From the NCBI RefSeq assembly GCF_001294575.1, contig NZ_CP012676.1, forward strand, positions 2,356,001 through 2,420,000: 64,000 nt of DNA, read 5' to 3'. This document shows positions 1 through 64,000 of the stretch, in pieces; the stretch's first letter is position 1, and every line of letters begins with the position of its first letter. The translations under genes were made by a program, and so were the position numbers. The stretch is from Pseudomonas versuta (GTDB taxonomy: Bacteria > Pseudomonadota > Gammaproteobacteria > Pseudomonadales > Pseudomonadaceae). The notes under the pieces are model-generated. The model saw nothing but the letters and a program-made list of their open reading frames with translations. It was not told the DNA's origin and ran no database searches.

Positions 1-253
1 TATCGCACAGCTCCAGAATGGCGGTTTTGTGCGGCACCGTCACAATAAACCCGTCAAGGCTCTGAATGCCCCGCAAGCCCGACACGACCCCGGCAAGGTC
101 GGCCGGTGCCACATGAAAAGGCACCAGCACCCGGTCTTCGCCGCGGGCCGAGAACAGCGCATTCATCGCCTGTGGGGTCTGCACATGGTGAATCGGGTCG
201 GCAATGATTGCGTAGACCCGGGTGTTGCCACTGATTTGAGTTATGTCTGTCAT
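1..253 (-). CDS. Shikimate dehydrogenase-like (AroE family) N-terminal part, cut by window edge
   Basis: Reading the minus strand from the ATG at 251-253 gives an open frame that begins MTDITQISGNTRVYAI and runs to the window edge, so only the first 84 residues are visible. It looks like the substrate-binding domain of AroE: the early segment with ADPIHHVQTPQAMN matches the G-x-P-x-x-H-S-x-S-P region in position, and the TVPHK motif supplies the lysine that acts in catalysis. The family reduces 3-dehydroshikimate or oxidises shikimate/quinate with NAD(P). The SxS of true AroE is replaced by VQT, so a quinate or other substrate is possible. Its ATG lies 4 bp beyond the TGA of the aldehyde dehydrogenase gene, so the two are probably co-transcribed. 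Family is fairly sure, substrate unknown. Confidence 0.8.
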   Translation of the reverse strand, partial: MTDITQISGNTRVYAIIADPIHHVQTPQAMNALFSARGEDRVLVPFHVAPADLAGVVSGLRGIQSLDGFIVTVPHKTAILELCD

Positions 254-257
254 CGCA

Positions 258-1691
258 TCACGCCAGGGTATAGGCGGTTTTCACGCCGGTATAGAATTCG
301 CGAGCGTAGGAACCCTGCTCGCGGGAGCCGTAGCTGGAGCCCTTTCTTCCACCAAAGGGCGCGTGATAATCGACACCTGCAGTGGCCACATTGACCATCA
401 CCATGCCCGCCGCCGAGCGCTGTTTGAAATCGCACGCGTGCTTAAGGGATGTGGTGCAGATGCCCGAGGAAAGACCGAACTCGGTGTCGTTGGCCAGCGC
501 CAGCGCCTCGTCATAATCGCGCACCCGGATAACACTGGCGACCGGACCAAAGACTTCTTCGCGGTTGATTCGCATGTCATTACCGGTCTCGGTGATCAGG
601 GCTGGCGACAGGTAAAAACCATCGGTGGCGCGCTCGAGCAATTCACCGCCAAACACCAGATTTCCACCTTCATGGCGGGCAATATCGATGTAATCGCAAT
701 CCTGTTTGAGCTGCGCCTGAGAAACCACGGGGCCGATGTCACAGCCCTCAGCCAAGGCGTTATCGACCTTGAGCGCGGCCAGACGCTGCACCACGGCCTC
801 GACAAAGCGGTCATGAATGCCGTCCTGAACGATCAGCCGACTTGAAGCGGTACAGCGCTGGCCGGTGGAAAAGTAAGAACCGGACACTGCCACTTCGACG
901 GCTTGCTCCAGGTCGGCATCGTCCAGAATAATCAGCGGGTTCTTGCCGCCCATCTCCAGCTGCACCTTGGCGCCCCGCTCCATGCATGCCAGGCCGACCT
1001 GGCGACCGGTACCGGTCGAGCCGGTGAAGGTGATGGCCCTGACCTTGCGCGATTTTGCGAACACATCGCCGACTTTCGAGCCCGGGCCCATGACCAGATT
1101 AAACACGCCTGCCGGCAACGCACCGGCGCGCACAATGATTTCGGCCAGTGCCCAGGCACTGCCCGGTACCAGATCAGCCGGCTTGAATACCACGGTATTG
1201 CCGAATGCCAGCGCGGGGGCGATCTTCCAGGCCGGGATCGCAATCGGAAAGTTCCACGGCGTAATAATCCCGATCACGCCCTCAGGCTCGCGGCGTACAT
1301 CCACTTCAACCCCGGGGCGGATCGAAGCCAGGCGCTCGCCCGACAACCGCAATGCTTCACCGGCGAAAAACTTGAACACTCGCCCGGCCCGCACCACTTC
1401 GCCAATGCCTTCGGCCAGGGTTTTACCTTCTTCACGGGCGAGCAAACGGCCCAACTCTTCGCGACGTGCCAGCACCTCGGTACCGATACGGTCCAGCGCG
1501 TCACTGCGCTGTTCTGCAGTAAATCCGGCCCATGCCGGTTGCGCGTCAAATGCAGCATCCACCGCCGCGTGCGCCTGAGCCGCGTCGGCCCGGGCGTACT
1601 CGCCCACCACATCATTGGTATCCGAAGGATTGATGTTCAGGTTCACATCAGCGCCAGCGACCCACTCGCCGCCTATATAGTTTTTATTCAT
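258..1691 (-). CDS. NAD(P)-dependent aldehyde dehydrogenase (semialdehyde dehydrogenase type)
   Basis: This 477-residue protein belongs to the ALDH superfamily, which oxidises an aldehyde to a carboxylate with NAD(P)+. The start MNKNYIGGEW is chosen over an upstream in-frame codon at 1778 because it matches the usual family N-terminus. Visible motifs are the PWNFP cofactor segment, the TGSTGTG nucleotide loop, the catalytic-base Glu near residue 246 in LEMGGKNP and the catalytic Cys near 280 in GQRCTASS. The overall look is that of alpha-ketoglutaric semialdehyde or related dicarboxylate-semialdehyde dehydrogenases, but the exact substrate cannot be read from the sequence. The AroE-like gene follows 4 bp downstream, hinting at a small catabolic operon. 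Confidence 0.9.
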   Translation of the reverse strand: MNKNYIGGEWVAGADVNLNINPSDTNDVVGEYARADAAQAHAAVDAAFDAQPAWAGFTAEQRSDALDRIGTEVLARREELGRLLAREEGKTLAEGIGEVVRAGRVFKFFAGEALRLSGERLASIRPGVEVDVRREPEGVIGIITPWNFPIAIPAWKIAPALAFGNTVVFKPADLVPGSAWALAEIIVRAGALPAGVFNLVMGPGSKVGDVFAKSRKVRAITFTGSTGTGRQVGLACMERGAKVQLEMGGKNPLIILDDADLEQAVEVAVSGSYFSTGQRCTASSRLIVQDGIHDRFVEAVVQRLAALKVDNALAEGCDIGPVVSQAQLKQDCDYIDIARHEGGNLVFGGELLERATDGFYLSPALITETGNDMRINREEVFGPVASVIRVRDYDEALALANDTEFGLSSGICTTSLKHACDFKQRSAAGMVMVNVATAGVDYHAPFGGRKGSSYGSREQGSYAREFYTGVKTAYTLA

Positions 1692-2075
1692 GCGAATGAC
1701 TCCCGCGAACACACTTGCCCGTACCACCCCGAACGCGTTGATCCGGCGCCCTGAAGAACGCCAGCCAAACGCAATCAAGCGGTCCCGACCCGTTTATTTG
1801 AAGCCGCTCATAGAAACCATCGACCGACCCGACAGTGATTTATTGGGTCATGTAACCGGTCTTCCTGGTGAAGCCAGAGGGGCATGCTTTCGCGCCAAAG
1901 GGCGATGGGCAAAACATACGCCTCTGATAATTCATCGTCTACGCGCTAGCTGTGACGCTGGTTCACACATGCTATTCCGGATACGCACAGCCAAAACCCT
2001 GATTAGCGGGTACGTGGCAGGCGACTGCATAGTTGGGGAGTGATAGTGCTGATAACCCTGCACTCAGCGACGGGC

Positions 2076-2099
2076 AAAAAAAAAGCACCATAGCGGTGC
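2076..2099 (-). terminator. Intrinsic terminator (minus-strand orientation)
   Basis: On the plus strand nine A residues precede gcaccatagcggtgc. Read on the minus strand this is a 5-bp GCACC/GGTGC stem with a 5-base loop followed by a run of T. No minus-strand gene obviously ends here, so it may insulate the aldehyde dehydrogenase operon from read-through. Confidence 0.5.
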
Positions 2100-2185
2100 A
2101 TAGTTGTGTGGATCATCAAAAACTTTTACGTCTCAGCGTTAGCCTAGTTGAACGTGTCAGTGGTCCGTAATGGTGCAAAGAACGG

Positions 2186-2203
2186 GATATATCATGGCAT
2201 ATC
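2186..2203. promoter_or_regulatory. Short inverted repeat, possible LysR-type operator of the dapF-ABC operon
   Basis: The sequence gatat-N8-atatc is a perfect 5-bp dyad lying about 100 bp upstream of the dapF-like start. LysR-type regulators bind AT-rich interrupted dyads at this kind of position. There is no further evidence, so the call is tentative. Confidence 0.25.
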
Positions 2204-2300
2204 AATAATGAATGGCCTTCGACAAAATAAGTATTAACCGGATACCTGCGTGACTGTTAGTTTGCTCTACATCTAATGTTCGATGAAATAAGAGCCCTAC

Positions 2301-3197
2301 ATGCTGACTGTCAATCTGCCGGTGCCGGTATGGGCTGATCTGGTCAAGTTCGCACGTCCGTTTATAAAAATGCACGGACTGAAGAACCATTTCGTTATTG
2401 TCGATGGACGCGAACGTTCCTTCACTCCATCGCCTGACATCATTGCCGATATTTGCAATGTTGAAGCCGGTGTTGGAGCGGACCAGTTACTCGTTATTGA
2501 GCCGGCGACCTTAAACGGTATCGCTTTGGGTGTGTATGCCCGCATGCGAATCTATAACGTAGATGGCAGCGAAGCCCAAACTTGCGGCAATGCCACGCGT
2601 TGTGTTGCCGACCTTCTTTTAAAGGAAAGTGCAACAGACCAAGTTGTGATCGAAACAGGCGGTGGCAACCTGCGATGCTGGCGCAACGAAGCATCGGGCC
2701 AGATAAGTGTTGCGATGGGAACAGTCAATCTAGACTGGCATTCCATCCCGTTGGCACAAGCCACTGACACCCTGAATGTCAGAATGAATCACGGGCCGCT
2801 CCAAGTGGCAGTGGCTCTGAATATCGGCAACCCGCACCTGGTGTTCTTTGTTGATGATTTACAAAGTGTCGATATCCCGCGCCATGCCGCCCAGGCCCAA
2901 CAGGATCCACTCCTGCCAGAGTCCGCCAACATAGGTGTTGCCCAGATTATTGGCGAAACAGCCATTCGCCTGACTGTCTGGGAGCGACCGGGCATTCTGA
3001 CCCAGGCGTGTGGCAGCGGAGCATGTTGCGCCGTGGCAGCGGCCAGAGCGAAGGGACTTATTCAGTCCAGTATTGTGACGGTGTATATGCCGGGGGGAGC
3101 CCTGACAATCGAGCAAGACGATAAAGGGCAACTCACTCTGACGGGGCCTACTGTCATTGCGTTTGCTGGATATTTGCTGGAAACACACGAGGCTTAA
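2301..3197 (+). CDS. dapF: Diaminopimelate epimerase-like protein (second DapF)
   Basis: This 298-residue protein is in the DapF family, cofactor-free racemases that interconvert LL- and meso-diaminopimelate with two cysteines. Both are present: one near residue 95 in TCGNATRC and one near 237 in ACGSGACC. The family opening is seen as KMHGLKNHF, and the [10 protein letters not shown] and [11 protein letters not shown] segments are also typical. The chosen ATG has a weak aagag ribosome site 7 bp upstream and leaves about 23 residues before KMHGL, slightly more than usual. The housekeeping dapF of pseudomonads normally sits with lysA and xerC, so this copy beside an amino-acid importer looks like a dedicated paralog. 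The next gene starts 1 bp after its stop. Substrate could be another diamino acid, but the catalytic residues are intact. Confidence 0.85.
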
Positions 3198-3198
3198 A

Positions 3199-3978
3199 AT
3201 GACTGATGAACGCAGGTCGTCATGCATTATAAAAATAGAATCAGTATCGAAAGTCTTCAGCGGCATTAATGGTCGCCAGGAAGTCTATGCACTCAGAAAT
3301 GTGGACAACCACATCAACCGGGGTGAAGTGGTGGTCATCATCGGCCCGAGTGGCTCAGGGAAAAGTACCTTGCTGCGCTCACTTAACGGGTTAAACACCA
3401 TTAGCTCGGGGCAAATCTGGATTGATGGCGTCAGCTTGACCGATCGCAAAACAGACATTAATAAACTGCGCGCAGAAGTCGGCATGGTGTTCCAGAACTT
3501 CAACCTGTTCGCCCATAAAACAGCGCTTCAAAATATTGTCATCCCGCAAACAATCGTCCTGAAGCGATCGAAAGAAGAAGCCGAGGAAATCGCGCGCACG
3601 TTACTGCAAAAAGTAGGACTGCCGGACCGTGCCAATAACTACCCGCACCAGCTTTCCGGGGGTCAGCAGCAGCGCATTGCAATTGCGCGTTCGTTGGCGA
3701 TGAACCCGAAAGTCATGTTGTTTGACGAGGCCACATCAGCACTGGATCCAGAAACGGTGGGAGAGGTACTGCAACTGATGAAGGAACTCGCCGCCGAAGG
3801 GATGACCATGGTCGTAGTCACTCACGAAATGGGCTTTGCTCGCGACGTGGCCGACCGGGTGATTTTCATGGAGGCCGGACAGATTGTCGATGAGGCTCCC
3901 GCTGACAAGTTTTTCGCTGCCCCCAGCGACCGGGTTGCCAGTTTCCTGGGCCGCGTGTCAGCAGCACCGTGCATTTAA
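3199..3978 (+). CDS. Polar amino-acid ABC importer, ATP-binding subunit (GlnQ/HisP family)
   Basis: A 259-residue ATPase energising uptake through the two permeases encoded downstream. It shows Walker [10 protein letters not shown], the Q-loop in VFQNFNLF, the signature LSGGQQQR, Walker [13 protein letters not shown] and the switch His in VTHEMGFA. These variants are characteristic of the polar amino-acid (HAAT) uptake subfamily. The ATG at 3199 is preferred over 3157 because it has an acgagg ribosome site and follows the dapF-like stop by 1 bp, implying translational coupling. The substrate is set by the binding protein; context suggests diaminopimelate, lysine or a related dibasic amino acid. 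Confidence 0.93.
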
Positions 3979-4082
3979 ACCGCCGCAACGAAAACAAGAC
4001 GCCTAAGAAGGCGCACTGAAATGAACGACAGCTAACCCCAATAAACTGCCGATTAATCACAATTAAAGAAAGGCATAGTGCG

Positions 4083-4880
4083 ATGCATTTATTGAAAAGC
4101 TTGCTGGCAAATGTTCTTGTCGCTTCTGCATTAGCGACCGTGCCGATGTTGGCACAGGCCGACGCCATGGACGACATCAACAAAAATGGAACACTTACGA
4201 TTGCCGTGCAAACCCAGGGCCCTCCCGTCAGCTTTATTGATAAAAATGGCGAGCGCGCCGGTTTGGCGATTGATATTGCCCGCATGTTCGCCGACGACAT
4301 GGGGGTCAAACTGGTCATTCAGGACTACGACTGGAAAGGCCTCATTCCAGCACTGACGTCCGGTAAGGCTGATCTTATCGCCGCCGACATGACGCCGACG
4401 GCAAAGCGCAATATGCAGGTGCTTTTCACCAATCCCGTCTTCTACCTGGAGACCGTGGCATTCGCCAACAAAGACAAGCATTTCAAATCGTGGGAAGCCC
4501 TCAACAATCCTGCTATTACCGTGGGCGCTACCCAGGCTTCCAGCTATGCGGATGCGGCCAAAAAAATCCTGCCCAAGGCTCAGTTGAAAGAATTCGGTGG
4601 TGGCAACGCCCAGACCGTTCAGGCCGTTGTCTCCGGCCGTGCAGATGCAGGCATCTCGGACCGTGCGCAAATAGCGACCTTCGTCAACTCCTCGCCCGAG
4701 CTGGAAGTACTCGACGGAACCATGACTAAAGAGCCATTGAGCTTCGCCACCCGCCCAGACTCTGTGCACTTGCTGCTGGCACTCAATAACTATATTCGCC
4801 TCATCGAAATCGACGGTCGATTGAAAGAGCGTACCGACTACTGGTGGAACTCTACGGCGTGGGAAGCCGACCACAAGTAA
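4083..4880 (+). CDS. Periplasmic amino-acid-binding protein of ABC importer (SBP_bac_3 family)
   Basis: This 265-residue protein begins with a Sec-type signal peptide (hydrophobic core ANVLVASALATVPML, likely cleavage after AQA). The mature part is a type II periplasmic binding fold of family 3, with the usual opening GTLTIAVQTQGPPVSF, the LAIDIARMFADDMG segment and the GKADLIAADMTPTAKR stretch that carries ligand-binding residues in homologues. The Arg in TPTAKR normally contacts the ligand alpha-carboxylate. It should capture an amino acid in the periplasm and deliver it to the permease pair. The ligand is not readable; the dapF- and lysA-like neighbours make diaminopimelate the best guess. 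Confidence 0.9.
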   Translation: MHLLKSLLANVLVASALATVPMLAQADAMDDINKNGTLTIAVQTQGPPVSFIDKNGERAGLAIDIARMFADDMGVKLVIQDYDWKGLIPALTSGKADLIAADMTPTAKRNMQVLFTNPVFYLETVAFANKDKHFKSWEALNNPAITVGATQASSYADAAKKILPKAQLKEFGGGNAQTVQAVVSGRADAGISDRAQIATFVNSSPELEVLDGTMTKEPLSFATRPDSVHLLLALNNYIRLIEIDGRLKERTDYWWNSTAWEADHK

Positions 4881-4984
4881 AGGTGAGCGCGCGGTGATGC
4901 TGGCCGTCATTTAACCGGGCGGCCTACGGCTAACTGTTACCGCGCACAAAAAGAGTTCGGCTTGCTGGATGAGGTTACGTCGCA

Positions 4985-5674
4985 ATGAGTTTTGCACTGG
5001 ATAGTTTCAACTTCGGCATCGTATACAAATACCGGGATGTATTTTTAAACGGCGTACTGACAACCCTTGAAATAGCATCAGTCTGTTTAGTGCTTTCGGT
5101 GTTTTTCGGCATATTTGTAGCACTCATGCGCATGTCGAAAAGCGCTTTCCTGTGGCGGCCAGCGGCGGCGTATATCCAGTTTATCCGCGCCACACCGCTG
5201 CTGATGCAGATCTACCTGGTTTACTACGGTCTTCCGGCGCTGTTTGCGTTCGGCAAAAACATTAATGAACTCCAGACCGGCCTTATCGCACTGACGATTC
5301 ACACGACACCCTACATGGCAGAAATTATCCGTGCCGGTATCGAATCGATTCCCCGCGGCCAGTTTGAAGGGGCGATGTCCGTCGGCATGAGTCCATTTCA
5401 ACGGATGCTCCACGTGGTGCTGCCGCAGGCGCTGGCTAACGTCACCCCTCCGCTGATAGGGCAGGCAGCCATCCTGATCAAGGATACGTCCCTGCTGAGC
5501 ATCATCGCAGTCACAGAGCTAATGAGCGCAGGCCTGTACATGTTTTCAGATTCGGTCGTGGCGACCGAGAGTTACCTGACCACCGCCGCTTGCTACCTGT
5601 TTATCTATGTACTGCTGCTACTGCTCTCTCACCTGGTCCGGCGCAAATGCGGCGCCAACTGGCAAACTCGGTAG
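4985..5674 (+). CDS. Amino-acid ABC importer permease 1 (HisM/GlnP family)
   Basis: A 229-residue inner-membrane protein with about five hydrophobic segments and the binding-protein-dependent transport motif near the C-terminal half (EGAMSVGMSPFQRMLHVVLPQA), the cytoplasmic EAA loop that docks the ATPase. The N-terminal region with GVLTTLEIASVCL and the RATPLLMQIYLVYYGLP segment are hallmarks of the His/Glu/Gln/Arg permease family. It pairs with the second permease that starts 14 bp after its stop to form a heterodimeric channel. Confidence 0.92.
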   Translation: MSFALDSFNFGIVYKYRDVFLNGVLTTLEIASVCLVLSVFFGIFVALMRMSKSAFLWRPAAAYIQFIRATPLLMQIYLVYYGLPALFAFGKNINELQTGLIALTIHTTPYMAEIIRAGIESIPRGQFEGAMSVGMSPFQRMLHVVLPQALANVTPPLIGQAAILIKDTSLLSIIAVTELMSAGLYMFSDSVVATESYLTTAACYLFIYVLLLLLSHLVRRKCGANWQTR

Positions 5675-5688
5675 GGGATCAAATAATC

Positions 5689-6372
5689 ATGGAATGGATC
5701 ATGACCAAAGCGACAGTGCTTCAGGCGCTGTTGCCATTCATGTTCAAAGGGCTGTGGATGACCGTGCAGATATCCCTCATCGCCATTGCACTCGGCGTAC
5801 TGCTGGGGCTCGTGTTAGGGGTCATCCGCTCTCAGAGCAGGTTCTTGTTCAAAAATATTATCGGTCTGTACCTGCACCTGTTCAGGGGTACCCCCTACCT
5901 GGTGCAGGTCTACATCATCTACTTTGTACTGCCTGCTACGGGGCTTGAGATATTCAAGTTCAACGCCTACACCGCCGCCATCGTATCGTTGACGCTCTAC
6001 ACGTCGAGCTATGCGACTGAAATCGTGGCCTCCGCAATTCTGACCGTCCCCCACGGCCAGGTTGAAGCAGCTCGATCAGTCGGGATGAGCAAATTTCAGG
6101 CGCTGGTTCACGTCGTGTTACCCCAGGCTATCCCGCTGACCCTGCCGCCGTTGGGAAGCGTGTATGTAAACATCATCAAAAGTACCGCTATTTTATCCAT
6201 CATCGGCATCACTGAACTCACGCGCCAGGGCGAAGTGTTGATTGTCCGCATGCCGCAGCACCTGATGTTCATTTACTGCGTGATCGCCCTGCTCTATTTC
6301 GCCTATTGCTACCCGCTTCTCTACCTGTCGAAGCTGGCAGAAAAGCGCTTTGGCGCCCTCGAACACCGATAA
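5689..6372 (+). CDS. Amino-acid ABC importer permease 2 (HisQ/GlnP family)
   Basis: A 227-residue permease homologous to its upstream neighbour, with the RGTPYLVQVYIIYFVLP segment and the EAA loop EAARSVGMSKFQALVHVVLPQ. The start MEWIMTK at 5689 is preferred over 5590 because the latter overlaps the upstream gene by 85 bp, whereas 5689 has a taggggat ribosome site just before it. Together with permease 1, the ATPase and the binding protein it makes a complete importer. Downstream, a hairpin at 6407-6434 separates it from the decarboxylase gene. Confidence 0.92.
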   Translation: MEWIMTKATVLQALLPFMFKGLWMTVQISLIAIALGVLLGLVLGVIRSQSRFLFKNIIGLYLHLFRGTPYLVQVYIIYFVLPATGLEIFKFNAYTAAIVSLTLYTSSYATEIVASAILTVPHGQVEAARSVGMSKFQALVHVVLPQAIPLTLPPLGSVYVNIIKSTAILSIIGITELTRQGEVLIVRMPQHLMFIYCVIALLYFAYCYPLLYLSKLAEKRFGALEHR

Positions 6373-6406
6373 AACCCATCACCCATACGCGCCAATAGAA
6401 TTTTTA

Positions 6407-6445
6407 GTCCGGATCGGGAAGCAGGATCCGGGACACACCCTTTTT
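6407..6445 (+). terminator. Hairpin with downstream T-run, possible attenuator before lysA
   Basis: Bases 6407-6415 (gtccggatc) can pair with 6425-6434 with a single bulged G, giving a 9-bp stem and a 9-base loop; a run of five T follows at 6441-6445. The T-run is 6 bases off the stem, so termination may be partial. It lies between the second permease and the decarboxylase. Confidence 0.4.
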
Positions 6446-6459
6446 CTTGAGTTAGGCCT

Positions 6460-7749
6460 ATGAAAAACGTACCCGTAAAGCGCCTTCAGTCCCTGGCCGA
6501 AAAATTCGGCACGCCCTTGTGGGTCTATGATGCTCAGACCATTCGTGACCGCATCAATGATCTACGCCAGTTCGATACCATTCGATTTGCACAAAAGGCC
6601 TGCTCCAACATCAATATCCTCAAGCTCATGCGCGAGCAAGGCGTCCAGGTAGATGCCGTGTCTCGTGGAGAAATCCTTAGAGCACTGGCCGCGGGTTATT
6701 CATGCCTGGGCAACGAGGAAGCCATCGTTTTCACTGCAGACCTTATCGATGAAGCGACGCTATCCACCGTAGTGGAGCATGCCATTGCAGTTAACGCCGG
6801 TTCGATCGATATGCTCGAGCAACTGGGCGCCATCGCACCCGGGCACAAAGTCTGGCTGAGGATCAACCCGGGCTTCGGCCATGGCCACAGCAAGAAGACC
6901 AACACCGGGGGCGAACACAGCAAGCATGGCATCTGGCACACCGACCTGGGTGCGGCGCTGTCGGTTGTCAGCAAGCACAACCTGCAATTAATCGGGCTGC
7001 ACATGCACATAGGGTCCGGGGTGGACTATGAGCACCTGGCCAGCGTCAGCAATGCCATGCTCGATCTCGTGCAGCAAGTCAAAGACGCAAACATGACCCT
7101 CAGCGCCTTGTCAGCAGGCGGCGGGTTATCGGTCCCGTACACCGCGGATGAACCGCAGCTCGATACCCGCCATTACTTCAGCCTGTGGGACGCTGCGCGC
7201 CAGAAAGCCGAGCAGACTCTGGGCAAGAAACTGCGCCTGGAGATCGAGCCCGGACGGTATCTGGTGGCTGAGTCGGGTTGCCTGCTGAGTGAAGTTCGCG
7301 CCACCAAGGCCGTCGGCAGCAATTACTTTGTGCTTCTCGACGCAGGCTTCAACGAGCTGATGCGCCCGTCCATGTACGGCAGTTACCACGGAATCGAGTT
7401 GCTGGAGGCAGATACATCGGGGCGCCCCCTGCAAGCCAGCGTCGTTGCAGGGCCGCTGTGTGAAGCCGGTGACGTATTCACGCAAGCGGAGGATGGAACG
7501 GTACTCTCCCGAATGATTCCCCAATGCGCAGTGGGCGATCTGATCGCCATTCGCGATACAGGCGCCTATGGTGCGTCGATGTCTTCGAACTACAACACTC
7601 GCCCGCTGATCGCAGAGGTGCTGATTGAAGGGTCAGATGATGTACTGATCCGCCGTCGCCAGCGAGTGGAGGAGCTTCTGGCACTGGAAGAGGTCTCAGC
7701 AGTTAACCTCCACGAAAAAGAAGCGACCGCCGGACCACAACACCCATAG
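6460..7749 (+). CDS. lysA: Diaminopimelate decarboxylase (LysA, enterobacterial type)
   Basis: A 429-residue PLP enzyme of the alanine racemase/ODC fold that converts meso-diaminopimelate to L-lysine and CO2. The PLP lysine is K46 in FAQKACSN; HMHIGSG, GGGLSVPY and EIEPGRYLV bind the cofactor; LCEAGD around residue 334 has the active-site Cys contributed across the dimer; SSNYNTRP lies in the substrate pocket. The run GFGHGHSKKTNTGGEHSKHG is strikingly like the E. coli enzyme, which differs from the LysA usually linked to dapF in pseudomonads. It follows the ABC importer on the same strand and precedes a LysR gene that also resembles the E. coli regulator of lysA. The role is probably lysine formation from imported diaminopimelate rather than the housekeeping step. 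Confidence 0.9.
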   Translation: MKNVPVKRLQSLAEKFGTPLWVYDAQTIRDRINDLRQFDTIRFAQKACSNINILKLMREQGVQVDAVSRGEILRALAAGYSCLGNEEAIVFTADLIDEATLSTVVEHAIAVNAGSIDMLEQLGAIAPGHKVWLRINPGFGHGHSKKTNTGGEHSKHGIWHTDLGAALSVVSKHNLQLIGLHMHIGSGVDYEHLASVSNAMLDLVQQVKDANMTLSALSAGGGLSVPYTADEPQLDTRHYFSLWDAARQKAEQTLGKKLRLEIEPGRYLVAESGCLLSEVRATKAVGSNYFVLLDAGFNELMRPSMYGSYHGIELLEADTSGRPLQASVVAGPLCEAGDVFTQAEDGTVLSRMIPQCAVGDLIAIRDTGAYGASMSSNYNTRPLIAEVLIEGSDDVLIRRRQRVEELLALEEVSAVNLHEKEATAGPQHP

Positions 7750-7886
7750 CCAGGTTCGCGCCCAGAAGACGTGATGCCTGCCGGGCGACTGGCAGCTATT
7801 AAAATTTTGGCGCAGTGCCGGTTCCGGATGGACTGTTTCGTGCACATGAAGGTAACGACTGTGCATCGCTGTTTTAGAGCGCTTTT

Positions 7887-8849
7887 ATGATCAACTTGCG
7901 ACATATCGAAGTTTTCCGCGCCATCATGACGGCGGGGAGTGTCACCAACGCTGCTCAACTGCTGCATACCAGTCAACCCACCATCAGCCGTGAGCTGGCG
8001 CGTCTGGAGTACCTCGTAGGTTTCGAACTGTTTGAACGCGGGCGTGGGCGCCTTCATGCAACAGCGCGGGCAGTGGTTTTGTTCCAGGAGGTAGAGCTTG
8101 CGTTCATTGGTCTGGACCGGATCGTCTCGTTTGCAGAGAGCCTGAGTCGCTTCTCTCAGGGCGCATTTTCAGTGGCCTGTATACCCGCTTTTTCTCATGC
8201 GCTGCTGCCTCAGGTGTGCAAGCACCTGATTGCCAATCATCCCGGTGTCAGTGTTGAGATAGCGACGCTGGAGTCGCCCTGGCTTGAGGAACAACTGACA
8301 CTTCAACGCCACGATGTCGGCCTCACCGAGCATGATGAAGCCCCGCCCGGAACTGAGTTACAACTGCTGATGAGTGTGGACGAAGTGTGCATCTTGCCCG
8401 ACGGCCACCCTTTGCTGGAGAAAAACATCCTGTCGCTGGAGGACATCAGGGATCAAACCTTCGTCAGTTTCAGCAAGGGCGATCGTTACAGGAGAGTGCT
8501 TGATGTCCTGTTCAAGGAAGCGGGAATCGATAGATTCATCCAGGTCGAAACCCACAGCGCCGTTTCAGTATGTTCGATGGTACAAGCGGGGCTGGGTATT
8601 GCGATCCTCAACCCGCTGACCGCGATCATGTTTCAGGGCCAGGGTGTCAATATTCGTCCTCTTGCCTTTTCCTTGCCTTTTCAAATCAGCCTGGTCAAAC
8701 CGCTCTACCGCTCTTCAACGCCCTTCCAACAATATTTCGCTGATGCCTTGCAGCGAGAAATATCCTTACAGGCCGAACAGTTATCTACTCTGGGCGTCAG
8801 CGTTACGCTCGAAAGTCTGGATAACGTGTTAACACCAGCCTCCTTATAA
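7887..8849 (+). CDS. lysR: LysR-type regulator, close to enterobacterial LysR
   Basis: A 320-residue LTTR with an N-terminal winged HTH (about residues 2-61, including AAQLLHTSQPTISRELARLE) and a C-terminal effector domain. Several stretches resemble E. coli LysR: the opening NLRHIEVFRAIMTAGS, then LDEVC-like SVDEVCILPDGHPL, and VETHSAVSVCSMVQAGLGI. E. coli LysR activates lysA and responds to diaminopimelate, so this gene is the likely activator of the adjacent lysA and perhaps of the whole dapF-ABC set. In E. coli lysR is divergent from lysA; here it is downstream on the same strand with a 137-bp gap. Confidence 0.88.
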   Translation: MINLRHIEVFRAIMTAGSVTNAAQLLHTSQPTISRELARLEYLVGFELFERGRGRLHATARAVVLFQEVELAFIGLDRIVSFAESLSRFSQGAFSVACIPAFSHALLPQVCKHLIANHPGVSVEIATLESPWLEEQLTLQRHDVGLTEHDEAPPGTELQLLMSVDEVCILPDGHPLLEKNILSLEDIRDQTFVSFSKGDRYRRVLDVLFKEAGIDRFIQVETHSAVSVCSMVQAGLGIAILNPLTAIMFQGQGVNIRPLAFSLPFQISLVKPLYRSSTPFQQYFADALQREISLQAEQLSTLGVSVTLESLDNVLTPASL

Positions 8850-9223
8850 AGTCCGACCCGCCTTCAACATCGCCCCCTGACTTCAACTAAGCACCGCGAA
8901 AACAGGGGGCACCCATTTAGTGCGCCCGGTTACTTAGTGGTGTTTGCATATGCCTTGTAACGCAGGCCCGCCGGGCGCTTCAGGGTCCGTCATGGTGCGC
9001 AGCATGCGCACTAATCGTCACATATCGAGAGTGAATGATCGCCCTACAAATAAGCATTTACCGTCTTTTCGAGCGACTGATAAGTTCATTCACATCAACT
9101 AACGCGTGAAACAGCCATTTTATATTGAGTTGTTTTGGATGTTGTCTTAATCCACACGTTCAATTTGATAAGCCCCAATAACCCTACTGTGTTATTTATC
9201 TTCTTAATCAAGGAACACTACTA
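8850..9223. other. Intergenic region after lysR
   Basis: About 370 bp without a gene. It contains a perfect 8-bp dyad gccccctg (8872-8879) / cagggggc (8903-8910) with a 23-base loop and no T-run, which may be a weak terminator for lysR. The AT-rich half nearer 9200 presumably holds the promoter of the next gene, but I cannot pick clear -35/-10 boxes. Confidence 0.4.
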
Positions 9224-9946
9224 TTGAACCCTCTCCTGAAGAGTTGCTCATTGTTGTTGCTGCTGTGTTCAAACTTGGCGTTGGCGCAAATTCCCGCAAC
9301 AAGCAGCCAATTGATCGTGGTGACCACCCCCGACTGGGACGCCATTCAAGGCACGGCACAACGCTATGAGCGCCATGGCCAGGACTTCCAGAAAGTCGGT
9401 GACGCCTTCCCCATTGTGGTGGGCAAGACCGGGCTTGCCTGGGGCCGCGGCATTTTACCGATCGACCCCGAAGAGCAGCCCGTAAAACGTGAAGGCGACG
9501 GTAAAGCGCCCGCCGGCATGTTCACCTTCGGCAGCGCGTTCGGGTACGAATCTACAGCCAATACCCGGCTGCCCTACACCGTCAGCACCGACGCCCGCGA
9601 ATGTGTGGATGACAGCCAGTCCAGTCACTACAACTCGTTGGTCGACAGCTCGGCCGTGAGCAAAGACTGGAACAGCTCAGAGCAAATGCACCGCAAGGAC
9701 GAGTTGTATCGCCAGGGCATTGTCGTCGAACACAACACGCCAGCAGCAGCCAATGGCGGCTCATGTATTTTCATGCACATCTGGCAATCGAGCAGCACTC
9801 CGACCACTGGCTGCACCGCCATGGACCCGCAGAATATCCAGCAATTGTTCACCTGGCTGGACCCGCAGAAAAACCCGCTACTGGTACAAATGCCAGTGGC
9901 GCAATACGAGCTTTACAAGGAACGCTGGAAACTTCCGCAGCGGTGA
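9224..9946 (+). CDS. Exported L,D-transpeptidase (YkuD-like) family protein
   Basis: A 240-residue protein starting at TTG, chosen because an aaggaac ribosome site sits 8 bp upstream and the N-terminus is then a good signal peptide (SCSLLLLLCSNLALA). The body carries the YkuD-type catalytic pattern: His in CIFMHIWQ, then Ser/Thr-rich residues and the catalytic Cys in TTGCTAMD near residue 198. Such proteins act in the periplasm on peptidoglycan stem peptides, forming 3-3 cross-links or attaching proteins, although this distant branch is poorly characterised and the substrate is uncertain. It stands alone, followed by a tRNA on the other strand. Confidence 0.75.
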   Translation: MNPLLKSCSLLLLLCSNLALAQIPATSSQLIVVTTPDWDAIQGTAQRYERHGQDFQKVGDAFPIVVGKTGLAWGRGILPIDPEEQPVKREGDGKAPAGMFTFGSAFGYESTANTRLPYTVSTDARECVDDSQSSHYNSLVDSSAVSKDWNSSEQMHRKDELYRQGIVVEHNTPAAANGGSCIFMHIWQSSSTPTTGCTAMDPQNIQQLFTWLDPQKNPLLVQMPVAQYELYKERWKLPQR

Positions 9947-10027
9947 GAATGCAGCAATGCTGCGCGAGATCAGGGGGCTCCCTCAAGACGGTTTGCAGCC
10001 AGCAAAAATCCGCAGGAACGCCAAAAC

Positions 10028-10055
10028 GAAAAAACCCGCCAGATGGCGGGTTTCT
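10028..10055 (-). terminator. Intrinsic terminator of tRNA-Asn (also usable from the left)
   Basis: A 7-bp stem aacccgcc/ggcgggtt with loop agat is flanked by A6 on the left and tttctt on the right. On the minus strand it forms a classic GC stem plus T-run downstream of the tRNA; on the plus strand it could stop transcription from the L,D-transpeptidase gene. Confidence 0.75.
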
Positions 10056-10099
10056 TCGGTGGTTTCAGAGATTCTGCAAGCCTTCTCTGTCACCTTGTA

Positions 10100-10175
10100 T
10101 GGCTCCACGACCTGGACTCGAACCAGGGACCCAATGATTAACAGTCATTTGCTCTACCAACTGAGCTATCGCGGA
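10100..10175 (-). tRNA. tRNA-Asn (GTT anticodon)
   Basis: The minus strand reads TCCGCGATAGCTCAG at the 5' end, with a D-arm, the anticodon loop around ACTGTTAAT (anticodon GTT, Asn), the T-arm GGTTCGAGTCC and an encoded CCA end. The acceptor TCCGCGA pairs with TCGTGGA including one G-T pair. The 76-nt length is normal and there is no sign of an inserted element at its 3' end. Confidence 0.97.
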
Positions 10176-10240
10176 ATGGCGTCTATCTTACTGATATAAA
10201 AAGAGAAGTCAACACTTTCGATGACTTCTCCAGGCATTAT

Positions 10241-11437
10241 TCAGATGACCTGAACAATGGCATCGGTAACCGCTTCAATGTTGCGCTGATTCAAAGAAGC
10301 GACGCAGATACGGCCGGTGTCCAGGGCATAGATACCGAACTCGGTACGCAGACGCGCCACTTGTTCAACAGTCAGACCGGAGTACGAAAACATGCCGCGC
10401 TGACGCGCCACAAAGCTGAAGTCGTGCCCGGGTGCCTTGTTCGCCAGCAGCTCTACCATCTGCAAGCGCATGCCGCGAATCCGCAGGCGCATTTCAGCCA
10501 GCTCGGCTTCCCACTGGGCACGCAGCTCAGGGCTGTTGAGTACAGCCGCGACAATGCTTGCGCCGTGGGTCGGCGGGTTGGAGTAGTTGGTGCGGATCAC
10601 GCGCTTGACCTGGGACAGAACGCGGGCGCTCTCATCACGGGACTGGGTGATGATCGACAGTGCGCCAACGCGCTCGCCGTACAGCGAGAACGACTTGGAG
10701 AACGAGCTGGAAACAAAGAAGCTCAAGCCCGACTCGGCGAACAGGCGCACTGCAGCGGCGTCTTCGTCGATGCCATCGCCAAAGCCCTGGTAGGCCATGT
10801 CCAGGAACGGGATCAGGCCTTTGGCCTTGACCAGGTCCAGCACGTTCTGCCAGTCCGCCGCCGTCAGGTCGACCCCGGTCGGGTTGTGGCAGCACGCGTG
10901 CAGCACAACGATGGACCCGGCTGGCAAGGCGTTGAGGTCTTCGAGCATGCCGGCACGGTTTACGTCATGGCTGGCGGCGTCGTAGTAGCGATAGTTCTGC
11001 ACCGGGAAACCGGCCGTTTCGAACAATGCCCGGTGGTTTTCCCAGCTTGGATCGCTGATGGCCACCACAGCGCCCGGCTGCAGCTGCTTGAGGAAGTCAG
11101 CACCGATCTTCAGTGCACCGGTTCCGCCCACGGCTTGAGTGGTAATCACACGGCCAGCGGCCAGCAGCGGCGACTCGGCACCGAACAGCAGCTTTTGCAC
11201 GGCTTGGTCGTAGGCTGCAATGCCATCGATCGGCAGGTAGCCGCGGGATGCATGTTGAGCAACCCGGATCGTTTCGGCTTCGACAACGGCACGCAAGAGT
11301 GGAATTCTTCCCTCCTCGTTGCAGTAAACACCGACCCCCAGATTCACTTTGCTGGTACGAGTATCGGCGTTAAATGCTTCGTTGAGGCCCAGGATAGGAT
11401 CGCGTGGTGCCATTTCGACAGCGGAGAACAGGCTCAT
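10241..11437 (-). CDS. tyrB: Aromatic/aspartate aminotransferase (class I)
   Basis: A 398-residue class I PLP aminotransferase of the AspC/TyrB subgroup, transferring the amino group between aromatic amino acids or aspartate and 2-oxoglutarate in the cytoplasm. Typical marks are the N-terminal KVNLGVGVY, the ACCHNPTGVDL segment with the Asn that contacts PLP, the Schiff-base Lys near residue 249 in SSSFSKSFSLYGERVG and the Arg in RGMFSYSGL nearby. The gene lies next to uvrB, an arrangement also found in P. aeruginosa, which supports the TyrB assignment. It is read away from uvrB across a 334-bp spacer. Confidence 0.9.
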   Translation of the reverse strand: MSLFSAVEMAPRDPILGLNEAFNADTRTSKVNLGVGVYCNEEGRIPLLRAVVEAETIRVAQHASRGYLPIDGIAAYDQAVQKLLFGAESPLLAAGRVITTQAVGGTGALKIGADFLKQLQPGAVVAISDPSWENHRALFETAGFPVQNYRYYDAASHDVNRAGMLEDLNALPAGSIVVLHACCHNPTGVDLTAADWQNVLDLVKAKGLIPFLDMAYQGFGDGIDEDAAAVRLFAESGLSFFVSSSFSKSFSLYGERVGALSIITQSRDESARVLSQVKRVIRTNYSNPPTHGASIVAAVLNSPELRAQWEAELAEMRLRIRGMRLQMVELLANKAPGHDFSFVARQRGMFSYSGLTVEQVARLRTEFGIYALDTGRICVASLNQRNIEAVTDAIVQVI

Positions 11438-11771
11438 TATTACGGCGGCTCTGAATGGGGAATGGAGGGGGTGACAACGCTCCAGCCGATTGCACTAGAG
11501 CGGTGCACAAACGGGGAGCAAGTATAAAGGCGATAACGATTCGGGCAACAGGCGATTCCCGGTTTTGGGCAAGTATTTCGGTTTATTTTTCGGCCACTGG
11601 TCGAATTGCAATCTTTGCCCGTATGCCCATGTCAGAACGCTGCCTTGAAACAGTCGGTAACGACCTCCATATTTAGCCGTATCCTGTATTTTCCTGCGGC
11701 TTGCGTCGCATGCAGTCTTTCTCGATCTACCAAGGTCCAAGCCTTTATAGATGCGAACCCAGAGGTCCGTT
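11438..11771. other. Divergent tyrB-uvrB promoter region
   Basis: About 330 bp between two genes read in opposite directions. It must hold both promoters. I looked for a LexA-type operator (CTGT-N8-ACAG) in front of uvrB and did not see one close to consensus. Confidence 0.4.
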
Positions 11772-13787
11772 ATGCCCGATTTCCAGCTAGTTACCCGCTT
11801 CGAGCCTGCGGGCGATCAACCCGAAGCCATTCGCCAGATGATCGAAGGCATCGAAGCCGGGCTGTCGCACCAGACCCTGCTCGGGGTAACGGGCTCGGGC
11901 AAGACCTTCAGCATCGCCAACGTCATCGCCCATGTGAATCGCCCGACGCTGGTGCTCGCCCCCAACAAAACCCTCGCGGCGCAGCTGTACGGCGAGTTCA
12001 AGTCGTTCTTCCCCAACAACGCGGTGGAGTACTTCGTCTCGTACTACGACTACTACCAGCCCGAAGCCTATGTGCCCTCCTCCGATACCTTTATCGAGAA
12101 AGACGCCTCGATCAACGACCACATCGAGCAAATGCGCCTGTCTGCGACCAAGGCGTTGCTGGAGCGCAAGGACGCAATCATCGTCACCACGGTGTCGTGC
12201 ATTTACGGCCTGGGCAGCCCGGAAACCTATTTGAAGATGGTGTTGCACGTTGATCGCGGTGACAAACTCGATCAGCGCGAACTGCTGCGCCGTCTGGCCG
12301 ACCTGCAATACACCCGCAACGACATGGACTTCGCCCGCTCGACATTCCGGGTACGCGGCGATGTGATCGACATCTACCCGGCTGAATCCGACCTCGAAGC
12401 CGTGCGCATTGAACTGTTCGATGATGAAGTCGAAAGCATCAGCGCCTTTGACCCGCTGACCGGCGAAGTCATCCGCAAGATGCCGCGCTTTACCTTCTAC
12501 CCGAAAAGCCACTACGTAACGCCTCGCGAAACCCTGCTGGACGCGGTCGAAGGCATCAAGGAAGAGCTCAAGGAGCGCCTGGAGTACCTGCGCACCAATA
12601 ACAAACTGGTCGAGGCCCAGCGCCTTGAGCAACGCACCCGCTTTGATCTGGAAATGATCATGGAGCTGGGTTACTGCAACGGTATCGAAAACTACTCGCG
12701 CTACCTCTCGGGTCGCGAGTCCGGAGCCCCGCCGCCGACCCTGTTCGACTACCTGCCGGCCGACGCGTTACTGGTGATCGATGAGTCCCACGTCAGCGTG
12801 CCGCAAGTGGGCGCGATGTATAAAGGCGACCGTTCGCGCAAAGAGACACTGGTGGAGTACGGCTTCCGCTTGCCGTCGGCCCTGGATAACCGGCCGATGC
12901 GTTTTGACGAATGGGAACGCATCAGCCCCCAGACCATTTTCGTCTCGGCCACCCCCGGCAACTACGAGGCCGAGCATTCGGGCCGGGTCGTGGAGCAAGT
13001 GGTGCGTCCAACCGGCCTGGTGGACCCGCAAATCGAAATCCGCCCGGCGCTGACCCAGGTCGACGACCTGCTGTCCGAAATCGCCAAGCGCGTGGCACTG
13101 GAAGAACGGGTACTGGTGACGACGCTGACCAAGCGCATGTCCGAAGACCTCACTGATTACCTGGCCGACCACGGCGTACGTGTGCGCTACCTGCACTCGG
13201 ACATCGACACCGTGGAACGGGTCGAGATCATCCGCGATTTGCGCCTCGGCGTGTTTGACGTGCTGGTGGGGATCAACCTGCTGCGCGAAGGCCTGGACAT
13301 GCCTGAAGTGTCGCTAGTGGCGATTCTCGATGCCGACAAGGAAGGCTTCCTGCGTTCCGAGCGCTCATTGATCCAGACCATTGGCCGTGCTGCCCGTAAC
13401 CTCAATGGCCGTGCGATCCTGTACGCCGACCGGATAACCGGCTCGATGGAACGGGCGATTGGCGAGACCGAACGCCGTCGCGAAAAACAGATCGCCTTCA
13501 ACCTGGCGAACGGAATTACACCCAAGGGCGTATTCAAGGATGTCGCCGACATCATGGAAGGCGCAGTGGTACCAGGCTCGCGCAGCAAAAAGCGCAAAGG
13601 CATGGCCAAGGCTGCCGAGGAAAACGCCAAGTACGAAAACGAACTGCGTTCACCGAGCGAAATCAGCAAGCGCATCCGCCAGCTGGAAGAAAAAATGTAC
13701 GCCCTGGCCCGCGACCTGGAGTTCGAGGCAGCCGCGCAAATGCGTGACGAAATCGGCAAGCTCAGAGAGCGGTTGCTGCAGGTTTAA
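11772..13787 (+). CDS. uvrB: UvrABC excision nuclease subunit B
   Basis: A 671-residue UvrB, the damage-verifying helicase-like subunit of nucleotide excision repair that is loaded by UvrA and then recruits UvrC. Walker A GVTGSGKT lies near residues 39-46; the beta-hairpin region [12 protein letters not shown], the DEAD-like IDESHVS box, helicase motifs ([25 protein letters not shown]) and a C-terminal UVR domain ([21 protein letters not shown]) that binds UvrC are all intact. The start [10 protein letters not shown] at 11772 is preferred over 11751 because it fits known UvrB N-termini and follows an agagg ribosome site. Confidence 0.99.
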
Positions 13788-13810
13788 TCCCCCCCAACCC
13801 TGACCCTGAC

Positions 13811-13880
13811 CTGTAGGAGCGAGCTTGCCTCGCGAGCTTTTGATCTTGGAAGAGCTCGCGAGCAAGCTCGCTCCTACCGG
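13811..13880. repeat. REPIN-type inverted repeat (copy 1)
   Basis: Two arms, taggagcgagcttgcctcgc (from 13814) and its near-complement ending in gctcgctccta (13876), flank a short ttgatcttgg centre. This is the fluorescens-group REP doublet layout. A nearly identical copy is found at 15640-15706. It lies between the convergent ends of uvrB and the RidA gene. Confidence 0.9.
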
Positions 13881-13899
13881 TTGTGATGTTTGCGTTGCC

Positions 13900-14322
13900 T
13901 CAGTCAGCCACCGCCGCCACTGCTTCTACCTCAAACAACATCGCATCCAGCGCCAGTCGCGGCACCGGGATCAAGGTGCAGGCCGGTGCCGGAAGCGCAC
14001 CCCAGACCCGCGCAACTTCTGCCCCCAAAATATGCAACCGCTCCTGGCTGTGATCCACGATCAGCACCGTCAGTTTGGCCACGTCCTTGATCTGCGCATC
14101 GGCAGCGGCCAAGGCCATCTGCAGGTTGGCAAACGCCTGGCGCACCTGCTCGGCAAAGTCCGGCGAGAGCTGACTGTCGGCATCCTCCCCACCCTGCCCC
14201 GCGGTGTAGACCAACCGCACATTCGGCGCCAGGCGGGCCACATGGGAGTAGCCATTGCCCGAAGGGTCATACAGCCCGGGCGGGTTCAGCAGTTGCACAG
14301 CGGGGTGAGGATTCTTATCCAT
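13900..14322 (-). CDS. RidA family (YjgF/YER057c/UK114) protein
   Basis: A 140-residue protein of the RidA superfamily, small trimeric enzymes that hydrolyse reactive enamines/imines released by PLP enzymes. Start MDKNPHPAVQ (14322) is chosen over a far upstream codon because it gives the family length and has an aaggtg ribosome site. Recognisable segments are VARLAPNVRLVYTAGQGG and the C-terminal PAPACTLIPVPRLALDAMLFEVEAVA, where the Arg before LA aligns with the conserved catalytic arginine. It is divergent from the MFS gene, with 148 bp between starts. Confidence 0.85.
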   Translation of the reverse strand: MDKNPHPAVQLLNPPGLYDPSGNGYSHVARLAPNVRLVYTAGQGGEDADSQLSPDFAEQVRQAFANLQMALAAADAQIKDVAKLTVLIVDHSQERLHILGAEVARVWGALPAPACTLIPVPRLALDAMLFEVEAVAAVAD

Positions 14323-14470
14323 AAAAGTCGCACCTTGGGCAGTTGAATTGGCAAGCGCGCTATTCAACCATTCCTGCCAAGGCCTGTGCCAGTGCCCTCG
14401 CGACACAGGTCGCAAATATGTCAGGATGGTGCGCTGCTGCGCGACACAGACCCGAATCCCAAGGATGAAC

Positions 14471-15622
14471 ATGACCGCCATCAACACTCAGACGCCTTTT
14501 GTTCCAGGGCGCCTCGAACAAATGTCGACCCGCATCGCCTTTTTTATCGCCGGGTTCGGGCTCGCCGCCTGGGCGCCACTGGTGCCCTACGCCAAAGCCA
14601 GGGCCGGGCTCGATGAAGCCACCCTTGGCCTGTTGCTGCTGTGCCTGGGCGCGGGCTCGATTCTGGCAATGCCCATCGCCGGCCTGCTGGCCACGCGCTT
14701 TGGCTGCCGCCGGGTGACGATTGGCGGCACCTTGCTGATTTGCCTGGCACTGCCGCTCCTGGCTACCGCCGGCTCCATACCGTTGCTGATCGCCACCTTA
14801 TTTGTGTTTGGCGCAGGCCTGGGCATCGTCGACTCCACCGTCAACCTGCAAGCGGTGATCGTCGAGCGCGCCAGCGGGCGCAATATGATGTCGGGCTTTC
14901 ACGGCATGTTCAGTGTCGGCGGAATTGCCGGCGCGGCCGGTGTCAGCGCCCTGCTCGCGCTGGGGCTGACGCCGCTGTGGGCAATCGTGGTGGTGATCGT
15001 GCTGACCCTCGCCGCCTTGCTCAAAGCCGCGCCGCACATGCTGGCTTACGGCAGTGAAAGCACTGGTCCGGCGTTTGCGGTGCCCCATGGTGTGGTGCTG
15101 TTTATCGGGTTGCTGTGTTTTACCGTGTTCCTGGCCGAAGGCGCGATGCTCGACTGGAGCGCAGTGTTTTTGACCACCGAAAAACAGATCGGTGAAGCCT
15201 ATGCCGGGCTTGGCTATGCCGCTTTCGCCTTGACCATGACCGCAGGCCGATTGACGGGTGACACCATCGTCAGACGTCTTGGCGCCCGCCGAGTGATTGT
15301 CCTTGGAGGCCTGTTCGCCGCTGTCGGGCTGGCGCTGGCAACCTTGGCGCCAGGCTGGGAAGTGGCCCTGGCCGGTTATGCACTGGTGGGTATTGGCTGT
15401 TCGAACATCGTACCAGTGCTGTACACCGCCGTTGGCAAACAAACCGTGATGCCCGAAAACATCGCCGTACCGGCCATCACGACCTTGGGTTATGCGGGGA
15501 TTCTGGCGGGGCCGGCAGCCATCGGCTTTGTCGCCCATGCCAGCAGCCTGAGCATTGCCTTCCTGCTGATCGCCGCCATGCTGGTGGCCGTAGCCATCAG
15601 CGGACGGATCCTGAAGGTCTAA
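14471..15622 (+). CDS. Major facilitator superfamily transporter (YbjJ-like)
   Basis: A 383-residue integral membrane protein with about 12 hydrophobic spans. The MFS loop 2-3 signature is seen as LLATRFGCRRVTIGG and its second-half counterpart as GDTIVRRLGARRVIVLGG. The ATG at 14471 follows an aagg ribosome site by 6 bp, and places the first span at about residue 20; earlier in-frame starts would add an unlikely soluble leader. The glycine/alanine-rich arrangement resembles E. coli YbjJ-type transporters of unknown substrate. No function can be assigned. Confidence 0.85.
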   Translation: MTAINTQTPFVPGRLEQMSTRIAFFIAGFGLAAWAPLVPYAKARAGLDEATLGLLLLCLGAGSILAMPIAGLLATRFGCRRVTIGGTLLICLALPLLATAGSIPLLIATLFVFGAGLGIVDSTVNLQAVIVERASGRNMMSGFHGMFSVGGIAGAAGVSALLALGLTPLWAIVVVIVLTLAALLKAAPHMLAYGSESTGPAFAVPHGVVLFIGLLCFTVFLAEGAMLDWSAVFLTTEKQIGEAYAGLGYAAFALTMTAGRLTGDTIVRRLGARRVIVLGGLFAAVGLALATLAPGWEVALAGYALVGIGCSNIVPVLYTAVGKQTVMPENIAVPAITTLGYAGILAGPAAIGFVAHASSLSIAFLLIAAMLVAVAISGRILKV

Positions 15623-15639
15623 ACATAGCCCCCGCCCAC

Positions 15640-15706
15640 TGTAGGAGCGAGCTTGTCTCGCGAGCTTTTGATCTTGAAAAGCTCGCGAGCAAGCTCGCTC
15701 CTACAG
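15640..15706. repeat. REPIN-type inverted repeat (copy 2)
   Basis: The sequence ctgtaggagcgagcttg and its complement ending caagctcgctcctacag form a near-perfect dyad around ttgatcttga. It differs from copy 1 at only a few bases and lies between the convergent MFS and FecA-like genes, where it may also act as a terminator. Confidence 0.9.
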
Positions 15707-15719
15707 TCATACGCATGCT

Positions 15720-18185
15720 TTAGAAGCCCACGCTCGCCTGTACGAAGAACGTACGCGGCTCGCCGAGGTAGATGCCGGCGTTGTTATCGCTGGAGCGGGT
15801 GAAGTACTGCTGGTTGAGCAGGTTCTTGATCCCCGCGCCTACCTTCAGGTTCGACGCCTCTGGCCCGAAGTCGTAGCCCACGCGCGTGCTCCAGGTCGCA
15901 TACCCCGGAATGTCGCCGTACTGGCCATCCGCAGTCGGGTCGGAGATGTAGGTGCCGCCAGTCCCCGGCGCATGCTGTTTGGACTGGGCAAACATGTCGA
16001 GGTTGTAGGTCCAGCGGTCGACCGCATAACGGGCCCCCAGGTTGGCGACCTGACGCGAATACAGCGGCAGGTCGCGGCCCTTGAAGTTCATGATGTCCCC
16101 CTCGGCCACCGCCTTGGTGTAGGTGAATCCGGCATTCACCGACAGCCCGTCAAGGCGCGCATCCAGCGCCGACATGTCGTAGTGAATCGAGGTTTCGATA
16201 CCCTGGTGCTTGGTCGCACCGAGGTTGGTCCAGCCCACATCGTTGCTCACGTATTGCAACTCATCGGCAAAGTCGATGTAGAACAGCGTCACTTCGCCGC
16301 CCCACACCCCGTTGTCATAGCGCGTACCCAGCTCGTAGGTCTTGGCTTTTTCCGGACGCAGGCCTGCTGCCGTCTGGTCCCCCGTTCCGCCCTGCCCCAG
16401 CTGGAAATACTGCAGGCTGCCGAACGAAGTTTCATAGTTGGCAAAGAGCTTCCACGCGTCCGAGAGGTGGTACATCACGCTCAGGGCCGGCAGCGCTTCG
16501 CTGCTGTCGATGCTGCGGTTTTTCTCCGGCACCGGCACACCCTTGCCGTCCAGTACCGGGCGGTCGTGCCAGTTGGTGCTGATGCGCTCGAAACGAACCC
16601 CCGGGGTGACCGTCCAGTTACCGACATCGATCTTGTCATCGATATAGAAGGCGTTGGCCTCCGTGCCCCCGGTGCGGTCCTGATACACATGGCCGTCACC
16701 TTTAGGCCCCGGTACCGGCACGTTATCCACCAGCTCCAGCATGCTCGCCTGCTCGTGCATCGCTTCTTTGAGGTAGCGATAACCGACCCCGACTTCCTGG
16801 GTCACCGGCCCCAGTGTGAACACATGGGACACCCGCGGCTCAATGCCGAAGGTGTGGTAATTGCGCGGGTAAGCCGACAGGGTTTGCAGGTTGCGCGCCG
16901 CAATATTGCTGCCGCGAAAGCTGTCGGTGTAATAGGTCAGGACTTCAAACTGGGTCAGGTCGTCAATCTGGCGCAGGTACTTGAAGGACACGTCCTTGCG
17001 CCGCCCGGTGAAGTTGTCATAGTCGCGCACCGACTGGTACGGATCGGCGTCGAATTGCGCCTGGGTCAGGCCGCCGGGCATGTCCGCGGTGGCATCGTAG
17101 TAATGGAAGTTGAGGCTGAAGTCATCCTGATCGGTGGGTGCCCAGTGGGTTTTGAGCAGTACGTCAGTGATGTCGTTGTCATTGTTGCGCGCCCGATAAC
17201 CGTCGCCCTTGACCCCGGAGTACAACAGCGCGGCACCGATGCCATTGTCGGCGGTGCCCCCCAGGAAGGCCGACTCCATGTGTTTCCAGCCACCACGCTC
17301 GGAGGTTTCCAGCGTGGTACCGACTTCGCCTGCAAAGGTTTCGGGAATCGCACGGGTCACAAAGTTGATCACCCCGCCCACGTTCTGCGGTCCGTAACGC
17401 ACCGAACCGGCACCGCGCACCACGTCGATGCTGTCCAGGTTGCCGGACGAAATCGGCGCCATTGCCAACTGTGGCTGACCATAAGGCGCGAATGCGGCGG
17501 GCACCCCGTCAATCAAGACCGTGGAGCGCGGCGACAGACGCGAGGTCAGGCCACGAACCCCCACGTTCAGGGAAATGTCACTGCCACCGGTGCCATTGGG
17601 CGCCTGTACCTGGACCCCGGGGATTTTCTTCAGCACGTCGCTGACATTCATCGCGCCCTGCTCGACCATGGCTTCGCGGCGCACCACGGTGCGGGCGCCG
17701 GGGTGGTTCTGCACCACAGCGGCATTGGCATCGCCCAGCCAGTCGCCCACCACTTTTACATCCACCGGCCCCAGTTCCAGCGGGCCGGAAGCGGCTGAAG
17801 CGCTGACCGCAGGTGCTGCAAGCAGGGTCACGGCATCGCCGTACAATTCATAGCTCAGGCCGCTGCCCTGCAACAGTGCGCGCAAAGCCTGCTCGGGCGA
17901 CAAGTTGCCGTCGACCGCAGGGGCTTGCTTGCCAGCCACCAGCTGCGGGCTGAAAAACACCTGCAATGAGGTTTGCCGGGCCAGCTGGCTCAGAGCGGCG
18001 CCCAAAGGCTGGGCCTGAATCTCAATGGTGCTCGACGCGGTCTCGCCGGCAAATGCACAGGGCAATCCCGCACTGACTGCCAGGGCCAGGGCCAGCGGCA
18101 ACCAGCGCGTTGGTTTGATCGAAAAAGATGTGCTCAAGGGTGTTTCAAGCGAACAGAATCGCTCACGGAGATTGTTGTTTTTCAC
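15720..18185 (-). CDS. fecA: FecA-like TonB-dependent receptor with N-terminal signalling domain
   Basis: An outer-membrane receptor of about 821 residues. A signal peptide (WLPLALALAVSAGLPCAFA) is followed by a secretin/TonB short N-terminal (STN) domain (about 50 residues from TIEIQAQPLGAALSQLA), the linker with VVGDWLGDANAAVVQNH, a plug with RSTVLIDGVPAAFAPYGQPQL and VRYGPQNVGGVINFVTRA, and a 22-strand barrel ending in FVQASVGF. Many stretches match E. coli FecA, the ferric dicitrate receptor, so citrate-iron is the first guess. The STN domain would pass a signal to FecR. The GTG at 18185 is taken as start because of an agggc element upstream; a GTG at 18212 is possible. It is the last gene of fecI-fecR-fecA. 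Confidence 0.9.
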   Translation of the reverse strand: MKNNNLRERFCSLETPLSTSFSIKPTRWLPLALALAVSAGLPCAFAGETASSTIEIQAQPLGAALSQLARQTSLQVFFSPQLVAGKQAPAVDGNLSPEQALRALLQGSGLSYELYGDAVTLLAAPAVSASAASGPLELGPVDVKVVGDWLGDANAAVVQNHPGARTVVRREAMVEQGAMNVSDVLKKIPGVQVQAPNGTGGSDISLNVGVRGLTSRLSPRSTVLIDGVPAAFAPYGQPQLAMAPISSGNLDSIDVVRGAGSVRYGPQNVGGVINFVTRAIPETFAGEVGTTLETSERGGWKHMESAFLGGTADNGIGAALLYSGVKGDGYRARNNDNDITDVLLKTHWAPTDQDDFSLNFHYYDATADMPGGLTQAQFDADPYQSVRDYDNFTGRRKDVSFKYLRQIDDLTQFEVLTYYTDSFRGSNIAARNLQTLSAYPRNYHTFGIEPRVSHVFTLGPVTQEVGVGYRYLKEAMHEQASMLELVDNVPVPGPKGDGHVYQDRTGGTEANAFYIDDKIDVGNWTVTPGVRFERISTNWHDRPVLDGKGVPVPEKNRSIDSSEALPALSVMYHLSDAWKLFANYETSFGSLQYFQLGQGGTGDQTAAGLRPEKAKTYELGTRYDNGVWGGEVTLFYIDFADELQYVSNDVGWTNLGATKHQGIETSIHYDMSALDARLDGLSVNAGFTYTKAVAEGDIMNFKGRDLPLYSRQVANLGARYAVDRWTYNLDMFAQSKQHAPGTGGTYISDPTADGQYGDIPGYATWSTRVGYDFGPEASNLKVGAGIKNLLNQQYFTRSSDNNAGIYLGEPRTFFVQASVGF

Positions 18186-18294
18186 GTCGAGTCTTGCCCT
18201 TGTAGATCGCACTTGAGTGCGACTGTTAATGCAAACCAGTTGCAGTTGTTCAAGAAGACGAAGAACTCGAAAAAAACCTGAATCGAAAGCGTTT

Positions 18295-19269
18295 TTATTT
18301 ACTGGAGACTATTTCCTGACTGCCGTCCGCACGGGTATTGATGGCCACCGGCAAGATGCGCGGCAAGGCCTTGAGCAAGGCCTCGGTGTCTGTGGTTTTA
18401 AACACGCTGGTCAGGCGCAGCCGGGCCACTGCCGGATCCCTTACCTGCAACGGCTGTTCACGATAGCGCGACACCTCGGCGGCCACTTGCGCAAGGCTTG
18501 CATCATTGAACACCAGTTGCCCTGCGCGCCATGCCGTCAACGCCTGGGTATTGACCGGCTGCGGTGCGCCTACCTGCCCCTGCCCATCGACCCGGGTGCC
18601 AAGGCCTGCGCTCAGGCTGACCGCGCCCCCGGCATCGCGGCCCTGCACCCGGACATGCCCCGACTCCACTGCAACCTGTGCCTGGTCACCGTCACGGCGG
18701 ACATCAAAGCGGGTGCCGGTGACTGTCACCTGCCCGGCACCGGCGCGCACCACGAACGGGCGATCGCTGTCATGGGCCACGCTGAACATCACTTCGCCCT
18801 GCGCCAGTTCGACCGTGCGCTGTTGCCCCTCGAAGCTGACCTGAATGCGGCTGCGACTGTTGAGTTCGAGCGATGAACCGTCCGGCAACAGCACTTCACG
18901 GTATTCACCCGCCAGCGTGGCAAATTCGCCGTGATAAACCCCTTGCGCCGGCAGTAGCAGCCACAACCCGGCCCCCATCGCCGCCAACAGGCTTGCAGCC
19001 AGGCCATACGCCACGACCGGGCGGCGCCTGGGCGATATGACCGGCAATTCGCACAGCGCCTGCAAGCGGGCTTCAGGCAACAGATCGGTGGCCGCCCACA
19101 GGCTTGCCAGCCATTGGTACTCGGCCTCATGGCTGGCGTGTCGGGTGCGCCATGCCTGGAATTCGGCCTGCTCGTCAGCGCTCAGGGATTGTGCCTGCAC
19201 CCGCGTAAACCAGGTCGCGGCGGCATCGCGCACGCTTGCGCTGTCACACGTACAGTCACGGGTATCCAT
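18295..19269 (-). CDS. fecR: FecR-type transmembrane sigma regulator
   Basis: About 324 residues. The cytoplasmic N-terminal part has the FecR domain (VRDAAATWFTRVQAQSLSAD), then a single membrane span (AYGLAASLLAAMGAGLWLLL, ending near residue 110) and a periplasmic domain with the family core ELNSRSRIQVSF and GTRFDVRRDGDQAQVAVESG. It relays receptor occupancy from the FecA STN domain to the sigma factor. ATGs at 19269 or 19272 follow an aaggacag ribosome site; a GTG at 19296 overlapping the FecI stop is less likely but possible. Confidence 0.92.
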   Translation of the reverse strand: MDTRDCTCDSASVRDAAATWFTRVQAQSLSADEQAEFQAWRTRHASHEAEYQWLASLWAATDLLPEARLQALCELPVISPRRRPVVAYGLAASLLAAMGAGLWLLLPAQGVYHGEFATLAGEYREVLLPDGSSLELNSRSRIQVSFEGQQRTVELAQGEVMFSVAHDSDRPFVVRAGAGQVTVTGTRFDVRRDGDQAQVAVESGHVRVQGRDAGGAVSLSAGLGTRVDGQGQVGAPQPVNTQALTAWRAGQLVFNDASLAQVAAEVSRYREQPLQVRDPAVARLRLTSVFKTTDTEALLKALPRILPVAINTRADGSQEIVSSK

Positions 19270-19292
19270 CATTCTGTCCTTATCTGATGTCG

Positions 19293-19787
19293 TCACGGCG
19301 CCTCCACCCGTTCACGCAAATGACGCAGCGTGCGGATCATGTACTTTTCCACCATGTTTCTGGACAGCCCCAGGCGCTCGGCAATCTCGGCCTGGGTCAG
19401 GCCTTCGATCTTCTGCCAGACAAACACCTTGCGACAGTTCAGCGGCAGTTCCTGCAATGCCCTTTCAACTGACTCAGCCAACTGGATAGCGTGCATGTAC
19501 TGCTCCGGGTCGCCCGTTTCGGACGAACTTGGGGGAACGGCTGCCTGCTCCTTGGCATCGCGTAGCTCTTCTCGGCGAAAACCGTCGACCGCGATATTAC
19601 GCGCAGTCTGATGCAAATAGGCACGCGGCTGCTCGACCGTCTCCGGGCTGGATTCGAGCACGCGTAAAAAGGTGTCATGAGCCAGATCCTGCGCCTGCTG
19701 ACGGTTGCGCAGGCGGCGGGTCCAGGTCCCGACCAACTCATCGTAATATTCAAGAAAACCCGCCCGGCGGGGCACTTCACGAGTCAT
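19293..19787 (-). CDS. fecI: FecI-type ECF sigma factor
   Basis: A 164-residue ECF sigma-70 factor with region 2 (YYDELVGTWTRRL, DLAHDTFLRVLES) and region 4 (ALQELPLNCRKVFVWQKIEGLTQ, an HTH with AEIAERLGLSRNMVEKYM). The RxVEKYMIR ending and the downstream FecR/FecA genes place it in the iron-starvation FecI group. It should direct transcription of fecA when FecR signals. A Fur-box-like sequence at 19910-19928 between it and the divergent FhuC-like gene would make it iron-repressed. Confidence 0.95.
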   Translation of the reverse strand: MTREVPRRAGFLEYYDELVGTWTRRLRNRQQAQDLAHDTFLRVLESSPETVEQPRAYLHQTARNIAVDGFRREELRDAKEQAAVPPSSSETGDPEQYMHAIQLAESVERALQELPLNCRKVFVWQKIEGLTQAEIAERLGLSRNMVEKYMIRTLRHLRERVEAP

Positions 19788-19909
19788 TGCTCTGGACTAC
19801 AAAGGTGGGGCGCGAATAGTAATGCTTCCTATTAATGCGAGCAATGACTTGCGTGCCGCCCCCCTGCCCCGCAACACGCACCGGCACTGAATCGCCGCAT
19901 GCAACCTTT

Positions 19910-19928
19910 GATAATGGTTCTTATTTGC
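19910..19928. promoter_or_regulatory. Candidate Fur box between fecI and the FhuC-like gene
   Basis: The 19 bases gataatggttcttatttgc match the GATAATGATAATCATTATC Fur consensus at 13 positions by eye, including the first seven. It sits 37 bp upstream of the ATPase start and about 120 bp from fecI, so it could repress both divergent units in iron-replete cells. Confidence 0.6.
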
Positions 19929-19964
19929 TCTAGATTAGGGGCCTTTTGCCCCCAGGACCTTCCC

Positions 19965-20732
19965 ATGTTCGAGTTACAGGCCGTCTCTTTCGACATCCCC
20001 GAGCGCACCCTCCTGTACCCGCTGGACCTGACGCTGCCCCATGGTCAGATCATCGGCCTGATCGGCCATAACGGCTCGGGGAAATCGACCCTCATCAAGT
20101 TGCTGGCCCGCCAGCAAGCGGCGAGCCAGGGCACAGTGAAACTGGATGGGGTGACGTTGTCGGCCTGGAAAAACCGCGAATTCGCACGCCAGGTAGCCTA
20201 CTTGCCGCAACAATTGCCCGCCGCCGACGGCCTCACCGTACGCGAGCTGGTGCGCTTTGGCCGCTACCCCTGGCATGGCGCGCTGGGGCGTTTGACCGAG
20301 GAAGATCACGCCCAGGTCGAACAGGCCCTGGAGCTGACCCACACCAGCGCCTATGCCGAGCGCCTGGTGGACAACCTCTCCGGCGGCGAACGCCAGCGGG
20401 TCTGGCTGGCCATGCTGCTGGCACAGAACAGCCGCTATCTGCTGCTCGACGAACCGACCTCGGCACTGGACATTGCGCATCAGGTCGAGGTGCTGGGGCT
20501 GATTCGCGAACTGAGTCACAAGCTGGATCTGGGGGTGGTGGTGGTGCTGCATGAAATCAACATGGCGGCGCGCTACTGCGATCACCTGGTGGCGTTGCAC
20601 AGCGGCCGCTTACTGATCCAGGGGCCACCGGCAGAGCTGATGAACAGTGCCGTGCTGGAATCCATCTACGGCATCCGCATGGGCGTCATGCCCCACCCGC
20701 ATGACGGCTCGGCCATCAGTTTTCATTACTGA
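19965..20732 (+). CDS. fhuC: Iron-siderophore ABC importer ATPase (FhuC/FecE family)
   Basis: A 255-residue ATPase of the iron-siderophore importer family. Walker A is GHNGSGKST, the signature is LSGGERQRVWLAM, Walker B YLLLDEPTSALD and the switch His is in VLHEINMA. The segment VAYLPQQLPAADGLTVRELVRFGRYPWHGALGR is typical of FhuC/FecE. The start MFELQAV at 19965 is chosen over an upstream in-frame ATG at 19899 that would overlap the Fur-like site. Its binding protein and permease are not adjacent but about 39 kb away (59237-62129), on the other side of the siderophore synthesis genes. Confidence 0.92.
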   Translation: MFELQAVSFDIPERTLLYPLDLTLPHGQIIGLIGHNGSGKSTLIKLLARQQAASQGTVKLDGVTLSAWKNREFARQVAYLPQQLPAADGLTVRELVRFGRYPWHGALGRLTEEDHAQVEQALELTHTSAYAERLVDNLSGGERQRVWLAMLLAQNSRYLLLDEPTSALDIAHQVEVLGLIRELSHKLDLGVVVVLHEINMAARYCDHLVALHSGRLLIQGPPAELMNSAVLESIYGIRMGVMPHPHDGSAISFHY

Positions 20733-20755
20733 AAGGTTGCAGGTGTTTATCCCTG

Positions 20756-21511
20756 TCAGACACAGGCCGCCTTGCCGGGCGGCCTGACCTTCAACGGGCA
20801 ATTGCCACACAGCTCAAGCTCGGGCAGCAGGTAACGCACGCAGCAGACCTTGCGCTCGCGGCGCAGGGTCGGCTGGCCCTGTTCGTCGTGAACCGGCAGG
20901 TACTGCACCGGCTGGAACAGCGGATTGCGACTGCCATCGGGGCGGGTTCGGGTGTCCAGCAGAATGCGGCCCGCAGCCAGGCGCTCGGCGGGCATCCCGG
21001 CCCTGGCCATGAGGTTGAGCAAGTTTTCGAAGTAGTTGCCGGCATTGCTCCACAGCACCTTGGGAGACAGCTTGACCTGGCTGGCGATGGCTTGGAACAG
21101 CGGTTGCAAGTGGTCGTCCAGCAAGCCCGAGAACAGCTCGAACGGATCACTGACATCGGCCGCGAACGGCTCGCCCTTGCCAGACAGGCGAAACGCCTGG
21201 GGCAGATACCCCTCGTCCAGCACCACCGCGGTGTCGTGGAGGGACAGCGGCAGGCGCCAGCGCAGCAATAGCGTGGCGCCCATCACCGGTGGCAACAGCT
21301 TGACGATGTAGTGCTTGGCCCACAACGACGCCAGAGCCCGGCGGTCATCACCGTTATAGCGCTGAGCAAAGCCGCCCAATACGTCGCCGAAGGCGGCGGG
21401 CGCCAGCAGCCGGTCCAGGGGCATGCCCGGACGAGGATCGTCGGCCAGCACCAACACCTCGCGGTAGGCTTCAAATTCACCGCGAAACAGCGGTGCTAGC
21501 ACGTCGATCAT
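20756..21511 (-). CDS. fhuF: FhuF-like ferric-siderophore reductase, [2Fe-2S] protein
   Basis: A 251-residue FhuF-family protein thought to reduce ferric hydroxamate siderophores in the cytoplasm and so release iron. The C-terminus carries the family cluster-binding cysteines as CCVRYLL...CGNCPL (Cys-Cys-x10-Cys-x2-Cys), here CC, ten residues, C, two residues, C. The central part includes WSNAGNYFENLL and an ARG-like LAAGRILLDT segment common to the family. It is the last gene of the leftward siderophore operon, 90 bp after the ornithine hydroxylase, and ends 23 bp from the convergent FhuC-like gene. Confidence 0.88.
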   Translation of the reverse strand: MIDVLAPLFRGEFEAYREVLVLADDPRPGMPLDRLLAPAAFGDVLGGFAQRYNGDDRRALASLWAKHYIVKLLPPVMGATLLLRWRLPLSLHDTAVVLDEGYLPQAFRLSGKGEPFAADVSDPFELFSGLLDDHLQPLFQAIASQVKLSPKVLWSNAGNYFENLLNLMARAGMPAERLAAGRILLDTRTRPDGSRNPLFQPVQYLPVHDEQGQPTLRRERKVCCVRYLLPELELCGNCPLKVRPPGKAACV

Positions 21512-21601
21512 CAGCCCCTGGCACCCTTGGTCACGTAAAAAGGTAAATGAGAAACAGCATCATTCACCCAGCATACCCGATCAGCCGCCGCTATTCAGCC
21601 A

Positions 21602-22951
21602 TCAGGCCGAGACGCTGTGCAGGGCCCGTGCCTCGTGAAGCGCGTGGGACTGACTAACGCCCTCCAGGCGCTGCTCCAGGGCGGCGGCGATTTCCCCGGA
21701 GCGGGCCGGCAGCACAGACAACAGAGTGTCGGAGAGGCCATGGGAATGCTGACTGAAACCCTGGATAAACACTGGCGTTTCCAGCTCCGGGCGCGCCAGC
21801 AGTTGATAGTCGCGATCGACCCTGAAATCGTCCAGATAGTCCTTGAGCGGCGCCAGCAGTTCACGATGGGAGCGGCGTTCGTAGCCCGTCGCCAGGATCA
21901 CCGCATCGTAGCGCCGCGCCTCGGTACTGCCGGTGGCCAGGTCGCGCAGCTGCAATTGCACGCGGCCATCCACATCACTGGCGCTTTCGATAATGCGCCG
22001 GCAGAGAAAAGCGTGGCGCTCGATGCCGCTGACTTTCTGGCGATAGAGGATGGCGTAGATACGCTCGATCAGGTCCAGGTCCACCACCGAGTAGTTGGTG
22101 TTGTGGTACTCGCGGATCAGCCGCTCGCGCTCGGTTTCCGGCTGATTGAACACCAGGTCGGTGTAATCGGGACCGAAGATCTCGTTGACGAACGGGCTGT
22201 CGTCGGCGGGCTTGAGCACGGCCGCGCGCAGGATCATGTCGACCTGCACGTTGGGGAAGTTGTCACTGAGGTCGATAAAGGCTTCTGCGGCGCTCTGCCC
22301 GGCGCCCACCACGGCAATACGCATCGGCTCGCCACGGCTGCACGCCTGGGTGGCCATGGCCGACAGGTAGCGCGCATGGTGAAACACTCGCGGGTCATCC
22401 TTGAACCCGGCAAACGCCGGGGGAATTTTCGGCGTACCGCCGGTGCTGACGATCACCGAGCGGGTCTGGCGGCTCACTTCGCAACCTTGCTGATTCTGGC
22501 TGATCACATTCAGCCGCTGCACCCGGCCGTCCGCTTCGATCACCGGCTCGACCCGCAGCACCTGCTCGCCATAGCGGCTCTGCCCGGCGAACTGCGCGGC
22601 GACCCAGCGCAGGTAATCGTTGTACTCCATGCGGCACGGATAGAAGGTGCCCAGGTTGATGAAATCCACCAGCCGACCATGGGCCTTGAGGTAGTTGACG
22701 AACGAGAAACGGCTGGACGGGTTGCGCAGGGTCACCAGGTCCTTGAGAAACGAAATCTGCAATTCGCTCTGGGCCACCAGCGTGTTGCCATGCCAGTTGT
22801 AGTCGGGCTGGCGTTCCAGGAACAGCGCATCGAAGGCCTTGCCGCCCTGCTCCGCGCGCTCTTGCAGGGCAATGGCCAGGGCCAGGTTGGAAGGGCCGAA
22901 GCCGATGCCGATCAGGTCGTGGGGGGCCGTCGGGTTGAAGTGCTGGGTCAT
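21602..22951 (-). CDS. pvdA: L-ornithine N5-monooxygenase (PvdA-like)
   Basis: A 449-residue flavin-dependent N-hydroxylase. FAD binding is marked by GIGFGPSNLALA near residues 16-27, the substrate/flavin region by NWHGNTLVAQSELQISFLKD and NPSSRFSFVNYL, NADPH binding by VVGAGQSAAE near residue 216, and the C-terminal ATGYERR motif is present. Length and these blocks match P. aeruginosa PvdA (about 443 residues) better than lysine hydroxylases such as IucD. It converts ornithine to N5-hydroxyornithine, the precursor of the hydroxamate ligand, which the acetyltransferase at 62291 would then acetylate. It follows the terminal NRPS gene by 73 bp. Confidence 0.95.
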   Translation of the reverse strand: MTQHFNPTAPHDLIGIGFGPSNLALAIALQERAEQGGKAFDALFLERQPDYNWHGNTLVAQSELQISFLKDLVTLRNPSSRFSFVNYLKAHGRLVDFINLGTFYPCRMEYNDYLRWVAAQFAGQSRYGEQVLRVEPVIEADGRVQRLNVISQNQQGCEVSRQTRSVIVSTGGTPKIPPAFAGFKDDPRVFHHARYLSAMATQACSRGEPMRIAVVGAGQSAAEAFIDLSDNFPNVQVDMILRAAVLKPADDSPFVNEIFGPDYTDLVFNQPETERERLIREYHNTNYSVVDLDLIERIYAILYRQKVSGIERHAFLCRRIIESASDVDGRVQLQLRDLATGSTEARRYDAVILATGYERRSHRELLAPLKDYLDDFRVDRDYQLLARPELETPVFIQGFSQHSHGLSDTLLSVLPARSGEIAAALEQRLEGVSQSHALHEARALHSVSA

Positions 22952-23024
22952 GTGACCGATTCCTTCCAGTAGAGGGTGAGAGAGCGGTGGCCGGAACCGG
23001 GTCCGGCCGCTGGAGAATGTGTCC

Positions 23025-26000
23025 TTAGAAGACGCTTGCGGCCTCGGCGAATTTAACGCCCTCTGGCTGCCGGTTTACGTCGAGGGCTGCCAGTGCCCGG
23101 GCAAGATCGGCCATGAAGACCGGGTGACGGATAATGTCCAGATGCTGTGCACCCGCCACACAGCGCTGCTCGATCACCTGCACCAGCGCGCTCCAGTCAC
23201 GCAGGCGCTCGCTGCGGGTCAGGGAATCGGCGGCCTGCCAGACATGGGCAGCCACCGGCACGGGTGCGTGCACATGGCGGGCGGCTTTGAGGCGCTTGTC
23301 GAGCAAGGCCCACTGTTCGAATTCCCGGGACAGCAAGTCCGGTCCGTCGCTGGGCAATTGCCCGTCGTGGGCCAGCACATGCTCGGTCAGGGCATCGCGC
23401 TCGCGCTCGTCCATCAGCGCGAACAATTGCCCCCACTCAAGCGCCATCGCCGAGCGGGCCAGCCAGCTGTCCAGCAGCGGTTGTGCGCGAGCACGTGCCG
23501 CCTCGTCGGGGATCTGGCGCGGATGAAACGGCACCGATTCGAACACGTCCACCAGCCCAAGAAAGTCGACCTGCGCCCGCCCTTGCAGCAGACGCGCAGT
23601 TTCCAGCGCCAGCTCGCCGCCGGATGACCAGCCGAGCAAGGCGCAGCGCCCGCCCTTGACCGTGCGCGCGATGTAGTCGGCGTACTCCAGGGCCAGCGCG
23701 GGCAGATCATAGCCACGCCAGCGTTGCTCGGTGTAGACATGGCTGACGAATCCATACACCGGCCGGGTGCCGCCCAGGGCATCCACCAGAGGCTTGAATT
23801 CGCTGCTGTTGACGATCAGCCCCGGCAGGCAGAACAGCGGCACACCGCTCCCCGAACGCGACAGGAACACCACCTCCGGATCGATCACTGGCGGTGGCGC
23901 CAGACGTTCGGCCAGGGCCGCGAGGCTCGGGGCATTAAGCAAATCGGCCAGGGTCAGCTTGCGCTCGCCTTGCAGGCCCTGCTTGCGGATGCGCGACAAC
24001 AGTTTAAGGCTCAGCAGCGAGTCGCCGCCCAGTTCGCCAAAGGAGGCGTCGCGGGCAATAACCGCGTGCCCCAACAGGTCGCGCCACAATTGGGCCAGTG
24101 CTTCTTCCACCGCGCCACGAGGGCCCTCGCCCTGGGGCCGGACTGTTTGCACCAGGCTCAGGGCGTGACGGTCCAGCTTGCCGTTGGCCGTCAGCGGCAG
24201 TTGCTCCAGCAATGTCCAGTGAGATGGCACCAGGACGTCCGGCAACTGGCTGGCCAGAGACTGGCGCAGGGTTTCCACAGCGATGCCCGGCTCCAGCACC
24301 AGACAGGCATGCAATTGATCGCCGCCATCCTCACCGGGCATGCCGATCACAGCTGCCTCCCGCACACCGGGCAGGCGCCGCAGCGCAGCGCTGACTTCGC
24401 CGGGTTCGACCCGATAACCACGGATTTTCACCTGATCATCGCTGCGCCCCAGGTATTCCAGGCTGCCGTCATCCAGCCGGCGCACCCGATCGCCGCTGCG
24501 ATACAGGCGTGTACCGGGTGCGCCGAACGGGTCCGGCACATAGCGCTCGGCCGTCAGGCCCGGGCGCCCCGCATAGCCCTGGGTGACACCGGGGCCGCCC
24601 AGGTACAGCTCACCGGTTACGCCGTTACCCACCGGGTTGAGCCAGGCATCCAGCACCCGGGCCTCAACTCCGGCCAGCGCTGTGCCGACAGGCAAGGTGC
24701 GGGCGCGCAGGCGATCGGCATGGGCGGCGTCCTGGCACAGCGCACCCACCGTGGTCTCGGTGGGGCCGTAATGGTTGAACACGCGCAAGTGCGGGGCAAG
24801 CTGGCGAATATGCTCCAGCAGCTCCCAGGAAGTGGCTTCGCCGCCCAGGATCAATGTGTGCCGTGGCAGCACCCGGGCCGGGTCGCGGGCGTTGAGCAAG
24901 GCCTGCAAATGACTGGGGGTGATTTTCAGCACGTCGGCCCCCTGTTCGCTTTGCCAATGGGCAAAGGCGTCGGGGTCGAAGGCCTGTTCATCGGCGGCCA
25001 GGTGCAGCAGACCGCCCTGGCTCAGGGCGCTGAACAGCACCGTATGGCCGAGGTCGGCGGCCACCGTCGAAACCAGCGCGAAGCTGCTGCGCGCCGGCAA
25101 TTGCAGACGCTGGCTCAGCCCCGCGACATAGGCGGCCAGGTTGCCGCGACTGGCGACTACGGCCTTGGGCATGCCACTGGAGCCGGAGGTATAGATCAGG
25201 TACGCGGGCAACTGCGGCACGTGGCTCGGCCAGGCCGCCAGCGCCGCGGGCAGCGACAGGTCCGGCTCCAGCGCCAGCCAGTCCAGACCCGCCACCCCGG
25301 GGTCCGCCCCCAATACCAGGCACGCCCCGCTGTCAGCCAACACCGCCGTGCGGCGTTCGGCCGGCCAGCGCGGGTCCACAGGCACGTAGGCGGCACCACA
25401 CTTGAGTGCGGCCAGAATGCCGATCACCAGCCCCGGCGTACGCCCGGTCAACAGCGCCACCCGGGCTCCGGGGCCGACGCCCCGGGCCAGCAGATGTTGG
25501 CCAAGGGCCTCGGCGGCGCGCTCGATATCGCTGCGAGAGAAGGTCATCCCGTTACAGGTCAGGGCGGCGGCGTCAGGGCTGAGCCGATGCTGGCGCTGCC
25601 AGGCCGCCAGTACGTCTTCCGTGGCAACTGGCGATGCATCGGCGCGTTCTTCAGGCCTGACCGCGAGTGCCAGCAAGGGCTGCTCCGGCGCCAGACTCAC
25701 GGCGTCGGCCAGTACCCGCAAATCATCCGCCAGGGCCTCGATACGCTCGGCATCGAACAGGTCGCGGGCATAGGCGATCAGCACTTCGATGCCATCGGCG
25801 CGGTCGGTGAAGTCCACGCTGAGGTCGAAATGCACCTCCCCCGCCACCAGCCCGTCCAGACTCATGGACAGCCCGGCAAAGCGCTGCGGGCGACTGGCCG
25901 ACTGCTCGGTGCACTTGACCTGGAACAGCGGATGGGTGCCCGCCTCGCGGGGAGGCGCCAGGGCTTGCAAGAGCTGGTCGAACGGCAACTGGGAATGCTC

Positions 26001-27083
26001 CTGGGCCTCGAGCAGGGTGCCGCGCACCTGATGCAGCAGCGCAGTAAAGTTGCAGCGCTCATCGACCCGGTTGCTCAACACGCTCAGGGTGGTGAAGTAG
26101 CCCACCACCCGCTGGGTTTCAGCCCGCGAGCGATTGGCCAGCGGTGAGCCGATGCGCACTCGCTCGGCGCCACTCTGGCGGGCGAGCAACAGGTTGAGCA
26201 GCGCCAGCATGGCCATGAAGGTTGTCGAACCGTTGGCCTTGGCGAGGCTGCGCAAGCGCTGGCTGGTGTCTGCTGGCAGCTGCAGACGCACACTGGCACC
26301 GCGTGAGTCTCGATCCGCGCTGCGCGGGCGGTCCATCGCCAGCGCCAGAGGGGTGTGATCGTCACCCAGTTGTTTGCGCCAATAATCCAGTTGCCGGGTT
26401 TGCTCCCCCGCATCCAGCCAGCGCTGTTGCCAGCCGGCATAATCGGCGTATTGCACAGTCAGCGCAGGCCATTGCGCGACCTGCCCCTGACAGCGCGCAG
26501 CGTAGGCCGTGGCCAGGTCTTCGATAATCAGGCCGATGGACCAGCCGTCAGCGAGGATGTGATGCAGGACGATCACCAGCCGGTGCTGCTGCGGATCGAG
26601 GCGATGCAGTTCCAGACGCAGCGCCGGTCCGGCCTGCAGGTCGAATGCCTGGCACGTCAGGGCCTGGGCCCGTTGACGCGACGCGGCCTCGTCCAGTTCC
26701 AGGTAGGCCAGTGGCTGGAACTGTGCCGGGTTGACCCGTTGCTGCGGTTCGCCGTCGGCGTCCTGGGTAAAGGACGTACGCAGCGCTTCGTGGCGGGCGA
26801 GCAAGTCATTGCAAGCCTGCTCCAGAGCGTCGACATCCAGCAGCCCCCCCAGACGCAGCACGCCCGCCAGGTTATAGGCCGGGCTGTCGGGTTCGCTCTG
26901 CCAGGCAATCCACAAGCCGCGCTGGGCGGCGGAAAGCGGTGAGGCATCCACGCGGGGCAGCGCGACCATCGGCAGGTCGGTAAAGCGGATGCCGTTTTCC
27001 TCGAGTTTGGCCAGAAAAGCCTGGCGCCGCTCAGGGGACAGTTCGGCGAAGCGCCGGGCGATTTGATGCGGATCAATACTCAT
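23025..27083 (-). CDS. NRPS, termination module C-A(Asp)-T-TE
   Basis: A 1352-residue NRPS. Domains in order: C (HHILADGWS near 174), A ([12 protein letters not shown] near 635), T (LGGDSLLSL near 1020) and a type I thioesterase (GWSSGGELALE near 1155) that releases the peptide. Lining up the A-domain pocket by eye against GrsA gives D-L-T-K-I-G-H-V-G, the pattern for aspartate. Start MSIDPHQ at 27083 follows the upstream TGA by 1 bp with a gagg ribosome site; an ORF start at 27122 would overlap. No hydroxylase is fused here, so any hydroxylation of this Asp must come in trans. The C domain is of the type accepting an L-configured donor, consistent with the preceding module lacking E. Confidence 0.93.
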   Translation of the reverse strand: MSIDPHQIARRFAELSPERRQAFLAKLEENGIRFTDLPMVALPRVDASPLSAAQRGLWIAWQSEPDSPAYNLAGVLRLGGLLDVDALEQACNDLLARHEALRTSFTQDADGEPQQRVNPAQFQPLAYLELDEAASRQRAQALTCQAFDLQAGPALRLELHRLDPQQHRLVIVLHHILADGWSIGLIIEDLATAYAARCQGQVAQWPALTVQYADYAGWQQRWLDAGEQTRQLDYWRKQLGDDHTPLALAMDRPRSADRDSRGASVRLQLPADTSQRLRSLAKANGSTTFMAMLALLNLLLARQSGAERVRIGSPLANRSRAETQRVVGYFTTLSVLSNRVDERCNFTALLHQVRGTLLEAQEHSQLPFDQLLQALAPPREAGTHPLFQVKCTEQSASRPQRFAGLSMSLDGLVAGEVHFDLSVDFTDRADGIEVLIAYARDLFDAERIEALADDLRVLADAVSLAPEQPLLALAVRPEERADASPVATEDVLAAWQRQHRLSPDAAALTCNGMTFSRSDIERAAEALGQHLLARGVGPGARVALLTGRTPGLVIGILAALKCGAAYVPVDPRWPAERRTAVLADSGACLVLGADPGVAGLDWLALEPDLSLPAALAAWPSHVPQLPAYLIYTSGSSGMPKAVVASRGNLAAYVAGLSQRLQLPARSSFALVSTVAADLGHTVLFSALSQGGLLHLAADEQAFDPDAFAHWQSEQGADVLKITPSHLQALLNARDPARVLPRHTLILGGEATSWELLEHIRQLAPHLRVFNHYGPTETTVGALCQDAAHADRLRARTLPVGTALAGVEARVLDAWLNPVGNGVTGELYLGGPGVTQGYAGRPGLTAERYVPDPFGAPGTRLYRSGDRVRRLDDGSLEYLGRSDDQVKIRGYRVEPGEVSAALRRLPGVREAAVIGMPGEDGGDQLHACLVLEPGIAVETLRQSLASQLPDVLVPSHWTLLEQLPLTANGKLDRHALSLVQTVRPQGEGPRGAVEEALAQLWRDLLGHAVIARDASFGELGGDSLLSLKLLSRIRKQGLQGERKLTLADLLNAPSLAALAERLAPPPVIDPEVVFLSRSGSGVPLFCLPGLIVNSSEFKPLVDALGGTRPVYGFVSHVYTEQRWRGYDLPALALEYADYIARTVKGGRCALLGWSSGGELALETARLLQGRAQVDFLGLVDVFESVPFHPRQIPDEAARARAQPLLDSWLARSAMALEWGQLFALMDERERDALTEHVLAHDGQLPSDGPDLLSREFEQWALLDKRLKAARHVHAPVPVAAHVWQAADSLTRSERLRDWSALVQVIEQRCVAGAQHLDIIRHPVFMADLARALAALDVNRQPEGVKFAEAASVF

Positions 27084-27084
27084 C

Positions 27085-30000
27085 TCAAACCTCGATTTCA
27101 TCCAGCCAGCGGGCCATGTCATCCAGGCGCTCGCGATGCTCGACCGCCGCGGCGAACAAATCGCCCGGCAGCTGTAGGGCCAACTTCTGCACGGTGACGT
27201 GATCGAAGAAGGCGTTGATTGGCAGGTGACAGCCGTGGCGTTGTTGCAGTTGGGCGCGCACTTGCATGACGCTCAGCGAGTGCCCGCCCAGCTCGAAGAA
27301 ACTGTCGGTGACGCCGATCTGCTCCAGCCCCAGAACTTCAAGCCAGATGTCGACCAGCGCCCGCTCGGCATCGCTGCCCGGCGCTACATGGCCGCTGCTC
27401 GCGCCCGGCCCTTCGGGTTGCGGCAACTGTTTGCGGTCCAGCTTGCCGTTGGCCGAGAGCGGCATCGCCGGCAATTGCAGCAAGCGCCACGGCACCATGT
27501 ATTCAGGAACGTGCTGCCCCAGGTGAAATTTAAGCGCGGCTTCGTCGGCCTCGGTGCCGACCCAGTAACCGAGCAGTTGATTGTCCCGCGCCACCACCAC
27601 GCATTCGCGCACCGCGGCATGGGCCAGCAACACTGCTTCGATCTCGCCCAGCTCAATGCGCTGGCCGCGCAACTTGACCTGATGATCGAGGCGCCCCAGG
27701 TAGTCGATGGCACCATCGGCACGCCAGCGCGCCAGGTCGCCACTGCGGTACATCCGTTCGCCGGGCTCACCATAGGGATTGGCGACAAAGCGTTCGGCAG
27801 TCAGCCCCGGACGGCCCAGATAACCCCGGGCCAGATTGACCCCGGCGATGTACAACTCCCCTGCCACGCCCACCGGCACCGGGTTGAGATCGGCATCGAG
27901 AATATGGATTTGCGTATTGGCGATCGGACGTCCGATCGGCACGCTGCTGCCGTCCTCGCGGCAGGCCCAGGAGGTGACGTCGATGGCCGCTTCGGTCGGG
28001 CCGTAGAGGTTGTGCAACTCGCTGGCGGTTTGCTCCAGCACCTGACGCTGCAACTCCGCAGGCAGGGCTTCGCCACTGCATATGATCCGTTTCAGCGAAG
28101 TACAACGCGCCAGTTCACCCGCCGAGACGAACGCCTGCAGCATCGACGGCACGAAGTGCAGCGTGGTGATGCCGTGCTCGACGATCAGTTCACGCAAGGC
28201 CTGCGGATCACGGTGAGCACCGGGTGGCGCCATCACCAGTGCCGCGCCGCTGAGCAGCGGCCAGAAGAACTCCCAGACCGAGACGTCGAAGCTGTAAGGG
28301 GTCTTTTGCAGCACGCGGTCGCTGGCGTTCAAAGCGTATTCAGCCTGCATCCATTGCAGTCGATTGAGCAGCCCGGCGTGACGGTTACCGACGGCCTTGG
28401 GCTTACCGGTGGAGCCGGAGGTGTACAGGCAATAGACGAGGTTTTCCGGGCAGATATTGACCTGCGGTGCGGTCTGCGGCTGAGTCGCCAGCGCCAGGTT
28501 TTCCAGTGCATGCGGCGGCACGCAAGCAGCGCCGGACCAACTGTCCAGCAGGTGTGCTTGAGTCAGCAACAACGGGCTGCCGCTGTCGGCCAGCATCCCT
28601 TGCAAGCGCTCTCGCGGGTGGTCCGGGTCCAGCGGCAGATACGCGCCACCGGCCTTGATCACCCCCAACAGTGCAACCACCAGTTCCACGGAGCGCTCGG
28701 CGCACACCGCCACCGGCACGTCCGGGCCTACGCCCCGCACCTGCAACCAGTGCGCCAGCTGATTGGCCCGGGCATCCAGTTCGCCATAGCTCAGACGCGT
28801 ATCGCCAAATACCAGTGCCAGCGCATCCGGAGTGGCCCGCACCTGCTCCGCGATCAGGGCTGGCAGGCTCGCGTACTGTGCATAGTCGACCCCGGTGGCA
28901 TTCCACGTTTGAATCTGGCGGGTCTCGCCCGGGCTCAGCAATGTCAGGCTGGCCAAGGGCCGGGAGCTGTCTTCGAACTGTTGCAGCAGCCCGCCAAGGT
29001 GTTCGCTGAAGCGCACCACGTCGGCCTCGGTAAAGGCATCCAGGCGATAGCTGAATTCGATCTGCAACTGCGCACCGGCATGGATCACCAGGGTCAGCGG
29101 GTAGTGCGTGGTTTCGTGGCGCTGAAGCGGCGAGAACCGCAAGCCGCTGGCCTCGCCAAGGGCCTGTTCCACCGGATAGTTTTCGAACACCAGCAAGGTG
29201 TCGAACAGGGCCTGTCCGCCCTGCCCGGCCCAGCCCTGAATCTCGAACAGAGGCGTATGTTCATGCTCGCGCAACGCGCTGTTGAAAGCCTGCAACTGGC
29301 GCAGCCAGTCGCCCAGAGGTTGTTGCGCCGGTGGCGTCTGAATCACCGGCAAGGTGTTGATGAACAGCCCCAGGGTACGTTCGGCATCCGCCAGTTGCGC
29401 CGGACGTCCGGCCACCGTGGCGCCAAACGCCACGGTGGCCTGCCCGCTGTAGCGTTGCAGCAACAGGCTCCAGGCACCTTGCACCAGCGTATTGAGGGTC
29501 ACCCGCTCGCGGCGGGCAATGGCGATCAGGCGGGCCGTCTGCTGCGCGTCGCACTGCCAGTGGTGCTGGCGGTGACCGCTGCCAAGGGCCACGCCGTCCA
29601 CACTAGTGGCCAGCAGAGTCGGCGCGTCCAGCCCGGCCAGACGCTCACGCCAGAAGGCCTGACACTGCGCCGGGTCACGCTGTTGCAGCCACTGCACGTA
29701 ATCGATGTAACGCCCTGCCACTTCGCCGGGTGGTGTTGCGCGGTAGTGCTGCAAAACCTCGGCGATCAGCCGCGACGAGCTCCAGCCATCGAGCAACAAG
29801 TGATGACTGCTCAAAATCAATTGGTAGCGCTGTTCTTCCAGGCGTACCAGCAACACCCGCAGCAAAGGCGCCTGGCCAAGGTCGAAACCGTCCTCGCGCT
29901 CTTCGCGGGCCAGATCCTCGACCGCCGTGACCCGGTCGCTGCGCTCGCGCCAGTCAAGCAGGCGCACCGGCGACGGCACGCTGCGGCGCACCGCTTGCAA

Positions 30001-33000
30001 CGGCTGGCTCAGCCCCTCCCAGAGGAACCGGGTGCGCAACACGTCATGCCGGGCCACGGTGCTGTCCCAGGCCTGAGCGAAGCGCGTGGCGTCGAGGCCG
30101 TCGATGGCCAGGCTCAACTGGTTGAGATAATGGCTTTCGCCGGGAGCCTGCAAGGCATGGAACAACATGCCCTGCTGCAGCGGCGTCAGCGGATAGAGCA
30201 ACTCGGTGTCGGCGGGCAGTTGCAGACGCTCCAGCGCGGCCTGATCCAGCCTCGCCAGCGGGAAGTCCGACGGGGTGAAGCGTTGCGCGTCGGGGCTCAG
30301 GCAATGCTCGATCAAGCCTTGCAACTCCTCCCGGCACGCTGCGGCCACACGCTCGACCCAGGCCGTGGACAGGCGCGCGCTGCTGTATTGCCAGTTCATC
30401 TGCAATTGACCCTGGCGCACCTGGGCATTGATGATCAACTCGTTGCCCAGCGGGGCGTCCGCCGCCTGATCGTCACCGCCGCGCTCGGCGGCGATGCTGA
30501 ACAAGGCCCGGTGATCCAGGCCCCGATCGGTCTGCCCCAGATAGTTAAAGGTGATCGACGGCTGCGCGGCGCCAGCCAGTTCGGCGCGCACCCAGGGCTC
30601 GCCGAGATAGCGCAGCAGGCCGTAACCCATCCCCTGATCGGGCACCTGGCGCAGTTGCTCCTTGATCCCGCGAATTGCCGCACCCGCAGCAGCGGCCGGG
30701 TCAGTTTGCAGACGCACCGGATACAGGCTGGTAAACCAGCCCACACTGCGGCTCAGGTCAACGTCGGGACAGTCCAACGGCACTTCACGACCATGACCCT
30801 CCAGGCCCACCAGTACGCTTTCGCCAGCGGTCTCACGCAGCACCGCCCGGGCCAGCGCCGTCAGCAACAGTTCATCAACGCGGCTGCGATAGGCCTGAGG
30901 GGCCCGGGTCAATAACTGGCGGGTCAATGGCTCGTCCAGCCGTACCTGGCACTCGCGCACCTGGTCGCGGCGACGACTGCCGGCCGGGTCCAGCACGGGC
31001 AGGCTGACCGCCCCCGGCGCCAGTGTGGCGCGCCAGAAGTCCAGCTCGGCCAGACGCACCGGCACCTGCGCCTGGAGCACTTCGCCCCAGCGCTGGAAAG
31101 CACTGCTCTTGTTGCCAAGGTCCAGCGCCTGCCCGGCCTGCAACTGGCCATAAGCGCGCTGCAAGTCTTCCAGCAGAATGCGCCAGGACACCCCGTCCAC
31201 CACCAGGTGATGGGCGGCCAGCAACAGCCGCTGGCCATCCCCGGTGTCCAGCAACAGGCCACGCAACAGCGGGCCTTCACTCAGGTTCAAGCCGGCCTGG
31301 ACGATGCTGCAGACACTGGCCAGTTGGGCCGGGGTGGTGACCTGGACCTGCTCAAGGGGGACCGCAGCGGTGTCGGCGTGACTCTGCTGCCACACACCCT
31401 GCGCGTCCCGGGCAAAGCGCAGGCGCAAGGCATCGTGCTGGGCCACCAGCGCTTGCAGGGCACGCTCCAGCAGCCGCGGGTCGAGGCTTTCGCGCGGTTG
31501 CAGCAATACCGACTGGTTCCAGTGCTGGCGAACCGGGATCGGGCTCTCAAAGAACCAGGCCTGGATCGGCGTCAGGGCCGCCGCCCCGGCCACCGGACCC
31601 TGTGCCCGATCAACGCCCGGCGCAACCCTGGCCACCTGGGCCAGGGCGCGGATGGTCTGTTGTTCGAACACATCTTTGGGGGTCAACAGCACCCCGGCCT
31701 GACGGGCACGACCCACCAGTTGCAGGGACACGATTGAATCGCCGCCCAGTTCAAAAAAGTTGTCGCTGGCGCCGACCCGTTGCATACCCAGCAACTGCTG
31801 CCAGATCCCGGCCAGCAAGGTTTGCACCTCGCCCAGGGGCGCGACGAATTCGCCGTCCTGCACCTGCCAGTCCGGGGTGGGCAAGGCCGCCCGGTCGAGC
31901 TTGCCGTTCGGCGTCACCGGCAATTGCGCCAGCCAGATCAGCCGGGCCGGAATCATGTAGTCCGGCAAATGCCCGGCCAGGGCTTGCTTGACCCGCGTCT
32001 CCAGGCCCGGCTCATCGGCTGGCGTGGTTGCCACGCCATAAGCGACCAGTCGTGGCCCGGTGGGTGAAGGCAACGCTAGCACCACGCACGTCTCGACCTG
32101 CGGATGTTGCTGGATATGCGCCTCGACCTCCCCGGGCTCGATGCGATAACCACGGATCTTGATTTGCTGATCGATACGGCCGACGTATTCGATCACCCCT
32201 TCGGCACCCCACAACACACGGTCGCCGGTGCGGTACATGCGCGCCCCCGGCGCACCGAACGGGTCAGGCACAAAACGCTCGGCGCTCATGGCCGCGCGTC
32301 CGTGATATTCCCGAGCCAGACCAGTGCCGCCCAGGTACAGCTCGCCACTGACCCCGAGCGGCACCGGTTGCAGGCGTGCGTCGAGAATGTAGGCACGACG
32401 GTCGCCGACAGGACGGCCGATGGGCGCGTAGGCCGACAGGCAGGCCTGGCTGGCCGGCACCTTCCACACCAGCGGCGTGACCACGGTTTCGGTCGGGCCG
32501 TAGCCATTGATCAGGGTGCGCGGCGCCAGGGTCTGGCGGATCCGCTCGAAATTGGCCTGGGGCATGGCTTCGCCGCCGAAGGAGTACAGGTCCAGCGCCG
32601 GGGCATGCCCCCGGGTCCGGGCTTCGGCGGCCAGCTGGGTCAGATACACCGGCGGGAAGCCGGCGTTGGTGACCTGCTGCTCTTGCAGGGTCTGCAAGGT
32701 GCGCGCCGGGGACCACAGCTCTTCGTCGCGCAGCACCAGGCTGGCACCGCAGGTCAGCGCGGTCAGCCAGCGCTCATGGGCACCGTCGAAGGCGAAGGAG
32801 ATAAAGTGAAACTCGCGGGACTCGGCACTCATGTCATACAGCGGCGCGGTGGCATCGCAATGCATGGCCAACGGCCCATGGGCCACGGCCACGCCTTTGG
32901 GCGTGCCGCTGGAGCCGGAGGTGTAGATCAGGTACGCAAGATTCTGTGCATGCACCTCGACGCCGGGGGGCTGGTCGCTGTAGGTGTCCAGATCCAGCCG

Positions 33001-36000
33001 GTCGAGGTCGAGCATGGCCAGGCCCGGGGTTTGCGGCAGGCGATCGAGGGCCATCTGTTCGGTGAGCAACAGGCTCATGCCGCTGTCGGCCAGGACGAAG
33101 CCCAGACGTTCGCGCGGATAATCCAGGGCCAGGGGCACAAAGGCTGCGCCGGCCTTGGCCACCGCCAGCAACGCCACCAGCAGGCGGTTGGAACGCTGCA
33201 AGGCGACGCCGACCCGAACCTCGGGCCCGACACCGCGAGCGATCAAGGCGTGGGCCAGACGGTTGGCCTGCTGCTCCAGTTCGCCACGGCTCAAGTGCTG
33301 CCCTTCGCAAATCAGCGCAATACGCTGCGGATCGGCCGCGGCGTGGGCGGCGATACGCTGCTGCACACTGCTGAAGGCCGGGGCCGCGTAGTCCGAGCGG
33401 CTCCAGGCCATGAGTTGAGCTTGTTCAGCAGCGCTCAGCGGGCTAAGCGCTGCCAACGGCTGCAGCGCATCGGCACACAGGCCAAGCAACAGCTGCTGCA
33501 GATGTCCGGCCAGGGCCTCGACCCGCTCAGGGGCGAAAGCATCACGACGGTAGCCGAAGCTGATGTCCAGCGTGTCACCGGCGAAGATCGCCAGGGACAA
33601 TGGATAGTGGGTGGCTTCAAGGGTGCTGGAAGCTTCGATGCGCACCCCGCTGCGCTGGCGCATGGCGTGATCGACCGGGTAGTTCTCGAACACCAGCAGG
33701 CTGTCGAACAGGCTCTGCCCGCTCAGGCCCGCCCAACGCTGGATGTCGGCCAGCGGGGTGTGCTCGAACTCGCCGGCATCGGCGCTGCAGGCCTGCAGCT
33801 CGCGCAACCAGTCGCCCACCGCCTGTGCCGGCGCACCGCCAGCGATCACCGGCACGGTATTGATGAACAGGCCGACCACCGCTTCGGCATCATCCAGGGC
33901 TGCAGGACGGCCCGATACCGTGGTGCCGAACACCACCCGGGACTGGCCGGTATAGGTTTGCAGCAGCAGGGTCCACGCGCCCTGCACCAGGGTGTTGAGG
34001 GTGACCCGCTGACGCCGGGCAAACTGGCGCAGCCGCTGGCTGTCAGCCACCGACAGGCCGCCGCGAATCACCCCGTGGCCCGGGGTTTCGTCAAGGCCCT
34101 GGGTGTCCCGGGCCGGCAGGCTCTGGGCCAGCAGGGTCGGGCCATCCAGGGTTGCCAGACGCCCTTGCCACCAGGCCTGGGCCGCCTGCCCATCCTGGGC
34201 ACCGAGCCAGGCGATGTAATCGCGGTACTGGCTGCGCGGCGCCCGCGGCCGTTCACCGGCGTAATGTTGCAGCACTTCGCTGATCAGTCGCGCGCTGCTC
34301 CAGCCGTCCAGCAGGATGTGGTGGAAGGTCCAGATCATGCGGCAGCGAGTGGCATCCAGACGTAGCAACTGCACCCGTTGCAGCGGCAAACGTGTCAGGT
34401 CGAAACCTTCGGCGCGCTCAGCCCGGGCCCAATCATCCAGGGCTTGCTGGCTGAGCCCGCGGGCGTCATGCAACTGCGCTACGGCCGGGCCACGGCGCAA
34501 CACCGCTTGCAACGGCGTATCGAGCCCGTGCTCCCAGAGGAACAGGCTGCGCAGGGTCGGGTGTTGCTGGACGGTGGTTTCCCAGGCCTGCAGGAAGCGT
34601 TGCGGGTCCAGACCGTCAAGCACCACGTCGATCTGGTTGACGTAGGCCGCCCGGGCATCCCCTTGCAGGGTGTGGAACAGCAGCCCCTGTTGCAGCGGCG
34701 ACAGCGGATACAGGTCCTCGACGTCGCGGGCTGCCAGGGGCAGGCCGTCGAGCCGGGCCTGGCTCAAGCCCGCCAGCGGCACATCGGTCGGGGTCAGCGC
34801 GGCGTTTTGCGGGACCAGACAATAAGCGGCGAGCAAGCTCAGTTCGGCACGCAGGTCATCAAGAAGGCTTTGCAGTTGCGAAACGCTGTAGTGCCGGGCA
34901 TCGGCCCGGCCGTCGAATTGCAACTGGCCTTCCACCAGGCGGGCGTTGAGGGTCAAGGCATGGCTCAGGGGGGCAGCATCGTCGCGCTGGCGGCCCTGGG
35001 GTTCGCCGGCCAGGGCAAACAGGCGCTGGCCGTCAAGGCTGGTGTCGTACTGCCCCAGGTAGTTGAACATCACCTGCGGCCGGGCCTGCCCGTCAAGCAC
35101 TGCCCGGGCAGACGCCGGGCCGAGATAGCGTAGCGCGCCGTAGCCGATGCCCTTGTTCGGCACCTGACGCAGCTGCTCCTTGACCGCCTTGATCGCCGAG
35201 CCCAGATCGCCCGTACCCGGGCTCAGACGTACCGGGTACAGGCTGGTGAACCAGCCAACGCTGCGTTCGATATCCAGCCCATCGCCGAACGGTGCGGGCA
35301 ACGCATCGCGGCCATGGCCTTCGAGCTCGACGCTCAGGCAGTCCTGTGCGCTTTGGCGGCACAGGACCCGCGCCAGTGCCACCAGCAACAATTCATCCAG
35401 ACGCGTGCGATAGGCCGCCGGCGCCTCTTTTTGCAGGCGCCGGGTCAGTTCCGCCGGCAGGCGCAGGCGGCGCTCCACGGCCTGGCCCTCACTGCCCAAG
35501 GCCATTAGCGGCTGCCCTGCAGTCTGCGCGCACCAGTAGTCCAGTTCATCGAGCAGCGCCGGGCTGGCGGCGAACGCCTGCAAGCGCTGGCCCCACAGGG
35601 CGAAGCTGGCCCCCACCGGTGCCAGGGTCACGCGCTGGCCTGCCGTCAGTTGGCGATAGGCTTGCTGCAAATCTTCCACCAGGACACGCCAGGACACGCC
35701 GTCCACCACCAGGTGATGAACCACGATCAACAGACGCTGGCTGCCGTCGTCTAGGGTCAACAAGGCAGCGCGCAACAGAGGCCCCCGGGCAAGGTCCAGA
35801 CTGGCCTGCAAGCGCTCGGCCTCGCGCAGGAATACCTCGGTGTCCGGGGCATCCACCTCCACCAGCCAGTCCTCGGCGCAATGCGCGGTGTAGTCTTGTT
35901 GCCAGACGCCCCGGGCATCCTGCCCGTAACGCAGGCGCAGGCTGGCATGCTGTTCGGCCAGCGCCGCCAGACTGGCGCGCAGGGGTTCGACTTGCAGGGC

Positions 36001-39000
36001 CTGCAGCGGGCGCAGCAAAGCCGACTGGTTCCAGTGCTGACGCTGCGGGATGTCCTGGCTGAAAAAATATGCCTGGATCGGCGTCAGCGGCGCCGGCCCG
36101 ACCGTTACCGCCTGCTCCAGCTCGCCTCCCTGAGTCACGCTGCGCGCCGCCTGGGCCAGGGCCGCCAGCGTCGGGTGCAGGAACAGGTCACGGGGGCTCA
36201 GTTGCCAGCCGGCCTGACGCACCCGGCTGATCACTTGCAAGGACAGGATGGAATCGCCCCCCAGTTCGAAGAAGTTGTCGCCCAGTCCTACCTGATCCTG
36301 GCCCAGCACCTCGGCCCAGATGGTCGCCAGGGTCTGCTCGATTGCGCTGCCGGGCGCCACATAGTCTTCAGTCACCGGCCCTTGGGGCTGTGGCAACTGT
36401 TTGCGGTCGAGCTTGCCGTTGGCCGACAGCGGCATGGCATCCAGCTGCACCAAACGCCACGGCACCATGTATTCAGGAAGGTGACGGGCCAGATGGGCCT
36501 TGAGTGCATCCTCTTCGGTGGCATCCCCCACCCAGTAGCCGATCAGCTTGTCGTCGCGGGCAATGACCACGCTTTCCCGGACATTGGCGTGGCTCAGCAA
36601 CAGCGCTTCAATCTCCCCCAGTTCGATACGCAGACCGCGCAACTTGACCTGATGATCGAGGCGCCCCAGGTAGTCGATGGCGCCATCGGCACGCCAGCGC
36701 GCCAGATCGCCACTGCGGTACATCCGTTCGCCGGGCGCCCCATAGGGATTGGCGACAAAGCGTTCGGCAGTCAGGGCTGCACGGCCCTGATAACCCCGCG
36801 CCAGATTAATCCCGGCGATGTACAACTCCCCCGCCACGCCCACCGGCACCGGGTTGAGATCGGTGTCGAGAATATGGATTTGCGTATTGGCGATCGGACG
36901 CCCGATCGGCACGCTGTTGCCGTCCTCGCGACAGGCCCATGAGGTGACGTCGATGGCCGCTTCGGTCGGGCCATACAGGTTGTGCAATTCACTGCTGGTT
37001 TGCCCCAGCACCTGACGCTGCAACTCCGCAGGCAGGGCTTCGCCGCTGCAAATAATCCGTTTCAGCGACGTACAAAGCGCCAGTTCACCGGCCGAGACGA
37101 ACGCCTGCAGCATCGACGGCACGAAGTGCAAAGTAGTGATGCCGTGCTCGACGATCAGTTCACGCAAGGCCTGCGGATCACGGTGCGCGCTGGGCGGTGC
37201 CATCACCAGCGCGGCACCGCTGAGCAGCGGCCAGAAGAACTCCCACACCGACACATCGAAACTGTAAGGGGTTTTTTGCAGCACCCGGTCGCTGGCATTC
37301 AGGCCGTATTCGGCCTGCATCCATTGCAGGCGATTGAGCAGCCCGGCGTGACGGTTACCGACGGCCTTGGGCTTGCCGGTGGAGCCGGAGGTGTACAGGC
37401 AGTACACGAGGTTTTCCAGGCCGATATCGACCTGCGGCGCGGTCTGCGGCTGCATCGGCAGCGGCAAGGTTTCCAGTGCATATACCGGTACACCGGCAGC
37501 GCCGGACCACGTGCTCAATAGATGTTTCTGGGTCAGCAACAATGGGCTGCCACTGTCGGCCAGCATCCCTTGCAGGCGCTCTTGCGGGTGATCCGGGTCC
37601 AGTGGCAAGTACGCACCACCGGCCTTGATCACCCCCAATAGCGCCACCACCAATTCCACGGAGCGCTCGGCGCACACCGCCACCGGTACATCCGGGCCGA
37701 CGCCCTGAGCTTGCAGCCAATGGGCCAGTTGATTGGCCCGGGCATCCAGTTCGCCATAGCTCAGCTGCGTGTCGCCATACACCAGCGCCAGGGCGTCGGG
37801 GGTGGCCCGCACCTGCTCGGCGATCAAGGCTGGCAGGCTCGGGTACTGCGGGTAATCTTCGCGGGTCGCATTCCAGCTTGCGAGTTGCTGTTGCTCCGCC
37901 GTCGTCAGCGGCGGCAGTTCATGCAGCGGGCGTTCGGGTTGCTCCAGTAATTGCTCGAGCAGGTACAGAAAATGCGTGTGCCAGCCGTGCACGGTGGACG
38001 CTTCGAACAGGTCGGTGGCGTAACTGAAGGTGGCCGTGATCTGCCCCTGAGGGGTTTCTTCGGTGGTCAGGGCCAGGTCCAGCTGGGCGGTTTCGGCGGC
38101 CTGATCCAGGCGCTCGAACACCAGCCCGCCTGCCTGCAGCTGGCTGTCGCCACGCTGCAAGTGATTGAACAGCACCTGGAACAGCGGGTTGCGACCAAGG
38201 CTGCGCTGGGGTTGCAACGCCTCGACCAATTGTTCGAAGGGCAGGTCCTGATGGGCCTGGGCTTGCAAGGCTTGCTCACGCACAGCCTTGAGCTGGTCGA
38301 TAAAGGCTTCGCGGCGCGACACTTGCAGCGGCCAGACCTGAGTGTTGACGAAGCAGCCGATCAAGCCTTGGGTCGCCTGCGCCTGACGATTGGCCACCGG
38401 GATCCCGACCCGCACCTGCGCCTGACCGCACAGGCGGCTGAGCCACACGCCGTAGGCCGCGAGCAGAACCATGAACGGCGTGGCCTGCTGGCTACGGGCA
38501 AACTGGCGCAAGCGGGTGCTGGTGGCATCCGCCAATACCTTGCCGACCCGCGCCCCGCGATAGCTGGGCAAACCGGGACGCAAGTGGTCCGCCGGCAATT
38601 CCAGCACCGGCTCCTCACTGCCCAGGCGCTCACGCCAATACGCCAGCTGCTGCTCGCTCTCGCCGGACTCCAGCCACAGCCGCTGCCAGCGCGCGTAATC
38701 GCTGTATTGCACATCGAGGCCGGGCAACGGGCTGGCCTCGCCCCGCAAGTGGCGGGCATAACCACAGGCCAGTTCCTGGACAAACAACTCCACCGACACA
38801 CCGTCGGCGACGATGTGATGCATCGTCACCAGCAAGGCGTGGCGCTGCTCGGCGCAACGCACCAGGCACAGGCGCAGCAACGGCCCCAGGGTCAGGTCGA
38901 AGGGTTGCCGCGCCTGATCCTGGGCCAGGCGCGTCAAGGCGGCGTCCCGGGCCCGGTCTGACACCTCGCTGAGGTCTTCGCGGGCGAGGATCAGCCCGTG

Positions 39001-39399
39001 TTCAGTGGCGCCATGTACCCGCACCCGGGGCTCGCCGCCCTCTTCGGGAAAGTCGCTGCGCAGTACCGCGTGACGGGCGACGATGTCGGCCAGGGCAGCC
39101 TCCAGCGCCGCCTCGTTCAATTCCCCGGTGAGTTGCAGCCCGCCGGTAATGTGATAAGCGCTGGCGGTCGGTTCCAGTTGCCACAGCAGCCACAGTCGGT
39201 GCTGGCTGTAGGACAGCGCGCCCGCAGCCCCGGCGAGTGCCGGGACGATTGGCAGACGCCGGGCATCAATGCCTTTTTCCCGCAGCTGTTGCAGGAACAG
39301 CCGCTGCTTTTCACCTGGAAGTGCATTGAGCCGTTCGGCCAGCGGGCGCAACGGATCGTCACGGTGGCTGGGGCCGTGGGCTTGGCTCAGGTCATTCAT
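27085..39399 (-). CDS. NRPS, three modules C-A(Ser)-T-E / C-A(X)-T-E / C-A(Ser)-T
   Basis: A 4104-residue NRPS. Approximate landmarks: C1 HHIVADGVS 198; A1 core 670; T1 GGDSILSL 1050; E1 [10 protein letters not shown] 1231; C2 [10 protein letters not shown] 1696; A2 [12 protein letters not shown] 2160; T2 GGDSIVSL 2555; E2 [10 protein letters not shown] 2733; C3 [10 protein letters not shown] 3200; A3 core 3660; T3 GGHSLSVM 4040. Pocket residues read by eye are D-V-W-H-I-S-L-I-D for A1 and A3 (serine) and D-G-E-G-S-G-G-V-T for A2, where Glu at the 239 position suggests a basic or hydroxylated-ornithine side chain. The two E domains predict D-Ser and D-X. The gene overlaps the upstream NRPS stop by ATGA, so translation is coupled. 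No TE; the chain passes to the Asp module encoded next. Confidence 0.95.
27441..28905 (-). repeat. Ser A-domain DNA repeat, copy A (pairs with copy at 39749-41213)
   Basis: This stretch of the last A domain of the three-module NRPS aligns without any length change (constant offset of 12308) to 39749-41213 in the next NRPS gene, with only scattered substitutions. Both copies belong to Ser modules that lack an E domain. Confidence 0.85.
36361..37440 (-). repeat. Ser A-domain DNA repeat, copy B (pairs with copy at 44187-45266)
   Basis: About 1.08 kb of the first A domain here aligns at a constant offset of 7826 to 44187-45266 with only a handful of base differences seen by eye. Both copies belong to Ser modules followed by an E domain. 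Confidence 0.88.
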
Positions 39400-42300
39400 T
39401 CAATGCGCTCCAGTTCATTCAGCAATTGGGTCATGGCGTCCATCTCGTCTTCGGGGGCGTGCGCCGGAATGTGCTCCAGGTGCCGAGCAAGCGCCTCGAC
39501 CGTCGGGGTGTCGAACACCGCGCCGAGGTGAATCTGTACGCCTAACTGGTGGCGAATCTGCGAGGCCAGGCGGGTCGCCAGCAGCGAATGCCCGCCCAGC
39601 TCGAAAAAATCATCCGTCACACCGACCCGCTCCACACCCAGCACCTCGGACCAGATTCTGGCCAGCGCGCGCTCGGCGTCATTGCGGGGTTCGACATAGC
39701 CAGTGGCAGCGGCCTGCGCCTCGACCTGCGGTAACTGCTTGCGATCCAGTTTGCCGTTGGCCGAGAGCGGCATCGCCGGCAATTGCAATAATCGCCACGG
39801 CACCATGTATTCAGGAACGTGCTGCCCCAGATGAAATTTAAGCGCGGCTTCATCGGCCTCGGTGCCGACCCAGTAACCGAGCAGTTGATTGTCCCGCGCC
39901 ACCACTACGCATTCGCGCACCGCGGCATGGGCCAGCAACACTGCTTCGATCTCGCCCAGCTCAATGCGCTGGCCGCGCAACTTGACCTGATGATCGAGGC
40001 GTCCCAGGTAGTCGATAGCGCCATCGGCGCGCCAGCGCGCCAGGTCGCCACTGCGGTACATGCGCTCGCCGGGAGCACCATAGGGGTTAGCGACAAAGCG
40101 TTCGGCAGTCAGCCCCGGACGGCCCTGATAACCCCGGGCCAGATTGACCCCGGCGATGTACAGCTCCCCCGCCACACCCACCGGCACCGGGTTGAGATCG
40201 GCATCGAGAATATGGATTTGCGTATTGGCGATCGGACGCCCGATCGGCACGCTGCTGCCGTCCTCGCGACAGGCCCAGGACGTCACGTCGATGGCCGCTT
40301 CGGTCGGGCCATACAGGTTGTGCAACTCGCTGGCGGTTTGCCCCAGCACCTGACGCTGCAACTCCGCAGGCAGGGCTTCGCCGCTGCAAATAATCCGTTT
40401 CAGCGAAGTACAAATCGGCAGTTCACCGGCCGAGACGAACGCCTGCAACATCGACGGCACGAAGTGCAAAGTGGTGATGCCGTGCGCGACGATCAGTTCA
40501 CGCAAGGCCTGCGGATCACGGTGGGCACCGGGTGGCGCCATCACCAGTGCCGCGCCGCTGAGCAGCGGCCAGAAGAACTCCCAGACCGAGACGTCGAAGC
40601 TGTAAGGGGTTTTTTGCAGCACCCGGTCGCTGGCGTTCAGGCCGTATTCGGCCTGCATCCATTGCAAACGATTGAGCAACCCGGCGTGGCGGTTACCGAC
40701 GGCCTTGGGCTTGCCGGTGGAACCCGAGGTGTACAGGCAGTACACCAGGTTTTCCGGGTTGATATCGACCTTGGGTGCAGTCTGCGGCTGAGCCGCCAGC
40801 GCCAGGTTTTCCAATGCATGGACCGGTACACCGACAGCGCCGGACCAACTGTCCAGCAGGTGTGCTTGAGTCAGCAACAACGGGCTGCCGCTGTCGGCCA
40901 GCATCCCTTGCAAACGCTCCCGCGGGTGGTCCGGGTCCAGCGGCAGATACGCGCCACCGGCCTTGATCACCCCCAACAGTGCCACCACCAATTCCACGGA
41001 GCGCTCGGCGCACACCGCCACCGGCACGTCCGGGCCCACGCCCCGACCCTGCAACCAGTGGGCCAGCTGATTGGCCCGGGCATCCAGTTCGCCATAGCTC
41101 AGACGCGTGTCGCCATGCACCAGCGCCAGCGCATCCGGAGTGGCCCGCACCTGTTCGGCGATCAAGGCTGGCAAGCTCGCGTACTGCGCATAGTCGACCC
41201 CGGTGGCATTCCACGCCGAGAGCTGCCGTTGCTCCACGTTATCGAGCATTTGCAACTGGCCAAGGCGGACCGTTGACGGCCCCTGCGCCCGGGCTGCCAT
41301 AGCCAGCAGCAGGTTCTGTAAATGCTCCCCGAGGCGAGCCACGCTGGCCGCGTCGAAAGCACCCAGCAGGTAACTCAATTGCAGGTCCAGGGTGTCGCCC
41401 GCGTGGATCACCACGGTCAGCGGGTAATGGGTGGTTTCCCGGGAAATCACCTTGCCGAATTGCACGCCGCTGCCGCTGCGCAAGGCGCTGTCCACCGGGT
41501 AGTTCTCGAACACCAGCACGCTGTCGAACAGCGCCCGGCCGCCCTGCCCGGCCCAGCGCTGGATATCGAACAGCGGCGTGTGCTCATGCTCGCGCACCGC
41601 CAGGTTCAGCGATTGCAGTTCACGCAGCCAGTCCCCCAACAAACGCTGCGGCCCGGGCGCCTGAATGATCGGCAAGGTATTGATGAACAGCCCCAGCACC
41701 CGCTCGGCATCGGCCAGCGCAGTCGGACGCCCGGCCACGGTGGCGCCGAAAGCCACGCTGCGCTGCCCGCTGTAGCGTTGCAACAACAGGCTCCAGGCTC
41801 CCTGGAGCAAGGTGTTCAGGGTCACCCGCTCGCGCCGGGCAAATGCCCCCAGCGCCGAGGTCGCATCCCGGTCCAGTTGCAGCCGCAGGTCGCCATGCCC
41901 GGCCCGCGCCGGGACTGCCGGCAAGGCATCGGCCAGCAGGGTCGGTTGCTCCAGCTGGCGCAGTTGTTCGCTCCAGAAGTCCTGGCTCAGGGTGGCATCC
42001 TGACGGCCCAGCCAGGCCAGGTAATCGCGGTAGCGGCTGGCGCTGGCAGCGGGCGTTTCACCACGGTAATGCAACAGCACCTCTTCGATCAGGCGGGCCG
42101 TGGCCCAGCCGTCGAGCAGGATGTGATGGCGGGTCCAGATCAATTGGTAAGCGCTTTCGCCCAGGCGTACCAGCAACACCCGTTGCAGCGGTGGTCGGCG
42201 CAGGTCGAAGCCCTGGTCGCGCTCGGCATCGGCCAGTTCGGCCAGTTCCAGGCGCGCCTGTTCGGCGCCGCGTGCACGCCAGTCGAGGTGGCGCACCGGC

Positions 42301-45300
42301 GATGGCAACTGGCGATGGATCCATTGCAGGGGCTGGGGCAAGTCGCCTTCCCAGGCGAAACCGGCCCGCAGGATCGCGTGCTCATTGCTGACCTGCTCCC
42401 AGGCTGCGGCGAAACGCGGGCCATCAACATCGTTCAATGGCACACAGACCTGATTGACATAGGCACTGCCCGTGGCGCCTTGCACAGCGTGAAACAGCAT
42501 GCCCTGTTGCAGCGGCGACAAGGGGTAAAGGTCTTCGAGGTCGGCGGCGGCCACCGGCAGTGCATCCAGTTGTGCCTGGCTGACGCTCGCCAGCGGGAAA
42601 TCCGAAGGTGTGACACCCGCAGCGCCGGGGCTCAGGCAATGGTCGATCAGAGTGCCCAGGCTCGCCAGATAGTCCTCGGCCAGGCCTTGCACCAGCTCGC
42701 TGTCGAAGCGCTCGCAGCCATAGCGCCAGCTCAGTTGCAGGCAGCCGTCGCGCACCTGGCCGGTGATCACCCATTCGCTGTCGGCATCGGCGCCCGGGTC
42801 CAGGGACGCGCCCAGGCTTTCCCCGGCCCAGTCGAACAGGCCGTCGGCCAGGCGGCCCGGGTCGAACTGCCCCAGGTAGTTGAAGGTGATTTGCGGTGCC
42901 GTGCGGGCCGCCAGCCGGCGGGCCAGATCATCCTCGCCCAGATAGCGCAACACGCCGTAGCCCAGGCCCTGGCCGGGTACCTGGCGCACTTGCTCCTTGA
43001 TCGCCTTGATCGCTTCGGCCGCTGAGCCGTTGCCGGGCGCCAGTTGCAACGGGTACAGGGCAGTGAACCAGCCGACGCTGCGGCTCAGGTCCAGCTCGGC
43101 CGGGGCATTGGGCCCCGGGGTGCGGCCGTGACTTTCCAGAAGGATATCCAGCGCCGGTTGGCCGCTCCACTGGCACAGGGTCCGGGCCAGCCCGGCCAGC
43201 AGCAGTTCGTCGATCCGCGTGCGATAGGCACCGTGGGCCGCGCCCAGCAAGGCGCGGGTCCGCGCCGGGTCGAGCTGCACCTGCACCCGGGCCGTCGCGC
43301 CGAGGGCACGGCTGCCTTGCGGGCGCGGCACCCGCAACGGGGTTGGCGCGGTCTCGGCATACGCCTGCCAGTAAGCCAGCTCGCTGTCGCCCAGGCCTTG
43401 GCGCTGCCAGCTTGCGAGGTGCTCGCCCCAGGCCTTGAAGCTGCTGGTACGCGCAGCCAGGCGCAGCGATGAACCGGCCAGCGCCTGGCTGTAGAGCTGC
43501 GCCAGGTCTTCGAGCAGGATGCGCCAGGACACGCCGTCCACCACCAGGTGATGGGCCACCAGCAACAACCGTTGCTGGCCATCGCCCAGTTGCATCAGCA
43601 CGGCCTTGAACAGCGGGCCCCGGTCCAATTGAAAACCGCGCTGGGCCTCTTCGCAGACGGCACTGATCGCCTCGGGACGGCCCAGGGTCCGGCACTCCAG
43701 CAAGGAGGGGGCGCCATTACCATGGCTGGCGCTCCATTGCCCGTCCACCTGTTGAAATTGCAGGCGCAGGGCATCGTGATGGACGAACAGCGCCGCCAGT
43801 GCCTCGCTCAGCGCAGCGGGCTCCAGGATTTGCAGCGGTCGTAGCAGTAACGCCTGGTTCCAGTGGCCCGCAACCGGCACCGCCTGGGCGAAAAAGTGTG
43901 CCTGGATCGGTGTCACGGGGGCTGCGCCCTGAACCGGGCCACTGTCCCGGCTGGCCTGCTCCAGAGGCACAGCGACCCGGGCCAGGGCAGCGATGGTTTG
44001 ATGCTCAAAAAGGTCGCGAGGATTGAGCTGCCAACCGGCACGGCGCATCCGGCTGATCACCTGCAGGGACAGGATGGAGTCGCCCCCCAGTTCGAAGAAA
44101 TTGTCGCTGATCCCAACCTGTTCTTGACCCAATACCTCGGCCCAGATGCTTGCCAGGATCCGTTCGATTTCGCTGCTGGGTGCCGCATAGTCTTCAGTCA
44201 CCGGCCCTTGGGGCTGTGGCAGTAGCTTGCGGTCCAGCTTGCCGTTGGCCGACAGCGGCATGGCATCCAGCTGCACCAGACGCCACGGCACCATGTATTC
44301 CGGAAGGTGACGGGCCAGATGGGCCTTGAGTGCATCCTCATCCGTGGCATCCCCCACCCAGTAGCCGATCAGCTTGTCGTCGCGGGCAATGACCACGCTT
44401 TCCCGGACATTGGCGTGGCTCAGTAACAGCGCTTCAATCTCCCCCAGTTCGATACGCAGACCGCGCAACTTGACCTGATGATCGAGGCGCCCCAGGTAGT
44501 CGATGGCGCCATCGGCACGCCAGCGCGCCAGATCGCCACTGCGGTACATCCGTTCGCCGGGCGCCCCATAGGGATTGGCGACAAAGCGTTCGGCAGTCAG
44601 GGCTGCACGGCCCTGATAACCCCGCGCCAGATTAATCCCGGCGATGTACAACTCCCCCGCCACGCCCACCGGCACCGGGTTGAGATCGGTGTCGAGAATA
44701 TGGATTTGCGTATTGGCGATCGGACGCCCGATCGGCACGCTGTTGCCGTCCTCGCGACAGGCCCATGAGGTGACGTCGATGGCCGCTTCGGTCGGGCCAT
44801 ACAGGTTGTGCAATTCACTGCTGGTTTGCCCCAGCACCTGACGCTGCAACTGCGCAGGCAGGGCTTCGCCGCTGCAAATAATCCGTTTCAGCGACGTACA
44901 AAGCGCCAGTTCACCGGCCGAGACGAACGCCTGCAGCATCGACGGCACGAAGTGCAAAGTAGTGATGCCGTGCTCGACGATCAGTTCACGCAAGGCCTGC
45001 GGATCACGGTGCGCGCTGGGCGGTGCCATCACCAGCGCGGCACCGCTGAGCAGCGGCCAGAAGAACTCCCACACCGACACATCGAAACTGTAAGGGGTTT
45101 TTTGCAGCACCCGGTCGCTGGCATTCAGGCCGTATTCGGCCTGCATCCATTGCAGGCGATTGAGCAGCCCGGCGTGACGGTTACCGACGGCCTTGGGCTT
45201 GCCGGTGGAGCCGGAGGTGTACAGGCAGTACACGAGGTTTTCCGGGCCGATATCGACCTGCAGCGCGATCTGCGGCTGAATCGCAAGCGGCAGGTTTTCC

Positions 45301-47120
45301 AATGCATGGACCGGTACACCGGCAGCGCCGGACCACGTGCTCAATAGATGTTTCTGGGTCAGCAACAACGGGCTGCCGCTGTCGGCCAGCATCCCTTGCA
45401 GACGCTCAAGCGGCAGATCCGGGTCCAGTGGCAAGTACGCACCACCGGCCTTGATCACCCCCAGCAGTGCCACCACCAGTTCCACGGAGCGCTCGGCGCA
45501 CACCGCCACCGGTACATCCGGGCCAACGCCCTGGCCGAGCAACCAGTGGGCCAGCTGATTGGCACGGGCATCCAGTTCGCCATAGCTCAGCTGCGTGTCG
45601 CCATACACCAGCGCCAGGGCCTCGGGGGTGGCCCGCACCTGTTCGGCAATCAAGGCGGGAAGGTTCGGATACTCGGGGTAGCGGCTGGCTGTGGCGTTCC
45701 AGGTATTGAGTTGCGCCTGCTCGCCAGCGTCCAGCAATGGCAGGCTGAACACCGAGCGGTCAGGCGTGGCGAGCATGCCCTGCAACAGCTGGCACAGGTG
45801 CTGGCCGAGGCGCTGGATGGTCGGGGCGTCGTAGAGTTCTGTCACATACTCCAGACGGCAATCGATGCCGTCAGGGCTGGCGATAACGTCCAGGGTCAGG
45901 TCGAAACGCGCGCTCTCCAGCTCGCTATCCAGCACCTGCACCTCCAGCCCCGGCAGCTGCAAGGGCTGGGCATCGCGGGAATGGCGGAAGTTGAACAGCA
46001 CCTGGAACAGTGCGCTATGGCGCAAGTCGCGGGTCAGGTTGAGGCCGTCCAGCACGCACTCGAAGGGAAAGTCCGAGTGCTGCAGGGCCATCCGGCTTTC
46101 ATCGCGCAGGCGGCGGCACAGCGCGCGGGTGGTCAGTTGCGAATCGAGCCGGGCACGATAGACCTGGGTGTTGACGAAGAAACCGACAATGTCCTGGACT
46201 TGGGCATGGCTGCGTGCGGCGTTGGGCACGCCGACCGCGAAATCACGCTGGCCGCTGTAGCGCGCCAGCAGCACTTGCCAGGCCGCCAGTAGCAGCACGA
46301 ATGGCGAGCAATGTTGTGCCCGGCACCCTTCACGCACCGCCCGGGCCAAAGCGTCCGGCAGCCGGATATCATGCCGCGCGGCTTGCAGGCGTGGCGCTGC
46401 GCTGCGCGCACGGTCACTGGGCAGCTCCAGCACCGGCACGTCCTGGCCCAGGTACTGGCGCCAGTACGCCTGGCCTTCAGCGGCGCCCTGGCCAGCAAAG
46501 TGCTGACGCTGCCAGGTCGCGTAGTCGGCGTACTCCAGGGGCAAACCCGGCAACGCCCGGTCATTGCCGTCCAGGGCCGCGGCATAGGCCCGGCCCAGGT
46601 CGGCAATCAGCAGCGGGTTGGACCAGGCATCGGCAACGATGTGGTGCAGGCACAGCAGTAACACCGCCCCCTCGCCGTCGCACAACAGGCTGGCCCGCAG
46701 CAACGGTGCACGATCAAGGTCAAACGGCACGGCAACCCGCTGACGCAGTTCGGCTTGCAAGTCGGCGCCGGTCGCCAGGGTCACGCATTCCAGGTGGAAA
46801 TCCACCGCGGGCTCGATGACCTGCATGGGCTGCTCATCGACCAGCACGAAGCGGGTGCGCAGGCTGGCGTGGCGCTCGATCAGGCGGCGCAAGGCGGCCT
46901 GCAACGCCCCGACATCCGGCCGGCCCTTAATGCGTAGCGCCCGGGCCGAGTTGTAGGCCGGGCTCTGTAGCTCGTACTGCTGGAGAAACCACAAGCGGCG
47001 CTGGGCGAATGACAGCGGCGCCGGCCCATCCCCGGTGCGTCGGCCCGGCCCGGCGGGTGCGGCCGGCGCGTCATCATCAAGTAACAGGGCAAGCAATTGG
47101 TCGCGGTCAAAATCGGTCAT
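39396..47120 (-). CDS. NRPS, two modules C-A(Ser)-T-E / C-A(Ser)-T
   Basis: A 2574-residue NRPS. Landmarks: C1 HHIVADAWS about 160 (Ala replaces the last Gly of HHxxxDG); A1 core [10 protein letters not shown] about 635; T1 GGDSILSL about 1012; [11 protein letters not shown] about 1192 with ESHGR in place of the usual EGHGR; C2 HHILLDGWA about 1667; A2 core about 2135; T2 GGHSLLAT about 2510. Both A pockets read D-V-W-H-I-S-L-I-D, the serine pattern, so it adds D-Ser then Ser. The ATG at 47120 is preferred over a TTG at 47126. A GC hairpin with a T-run lies just upstream (47139-47163). Its last four bases overlap the start of the next NRPS gene. Confidence 0.95.
39749..41213 (-). repeat. Ser A-domain DNA repeat, copy C (pairs with 27441-28905)
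   Basis: Second member of the pair described at 27441-28905; the two keep the same reading frame and length throughout, including the junction with the start of the A domain. Confidence 0.85.
44187..45266 (-). repeat. Ser A-domain DNA repeat, copy D (pairs with 36361-37440)
   Basis: Second member of the pair described at 36361-37440. Differences begin to accumulate abruptly beyond about 45250, in the segment just N-terminal to the [10 protein letters not shown] core. Confidence 0.88.
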
Positions 47121-47138
47121 GGTCAATCCAGTGCGGAA

Positions 47139-47163
47139 TAAAAAAAGCCGGCCTGCGCCGGCC
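47139..47163 (-). terminator. Intrinsic terminator inside the NRPS operon
   Basis: Read on the minus strand, a gccggc/gccggc stem with loop gcag is followed directly by seven T. It starts 6 bases beyond the stop of the interface-A-T gene and 27 bases before the next NRPS start. A stem this GC-rich with an adjacent T-run is a strong terminator candidate in the middle of what otherwise looks like a single operon. Confidence 0.7.
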
Positions 47164-47168
47164 TGTTG

Positions 47169-50100
47169 TCAGTGGGCCGCCAGGCCCCGGGCGGCGCGAG
47201 CCTTGGCCAGCAGCTCGGCGCGCTGCTGGTCGCTGAGGCTGTCGAGCTCGCGGCGCAGGCGAGCGATCTTTTCCAGCTGCAACGGTTCGCCAAGCTCGCC
47301 CAGCGCCTCGGCCAGCCCGGTGGCGCTGGGATGGTCGAACACCAGACCGGGAGCGACTTCGATCTTGAACAGGGAACGCAGACGCGCCACCAGCTTGATC
47401 ACCAGCAACGAGTGACCGCCGGCTTCAAAGAAGTCGTGGTCCACCCCCAGAGCAGAGGGCGCACAGTCCAGCAGTTCAGCCATGGCGTCGCGCAGGCAGG
47501 CTTGCAGTTCGCTGGTCGGCTCACGCACCGGTTGGCGGTGCAACAACTGCCCCGGGTCGGGCAAGGCAGCGCGCTCGACTTTGCCATTGGCCAGACGGGG
47601 CAGGCTCGGCATGGGCAGCAAGCGCGCCGGGCACAGTGCTTCAGGCAGGCGTGCGGCCAGGGCCTGCGGCAACTGTTCCAGGGCCCCGTCAGCAGCATCC
47701 GCGCCGAGCACCACATAGGCGATCAGGCTGGCCGCGCCTTCGCCGGGTGACCACAACCGGGCCACGGCCTGCTCGACCCCGGGCAAGGCCAGCAGCGCTG
47801 CCTCGACTTCACCCAGCTCGATGCGCTGCCCGCGCAGTTTGATCTGGTGGTCCTGGCGGCCAATCAGTTGCAAGCCGCCCTCGGCCCGGTAGCGGCCCAG
47901 GTCGCCGGAGCGATACAGGCGCTGGCCCGCGTGGAACGGATCGTCGATAAAGCGCTCGGCGCTGGCTTCGCCCAGGTAGCCACGGCACAGTTGGGCGCCG
48001 CCGATGTACAACTCGCCCACTGCCCCGGTGGGCACCAGACGCAAGCGATGGTCGAGCAGGTATACGCGGTTGCCGTCGAGGACGCCGCTCAGCGGTACCC
48101 GCTCGTCGCGGTCCGGCGCGTCGGCCCGCAGCGGGTGAAACAGCACGCCGACCGTGGTTTCGGTGGGCCCGTAGTGGTTGAACAGACGCAAGCCCGGCGC
48201 CCGGGCAAACAGTTGCTCCACCAGCCGCCTGGGCGTGGCTTCGCCACCGAGGATCAGGGTCCCGGGCAACGGCGGCGTATGCCCTTCGAGCAGGGCCGCC
48301 AGATGCGAAGGCACAAATTTCGCCACGTCCGGCCGTTCACGCACCAGGAAGCGGCTGAACGCCGCGCCATCGGCCAGATCGTGCGCGGCGGCGATGACCA
48401 GTTCGGCACCGACTTGCCCGGCGCCGAACAGCAAGGTATGGCCCAGGTCAACGCTCAGCGGGCTGGTCAGCGCCAGGCGCATACCGGCTTGCAGCCCGAG
48501 CGCGGCGCTGGCCGAACGCGCGTAGTTGCGCAGCGCGCCGTGCTCCACAAGCACGCCCTTGGGTGCCCCGGTCGAGCCGGAAGTAAACAGCAGGTACGCC
48601 AGGTGCCGGTCCGTCAGCTGCGGCGCCTGGAACGGCAACTCGGCATCCCTGCCCGCCTGCTCCAGACTGGCGCTCGACCACGGGCCACGGGCACTGCTGG
48701 ACGCCGGATCGCACAGCACCAGTGCCGGCTCGGCGCGGGTCAACAGATCGTGGCGACGCTCCGCAGGCCAGGCCGGTTCCAGCGGCAAGTAGTAAGCGCC
48801 GGCCACCAGCACGGCGAGGATATGCAGCACCCCTTGCAACGAGCGCTCAGTCTCGATGGCCACACATTGCCCGACACCCACGCCCTGGCCCTGCAACCAG
48901 CCGGCCATGCGCGTGACGGTCTGCTGCAAGCCGGCGTAGTCCAGGCGCTGCCGGCCATCGCTGAGGGCAATGGCCAGCGGGGTTTGCCGGGCATGCCGGG
49001 CCAGGCACTGCGCCAGCCCTTCACTGTCCTCAACCGGCTGCTGCGGGGCCAGGCTCAACAGACGCTGGCGCTCCTGCGCCCCTACAGGTTCCAGGTCGTC
49101 GAGGGGCACGGCGCCCTCCCCCGTCAGTTGTTGCAGCAGGGTGCGATATTGTTCGAGCAGCACTTTGAGGCTGGCGCTGCTGTAAGCCGCGCCATTGGCT
49201 TCGATATTGAGTAACAGGCTTTGGTCCCAGACCCGGGCGCTCAACAGCAGGTCGAAGGCCGGACGATGCGGGTAGGCATGCACCTGTTGCGGTGCGATGC
49301 GCGCCTGTTCAAAGACGAAACCCGCCTGTAACGGCGCGGCGCTGCCCGGCGCCTCGATCGGGCAGTATTCCTGCCAGCCGAGATGATCGCCCAGACGCTC
49401 TTCGGCCTGTTGCAACCATTGAGCGAAGTGCCGCGCCGGGTCCAGTTCAACCCGCAACGGCAGGACTTTTTCGAATACGCCCAGGGTGTTTTCAAAGTGC
49501 TCGTAGTCGCTGCGGCAATCGTGCAACCAGCCAGCCACAAAACTGCGCTGACCGCTCAGGCGCCCCAGCAGCACCCACCACAAGCCTTGCAACACGAAGT
49601 CCAGCGGTTGGCCGAGAAAGTCCCCCAGGGCCCGGGCGCCGTCCAGGCGTGACAACGGCACGTCAAGCTGCAGGGTCAGGCGCGGCGCCGGCGCAGGGTT
49701 GCCATGCAGCCCCAGGCGCAAGGCGTCGCCCCGGGCCGGATCGATCTGCTCGTGCTGCCAATAGGCACGGCCCTGGGCCGCATCAGCATCGGCGGCCATG
49801 TCCTGGCGCCATTGCACATAGTGTTCGTAGCCCACTTCGCTGACTGTAGGGGTTTCACCACCGGCCAGCGTCAATACGTCAGCGGCCAGTTGCTCCAGGC
49901 TTGGCGGGTCCAGGGCCAGGGCGGCGGCAACAAACTCCAGCTCGATCACGCCGTTGGCCAGGGCACGCTGGCTGACCGCCAGCACTTCGTCCGGGGCCAG
50001 GTTCAAGGCCGGTGCCATGGCGTCCAGTTCGACCCAGCGCACCGCGCCCCCCTGATTCGGCACCGCCTGGCGCCAGCCACGCAACCCCGTGACTTGCAGC

Positions 50101-50309
50101 CAGCGTGTGCCGAGGATCGGCTGGCTTGCCCCATAGCGTTGCAGCGCCGCCCGGATGTCCGCCGGCAGCTGTGCCGCGCTCAGCCCCAGGCGCAACCGAT
50201 GGCTGCCGGCATCAGCCCGGGCCGGATCATGGCCAAGCAGGCAGGCACGCTGCTCGGGGCTCAGGGCCAGGGTCTGTGGTGCGCTCAAATCAAGACTCAA
50301 ATCGTTCAT
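47169..50309 (-). CDS. NRPS with degenerate C-like 'interface' domain, A(Asp)-T
   Basis: A 1046-residue protein. Residues 1 to about 440 have the layout of a condensation domain (YEHYVQWRQDM, GRLSGQRSFVAGW, VFEKVLPLRVEL, FDLLLSARVW) but no HHxxxDG motif, so it cannot be an ordinary C domain. The A domain (TSGSTGAPKG near 576) has pocket residues D-L-T-K-I-G-H-V-G, the aspartate pattern; the T domain has GGHSLLVI near 966. Such C-like 'interface' domains beside Asp-loading modules are known as partners of stand-alone siderophore aspartyl beta-hydroxylases, and one is encoded two genes upstream. The real condensation activity for this residue is probably the C domain at the end of the preceding FAAL protein. 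An aagga ribosome site precedes the ATG. Confidence 0.9.
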   Translation of the reverse strand: MNDLSLDLSAPQTLALSPEQRACLLGHDPARADAGSHRLRLGLSAAQLPADIRAALQRYGASQPILGTRWLQVTGLRGWRQAVPNQGGAVRWVELDAMAPALNLAPDEVLAVSQRALANGVIELEFVAAALALDPPSLEQLAADVLTLAGGETPTVSEVGYEHYVQWRQDMAADADAAQGRAYWQHEQIDPARGDALRLGLHGNPAPAPRLTLQLDVPLSRLDGARALGDFLGQPLDFVLQGLWWVLLGRLSGQRSFVAGWLHDCRSDYEHFENTLGVFEKVLPLRVELDPARHFAQWLQQAEERLGDHLGWQEYCPIEAPGSAAPLQAGFVFEQARIAPQQVHAYPHRPAFDLLLSARVWDQSLLLNIEANGAAYSSASLKVLLEQYRTLLQQLTGEGAVPLDDLEPVGAQERQRLLSLAPQQPVEDSEGLAQCLARHARQTPLAIALSDGRQRLDYAGLQQTVTRMAGWLQGQGVGVGQCVAIETERSLQGVLHILAVLVAGAYYLPLEPAWPAERRHDLLTRAEPALVLCDPASSSARGPWSSASLEQAGRDAELPFQAPQLTDRHLAYLLFTSGSTGAPKGVLVEHGALRNYARSASAALGLQAGMRLALTSPLSVDLGHTLLFGAGQVGAELVIAAAHDLADGAAFSRFLVRERPDVAKFVPSHLAALLEGHTPPLPGTLILGGEATPRRLVEQLFARAPGLRLFNHYGPTETTVGVLFHPLRADAPDRDERVPLSGVLDGNRVYLLDHRLRLVPTGAVGELYIGGAQLCRGYLGEASAERFIDDPFHAGQRLYRSGDLGRYRAEGGLQLIGRQDHQIKLRGQRIELGEVEAALLALPGVEQAVARLWSPGEGAASLIAYVVLGADAADGALEQLPQALAARLPEALCPARLLPMPSLPRLANGKVERAALPDPGQLLHRQPVREPTSELQACLRDAMAELLDCAPSALGVDHDFFEAGGHSLLVIKLVARLRSLFKIEVAPGLVFDHPSATGLAEALGELGEPLQLEKIARLRRELDSLSDQQRAELLAKARAARGLAAH

Positions 50310-50320
50310 CGCAAGTGTCC

Positions 50321-53300
50321 TTAAACAGGCAGCCCGGCCGATTGGCCCGAGCGCTCTGGGTTGTCTTGGGCAGCGCCATCGAACACGCTACGGTCGGTCA
50401 TTTCGCCCATGGCCACGACGATCCGCCGCGGGCCTTCGAACGGATCGCGGGCGTGGGCCACCAGCATGTTGTCGAGCATCACCACGTCGCCACGCTGCCA
50501 GTCGAAGCGCACCGCGCAGGTTTCATAGAGCTGACCCAGTTGTTCCATGACCACGTCGTCGATGGGCGTGCCATCACCGAAATACACCTGGCGCGGCATG
50601 AACCCGGCCCCGACGATGCCCAGCAGGTCGCGGCGCACATCGGCTTGCAGGCAATAGTCGTGGTGCAGTTGAACCTGGTTGAAAAATGACTTTTCCCCGG
50701 TGTAGGGGTGGCGGATCACTGCCGGACAAGGGGTACGGGTTTGCAGGCCGCCATTGGCCAGCCATTCGAACGCCACGCCCTGCTCGCGGCAGGCCGCCTC
50801 GACCACGGCACGCTGGTCGGTCTTGTAGAAATCACGCCAGTCCACATCGAAGCCCGGGGTGAAGGTGCGCACATACAACAGCCCCTTACGCTCGAAGGTC
50901 TCGGCCAGACTGGCCGGCAACGCGCGGTACATCGCCCGGCAATCGACGATGGGCGTGGCACCGCCGACCGGCGACGGCTGCTCACAGAAGAACCACTGCT
51001 TGCGCGGCCAGCGCCGCAGGTGCGCGCTTTCGTTGTGGAACAGGATCATCTGCCGCTCGGGGTATGGCGTGGAGCGGTAGGTGTTGCGCCCGCCCTCTTT
51101 CTTCGGCAAGTCGCCATAGGCGCCATACAGGCCCGGCTGGATGGCCTCGGCGAAAGCTTCGAAGTCTTGCGCGGTGCTCAGGCCGAAGCCACGGAACAGC
51201 AGGCCGGCATGGCGGCGCAGGCTGGTTTCAATGAACTCGCGGTTCTGGCTGGCCCACACGCAGGGGTCGAGATCGGCACTGACCGGCTCAATCACCAGCG
51301 GCAACTCGCTACCCACATTGAGCGGCCTGCAGCGCACGGCAGCCATCGCCACCGGCGACGTTGCCGGGCGGGTGAAGGACTTCAGCTTGTCGCGTTTGGC
51401 ATCCAGCCGCGAGCGCCCGCTGACCGGGGCGACGGGCGTGGGCTGCAAGGCAGCGAGGGTCAATGCGTCCAGGGGGCGATCGGGATCGGCGAGGATTTGC
51501 CCGAGCAGGTCGACCCAGGCCTCGGCCCAGCAACGCACCCGCGCCTCGTCAAGGATCGACGTGGCGAACACCCACTCGCCGCCCAGGCCACAGGCATTGG
51601 GCGTCAGGAACAGGGCCATGTCGAATTTTGAGGTTTGCGCTGGCGCGCCGAGCAGTTCGGCGCTCAGCCCCGGCACCGCGAACTGCCCGCGGGGCATGCT
51701 GTGCAACACGAACAGCGCCTGCACCAACGGGTTGCGCTGGCGGGGCACACCGCTGGCCTCGACGATCTGTTCGAAGGGCAAGTCCGCCTGCTCGAGGACC
51801 CTCAATGAATCCTCGCTGACCCGGGCCAGCCACTGGTTGAACGATTGCTGGGGGTGTACCCGGGCGCGCAGCGGCACGATGTTGACGAAGAAGCCGATCA
51901 GTTGTTCCAGCTCGGTTCGCGGTCGACCGGCGATATCGGTGCCATAAATCAAATCGTCCTGGCCGGTGAGGCGATGCATCAGCCAGTCGAAAGCACCGCG
52001 CAGGACCATGAACAGGCTGGCGCCGTGGGCACGGCCCAGGGCTTCGAGACGCCCGACCTGCTCGGCGTCGAGCTGCAAGGCCACGCTGGAGCCCCCTGTG
52101 TGCGGGGTCGATGGACGCGCACGATCAGTGGGCAAGGCCAGTTGCTGCGGTGCGTCTTGCAGATAGTTGCGCCAAAAATCCTCCTCGCGCTGGCGCTCGG
52201 CACTGCCGGACCGGGCGTTCTGCCAGGCCGCGTAGTCGCTGTATTGAATGCTCAACGGTGCCAGCGCCGACGGGCTGCCCGCCAGTTGCGCCTGGTAGCC
52301 CGCACCCAGTTCCTGGACCAGCACGCCAAACGACCAGCCATCGCCGATCAGGTGATGCATGCTCAACAGCAGTCGATATTCCTGGTCGCTCAGGCGCAGC
52401 AGCGTGGCGCGCAGGAGCGGCGCCCGCTGCAGGTCGAACGCCTGCCCCGCCGCTTCGGCCTCGGCCACCGCCAGCGCAGTGGCCTGTTCGGCATCGCGCA
52501 GGCCACTGAGGTCGAGCACCGGCAAGGCCAGTTCCACCCGGGCGGCACAGTGCACCAGAGCCACGCCATCCGGGCCCGGCACGAAAGCACTGCGCAAACT
52601 CGCCTGACGCTGCAGCAAACCCGTCAGTGCCGCTTGCAGGGCCTCCACCCGCAGCTCGCCACACAAGCGCAACTGGGCAACCATGTTGTAGGCCGCGCCA
52701 CCCTGTTCTGCACCCAACTGCTGCGCCAGCCACAGGCTGCGTTGTACCGGCGACATGGCCTGCGGCCCGCTGGCGTGCAGTGCCTGCAATGGCACCCCGG
52801 CGGCCAGACGTGGTGCGGCGTCAACCGAGGCGGCCAGCAGGGCCAGGGGGCTGGCGGCGAACAGCGCGCTCAACGGCAATTCGACGTTGAATTCGCTGCG
52901 CACTCGCGCCAGTACTTGCACGGCGGCGAGGGAGTGACCGCCCACCGCGAGAAAGATGTCGTCGCGGCTGATCTCGGTGCCTTCAAGCACCTCGGACCAG
53001 ATCGCCGCCAGACGCTGTTCGGTATGGCCCCGGGGTGCGGCACCGGCCTGCCCGGCTGCACGCGGGTTTAACAGCGGTCGACGATAGACGTGGTAAGCCC
53101 CCAGTTCACCGCTCTCCAGACGCTGGCGGCAGGCCGAGCGCTGCAGCTTGCCGCTGGTGGTCTTGGGCAAGGCGGCCGGTTCGAGCAGGGCGATGACGCT
53201 GGCCGGTTCCTGCTGGGTGTCACTGACCACCCGGTCGATGGCTTCGATCAACACTTGGGGGTCGAATTTCTTTTGCACACTGCGCCCGATCTCGGCGGCG

Positions 53301-54793
53301 ATGCCGATGCACTCGCGACCGTCGACCTGCACCGGGAACGCCGCGACACGCCCCTTGCGCACCGCTTCGACGCCCTGCTCCACAGCTTTTTCGATGTCTT
53401 GCGGGTAACGGTTCTGGCCGCGAATGATGATCACGTCCTTGGCCCGCGAGGTGATGAACAGACCGCCCTGATGCAGGAACGCCAGGTCACCGCTGCGCAG
53501 CCAGCGGCCGTCGGGCAGGTCGAGGAAAGTCCTGGCGGTGGCCTCGGGGTTGCGCCAGTAGCCACGGGCCACGCTGGGGCCGCGGACCCAGATTTCACCC
53601 ACGGTGTTTTCAGCCACCGGCTGCAAGGTCTGCGGGTTCATCAGGCGCACCTGATCGTCGAACAGCAAACCGCCGCTGCTGACCATTTCGGTGCCGTGCG
53701 GATCGGCAACCACCCGGCCCAGGGCCAATTGGTCGTGGTCCACATGCAGGGTGTAGTACGGGCCGCCACGGGTGTTGCTGGTGACCATCAGGGTCGCTTC
53801 GGCCAGGCCGTAGCACGGGTGCACGGTGGTCGCCGCCAGTCCTGCCGGGGAGAAGCGCTCAACGAAGTCGGCCAGGGTGTCGGCCCGTACCGGTTCGGAA
53901 CCGCAAAACGCAACGCGCCACTGGCTCAGGTCGAGCTCGTCAAGCAGGCTGTCGCGCACGCTCTCGGTACACAGGCGGAAGGCAAAGTCGGGGCCGCCGC
54001 TGAGGGTACCGCCGTAGCGGTGAATCGCTTGGAGCCAGCGCGCCGGCCGGGCGAGGAAGTGCTGGGTGGTCAACAACACCAGCGGCACACCGGCATAGAT
54101 CGGCTGCAGCATGCCGCCGATCAGGCCCATGTCGTGGTACAGCGGCAGCCAGCTGACAAATACATCCCCGGGGCGGGTGCCGAAGCCCATTTGCAGCAGG
54201 CGCTGATTGTCCAGCAAGTTGGCGTGGGTGACTTCGACGCCCTTGGGTTCGGAGGTGGAGCCGGAGGTGTATTGCAGCATGGCGACGGCATCGCCCGGCA
54301 CCGTACGCGGTTGCCAGGCCCGGGGCGCTTGCGCCTCAAGGTCCTGGACGCTGGCCACGGCCGGCAGGTGCGCCAGGGTCAGGCCATCGCGCAGCAACCG
54401 GGAAGCGTCGAGGGCCGCATGCTCGCAGAGGATCAACGACGGCTCGGCATCCATGGCCATGCCTTGCAGGCGTTCGGTATGGAACTGGCGGTTGCGTTCC
54501 GGCGGATAGGCCGGCACTGCAATCAGACCGGCATACAGGCACGCGAAAAAGGCCACGATGTAGTCGGGGCCGTTGGTCAGCAGCAGGAGCACCCGGTCGC
54601 CCTCCCCGGCGTGCTGCCCCAGACAGGCAGCCAGGTGCCGGACCCGGGCATCCAGTTGCGCGTAGGTGTACAGCTCGGTGGTCTGGTTGCCGTCACCGAG
54701 AAAGCGCAAGGCCAGTTGTTCGCCTTGCTGCTCGGCGCGCTGCGCCAGCATCTCGATCAGGGAGTGGGGTTGAGGCTGATGTGGGATGGCCAT
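50321..54793 (-). CDS. Initiation NRPS: fatty acyl-AMP ligase - ACP - C - aspartyl beta-hydroxylase fusion
   Basis: A 1490-residue protein with four parts. Residues 1-575 are a fatty acyl-AMP ligase (LQYTSGSTSEPKGVEVTH, SWLPLYHDMGLIGG) that activates a fatty acid; about 590-660 an acyl carrier (VGGHSLAAV); about 678-1110 a C domain with intact HHLIGDGWS near 816; about 1154-1480 a TauD/SyrP-type Fe(II)/2-oxoglutarate oxygenase with FHNESAH (metal HxE) near 1253 and VAHARDPFEGPRRIVVAM (distal His and 2-oxoglutarate Arg) near 1447. There is no A domain. The C domain should join the fatty acid to Asp held on the next protein, and the fused oxygenase should hydroxylate an aspartyl residue. A ggagg site precedes the ATG; the next gene starts 11 bp after its stop. 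Confidence 0.93.
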   Translation of the reverse strand: MAIPHQPQPHSLIEMLAQRAEQQGEQLALRFLGDGNQTTELYTYAQLDARVRHLAACLGQHAGEGDRVLLLLTNGPDYIVAFFACLYAGLIAVPAYPPERNRQFHTERLQGMAMDAEPSLILCEHAALDASRLLRDGLTLAHLPAVASVQDLEAQAPRAWQPRTVPGDAVAMLQYTSGSTSEPKGVEVTHANLLDNQRLLQMGFGTRPGDVFVSWLPLYHDMGLIGGMLQPIYAGVPLVLLTTQHFLARPARWLQAIHRYGGTLSGGPDFAFRLCTESVRDSLLDELDLSQWRVAFCGSEPVRADTLADFVERFSPAGLAATTVHPCYGLAEATLMVTSNTRGGPYYTLHVDHDQLALGRVVADPHGTEMVSSGGLLFDDQVRLMNPQTLQPVAENTVGEIWVRGPSVARGYWRNPEATARTFLDLPDGRWLRSGDLAFLHQGGLFITSRAKDVIIIRGQNRYPQDIEKAVEQGVEAVRKGRVAAFPVQVDGRECIGIAAEIGRSVQKKFDPQVLIEAIDRVVSDTQQEPASVIALLEPAALPKTTSGKLQRSACRQRLESGELGAYHVYRRPLLNPRAAGQAGAAPRGHTEQRLAAIWSEVLEGTEISRDDIFLAVGGHSLAAVQVLARVRSEFNVELPLSALFAASPLALLAASVDAAPRLAAGVPLQALHASGPQAMSPVQRSLWLAQQLGAEQGGAAYNMVAQLRLCGELRVEALQAALTGLLQRQASLRSAFVPGPDGVALVHCAARVELALPVLDLSGLRDAEQATALAVAEAEAAGQAFDLQRAPLLRATLLRLSDQEYRLLLSMHHLIGDGWSFGVLVQELGAGYQAQLAGSPSALAPLSIQYSDYAAWQNARSGSAERQREEDFWRNYLQDAPQQLALPTDRARPSTPHTGGSSVALQLDAEQVGRLEALGRAHGASLFMVLRGAFDWLMHRLTGQDDLIYGTDIAGRPRTELEQLIGFFVNIVPLRARVHPQQSFNQWLARVSEDSLRVLEQADLPFEQIVEASGVPRQRNPLVQALFVLHSMPRGQFAVPGLSAELLGAPAQTSKFDMALFLTPNACGLGGEWVFATSILDEARVRCWAEAWVDLLGQILADPDRPLDALTLAALQPTPVAPVSGRSRLDAKRDKLKSFTRPATSPVAMAAVRCRPLNVGSELPLVIEPVSADLDPCVWASQNREFIETSLRRHAGLLFRGFGLSTAQDFEAFAEAIQPGLYGAYGDLPKKEGGRNTYRSTPYPERQMILFHNESAHLRRWPRKQWFFCEQPSPVGGATPIVDCRAMYRALPASLAETFERKGLLYVRTFTPGFDVDWRDFYKTDQRAVVEAACREQGVAFEWLANGGLQTRTPCPAVIRHPYTGEKSFFNQVQLHHDYCLQADVRRDLLGIVGAGFMPRQVYFGDGTPIDDVVMEQLGQLYETCAVRFDWQRGDVVMLDNMLVAHARDPFEGPRRIVVAMGEMTDRSVFDGAAQDNPERSGQSAGLPV

Positions 54794-54842
54794 GGGGCGT
54801 CCTCCTGCAATCGCAAAAAATCAGAAAAGAGTCGAGGGGTAC

Positions 54843-55823
54843 TCAGCGCACATCGGCGCCGTGAGGTTCGGCCATGGCCACTACCACTTTGCGCGGCCCC
54901 TGGAACGGCGCGCGACCGTGGGCGGTGAGCATGTTGTCGAGCATCAGCACGTCGTTGTCCTGCCAGGAAAACTCGACCTGCTCGTGCTGCATCACGCCGC
55001 GAATGTCTTGCAGCAGGCTTTCTTCCAGCGGGCTGCCGTCGCCGTAATAGACGTTGCGGGGCAAGTCCTCCTCGTCCACCAGATCGAGCAGGGTTTCACG
55101 TACCTCTTCGGGCAAGTTGGACACGTGAAACAGGTGTGCCTGGTTGAACCACACGGCGTCGCCGGTACGGGGATGGGTGGCTACCGCCTGGCACACCTGG
55201 CGCGTGCGCAGGCCGCCATCGTCTTTCCATTGCAGGCTGATGCCGTGGGCCTGGCAGTAGGCGTGCACGACACTGCGGTCCTGGGTGTTGAACACCTGCT
55301 CCCAGGACACGTCCAGGCCGTTGCCGTAGTTGCGGGTGTACATCAGGCCTTTGCTGGCGAAGCGCTGGCGAATCTGTTCACCGACCCGGCGATAAATCGC
55401 CCGGCTATCACCAATCGGCGTCGCACCGCCTACGGGCGAGGCCTGCTGGCAGAAGAACCAGATTTTCATTGGCCAGTCGCGGGTATAGGCCTGTTCGTTG
55501 TGCAGCGGGATGTGCTGGTGCGGCGGATATTCGGTGGAGGTGTAGATACCGGCGGTGACGTTACTGCGCGGGGTGGAACCGAACTCGTAGGTGAGCAGGT
55601 CCGAGCCGAAGCCCGTGGCGAAAGAGCGAAAGCGCTCGGCGGTCTGCACCTCGAAGCCGCGCAGCAATACGCCACCGGCGACCAGCAGTTGCTGGTCGAT
55701 CAGCGCCCGTAGCGCGGGCAGGCAAGCCTGCAGTTCAAGGCCGGGCTCGCGGGCTTCAATCAGCAGAGGCAAGGGGGTGTCGGCATGGCGCAGGGGCCGG
55801 ATATCGAAGCGTGAATCAAGCAT
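54843..55823 (-). CDS. Stand-alone aspartyl beta-hydroxylase (SyrP/TauD family)
   Basis: A 326-residue non-haem Fe(II)/2-oxoglutarate dioxygenase. Metal ligands are seen in PLHNEQAY (HxE) and TAHGRAPFQGPRKVV, the latter also carrying the 2-oxoglutarate-binding Arg; FFCQQASPVGGATPI is a family block shared with the fused hydroxylase encoded next. SyrP-type enzymes hydroxylate aspartate while it is tethered to a carrier domain. The partner should be the interface-A(Asp)-T protein. ATG with a ggagtc ribosome site. It lies 39 bp after the thioesterase gene and 49 bp before the FAAL gene, so all are one unit. Confidence 0.92.
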   Translation of the reverse strand: MLDSRFDIRPLRHADTPLPLLIEAREPGLELQACLPALRALIDQQLLVAGGVLLRGFEVQTAERFRSFATGFGSDLLTYEFGSTPRSNVTAGIYTSTEYPPHQHIPLHNEQAYTRDWPMKIWFFCQQASPVGGATPIGDSRAIYRRVGEQIRQRFASKGLMYTRNYGNGLDVSWEQVFNTQDRSVVHAYCQAHGISLQWKDDGGLRTRQVCQAVATHPRTGDAVWFNQAHLFHVSNLPEEVRETLLDLVDEEDLPRNVYYGDGSPLEESLLQDIRGVMQHEQVEFSWQDNDVLMLDNMLTAHGRAPFQGPRKVVVAMAEPHGADVR

Positions 55824-55862
55824 GGAAGACTCCGCGAAAAAAGGACGGCGCTACGACCCGGA

Positions 55863-56621
55863 TCAACCCAGGGCGTGCAATGAAGGGAGCGAGAGACGCG
55901 GTGCCTGCTCGCGTAAATCCAGGCACAGCCTGAGCAGGCGCTCGAGGAAATCGGCGCGCTGGCGGTGCAGGAAAAAATGCCCGCCGGTGCACATTTCAAG
56001 ATGGAACGGGCCGCTGCATTCGGCTTCCCAGGTCGTCAGGGCACTGACCGCGACACTGTCGTCGCGCCCGCCGAACACATGCAGCGCGCAAGGCAAAGGG
56101 CTGCGCTGAGGCGGCCGATAGCGGTCACCGAGGAGAAAATCGGCGCGCAGCACCGGCAGCACCATGGCCAGCATTTCAGGGTCATCGAACACAGCCCGGG
56201 GCGTGCCGTCGAGGCGATGCAACTCGGCGATCAGTTCGGCATCGGTCATGGGCCGGGCATCGGGATTGCCATCGCGCTGGCCGGGGGCAGTACTGGCGAC
56301 GGCGATCAGCGCGCCGGGCGGCTCGACCCCCAGAGCGACCAGGGCATGGGCCACCTCCAGGGCCACCACGCCGCCGATGCTATGGCCGAGCATCAGGTAA
56401 GGGCCGTTGATCATCGGCGCCAGCTCTGCCGCCAGGCTTGCAGCCAGGGCGGGCATATCCACCTGCAACGGTTCATCGCCACGCCAGCCGTGGCCGGGCA
56501 ATTCGACCGGTTGCACATCGAGCCAGGCCGGCAAGGCTGCACGCCACGGAGCGAAAGCCATGGCGCTCGCGCCGGAACAGGCGAAGCAGAAAAGGCGGAT
56601 GGGATGGGGGGCGACGGACAC
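55863..56621 (-). CDS. Type II thioesterase of the siderophore NRPS (PvdG/GrsT-like)
   Basis: A 252-residue alpha/beta hydrolase that clears wrongly primed or stalled carrier domains. The start is GTG at 56621 with an aaggagat ribosome site. FCFACSGASAMAFAPW near the N-terminus and the nucleophile elbow GHSIGG are typical, followed by DAELIAELHRLDGT and the catalytic-His block CTGGHFFLH near the C-terminus. It is the first gene of the NRPS operon, preceded by a Fur-like and a PvdS-type promoter-like element. Confidence 0.92.
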   Translation of the reverse strand: MSVAPHPIRLFCFACSGASAMAFAPWRAALPAWLDVQPVELPGHGWRGDEPLQVDMPALAASLAAELAPMINGPYLMLGHSIGGVVALEVAHALVALGVEPPGALIAVASTAPGQRDGNPDARPMTDAELIAELHRLDGTPRAVFDDPEMLAMVLPVLRADFLLGDRYRPPQRSPLPCALHVFGGRDDSVAVSALTTWEAECSGPFHLEMCTGGHFFLHRQRADFLERLLRLCLDLREQAPRLSLPSLHALG

Positions 56622-56685
56622 TGCGGATCTCCTTAAAAGCAGTCGACAAGCCGGACCGGCCTTGCCTGAAACACTGCTAATAAGG

Positions 56686-56711
56686 ACGAAAGAAATACGT
56701 AGGGAATTAAC
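56686..56711 (-). promoter_or_regulatory. Iron-starvation (PvdS-type) promoter-like element before the NRPS operon
   Basis: On the minus strand GTTAATTCC is followed by a spacer and CGT, with 17 bases between TTAAT and CGT. This is one mismatch from the TAAAT-N16/17-CGT iron-starvation box. It ends 65 bases from the thioesterase start, a good position for the operon promoter. Confidence 0.5.
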
Positions 56712-56718
56712 TGCCTTT

Positions 56719-56737
56719 GATAAATATTATTATTTGC
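56719..56737. promoter_or_regulatory. Candidate Fur box upstream of the NRPS operon
   Basis: The 19 bases gataaatattattatttgc match the Fur consensus at 13 positions by eye and lie just upstream of the PvdS-type element. Direct iron repression of the operon would follow. Confidence 0.5.
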
Positions 56738-56754
56738 AAAGCCCCAGACATGCC

Positions 56755-57438
56755 CGGAACCCGTAGTCGCTGACGAGCCGTGCGAGGCTGTAATCGGGCA
56801 ACGCCCGTAGCGGCTAAGACCGCGGTGTACCTGACACACCGGGGTGCATGATTGGCGACGGCTGCGCCGCCGATCGCAGCCTCGCAAAGCTCGTCAGCGA
56901 CTACAGGGGCGGTTGGGATTTTTGATCGGGCAACGCCCGTAAAACCTCAATCCGTGATGTACCTGACATACCGAGGGGCAAGGATTTGCGACAGCGACGG
57001 TGTCGATCTCCCTGCGGCAAGCAATACCTGTAGTCGCTGACGAGCTTTGCGAGGCTGTGATCGGGCAACGCCCGTAAAACCTCAATCCGTGAGGTACCTG
57101 ACATACCGAGGGGCAAGGATTTGCGACATGGACGGTGTCGACCTCCCTGCGGCAAGCAATACCTGTAGTCGCTGACGAGCTTTGCGAGGCTGTGATCGGG
57201 CAACGCCCGCAATCCCTCAACCCGTGAGGTACCTGACATACCGAGGGGCAAGGATTTGCGACAGCGACGGTGTCGACCTCCCTGCGGCAAGCAATACCTG
57301 TAGTCGCTGACGAGCTTTGCGAGGCTGTGATCGGGCAACGCCCGCAATCCCTCAACCCAGGATATGCCTGACACACCGGGGTGCATGATTGACGACGGCT
57401 GCGCCGCCGATCGCAGCCTCGTTCCTCGTCAGCGACTA
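56755..57438. repeat. 135-bp tandem repeat array with REP-like palindromes
   Basis: The string gggcaacgccc recurs at 56796, 56928, 57063, 57198 and 57333, that is with spacings of 132, 135, 135 and 135 bp. Each unit contains gtagtcgctgacgagc...gcgaggctgtgatcg, which in the two outer, more diverged ends appears as its reverse complement (cgatcgcagcctcg...cgtcagcgactac). So the array is a run of direct repeats bounded by inverted REP-like elements. Unit length is a multiple of three, and this keeps long open frames on the minus strand (56894-57386), which I regard as non-coding. It fills most of the gap between the exporter and thioesterase genes. Confidence 0.92.
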
Positions 57439-59043
57439 CCGGCTGACGATCTGGCCGCGCTCGAGTTTGATCAACTGGTCGGCCAGGTGGAAGTAACGGT
57501 CATCGTGGGAGATGACCAGCAGCGTCTTGCCCTGGGCACGCAGCTCAGGCAGCAGTTCGCAATAGAACACTTCGCGAAACGCCGGGTCCTGGTCAGCGGC
57601 CCATTCGTCGAAGATGATCACCGGCCGCCCTTCAAGGCAGGCAACGATCAACGCCAGGCGCTTGCGCTGGCCCTGGGACAGTTCACGGGTTGAAAACGAA
57701 CCGTTGCTGACGCTGACCTTGTGGTCCAGGTGCAGCTTGCTCAGCCATTGCGCCGCCTGGCTGTCCAGGCTGGAGTCCGGCGCTTCGAGCAGGGTGTCGA
57801 ACAGGTGGAAGTCCGAGAAAACCGCCGAAAACAGCTGGCGATAATCGTCCCGCTCTTGCGCTGCCACCGGCCGGCCATCGACCCGCACTTCGCCGCTTTC
57901 CGGCACGTACAGGCCGGCAATCAGCTTGGCCAGGGTGGTCTTGCCGCTGCCGTTGCCACCGACCAGAAAGGTAATCTGGCCGGGCTTGAGGGTCAGCGCC
58001 ACCGGGCCAAGGGTGAATACTTCATCCTCGCGCTCGCTGAAATAGCCATGGGTCAGGCCATTCAGCTCCAGGGTTACACCCTTGGCCTGGACGGCAGGTG
58101 CCGGGGTCTGCGAGCAGGTTTCAGCCTGCAATTGCGCAAGCGTCGCTTCAATGCGCGCACTGGCGACTCGCGCCTGGCTCATCTGTGGCAGGTTCAGCAG
58201 TACGCCTTCCAGCGGGCCCATCATGTACAGGAAGACCATCACGTAACCGGTGATCACGGCAGTATCGGAAGGCACCCACAGGCGCAGGAACAGCACCAGG
58301 CCAATCAGTATCAGAAACAGCAGGCGGCCCCAGCCACCGGTAATGGCAAACAGCATCAGGCCCTTGGCCCGGTTGCGGCGTACTTGCTCGACAGCGCTGA
58401 CCAGCACTTCATCAAGAAAACGCCGGGCCTTGGAGCGGTTGAGCTTGAGTTCCTTGGCCCCCGAGACCATGGCGTCGAAATGACCGAAGAGTTCGTCCTG
58501 GCTGGCACCGGCCTTGCGGAAGTACTGCAGCATGTGGGAATGGCACAGGTGATAGCCCAGGGAGCCAAGGCCGATGGCCAGCACTGAAACCAGAAAAATG
58601 ACCCAGGACAGGTACGCCAGGTACCCCAGACACCCGAGCACCACGACGGCACTGGTGACCAGCATCGGGAAGCCGGTGAAGAAGTTCGACAAGGTGGTGG
58701 TGTCATCGGCCAGGGCCGCCTGGATCCGCCCGCGTCCGGCCTTTTCCAGCCCGCGCAGGGGCGCCGCGACTACATGCCGTGAAATGTGCATGCGCAGGGT
58801 CGCCAGGCCTTGTTGACTGAGGTAGGCGAACAACGCCCTGGACAGCACCTGGCTGCCCATCACCAGGGCTATCACCAGCACGAAAGGCAGCGCGTAGCTG
58901 GCCAGGCCGTCCAGTGGAGCATTCAGGGCCTGGTTGATCAGCGCCACCAGCAACACGTTGGCCAGGCCGCAGACCAGGCTTGCGCCAATGGCCACGGCCA
59001 GCCGTGTGTGCGAGGTGCGAACCAGCATACCGAACAATGACAT
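57436..59043 (-). CDS. pvdE: PvdE-like siderophore-peptide ABC exporter (fused TM-ATPase)
   Basis: A 535-residue half transporter of the cyclic-peptide exporter family (PvdE, SyrD). Six membrane spans fill roughly residues 1-300; the ATPase follows with Walker A VGGNGSGKTT, signature LSQGQRKRLAL, Walker B PVIIFDEWAADQDP and switch His in VISHDDRYF. PvdE moves acylated pyoverdine precursor into the periplasm; here it should export the acyl peptide siderophore across the inner membrane. The TAG stop at 57436-57438 is part of the neighbouring REP-like repeat. A PvdS-type element lies upstream at 59116-59140. Confidence 0.93.
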   Translation of the reverse strand: MSLFGMLVRTSHTRLAVAIGASLVCGLANVLLVALINQALNAPLDGLASYALPFVLVIALVMGSQVLSRALFAYLSQQGLATLRMHISRHVVAAPLRGLEKAGRGRIQAALADDTTTLSNFFTGFPMLVTSAVVVLGCLGYLAYLSWVIFLVSVLAIGLGSLGYHLCHSHMLQYFRKAGASQDELFGHFDAMVSGAKELKLNRSKARRFLDEVLVSAVEQVRRNRAKGLMLFAITGGWGRLLFLILIGLVLFLRLWVPSDTAVITGYVMVFLYMMGPLEGVLLNLPQMSQARVASARIEATLAQLQAETCSQTPAPAVQAKGVTLELNGLTHGYFSEREDEVFTLGPVALTLKPGQITFLVGGNGSGKTTLAKLIAGLYVPESGEVRVDGRPVAAQERDDYRQLFSAVFSDFHLFDTLLEAPDSSLDSQAAQWLSKLHLDHKVSVSNGSFSTRELSQGQRKRLALIVACLEGRPVIIFDEWAADQDPAFREVFYCELLPELRAQGKTLLVISHDDRYFHLADQLIKLERGQIVSR

Positions 59044-59115
59044 GGTGTCTCCTTGGGGGTCGGCTGGCGCAGGCCGTCACGCCGGCGCCATCGATAAATT
59101 GGGTTCCCGGAATAG

Positions 59116-59140
59116 ACGAAGCCTGTGGCGGATTCTTTAG
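59116..59140 (-). promoter_or_regulatory. Iron-starvation (PvdS-type) promoter-like element before the exporter gene
   Basis: On the minus strand CTAAAG is followed by 16 bases and CGT, one mismatch from (G/C)TAAAT-N16-CGT. It lies about 75 bp upstream of the exporter ATG. Confidence 0.5.
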
Positions 59141-59180
59141 GACGCGGCATTATTGCAGGTATTGGGAATCAGGTGCTGTT

Positions 59181-59199
59181 GCTATAGACTCTCATTCTC
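59181..59199. promoter_or_regulatory. Weak candidate Fur box before the FhuD-like gene
   Basis: The bases gctatagactctcattctc match the Fur consensus at 12 of 19 positions by eye, best in the right half (tcattctc). It lies 38 bp before the FhuD-like start and in the shared spacer with the exporter gene. Confidence 0.35.
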
Positions 59200-59236
59200 G
59201 CCTGGAGGCGACCTGTCTGCTTCGGAGTCTGTTGCA

Positions 59237-60148
59237 ATGCCCATTACCCGCCGTCGGGCCCTGACCGGCCTCGCGTTGTTGCCGGTCGCGCTGTGCGGCT
59301 TGCCTGTGGTCCGCGCTGGCGACCCGACATTGCCGAAAGTCGATATTGTCAGTTTCGAGCCTGCCCTTACCGAAAGCCTGCTCGGCCTAGGGGTGGCACC
59401 CCGGGCGGTGGTCAACGCCGGGTTCTATCGCGAGTTCGTCGCCAGCCCGCAATTGCCCGGAGATGTCATCGACCTGGGCCCGAGCATCGAGCCCAACCTG
59501 GAGTACCTGCAACGCCTGGCGCCCGAGCTGATCATCGGCACTTCGTGGCAGCTGGAAGGTACCTTGCTGTCGCGCATCGCGCCGTTGCGCACCTTCGATA
59601 TCTATACCGCGAACGCACAGCCCTATCGCAATGCCGGCCAGGTATTGCTGGACCTCGGGGCTCTGGTGGAGCGGCGCGCCGAGGCACAGGCGTTGCTGGA
59701 GCAGACCGACCGCCTGCTGGAGCAGTTGCGCGTCAGGCTGGCACCTGTCAGCCATCGCCCGGTGTACATCGCGCGCCTCAACCCGGACGGTCGCCACCTG
59801 TTGCTGTTCGGTGCCAAAGGCATGTATCAGGCAGTGCTCGAGCGCCTGGGTTTACGCAATGCCTATCAGGGCCGGACCAATGCCTGGGGTGGCAGCCCCG
59901 CGGTGGGCATCGAGACCCTGCTTGAGCAGCCCGACGCCTCGCTGCTGTATTACACCAACCCCCGCGAAGCTCTGGCCGCGCAGCGCCGGCTGGATAACAG
60001 TCCGATCTGGCGCGCCTTGCCGATGATCCGCGAAGGCCGCGCCCTGGGGCTGCCACGGTTCTACCCCAGCGGCGGCTTGCTGACCGCGCAACGCCTGGCC
60101 CTGTCCATCACCGAACAACTGCTCGCCATGGAAACCAAGCATGCCTGA
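59237..60148 (+). CDS. fhuD: Periplasmic ferric-siderophore-binding protein (FhuD-like)
   Basis: A 303-residue class III binding protein for an iron-hydroxamate-type importer. The N-terminus TRRRALTGLALLPVALCGL is a twin-arginine-like signal resembling that of E. coli FhuD. The mature part shows the helical-backbone family features: VDIVSFEPALTESLLGLGV, PNLEYLQRLAPELIIGTS and VGIETLLEQPDASLLYY. The ATG at 59237 is chosen because it gives this signal peptide and has a cggag site; the open frame extends further upstream without support. It overlaps the permease start by 8 bp. Confidence 0.92.
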   Translation: MPITRRRALTGLALLPVALCGLPVVRAGDPTLPKVDIVSFEPALTESLLGLGVAPRAVVNAGFYREFVASPQLPGDVIDLGPSIEPNLEYLQRLAPELIIGTSWQLEGTLLSRIAPLRTFDIYTANAQPYRNAGQVLLDLGALVERRAEAQALLEQTDRLLEQLRVRLAPVSHRPVYIARLNPDGRHLLLFGAKGMYQAVLERLGLRNAYQGRTNAWGGSPAVGIETLLEQPDASLLYYTNPREALAAQRRLDNSPIWRALPMIREGRALGLPRFYPSGGLLTAQRLALSITEQLLAMETKHA

Positions 60149-62129
60149 CCACTCTTCACGCCTGCGCCGCCAACCGGTCTGGCTGGCCCTCGGGCTGCTA
60201 TTGATTGCCTTGGCCCTGAGCGTCCACCAGGGTAATTCGCTGCTGGCCCAAGTTTCATGGAGCACCGCCATCGGCCCGGCGTCGCCCGACGATCTGCCCG
60301 CCCTGCTGGTGCGCTACAGCTTTTTGCCGCGCCTGGTGATCAGCCTGCTGGTGGGCGCGGCGCTGGCCCTGGCCGGGGTGATATTCCAGCAAGTGCTGCG
60401 CAACCCCATTGCCGAACCGACCACCCTGGGCGTTGCTTCAGGTGCCTACCTGGCCCTTTCCGCCTGCGCGATCTATGCCCCGGGCCTGCTCGATGGCGGC
60501 CAGGAAGGCGTGGCCCTGGCCGGGGCCACCCTGGGCATGCTCGCGGTGCTGGGCCTGGCCTGGAGCCGGCGCCTGTCGCCGGTGGCGCTGATTCTCTCCG
60601 GGCTGATCATCAACTTGTATTGCGGGACCCTGAGCACCTTGCTGGTGCTGGCCAACCACGAGGTCTTGAGCAATCTGTTCATCTGGCAATCGGGTTCGCT
60701 GAACCAGAACAGCTGGCAGGACGTGTATCACCTGGCGCCGCGCCTTGGCGTGGCCGCACTGCTCGCCGCGCTGCTGGCCCGTCCGCTGCAACTGCTGGGC
60801 CTCAACGATGCAGCGGCCGGCAGCCTGGGCCTGTCGCCCAACCGCCTGCGCCTGATGGCTCTGGCCGTGGCCGTGGCATTGAGTGCCAGCGCCATTGCCA
60901 GTGTCGGGGTGATCGGCTTCGTCGGCCTGGCCGCTCCCGCCCTGGCCCGCCTGGCCGGTGCCCGCACCCTGCGCCAGCGTTTGCTCTGGGCACCCTTGTT
61001 CGGCGCCCTGCTGCTGTTGCTGGCCGATCAGGTGGTGCAGGCATTGGCGCCGCTGCTGGGGGGTGAAATTCCCACCGGCATCCTGACTGCGTTCCTCGGT
61101 GCGCCGCTGCTGCTGGTGCTGCTGACCCGCCTGCATGAAACCCGCCTCAACCCGCCAGCCCCGCGCGCCAGCGCTCACGTCGCGCCGCTAAAGCGCATCG
61201 GCTGGATATTGCTCGCGGCACTGGCCATTTCCCTGTTCCTCGCACTGACCTGGGGCCGCGGCCCGGATGGCTGGTATTTCAGCAGCGGGGCAGCATTCGA
61301 CGCCCTGCTGCCATGGCGCGCGCCACGGGTAGCCGCGGCCTTTGGCGCCGGTATCCTGCTGGCCTTGGCCGGTACCTTGATGCAACGCATGACCGGCAAC
61401 CCCATGGCCAGCCCGGAAATGCTCGGGGTGAGTTCCGGTGCCGCACTGGGCGGCATTTTTGCCCTGCTGCTGGTGCCCGGCTTCAGCCCGCTGGTGCTGT
61501 TGCTGGCCGCCACTTTGGGCGCCCTGCTCGCCTTGCTGGCCATCGTCGCCCTGAGCTGGCGCAGCGCCTTCGCACCGGACCGCATGCTGCTCACCGGCGT
61601 GGCCCTGAGCACGCTGCTCAATGCCTTTGCCGCGCTGTTCATGGTCAGCGGCGATTCGCGGGTGCTGCTGATGCTCAGCTGGATGACCGGCTCGACCTAT
61701 CGCATCGACGCCAGCCAGGCAGTCCTTATCTGTGCCCTGGCCGCGCTGTTCCTGCTGGTCACGCCGTTGTGCAACCGCTGGCTGGCGATCATGCCACTGG
61801 GCGCCGAACGCACCCGGGCACTGGGGATTTCACTGGGCGGCAGCCGTCTGGTGTTGCTGCTGCTCACTGCGGTGATGACCGCAGCAGCCACCCTGGTGGT
61901 CGGGCCGCTGAGTTTTGTCGGCCTGATCGCACCGCACATGGCACGCTTGCTGGGCGCACAACGGCCGGTCGCGCAATTGATGCTTTCGGCCCTGCTGGGC
62001 GGCACGCTGCTGGTGCTGGCTGACTGGCTGGGGCGCAACCTGGTGTTCCCGTGGCAAATCCCCGCCGGGATGTTCGCCACGTTCATTGGCGGCCCGTATT
62101 TCATGTGGTTGCTGGCGCGTAAACGCTGA
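60141..62129 (+). CDS. fhuB: Fused ferric-siderophore ABC permease (FhuB-like, two FecCD halves)
   Basis: A 662-residue inner-membrane protein made of two homologous FecCD halves, as in E. coli FhuB (about 660 residues). Each half repeats the same marks: FLPRLVISLLVGAALALAGVIFQQVLRNPIAEPTTLGV-like in half 1 (about 65-105) and AFGAGILLALAGTLMQRMTGNPMASPEMLGV-like in half 2, then SVGVIGFVGLAAPALAR and GPLSFVGLIAPHMAR. About 18-20 spans. With the FhuD-like protein and the distant FhuC-like ATPase it completes a FhuBCD importer for the ferric siderophore. Confidence 0.95.
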   Translation: MPDHSSRLRRQPVWLALGLLLIALALSVHQGNSLLAQVSWSTAIGPASPDDLPALLVRYSFLPRLVISLLVGAALALAGVIFQQVLRNPIAEPTTLGVASGAYLALSACAIYAPGLLDGGQEGVALAGATLGMLAVLGLAWSRRLSPVALILSGLIINLYCGTLSTLLVLANHEVLSNLFIWQSGSLNQNSWQDVYHLAPRLGVAALLAALLARPLQLLGLNDAAAGSLGLSPNRLRLMALAVAVALSASAIASVGVIGFVGLAAPALARLAGARTLRQRLLWAPLFGALLLLLADQVVQALAPLLGGEIPTGILTAFLGAPLLLVLLTRLHETRLNPPAPRASAHVAPLKRIGWILLAALAISLFLALTWGRGPDGWYFSSGAAFDALLPWRAPRVAAAFGAGILLALAGTLMQRMTGNPMASPEMLGVSSGAALGGIFALLLVPGFSPLVLLLAATLGALLALLAIVALSWRSAFAPDRMLLTGVALSTLLNAFAALFMVSGDSRVLLMLSWMTGSTYRIDASQAVLICALAALFLLVTPLCNRWLAIMPLGAERTRALGISLGGSRLVLLLLTAVMTAAATLVVGPLSFVGLIAPHMARLLGAQRPVAQLMLSALLGGTLLVLADWLGRNLVFPWQIPAGMFATFIGGPYFMWLLARKR

Positions 62130-62164
62130 GTCGGGACCACGCAAAGGCTGGTTCGAAATAAAAT

Positions 62165-62189
62165 CTAAATAGTTCTGATTCCCATTCGT
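62165..62189 (+). promoter_or_regulatory. Iron-starvation (PvdS-type) promoter element before the acetyltransferase
   Basis: CTAAAT at 62165-62170, exactly 16 bases, then CGT at 62187-62189: a full match to (G/C)TAAAT-N16-CGT. The leader to the ATG at 62291 is about 100 bases. This is the best of the three such elements in the window. Confidence 0.65.
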
Positions 62190-62290
62190 TACAGTTTTAC
62201 CTAAGCTTCGCCTGGATGAACTGCTCCGGCCACTGCCGGGCAGTTGTTTTCGGGCCGGCATACGCGAGAAAACACTAACGGAGAAGCATC

Positions 62291-63310
62291 ATGACCACGC
62301 CAAACTTCACCCTTCTTCTGGCTGACGGCCGCCGCGTGATCGCCCGGATGGCGGACGATGGTAATGCCAGCCTGACCATCGAGGGTGTTGCCCCCGTGTA
62401 TTTCCGCCGCCAGGACGCCCATGTGCAACTGGAAAACCTGTCCGAGGCGTTCCCGGTCAGTGGCCTGCTGGCGCTGCTGGGCCAGGTCTTCTGCAATTCG
62501 TCTCGCGTCCCGCTGCTGGAAGTCAGTGCCCCGCTCTCCCTCGACCGCGCACGCGATGCCATACGCCAGGGGGTGTTCGACACCCTGCTTGGCCATGACG
62601 GCCACACGGCGCGCCTGGCCTGCTCGCGCAGCAGTTTCTGGCAACACCCGCTGCCCTGGCTTACCACCAGCTCCGCCGCCGGCATGCCGCTGCGCTACAC
62701 CTTCAGCGGCGAAAAGCGCCACCCGCAGCGGCCACCGATCCCCCACGGCGAGGTCTATCGCCGCGAACTGCCCGGCCTCAATACCACCTTCAGCTTGCGT
62801 ACCGTGGACATCGCTCAGGACCTTGAGCGTTTCAACCGCTGGATGAACCTGGAGCAGGTCGCGTTTTTCTGGGAGCAGACCGGCAGCCTGGATGAGCATG
62901 CCGCGTACCTGCAACAGATGCTTGACGACCCGCGGGTGTTGCCACTGATCGGTAGCTACAACGACGAGCCGTTTGCCTATTTCGAGATCTACTGGTGCAA
63001 GGAAGACCGCATCGCCCCCTATTACGATGCGCAGGACCATGACCGCGGCTGGCACGTGGTGGTCGGCGAGAGCAAGCACCAGAGCGCGGGCAAGCTCAAG
63101 GGCTGGTTCCGCTCGCTCATGCACTACATGTTCATCGACGAGCCGCGCACCCAGCGCATTCTCGGCGAACCGCGGATCGACCATACCCGCCAGATCGGTT
63201 TCCTTGAGTCCCAGGGTTTCGGCAGGCTCAAGACCATCACCCTGGCGCACAAGAAAGCCGCCCTGCTGCGCCTGGAACGCGAGACTTTCTTCGACGACTT
63301 CCACCCTTGA
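62291..63310 (+). CDS. Siderophore hydroxyornithine N-acetyltransferase (IucB/AlcB-type GNAT)
   Basis: A 339-residue protein whose C-terminal half is the IucB/RhbD/AlcB acyltransferase domain: FNRWMNLEQVAFFWEQTGS, then YFEIYWCKEDRIAPYYDA, DRGWHVVVGE and RILGEPRIDHTRQIGFLESQGF. These enzymes acetylate the N-hydroxylated side chain of ornithine or lysine with acetyl-CoA, making the hydroxamate. With the PvdA-like hydroxylase this gives N5-acetyl-N5-hydroxyornithine. The N-terminal about 130 residues are less conserved. No PvdF-type formyltransferase is seen in the window, so acetyl rather than formyl is expected. A ggag site precedes the ATG. Confidence 0.9.
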   Translation: MTTPNFTLLLADGRRVIARMADDGNASLTIEGVAPVYFRRQDAHVQLENLSEAFPVSGLLALLGQVFCNSSRVPLLEVSAPLSLDRARDAIRQGVFDTLLGHDGHTARLACSRSSFWQHPLPWLTTSSAAGMPLRYTFSGEKRHPQRPPIPHGEVYRRELPGLNTTFSLRTVDIAQDLERFNRWMNLEQVAFFWEQTGSLDEHAAYLQQMLDDPRVLPLIGSYNDEPFAYFEIYWCKEDRIAPYYDAQDHDRGWHVVVGESKHQSAGKLKGWFRSLMHYMFIDEPRTQRILGEPRIDHTRQIGFLESQGFGRLKTITLAHKKAALLRLERETFFDDFHP

Positions 63311-63408
63311 CCGACCGCAATACGGCCGCGTGCTGCCTGATGGGGATCGGGCAGTGCGCGGCTTGCTTCATACCTACTAAAAAAATCACTCCACACTCCG
63401 GAACCTCC

Positions 63409-64000
63409 ATGCACGCAAAGAACCTCTTCGCCTACCATCCCTTGGTGCTGGCCCTGTGTCTCAGTGGCCTGCCACTGAGCGCAGCCCTCGCCGCCGACCA
63501 ACCCAATGCCGTCGCTCCTGGGGGGGCGCTGGAGCTGCAGGAAACCAACATCAATGCCAAAGCAGTCGAAAACCCCACCGGCCATGTGCGCGGCCCGGTG
63601 GCGACGCGCAGCACCAGCGCGAGCAAGACCGACGCAGCGATCAAGGAAATCCCGCAGTCGGTGTCGATCATCACCCGCGATGAAATGGACGAACGCAAGG
63701 CCGACACTCTGGCCGAAGTCCTGAGCTTCACCCCGGGGGTGATTACCCAGCCAGGCGGTTTCAGCCGTGTGGGGGATGACTTCGTGATCCGTGGTTTCAA
63801 CGTGGGTTCGGGCACCGGCGGTATTCTGCGCGACGGCATGAAACTGCAAGGCAGCGTGTATGACGGCGGTATCGAACCCTACGGCCTGGAGCGCGTGGAA
63901 GTGGTCAAGGGCGCCTCTTCGGTGCTGTACGGCCAGCTGTCGCCCGGCGGCCTGATCAACACCATCACCAAGCGCCCGACGGATGTCCCGCTGCATGAAG
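63409..64000 (+). CDS. TonB-dependent siderophore receptor, N-terminal part, cut by window end
   Basis: From the ATG at 63409 an open frame runs to the end of the window (197 codons visible). A signal peptide (YHPLVLALCLSGLPLSAALAA) is followed directly by the plug domain: IKEIPQSVSIITRDEMDERKADTLAEVLSFTPGV-like start, DDFVIRGFNVG, GLERVEVVKGASSVLYGQLSPGGLIN. This is the FhuA/FpvA-type siderophore receptor layout. No STN signalling domain is visible before the plug, unlike the FecA-like receptor at 15720, so this one is probably not a direct signaller. Its place after the acetyltransferase makes it the likely receptor for the siderophore made here. Confidence 0.92.
   Translation, partial: MHAKNLFAYHPLVLALCLSGLPLSAALAADQPNAVAPGGALELQETNINAKAVENPTGHVRGPVATRSTSASKTDAAIKEIPQSVSIITRDEMDERKADTLAEVLSFTPGVITQPGGFSRVGDDFVIRGFNVGSGTGGILRDGMKLQGSVYDGGIEPYGLERVEVVKGASSVLYGQLSPGGLINTITKRPTDVPLHE

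Follow-up and report, generated by a model that had tools for sequence, protein, structure and literature searches.

The siderophore locus of Pseudomonas versuta very probably corresponds to the lactuchelin locus

Does the large nonribosomal peptide synthetase (NRPS) locus in the 64,000-nt stretch of the Pseudomonas versuta genome analyzed here (the window) specify a new siderophore or one that is already known? The original prediction, made from the sequence, had described a complete locus for an unrecognised acyl-heptapeptide siderophore. The genes were called by scanning the window with Pfam and NCBIfam profiles and comparing the bit scores with the model cutoffs (Table 1). The scans bore out the predicted exporter, importer (FhuD and FhuB), reductase (FhuF) and receptor (the start of a TonB-dependent one), as well as the two aspartyl hydroxylases, which are TauD-type domains, one fused and one stand-alone, and the ornithine N-hydroxylase, which Pfam assigned as an ornithine/lysine N-monooxygenase. 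The gene of the latter, ltcI, was the sole ornithine N5-monooxygenase match found in its own genome. Contrary to the proposal, the locus is not complete between 20756 and 64000, because fhuC lies to the left of this start, base 64000 truncates the receptor gene, and mbtH is located beyond it. The full ltcK gene (L040:1307-3580) encodes 757 amino acids with both barrel and plug, and reaches ~65580 in window coordinates, with 231 of the 757 residues inside the window.

Table 1. Features of the P. versuta locus, in window coordinates
Feature	Position	Strand	Assignment	Evidence
fhuC	19899..20732	+	ferric-hydroxamate ABC transporter ATPase	best NCBIfam model FhuC 404.3 bits, under cutoff 433
fhuF	20756..21511	-	ferric-siderophore reductase	Pfam FhuF and FhuF_C; TIGR03951 177.8 bits, cutoff 63.85
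ltcI	21602..22951	-	ornithine N5-monooxygenase	Pfam Lys_Orn_oxgnase 367.6 bits
ltcH	23025..27122	-	C-A(Asp)-T-TE, module 7 and release	Pfam; code DLTKIGHVG
ltcG	27085..39399	-	C-A(Ser)-T-E-C-A(hydroxyornithine type)-T-E-C-A(Ser)-T, modules 4 to 6	Pfam; codes DVWHISLID, DGEGSGGVT, DVWHISLID
ltcF	39396..47126	-	C-A(Ser)-T-E-C-A(Ser)-T, modules 2 and 3	Pfam; code DVWHISLID twice
ltcE	47169..50309	-	degenerate condensation-like domain, then A(Asp)-T, module 1	partial Condensation match 65.4 bits; code DLTKIGHVG
ltcD	50321..54793	-	FAAL (~54745-53555), ACP (~53017-52829), C (~52759-51455), fused TauD-type aspartyl hydroxylase (~51256-50411)	Pfam
ltcC	54843..55823	-	stand-alone TauD-type aspartyl hydroxylase	Pfam TauD 163.8 bits
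ltcB	55863..56621	-	type II thioesterase	Pfam Thioesterase 138.9 bits
ltcA	57436..59043	-	cyclic-peptide/siderophore-type ABC exporter	TIGR01194 494.7 bits, cutoff 286.2
fhuD	59153..60148	+	periplasmic ferric-hydroxamate binding protein	Pfam Peripla_BP_2; best NCBIfam model FhuD 182 bits, under cutoff 252
fhuB	60141..62129	+	permease	FhuB model 755.7 bits, cutoff 554
PvdS-type box	62166..62189	+	iron-starvation box upstream of ltcJ-ltcK	TAAAT-N16-CGT, exact match
ltcJ	62291..63310	+	N-hydroxyornithine acyltransferase (putatively 3-hydroxybutyryl)	Pfam Acetyltransf_8 173.8 bits
ltcK	63307..64000	+	TonB-dependent ferric-siderophore receptor, cut at window end	Pfam Plug
mbtH	~65769-66116		~1.8 kb past window end	one mbtH found in genome

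The predicted FAAL loading and seven amino-acid modules over four NRPS genes were recovered as a FAAL-ACP-C-TauD loader and four further NRPS genes; the HHxxxD motif was not found in the condensation-like domain of LtcE. The recommended check of A-domain specificity was run, and the codes, with the residue meanings that we take them to have, gave in module order Asp, Ser, Ser, Ser, hydroxyornithine type, Ser and Asp, with epimerase-type motifs behind modules 2, 4 and 5. The chain predicted from domain scans and pocket residues is acyl-Asp-(D)Ser-Ser-(D)Ser-(D)hOrn-Ser-Asp, in which hydroxyornithine takes the place previously left as X. When codes were read automatically across three complete Pseudomonas clusters, the first residues were misread in 2 of 21 A domains (LtcE of P. 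paraversuta and LtcH of the cluster labelled P. marginalis), and likewise in LtcE of Inquilinus; these readings were not used, nor were meaningless code strings from FAAL domains and three chance motif matches in Hansschlegelia.

The lactuchelin cluster, which Chesneau et al. (PMC12904278) published in January 2026, likewise comprises five NRPS genes, with FAAL/CAL for loading and seven modules for amino acids; the authors described the lactuchelins of Pseudomonas lactucae CFBP 13502 and their cluster ltcA-K. The residue order read from the window agrees with the published one, Asp-Ser-Ser-Ser-Orn-Ser-Asp (PMC12904278), so that a reading of raw sequence arrived at the peptide that others had separately established for the orthologous cluster; where that reading failed was in the acyl group and the cyclisation. 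The cluster requirement, the peptide sequence, the 3-hydroxybutanoyl unit, the Fe and Al complexes and the need for pvdS were shown in P. lactucae, whereas the parts played in export and uptake are predicted in that work too (PMC12904278). The same work lists P. versuta and P. paraversuta among the carrier species, along with others, and reports carriers of the cluster as lacking pyoverdine. The CFBP 13502 cluster shares with that of P. versuta its gene content, the order of its modules, the residue sequence and the transport genes, and the two also agree in the absence of pyoverdine and the link to PvdS; in P. versuta, ltcA, B, C, I, J and K sit in one locus with fhuBCDF, as expected of a lactuchelin cluster. 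We therefore estimate a probability of about 0.94 that the P. versuta locus is the lactuchelin locus (ltcA-K and fhuBCDF), in a Pseudomonas closely related to P. paraversuta, with the product assigned by orthology. This type of cluster and its published product had thus been recognised before, contrary to the original prediction. Gene content, gene order, A-domain codes and orthology were obtained from the window itself, and we infer that the P. versuta strain makes the same product. The earlier description of an acyl heptapeptide with two OH-Asp residues and one hydroxamate agrees with what was published for the orthologous cluster, and its placement in a Pseudomonas agrees with the relatedness.

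The genes were compared with those of related strains. In P. paraversuta, all 16 ltc, fhu and mbtH genes were present with their order unchanged and with 88-98% identity (95.8% for fhuC), while 14 of 16 were present in P. lactucae MAFF 301380 with ~76-94% identity over the assembled, fetched parts, which covered only residues 3817-4104 of ltcG and ~1-506 and 795-2094 of ltcF. The gene comparison with P. lactucae refers to this strain and not to CFBP 13502, and A codes were read outside P. lactucae. Because ltcI was absent between ltcH and fhuF in MAFF 301380, its cluster and that of P. versuta are not identical; mbtH was not in the MAFF 301380 pieces compared. The gene mbtH adjoins the receptor gene in P. 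versuta, whereas it lies outside the cluster in CFBP 13502, where two ornithine hydroxylases were reported as opposed to the one found in P. versuta (PMC12904278). A plasmid search with ltcD gave eight records, none of which covered 80% of ltcD. An estimate of nucleotide identity was set aside, since its aligned length exceeded that of the window owing to repeats among the NRPS segments.

The point on which the original prediction departs from the published structure is the hydroxamate. An acyltransferase gene of the Acetyltransf_8 family is indeed present (ltcJ), but the lactuchelin of CFBP 13502 carries 3-hydroxybutanoyl rather than the proposed acetyl group, and is a cyclic depsipeptide closed through this unit rather than an open chain (PMC12904278). 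The authors deduced the ring in part from its likeness to imaqobactin, direct HMBC correlations being absent at the ring closure. A closely related siderophore made by P. versuta only, a linear form of this heptapeptide bearing acetyl-hydroxyornithine, could be imagined, since the family of LtcJ includes acetyltransferases, and since a linear acetyl/C16:2 form has the same composition as the cyclic hydroxybutyryl/C14:1 form, which fits the published formula C43H70N8O21 on recalculation, so that the formula alone does not separate them. The published fragments at m/z 417.16 and 286.14, however, correspond to hydroxybutyryl-hydroxyOrn-Ser-OHAsp and hydroxybutyryl-hydroxyOrn-Ser after water loss (calculated 417.162 and 286.140), and do not fit the acetyl counterparts with water loss (373.135 and 242.114) or without it (391.146 and 260.124). 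The distinction rests on these fragments, with the water-loss assignment made here, and on the published NMR. As LtcJ is also 89% identical to its counterpart in P. lactucae MAFF 301380, and 3-hydroxybutanoyl is present in the product that strain CFBP 13502 of this species makes, we regard a linear acetyl relative as very improbable. The published mass of the ferric complex, 1086.4011, is ~0.03 above the calculated 1086.3697, to which the mass difference given in the same paper (1033.4591 + 52.9114 = 1086.3705) is close. A wholly unrecognised siderophore without any characterised relative has next to no chance, since, even though no family or structure library puts a name to the product, the literature rules out a new siderophore: PMC12904278 describes the same kind of cluster with the same peptide and lists near species, which already refutes this reading for such clusters and provides a characterised cluster of the same module order and product, and PMC13037486 gives the peptide sequence again.

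The biosynthesis may be outlined from the domain assignments. LtcD would activate a fatty acid through its FAAL domain and pass it to Asp on LtcE; the chains of the published series are C8-C16 (PMC12904278). LtcF, LtcG and LtcH would then add (D)Ser, Ser, (D)Ser, (D)N5-acyl-N5-hydroxyornithine, Ser and Asp. LtcI would N-hydroxylate ornithine, and LtcJ would acylate the product, most likely with 3-hydroxybutyrate. LtcJ is called an acetyltransferase in PMC12904278, and among the 120 listed of its 678 homologues several bear the name acetyl CoA:N6-hydroxylysine acetyl transferase in the source records, although the acyl group itself is not readable from these homologues; its best-scoring solved relative is SidF, over residues 142-334. 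Most likely, the LtcH thioesterase would release the chain by attack of the 3-hydroxyl of hydroxybutyryl on the last OH-Asp, which would give the ring. Both Asp residues would be beta-hydroxylated by the TauD domains of LtcD and LtcC, which are 42.6% identical and both contain the HxE motif; PMC7100376 gives the assignment of fused versus stand-alone hydroxylases in opposite senses from one passage to another. Fe(III) is probably held by the two OH-Asp residues and the hydroxamate. LtcA would probably carry the product through the inner membrane, while LtcK, FhuD, FhuB and FhuC would probably bring the ferric complex back, which FhuF would reduce.

The box upstream of ltcJ-ltcK matches exactly what we take to be the consensus of PvdS-type promoters. 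It was exact at -125 to -127 upstream of ltcJ in 5/5 Pseudomonas clusters examined, which suggests control by iron starvation and agrees with the pvdS mutant in PMC12904278. The claim that the product is not a pyoverdine was also sustained: 12 condensation-domain stretches were reported across the 5.15-Mb genome, every one of them falls inside the lactuchelin cluster, and no condensation domain was found outside it, hence no PvdL-type chromophore NRPS or other pyoverdine NRPS is encoded elsewhere in this genome, which rules out a pyoverdine reading.

Lipopeptide siderophores already described from Pseudomonas and its relatives were considered as candidates and rejected, as residue order or length differs in the published descriptions compared and, for the rest, is generally described as different. 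Cupriachelin, taiwachelin, serobactin and potashchelin are beta-OH-Asp lipopeptides that share with lactuchelin the acyl chain, OH-Asp ligands, TauD hydroxylases and a hydroxamate. The first three are generally described with another residue order, and the potashchelins have nine residues in an order unlike that of lactuchelin. The corrugatin family also consists of lipopeptide siderophores of Pseudomonas, but corrugatin has eight residues and a C8 chain. Vicibactin resembles lactuchelin in the 3-hydroxybutyryl on N-hydroxyornithine and in ester closure through it, but is a cyclic trihydroxamate that is not known to carry a fatty acyl chain or OH-Asp. Imaqobactin of Variovorax is amphiphilic like lactuchelin (PMC12904278, PMC6836290), and according to PMC12904278 is the only other siderophore for which this type of cyclisation is reported.

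Outside Pseudomonas, the motif scan recognised no NRPS module in Inquilinus past a short run of N, and 60 kb of Hansschlegelia contained no exact PvdS-type box. We somewhat favor the combined proposal that LtcJ is a 3-hydroxybutyryl-CoA transferase, that the LtcH thioesterase uses the hydroxyl of the 3-hydroxybutyryl group as the ring-closing nucleophile, and that a lactuchelin-type scaffold exists outside Pseudomonas, in Hansschlegelia plantiphila and perhaps Inquilinus, with positions 1, 5 and 7 kept and spacers 2 and 4 changed. The Hansschlegelia cluster and the reading of LtcJ as a putative hydroxybutyryltransferase could be additions to PMC12904278. What this analysis contributes to the field is an orthologous cluster whose genome lacks a pyoverdine NRPS, together with a PvdS-type box that is conserved, a role for LtcJ that can be tested, and the related cluster of the alphaproteobacterium Hansschlegelia, in which the three iron-binding positions are kept.

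The genes of this locus are those of a real siderophore cluster, the product of which has been in print since January 2026 and is already known. The original prediction of an unrecognised siderophore did not hold, as the paper on the lactuchelins, lipopeptide siderophores of P. lactucae described there together with inhibition of Xanthomonas campestris, names P. versuta as a carrier (PMC12904278). The same paper reports the cluster from 53 Pseudomonas strains of 10 species, also naming P. lactucae, P. paraveronii, P. paraversuta, P. californiensis, P. coleopterorum and P. typographi, and describes the named carriers as devoid of a pyoverdine cluster. It further shows that the siderophore signal on CAS plates was lost upon insertion in ltcD, ltcE, ltcG, ltcJ or pvdS, and the lactuchelin peptide sequence is given again in a second paper (PMC13037486). 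The genome analyzed here is a single contig of 5,149,788 bases, in which a condensation-domain search gave 12 condensation stretches; all 12 fall in the ltc cluster, and therefore no pyoverdine NRPS was found. The sole match of LtcI, the ornithine N5-monooxygenase, in its own genome was LtcI itself. Possible small additions to the published work are the proposed reading of LtcJ, the box before ltcJ, and the relatives outside Pseudomonas.

Encoded on the minus strand, between 59043 and 20756, are ltcA, ltcB, ltcC, the five NRPS genes ltcD-H, ltcI and fhuF; the window's plus strand carries fhuC, fhuD, fhuB and ltcJ, together with the N-terminal part of the receptor, 231 residues long (gene names from PMC12904278). 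The genes predicted for a complete locus at 20756-64000 are real, but fhuC, the receptor end and mbtH lie outside this range. A ferric-citrate-type signalling set (ECF sigma factor, FecR and FecA-like receptor) adjoins fhuC at 15720-19787; P. paraversuta has an equivalent at the matching position, and none was found in the stretches of three other species reaching about 0.7 to 6.3 kb beyond fhuC. An efflux set of outer membrane factor, periplasmic adaptor and MFS permease is located 3′ of mbtH (L040:5565-9597, in the stretch running past the window end) and is a conceivable candidate for a part in siderophore export. Between ltcB and ltcA there is a tandem array of a 135-base unit (56923-57358; 3.2 copies, 96% matches). 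A search of the genome, in which 40 of 85 candidates were scored, reported 24 matches; among these, full units occurred only in this array, while end pieces of about 22-38 bases, which resemble a dispersed REP-type element, were also present elsewhere in the genome.

Coordinates of the locus margins and of the box 5′ of ltcJ (L040, stretch of the same genome running past the window end)
Feature	Position	Remark
fhuC	19899-20732	plus strand
Receptor, 757 aa, plug and barrel	L040:1307-3580; ends ~65580 in window coordinates	starts inside window
mbtH, single copy found in genome	~65769-66116 in window coordinates	3′ of receptor
TAAAT-N16-CGT, exact	62166-62189	5′ of ltcJ; consensus match

The domain order of LtcD is FAAL-ACP-C-TauD, and LtcE begins with a degenerate condensation-like region without HHxxxD, followed by A-T. 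There are two modules in LtcF, three in LtcG and a single one in LtcH, which also has a thioesterase. The adenylation pocket residues, extracted using a PheA ruler, were DLTKIGHVG in LtcE and LtcH, DVWHISLID twice in LtcF, and DVWHISLID, DGEGSGGVT and DVWHISLID in LtcG. With these codes denoting Asp (DLTKIGHVG), Ser (DVWHISLID) and hydroxyornithine (DGEGSGGVT), the chain from LtcE to LtcH reads Asp, Ser, Ser, Ser, hydroxyornithine, Ser, Asp. Modules 2, 4 and 5 each end in an HHxxxD motif of the epimerase type, recognized by its position behind a carrier domain. The predicted residue order was thereby confirmed, with its residue X being hydroxyornithine.

The acetyl group predicted on this hydroxyornithine was not supported when the masses of the P. 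lactucae product were recalculated from the published values (PMC12904278). For C43H70N8O21 the calculated [M-H]- is 1033.4583 versus 1033.4591 published (PMC12904278), a composition fitting the cyclic 3-hydroxybutanoyl form with C14:1, of which the linear acetyl form with C16:2 is an isomer. The published fragments separate the two: hydroxybutyryl-hydroxyOrn-Ser-OHAsp and hydroxybutyryl-hydroxyOrn-Ser, each minus water, are calculated at 417.162 and 286.140 versus 417.16 and 286.14 published (PMC12904278), while their acetyl versions would be at 373.135 and 242.114. Thus 3-hydroxybutanoyl, with a ring, fits; the water-loss assignment of both ions is our own. For the ferric complex the paper gives 1086.4011, some 0.03 more than our calculated 1086.3697, although the mass difference it states leads to 1086.3705 (PMC12904278).

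LtcJ is labelled an acetyltransferase in PMC12904278. It is 89-98% identical in the five other Pseudomonas genomes searched, and among relatives of solved structure it scores highest against SidF, a transacylase that handles a larger acyl group (match over residues 142-334), with weaker matches to MbtK, DfoC and aminoglycoside acetyltransferases. We infer that LtcJ transfers 3-hydroxybutyrate, the hydroxyl of which could then serve the LtcH thioesterase in closing the ring. Such closure would resemble that of vicibactin, which is cyclized through the 3-hydroxybutyrate hydroxyl.

A scan of genome contigs with LtcD gave 29 loci, with best-segment identities of 94% in P. paraversuta, 89% in P. 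typographi, 88% in both a strain filed as P. marginalis and P. californiensis, and 86% in P. lactucae MAFF 301380. All 16 ltc, fhu and mbtH genes were found in P. paraversuta (order unchanged, 88-98% identity) and P. typographi (78-93%), and 15 of 16 in the P. marginalis-labelled strain (78-93%; mbtH was not in the stretch fetched). The broken assembly of MAFF 301380 spreads the cluster over four contigs, carrying ltcA-D, J, K, fhuB and fhuD; ltcE and the ltcF start; the ltcF middle; and the ltcG end, ltcH, fhuF and fhuC. The fetched pieces, which cover only a minor portion of ltcG and leave gaps in ltcF, contained 14 of 16 genes (~76-94%). The window cluster has ltcI between ltcH and fhuF, whereas none was found there in MAFF 301380 (L070:830-5901); the nearest ornithine hydroxylase found in that genome matches LtcI at just 66% and is on a different contig. 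Script-read codes of three complete Pseudomonas clusters agree in 19 of 21 domains, the other two being misaligned at the first residues, and L replaces I in all four Ser codes of P. typographi.

The sequence TAAAT-N16-CGT, which we take to be the PvdS-type consensus, has four exact matches in the window versus 0.78 expected. This count alone argues weakly for regulation, because coding sequence holds three of the four matches (two in similar NRPS repeats), and the box before ltcI, an exact match in all four clusters searched for it, lies in the end of ltcH. The evidence comes from the conserved intergenic site before ltcJ, exact at -125 to -127 in 5/5 Pseudomonas clusters examined. One-mismatch boxes were present 5′ of ltcB and ltcA in all five (raw count), and no exact or one-mismatch box was found before mbtH, ltcC, fhuF or fhuC of the window cluster. 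Control of the locus by PvdS is consistent with the pvdS mutant (PMC12904278).

Relatives were also found outside Pseudomonas, in two genera that a passage search did not find mentioned in PMC12904278. Inquilinus limosus (L055-L058) has relatives of ltcA-E, ltcI, ltcJ and mbtH (40-67%), with no more NRPS modules recognized beyond a run of N; in the literature collection searched, a full-text query for this species and lipopeptide siderophores found nothing, and one for Hansschlegelia and siderophores gave no title on a lactuchelin-like cluster among the matches listed. Hansschlegelia plantiphila (L059-L061) has relatives of 15 of the 16 ltc, fhu and mbtH genes, all except fhuC, within about 43 kb; their best aligned segments are 36-64% identical. 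Its NRPS genes keep the order of the window cluster, but the accessory genes are arranged otherwise. The A-domain codes give the order Asp-X(DAHDSGAMT)-Ser-X'(DAEDSGGMT)-hydroxyOrn type-Ser-Asp, and modules 2 and 5 are followed by epimerase-type motifs. This order suggests that, relative to lactuchelin, positions 2 and 4 are changed while the predicted ligand positions 1, 5 and 7 are preserved.
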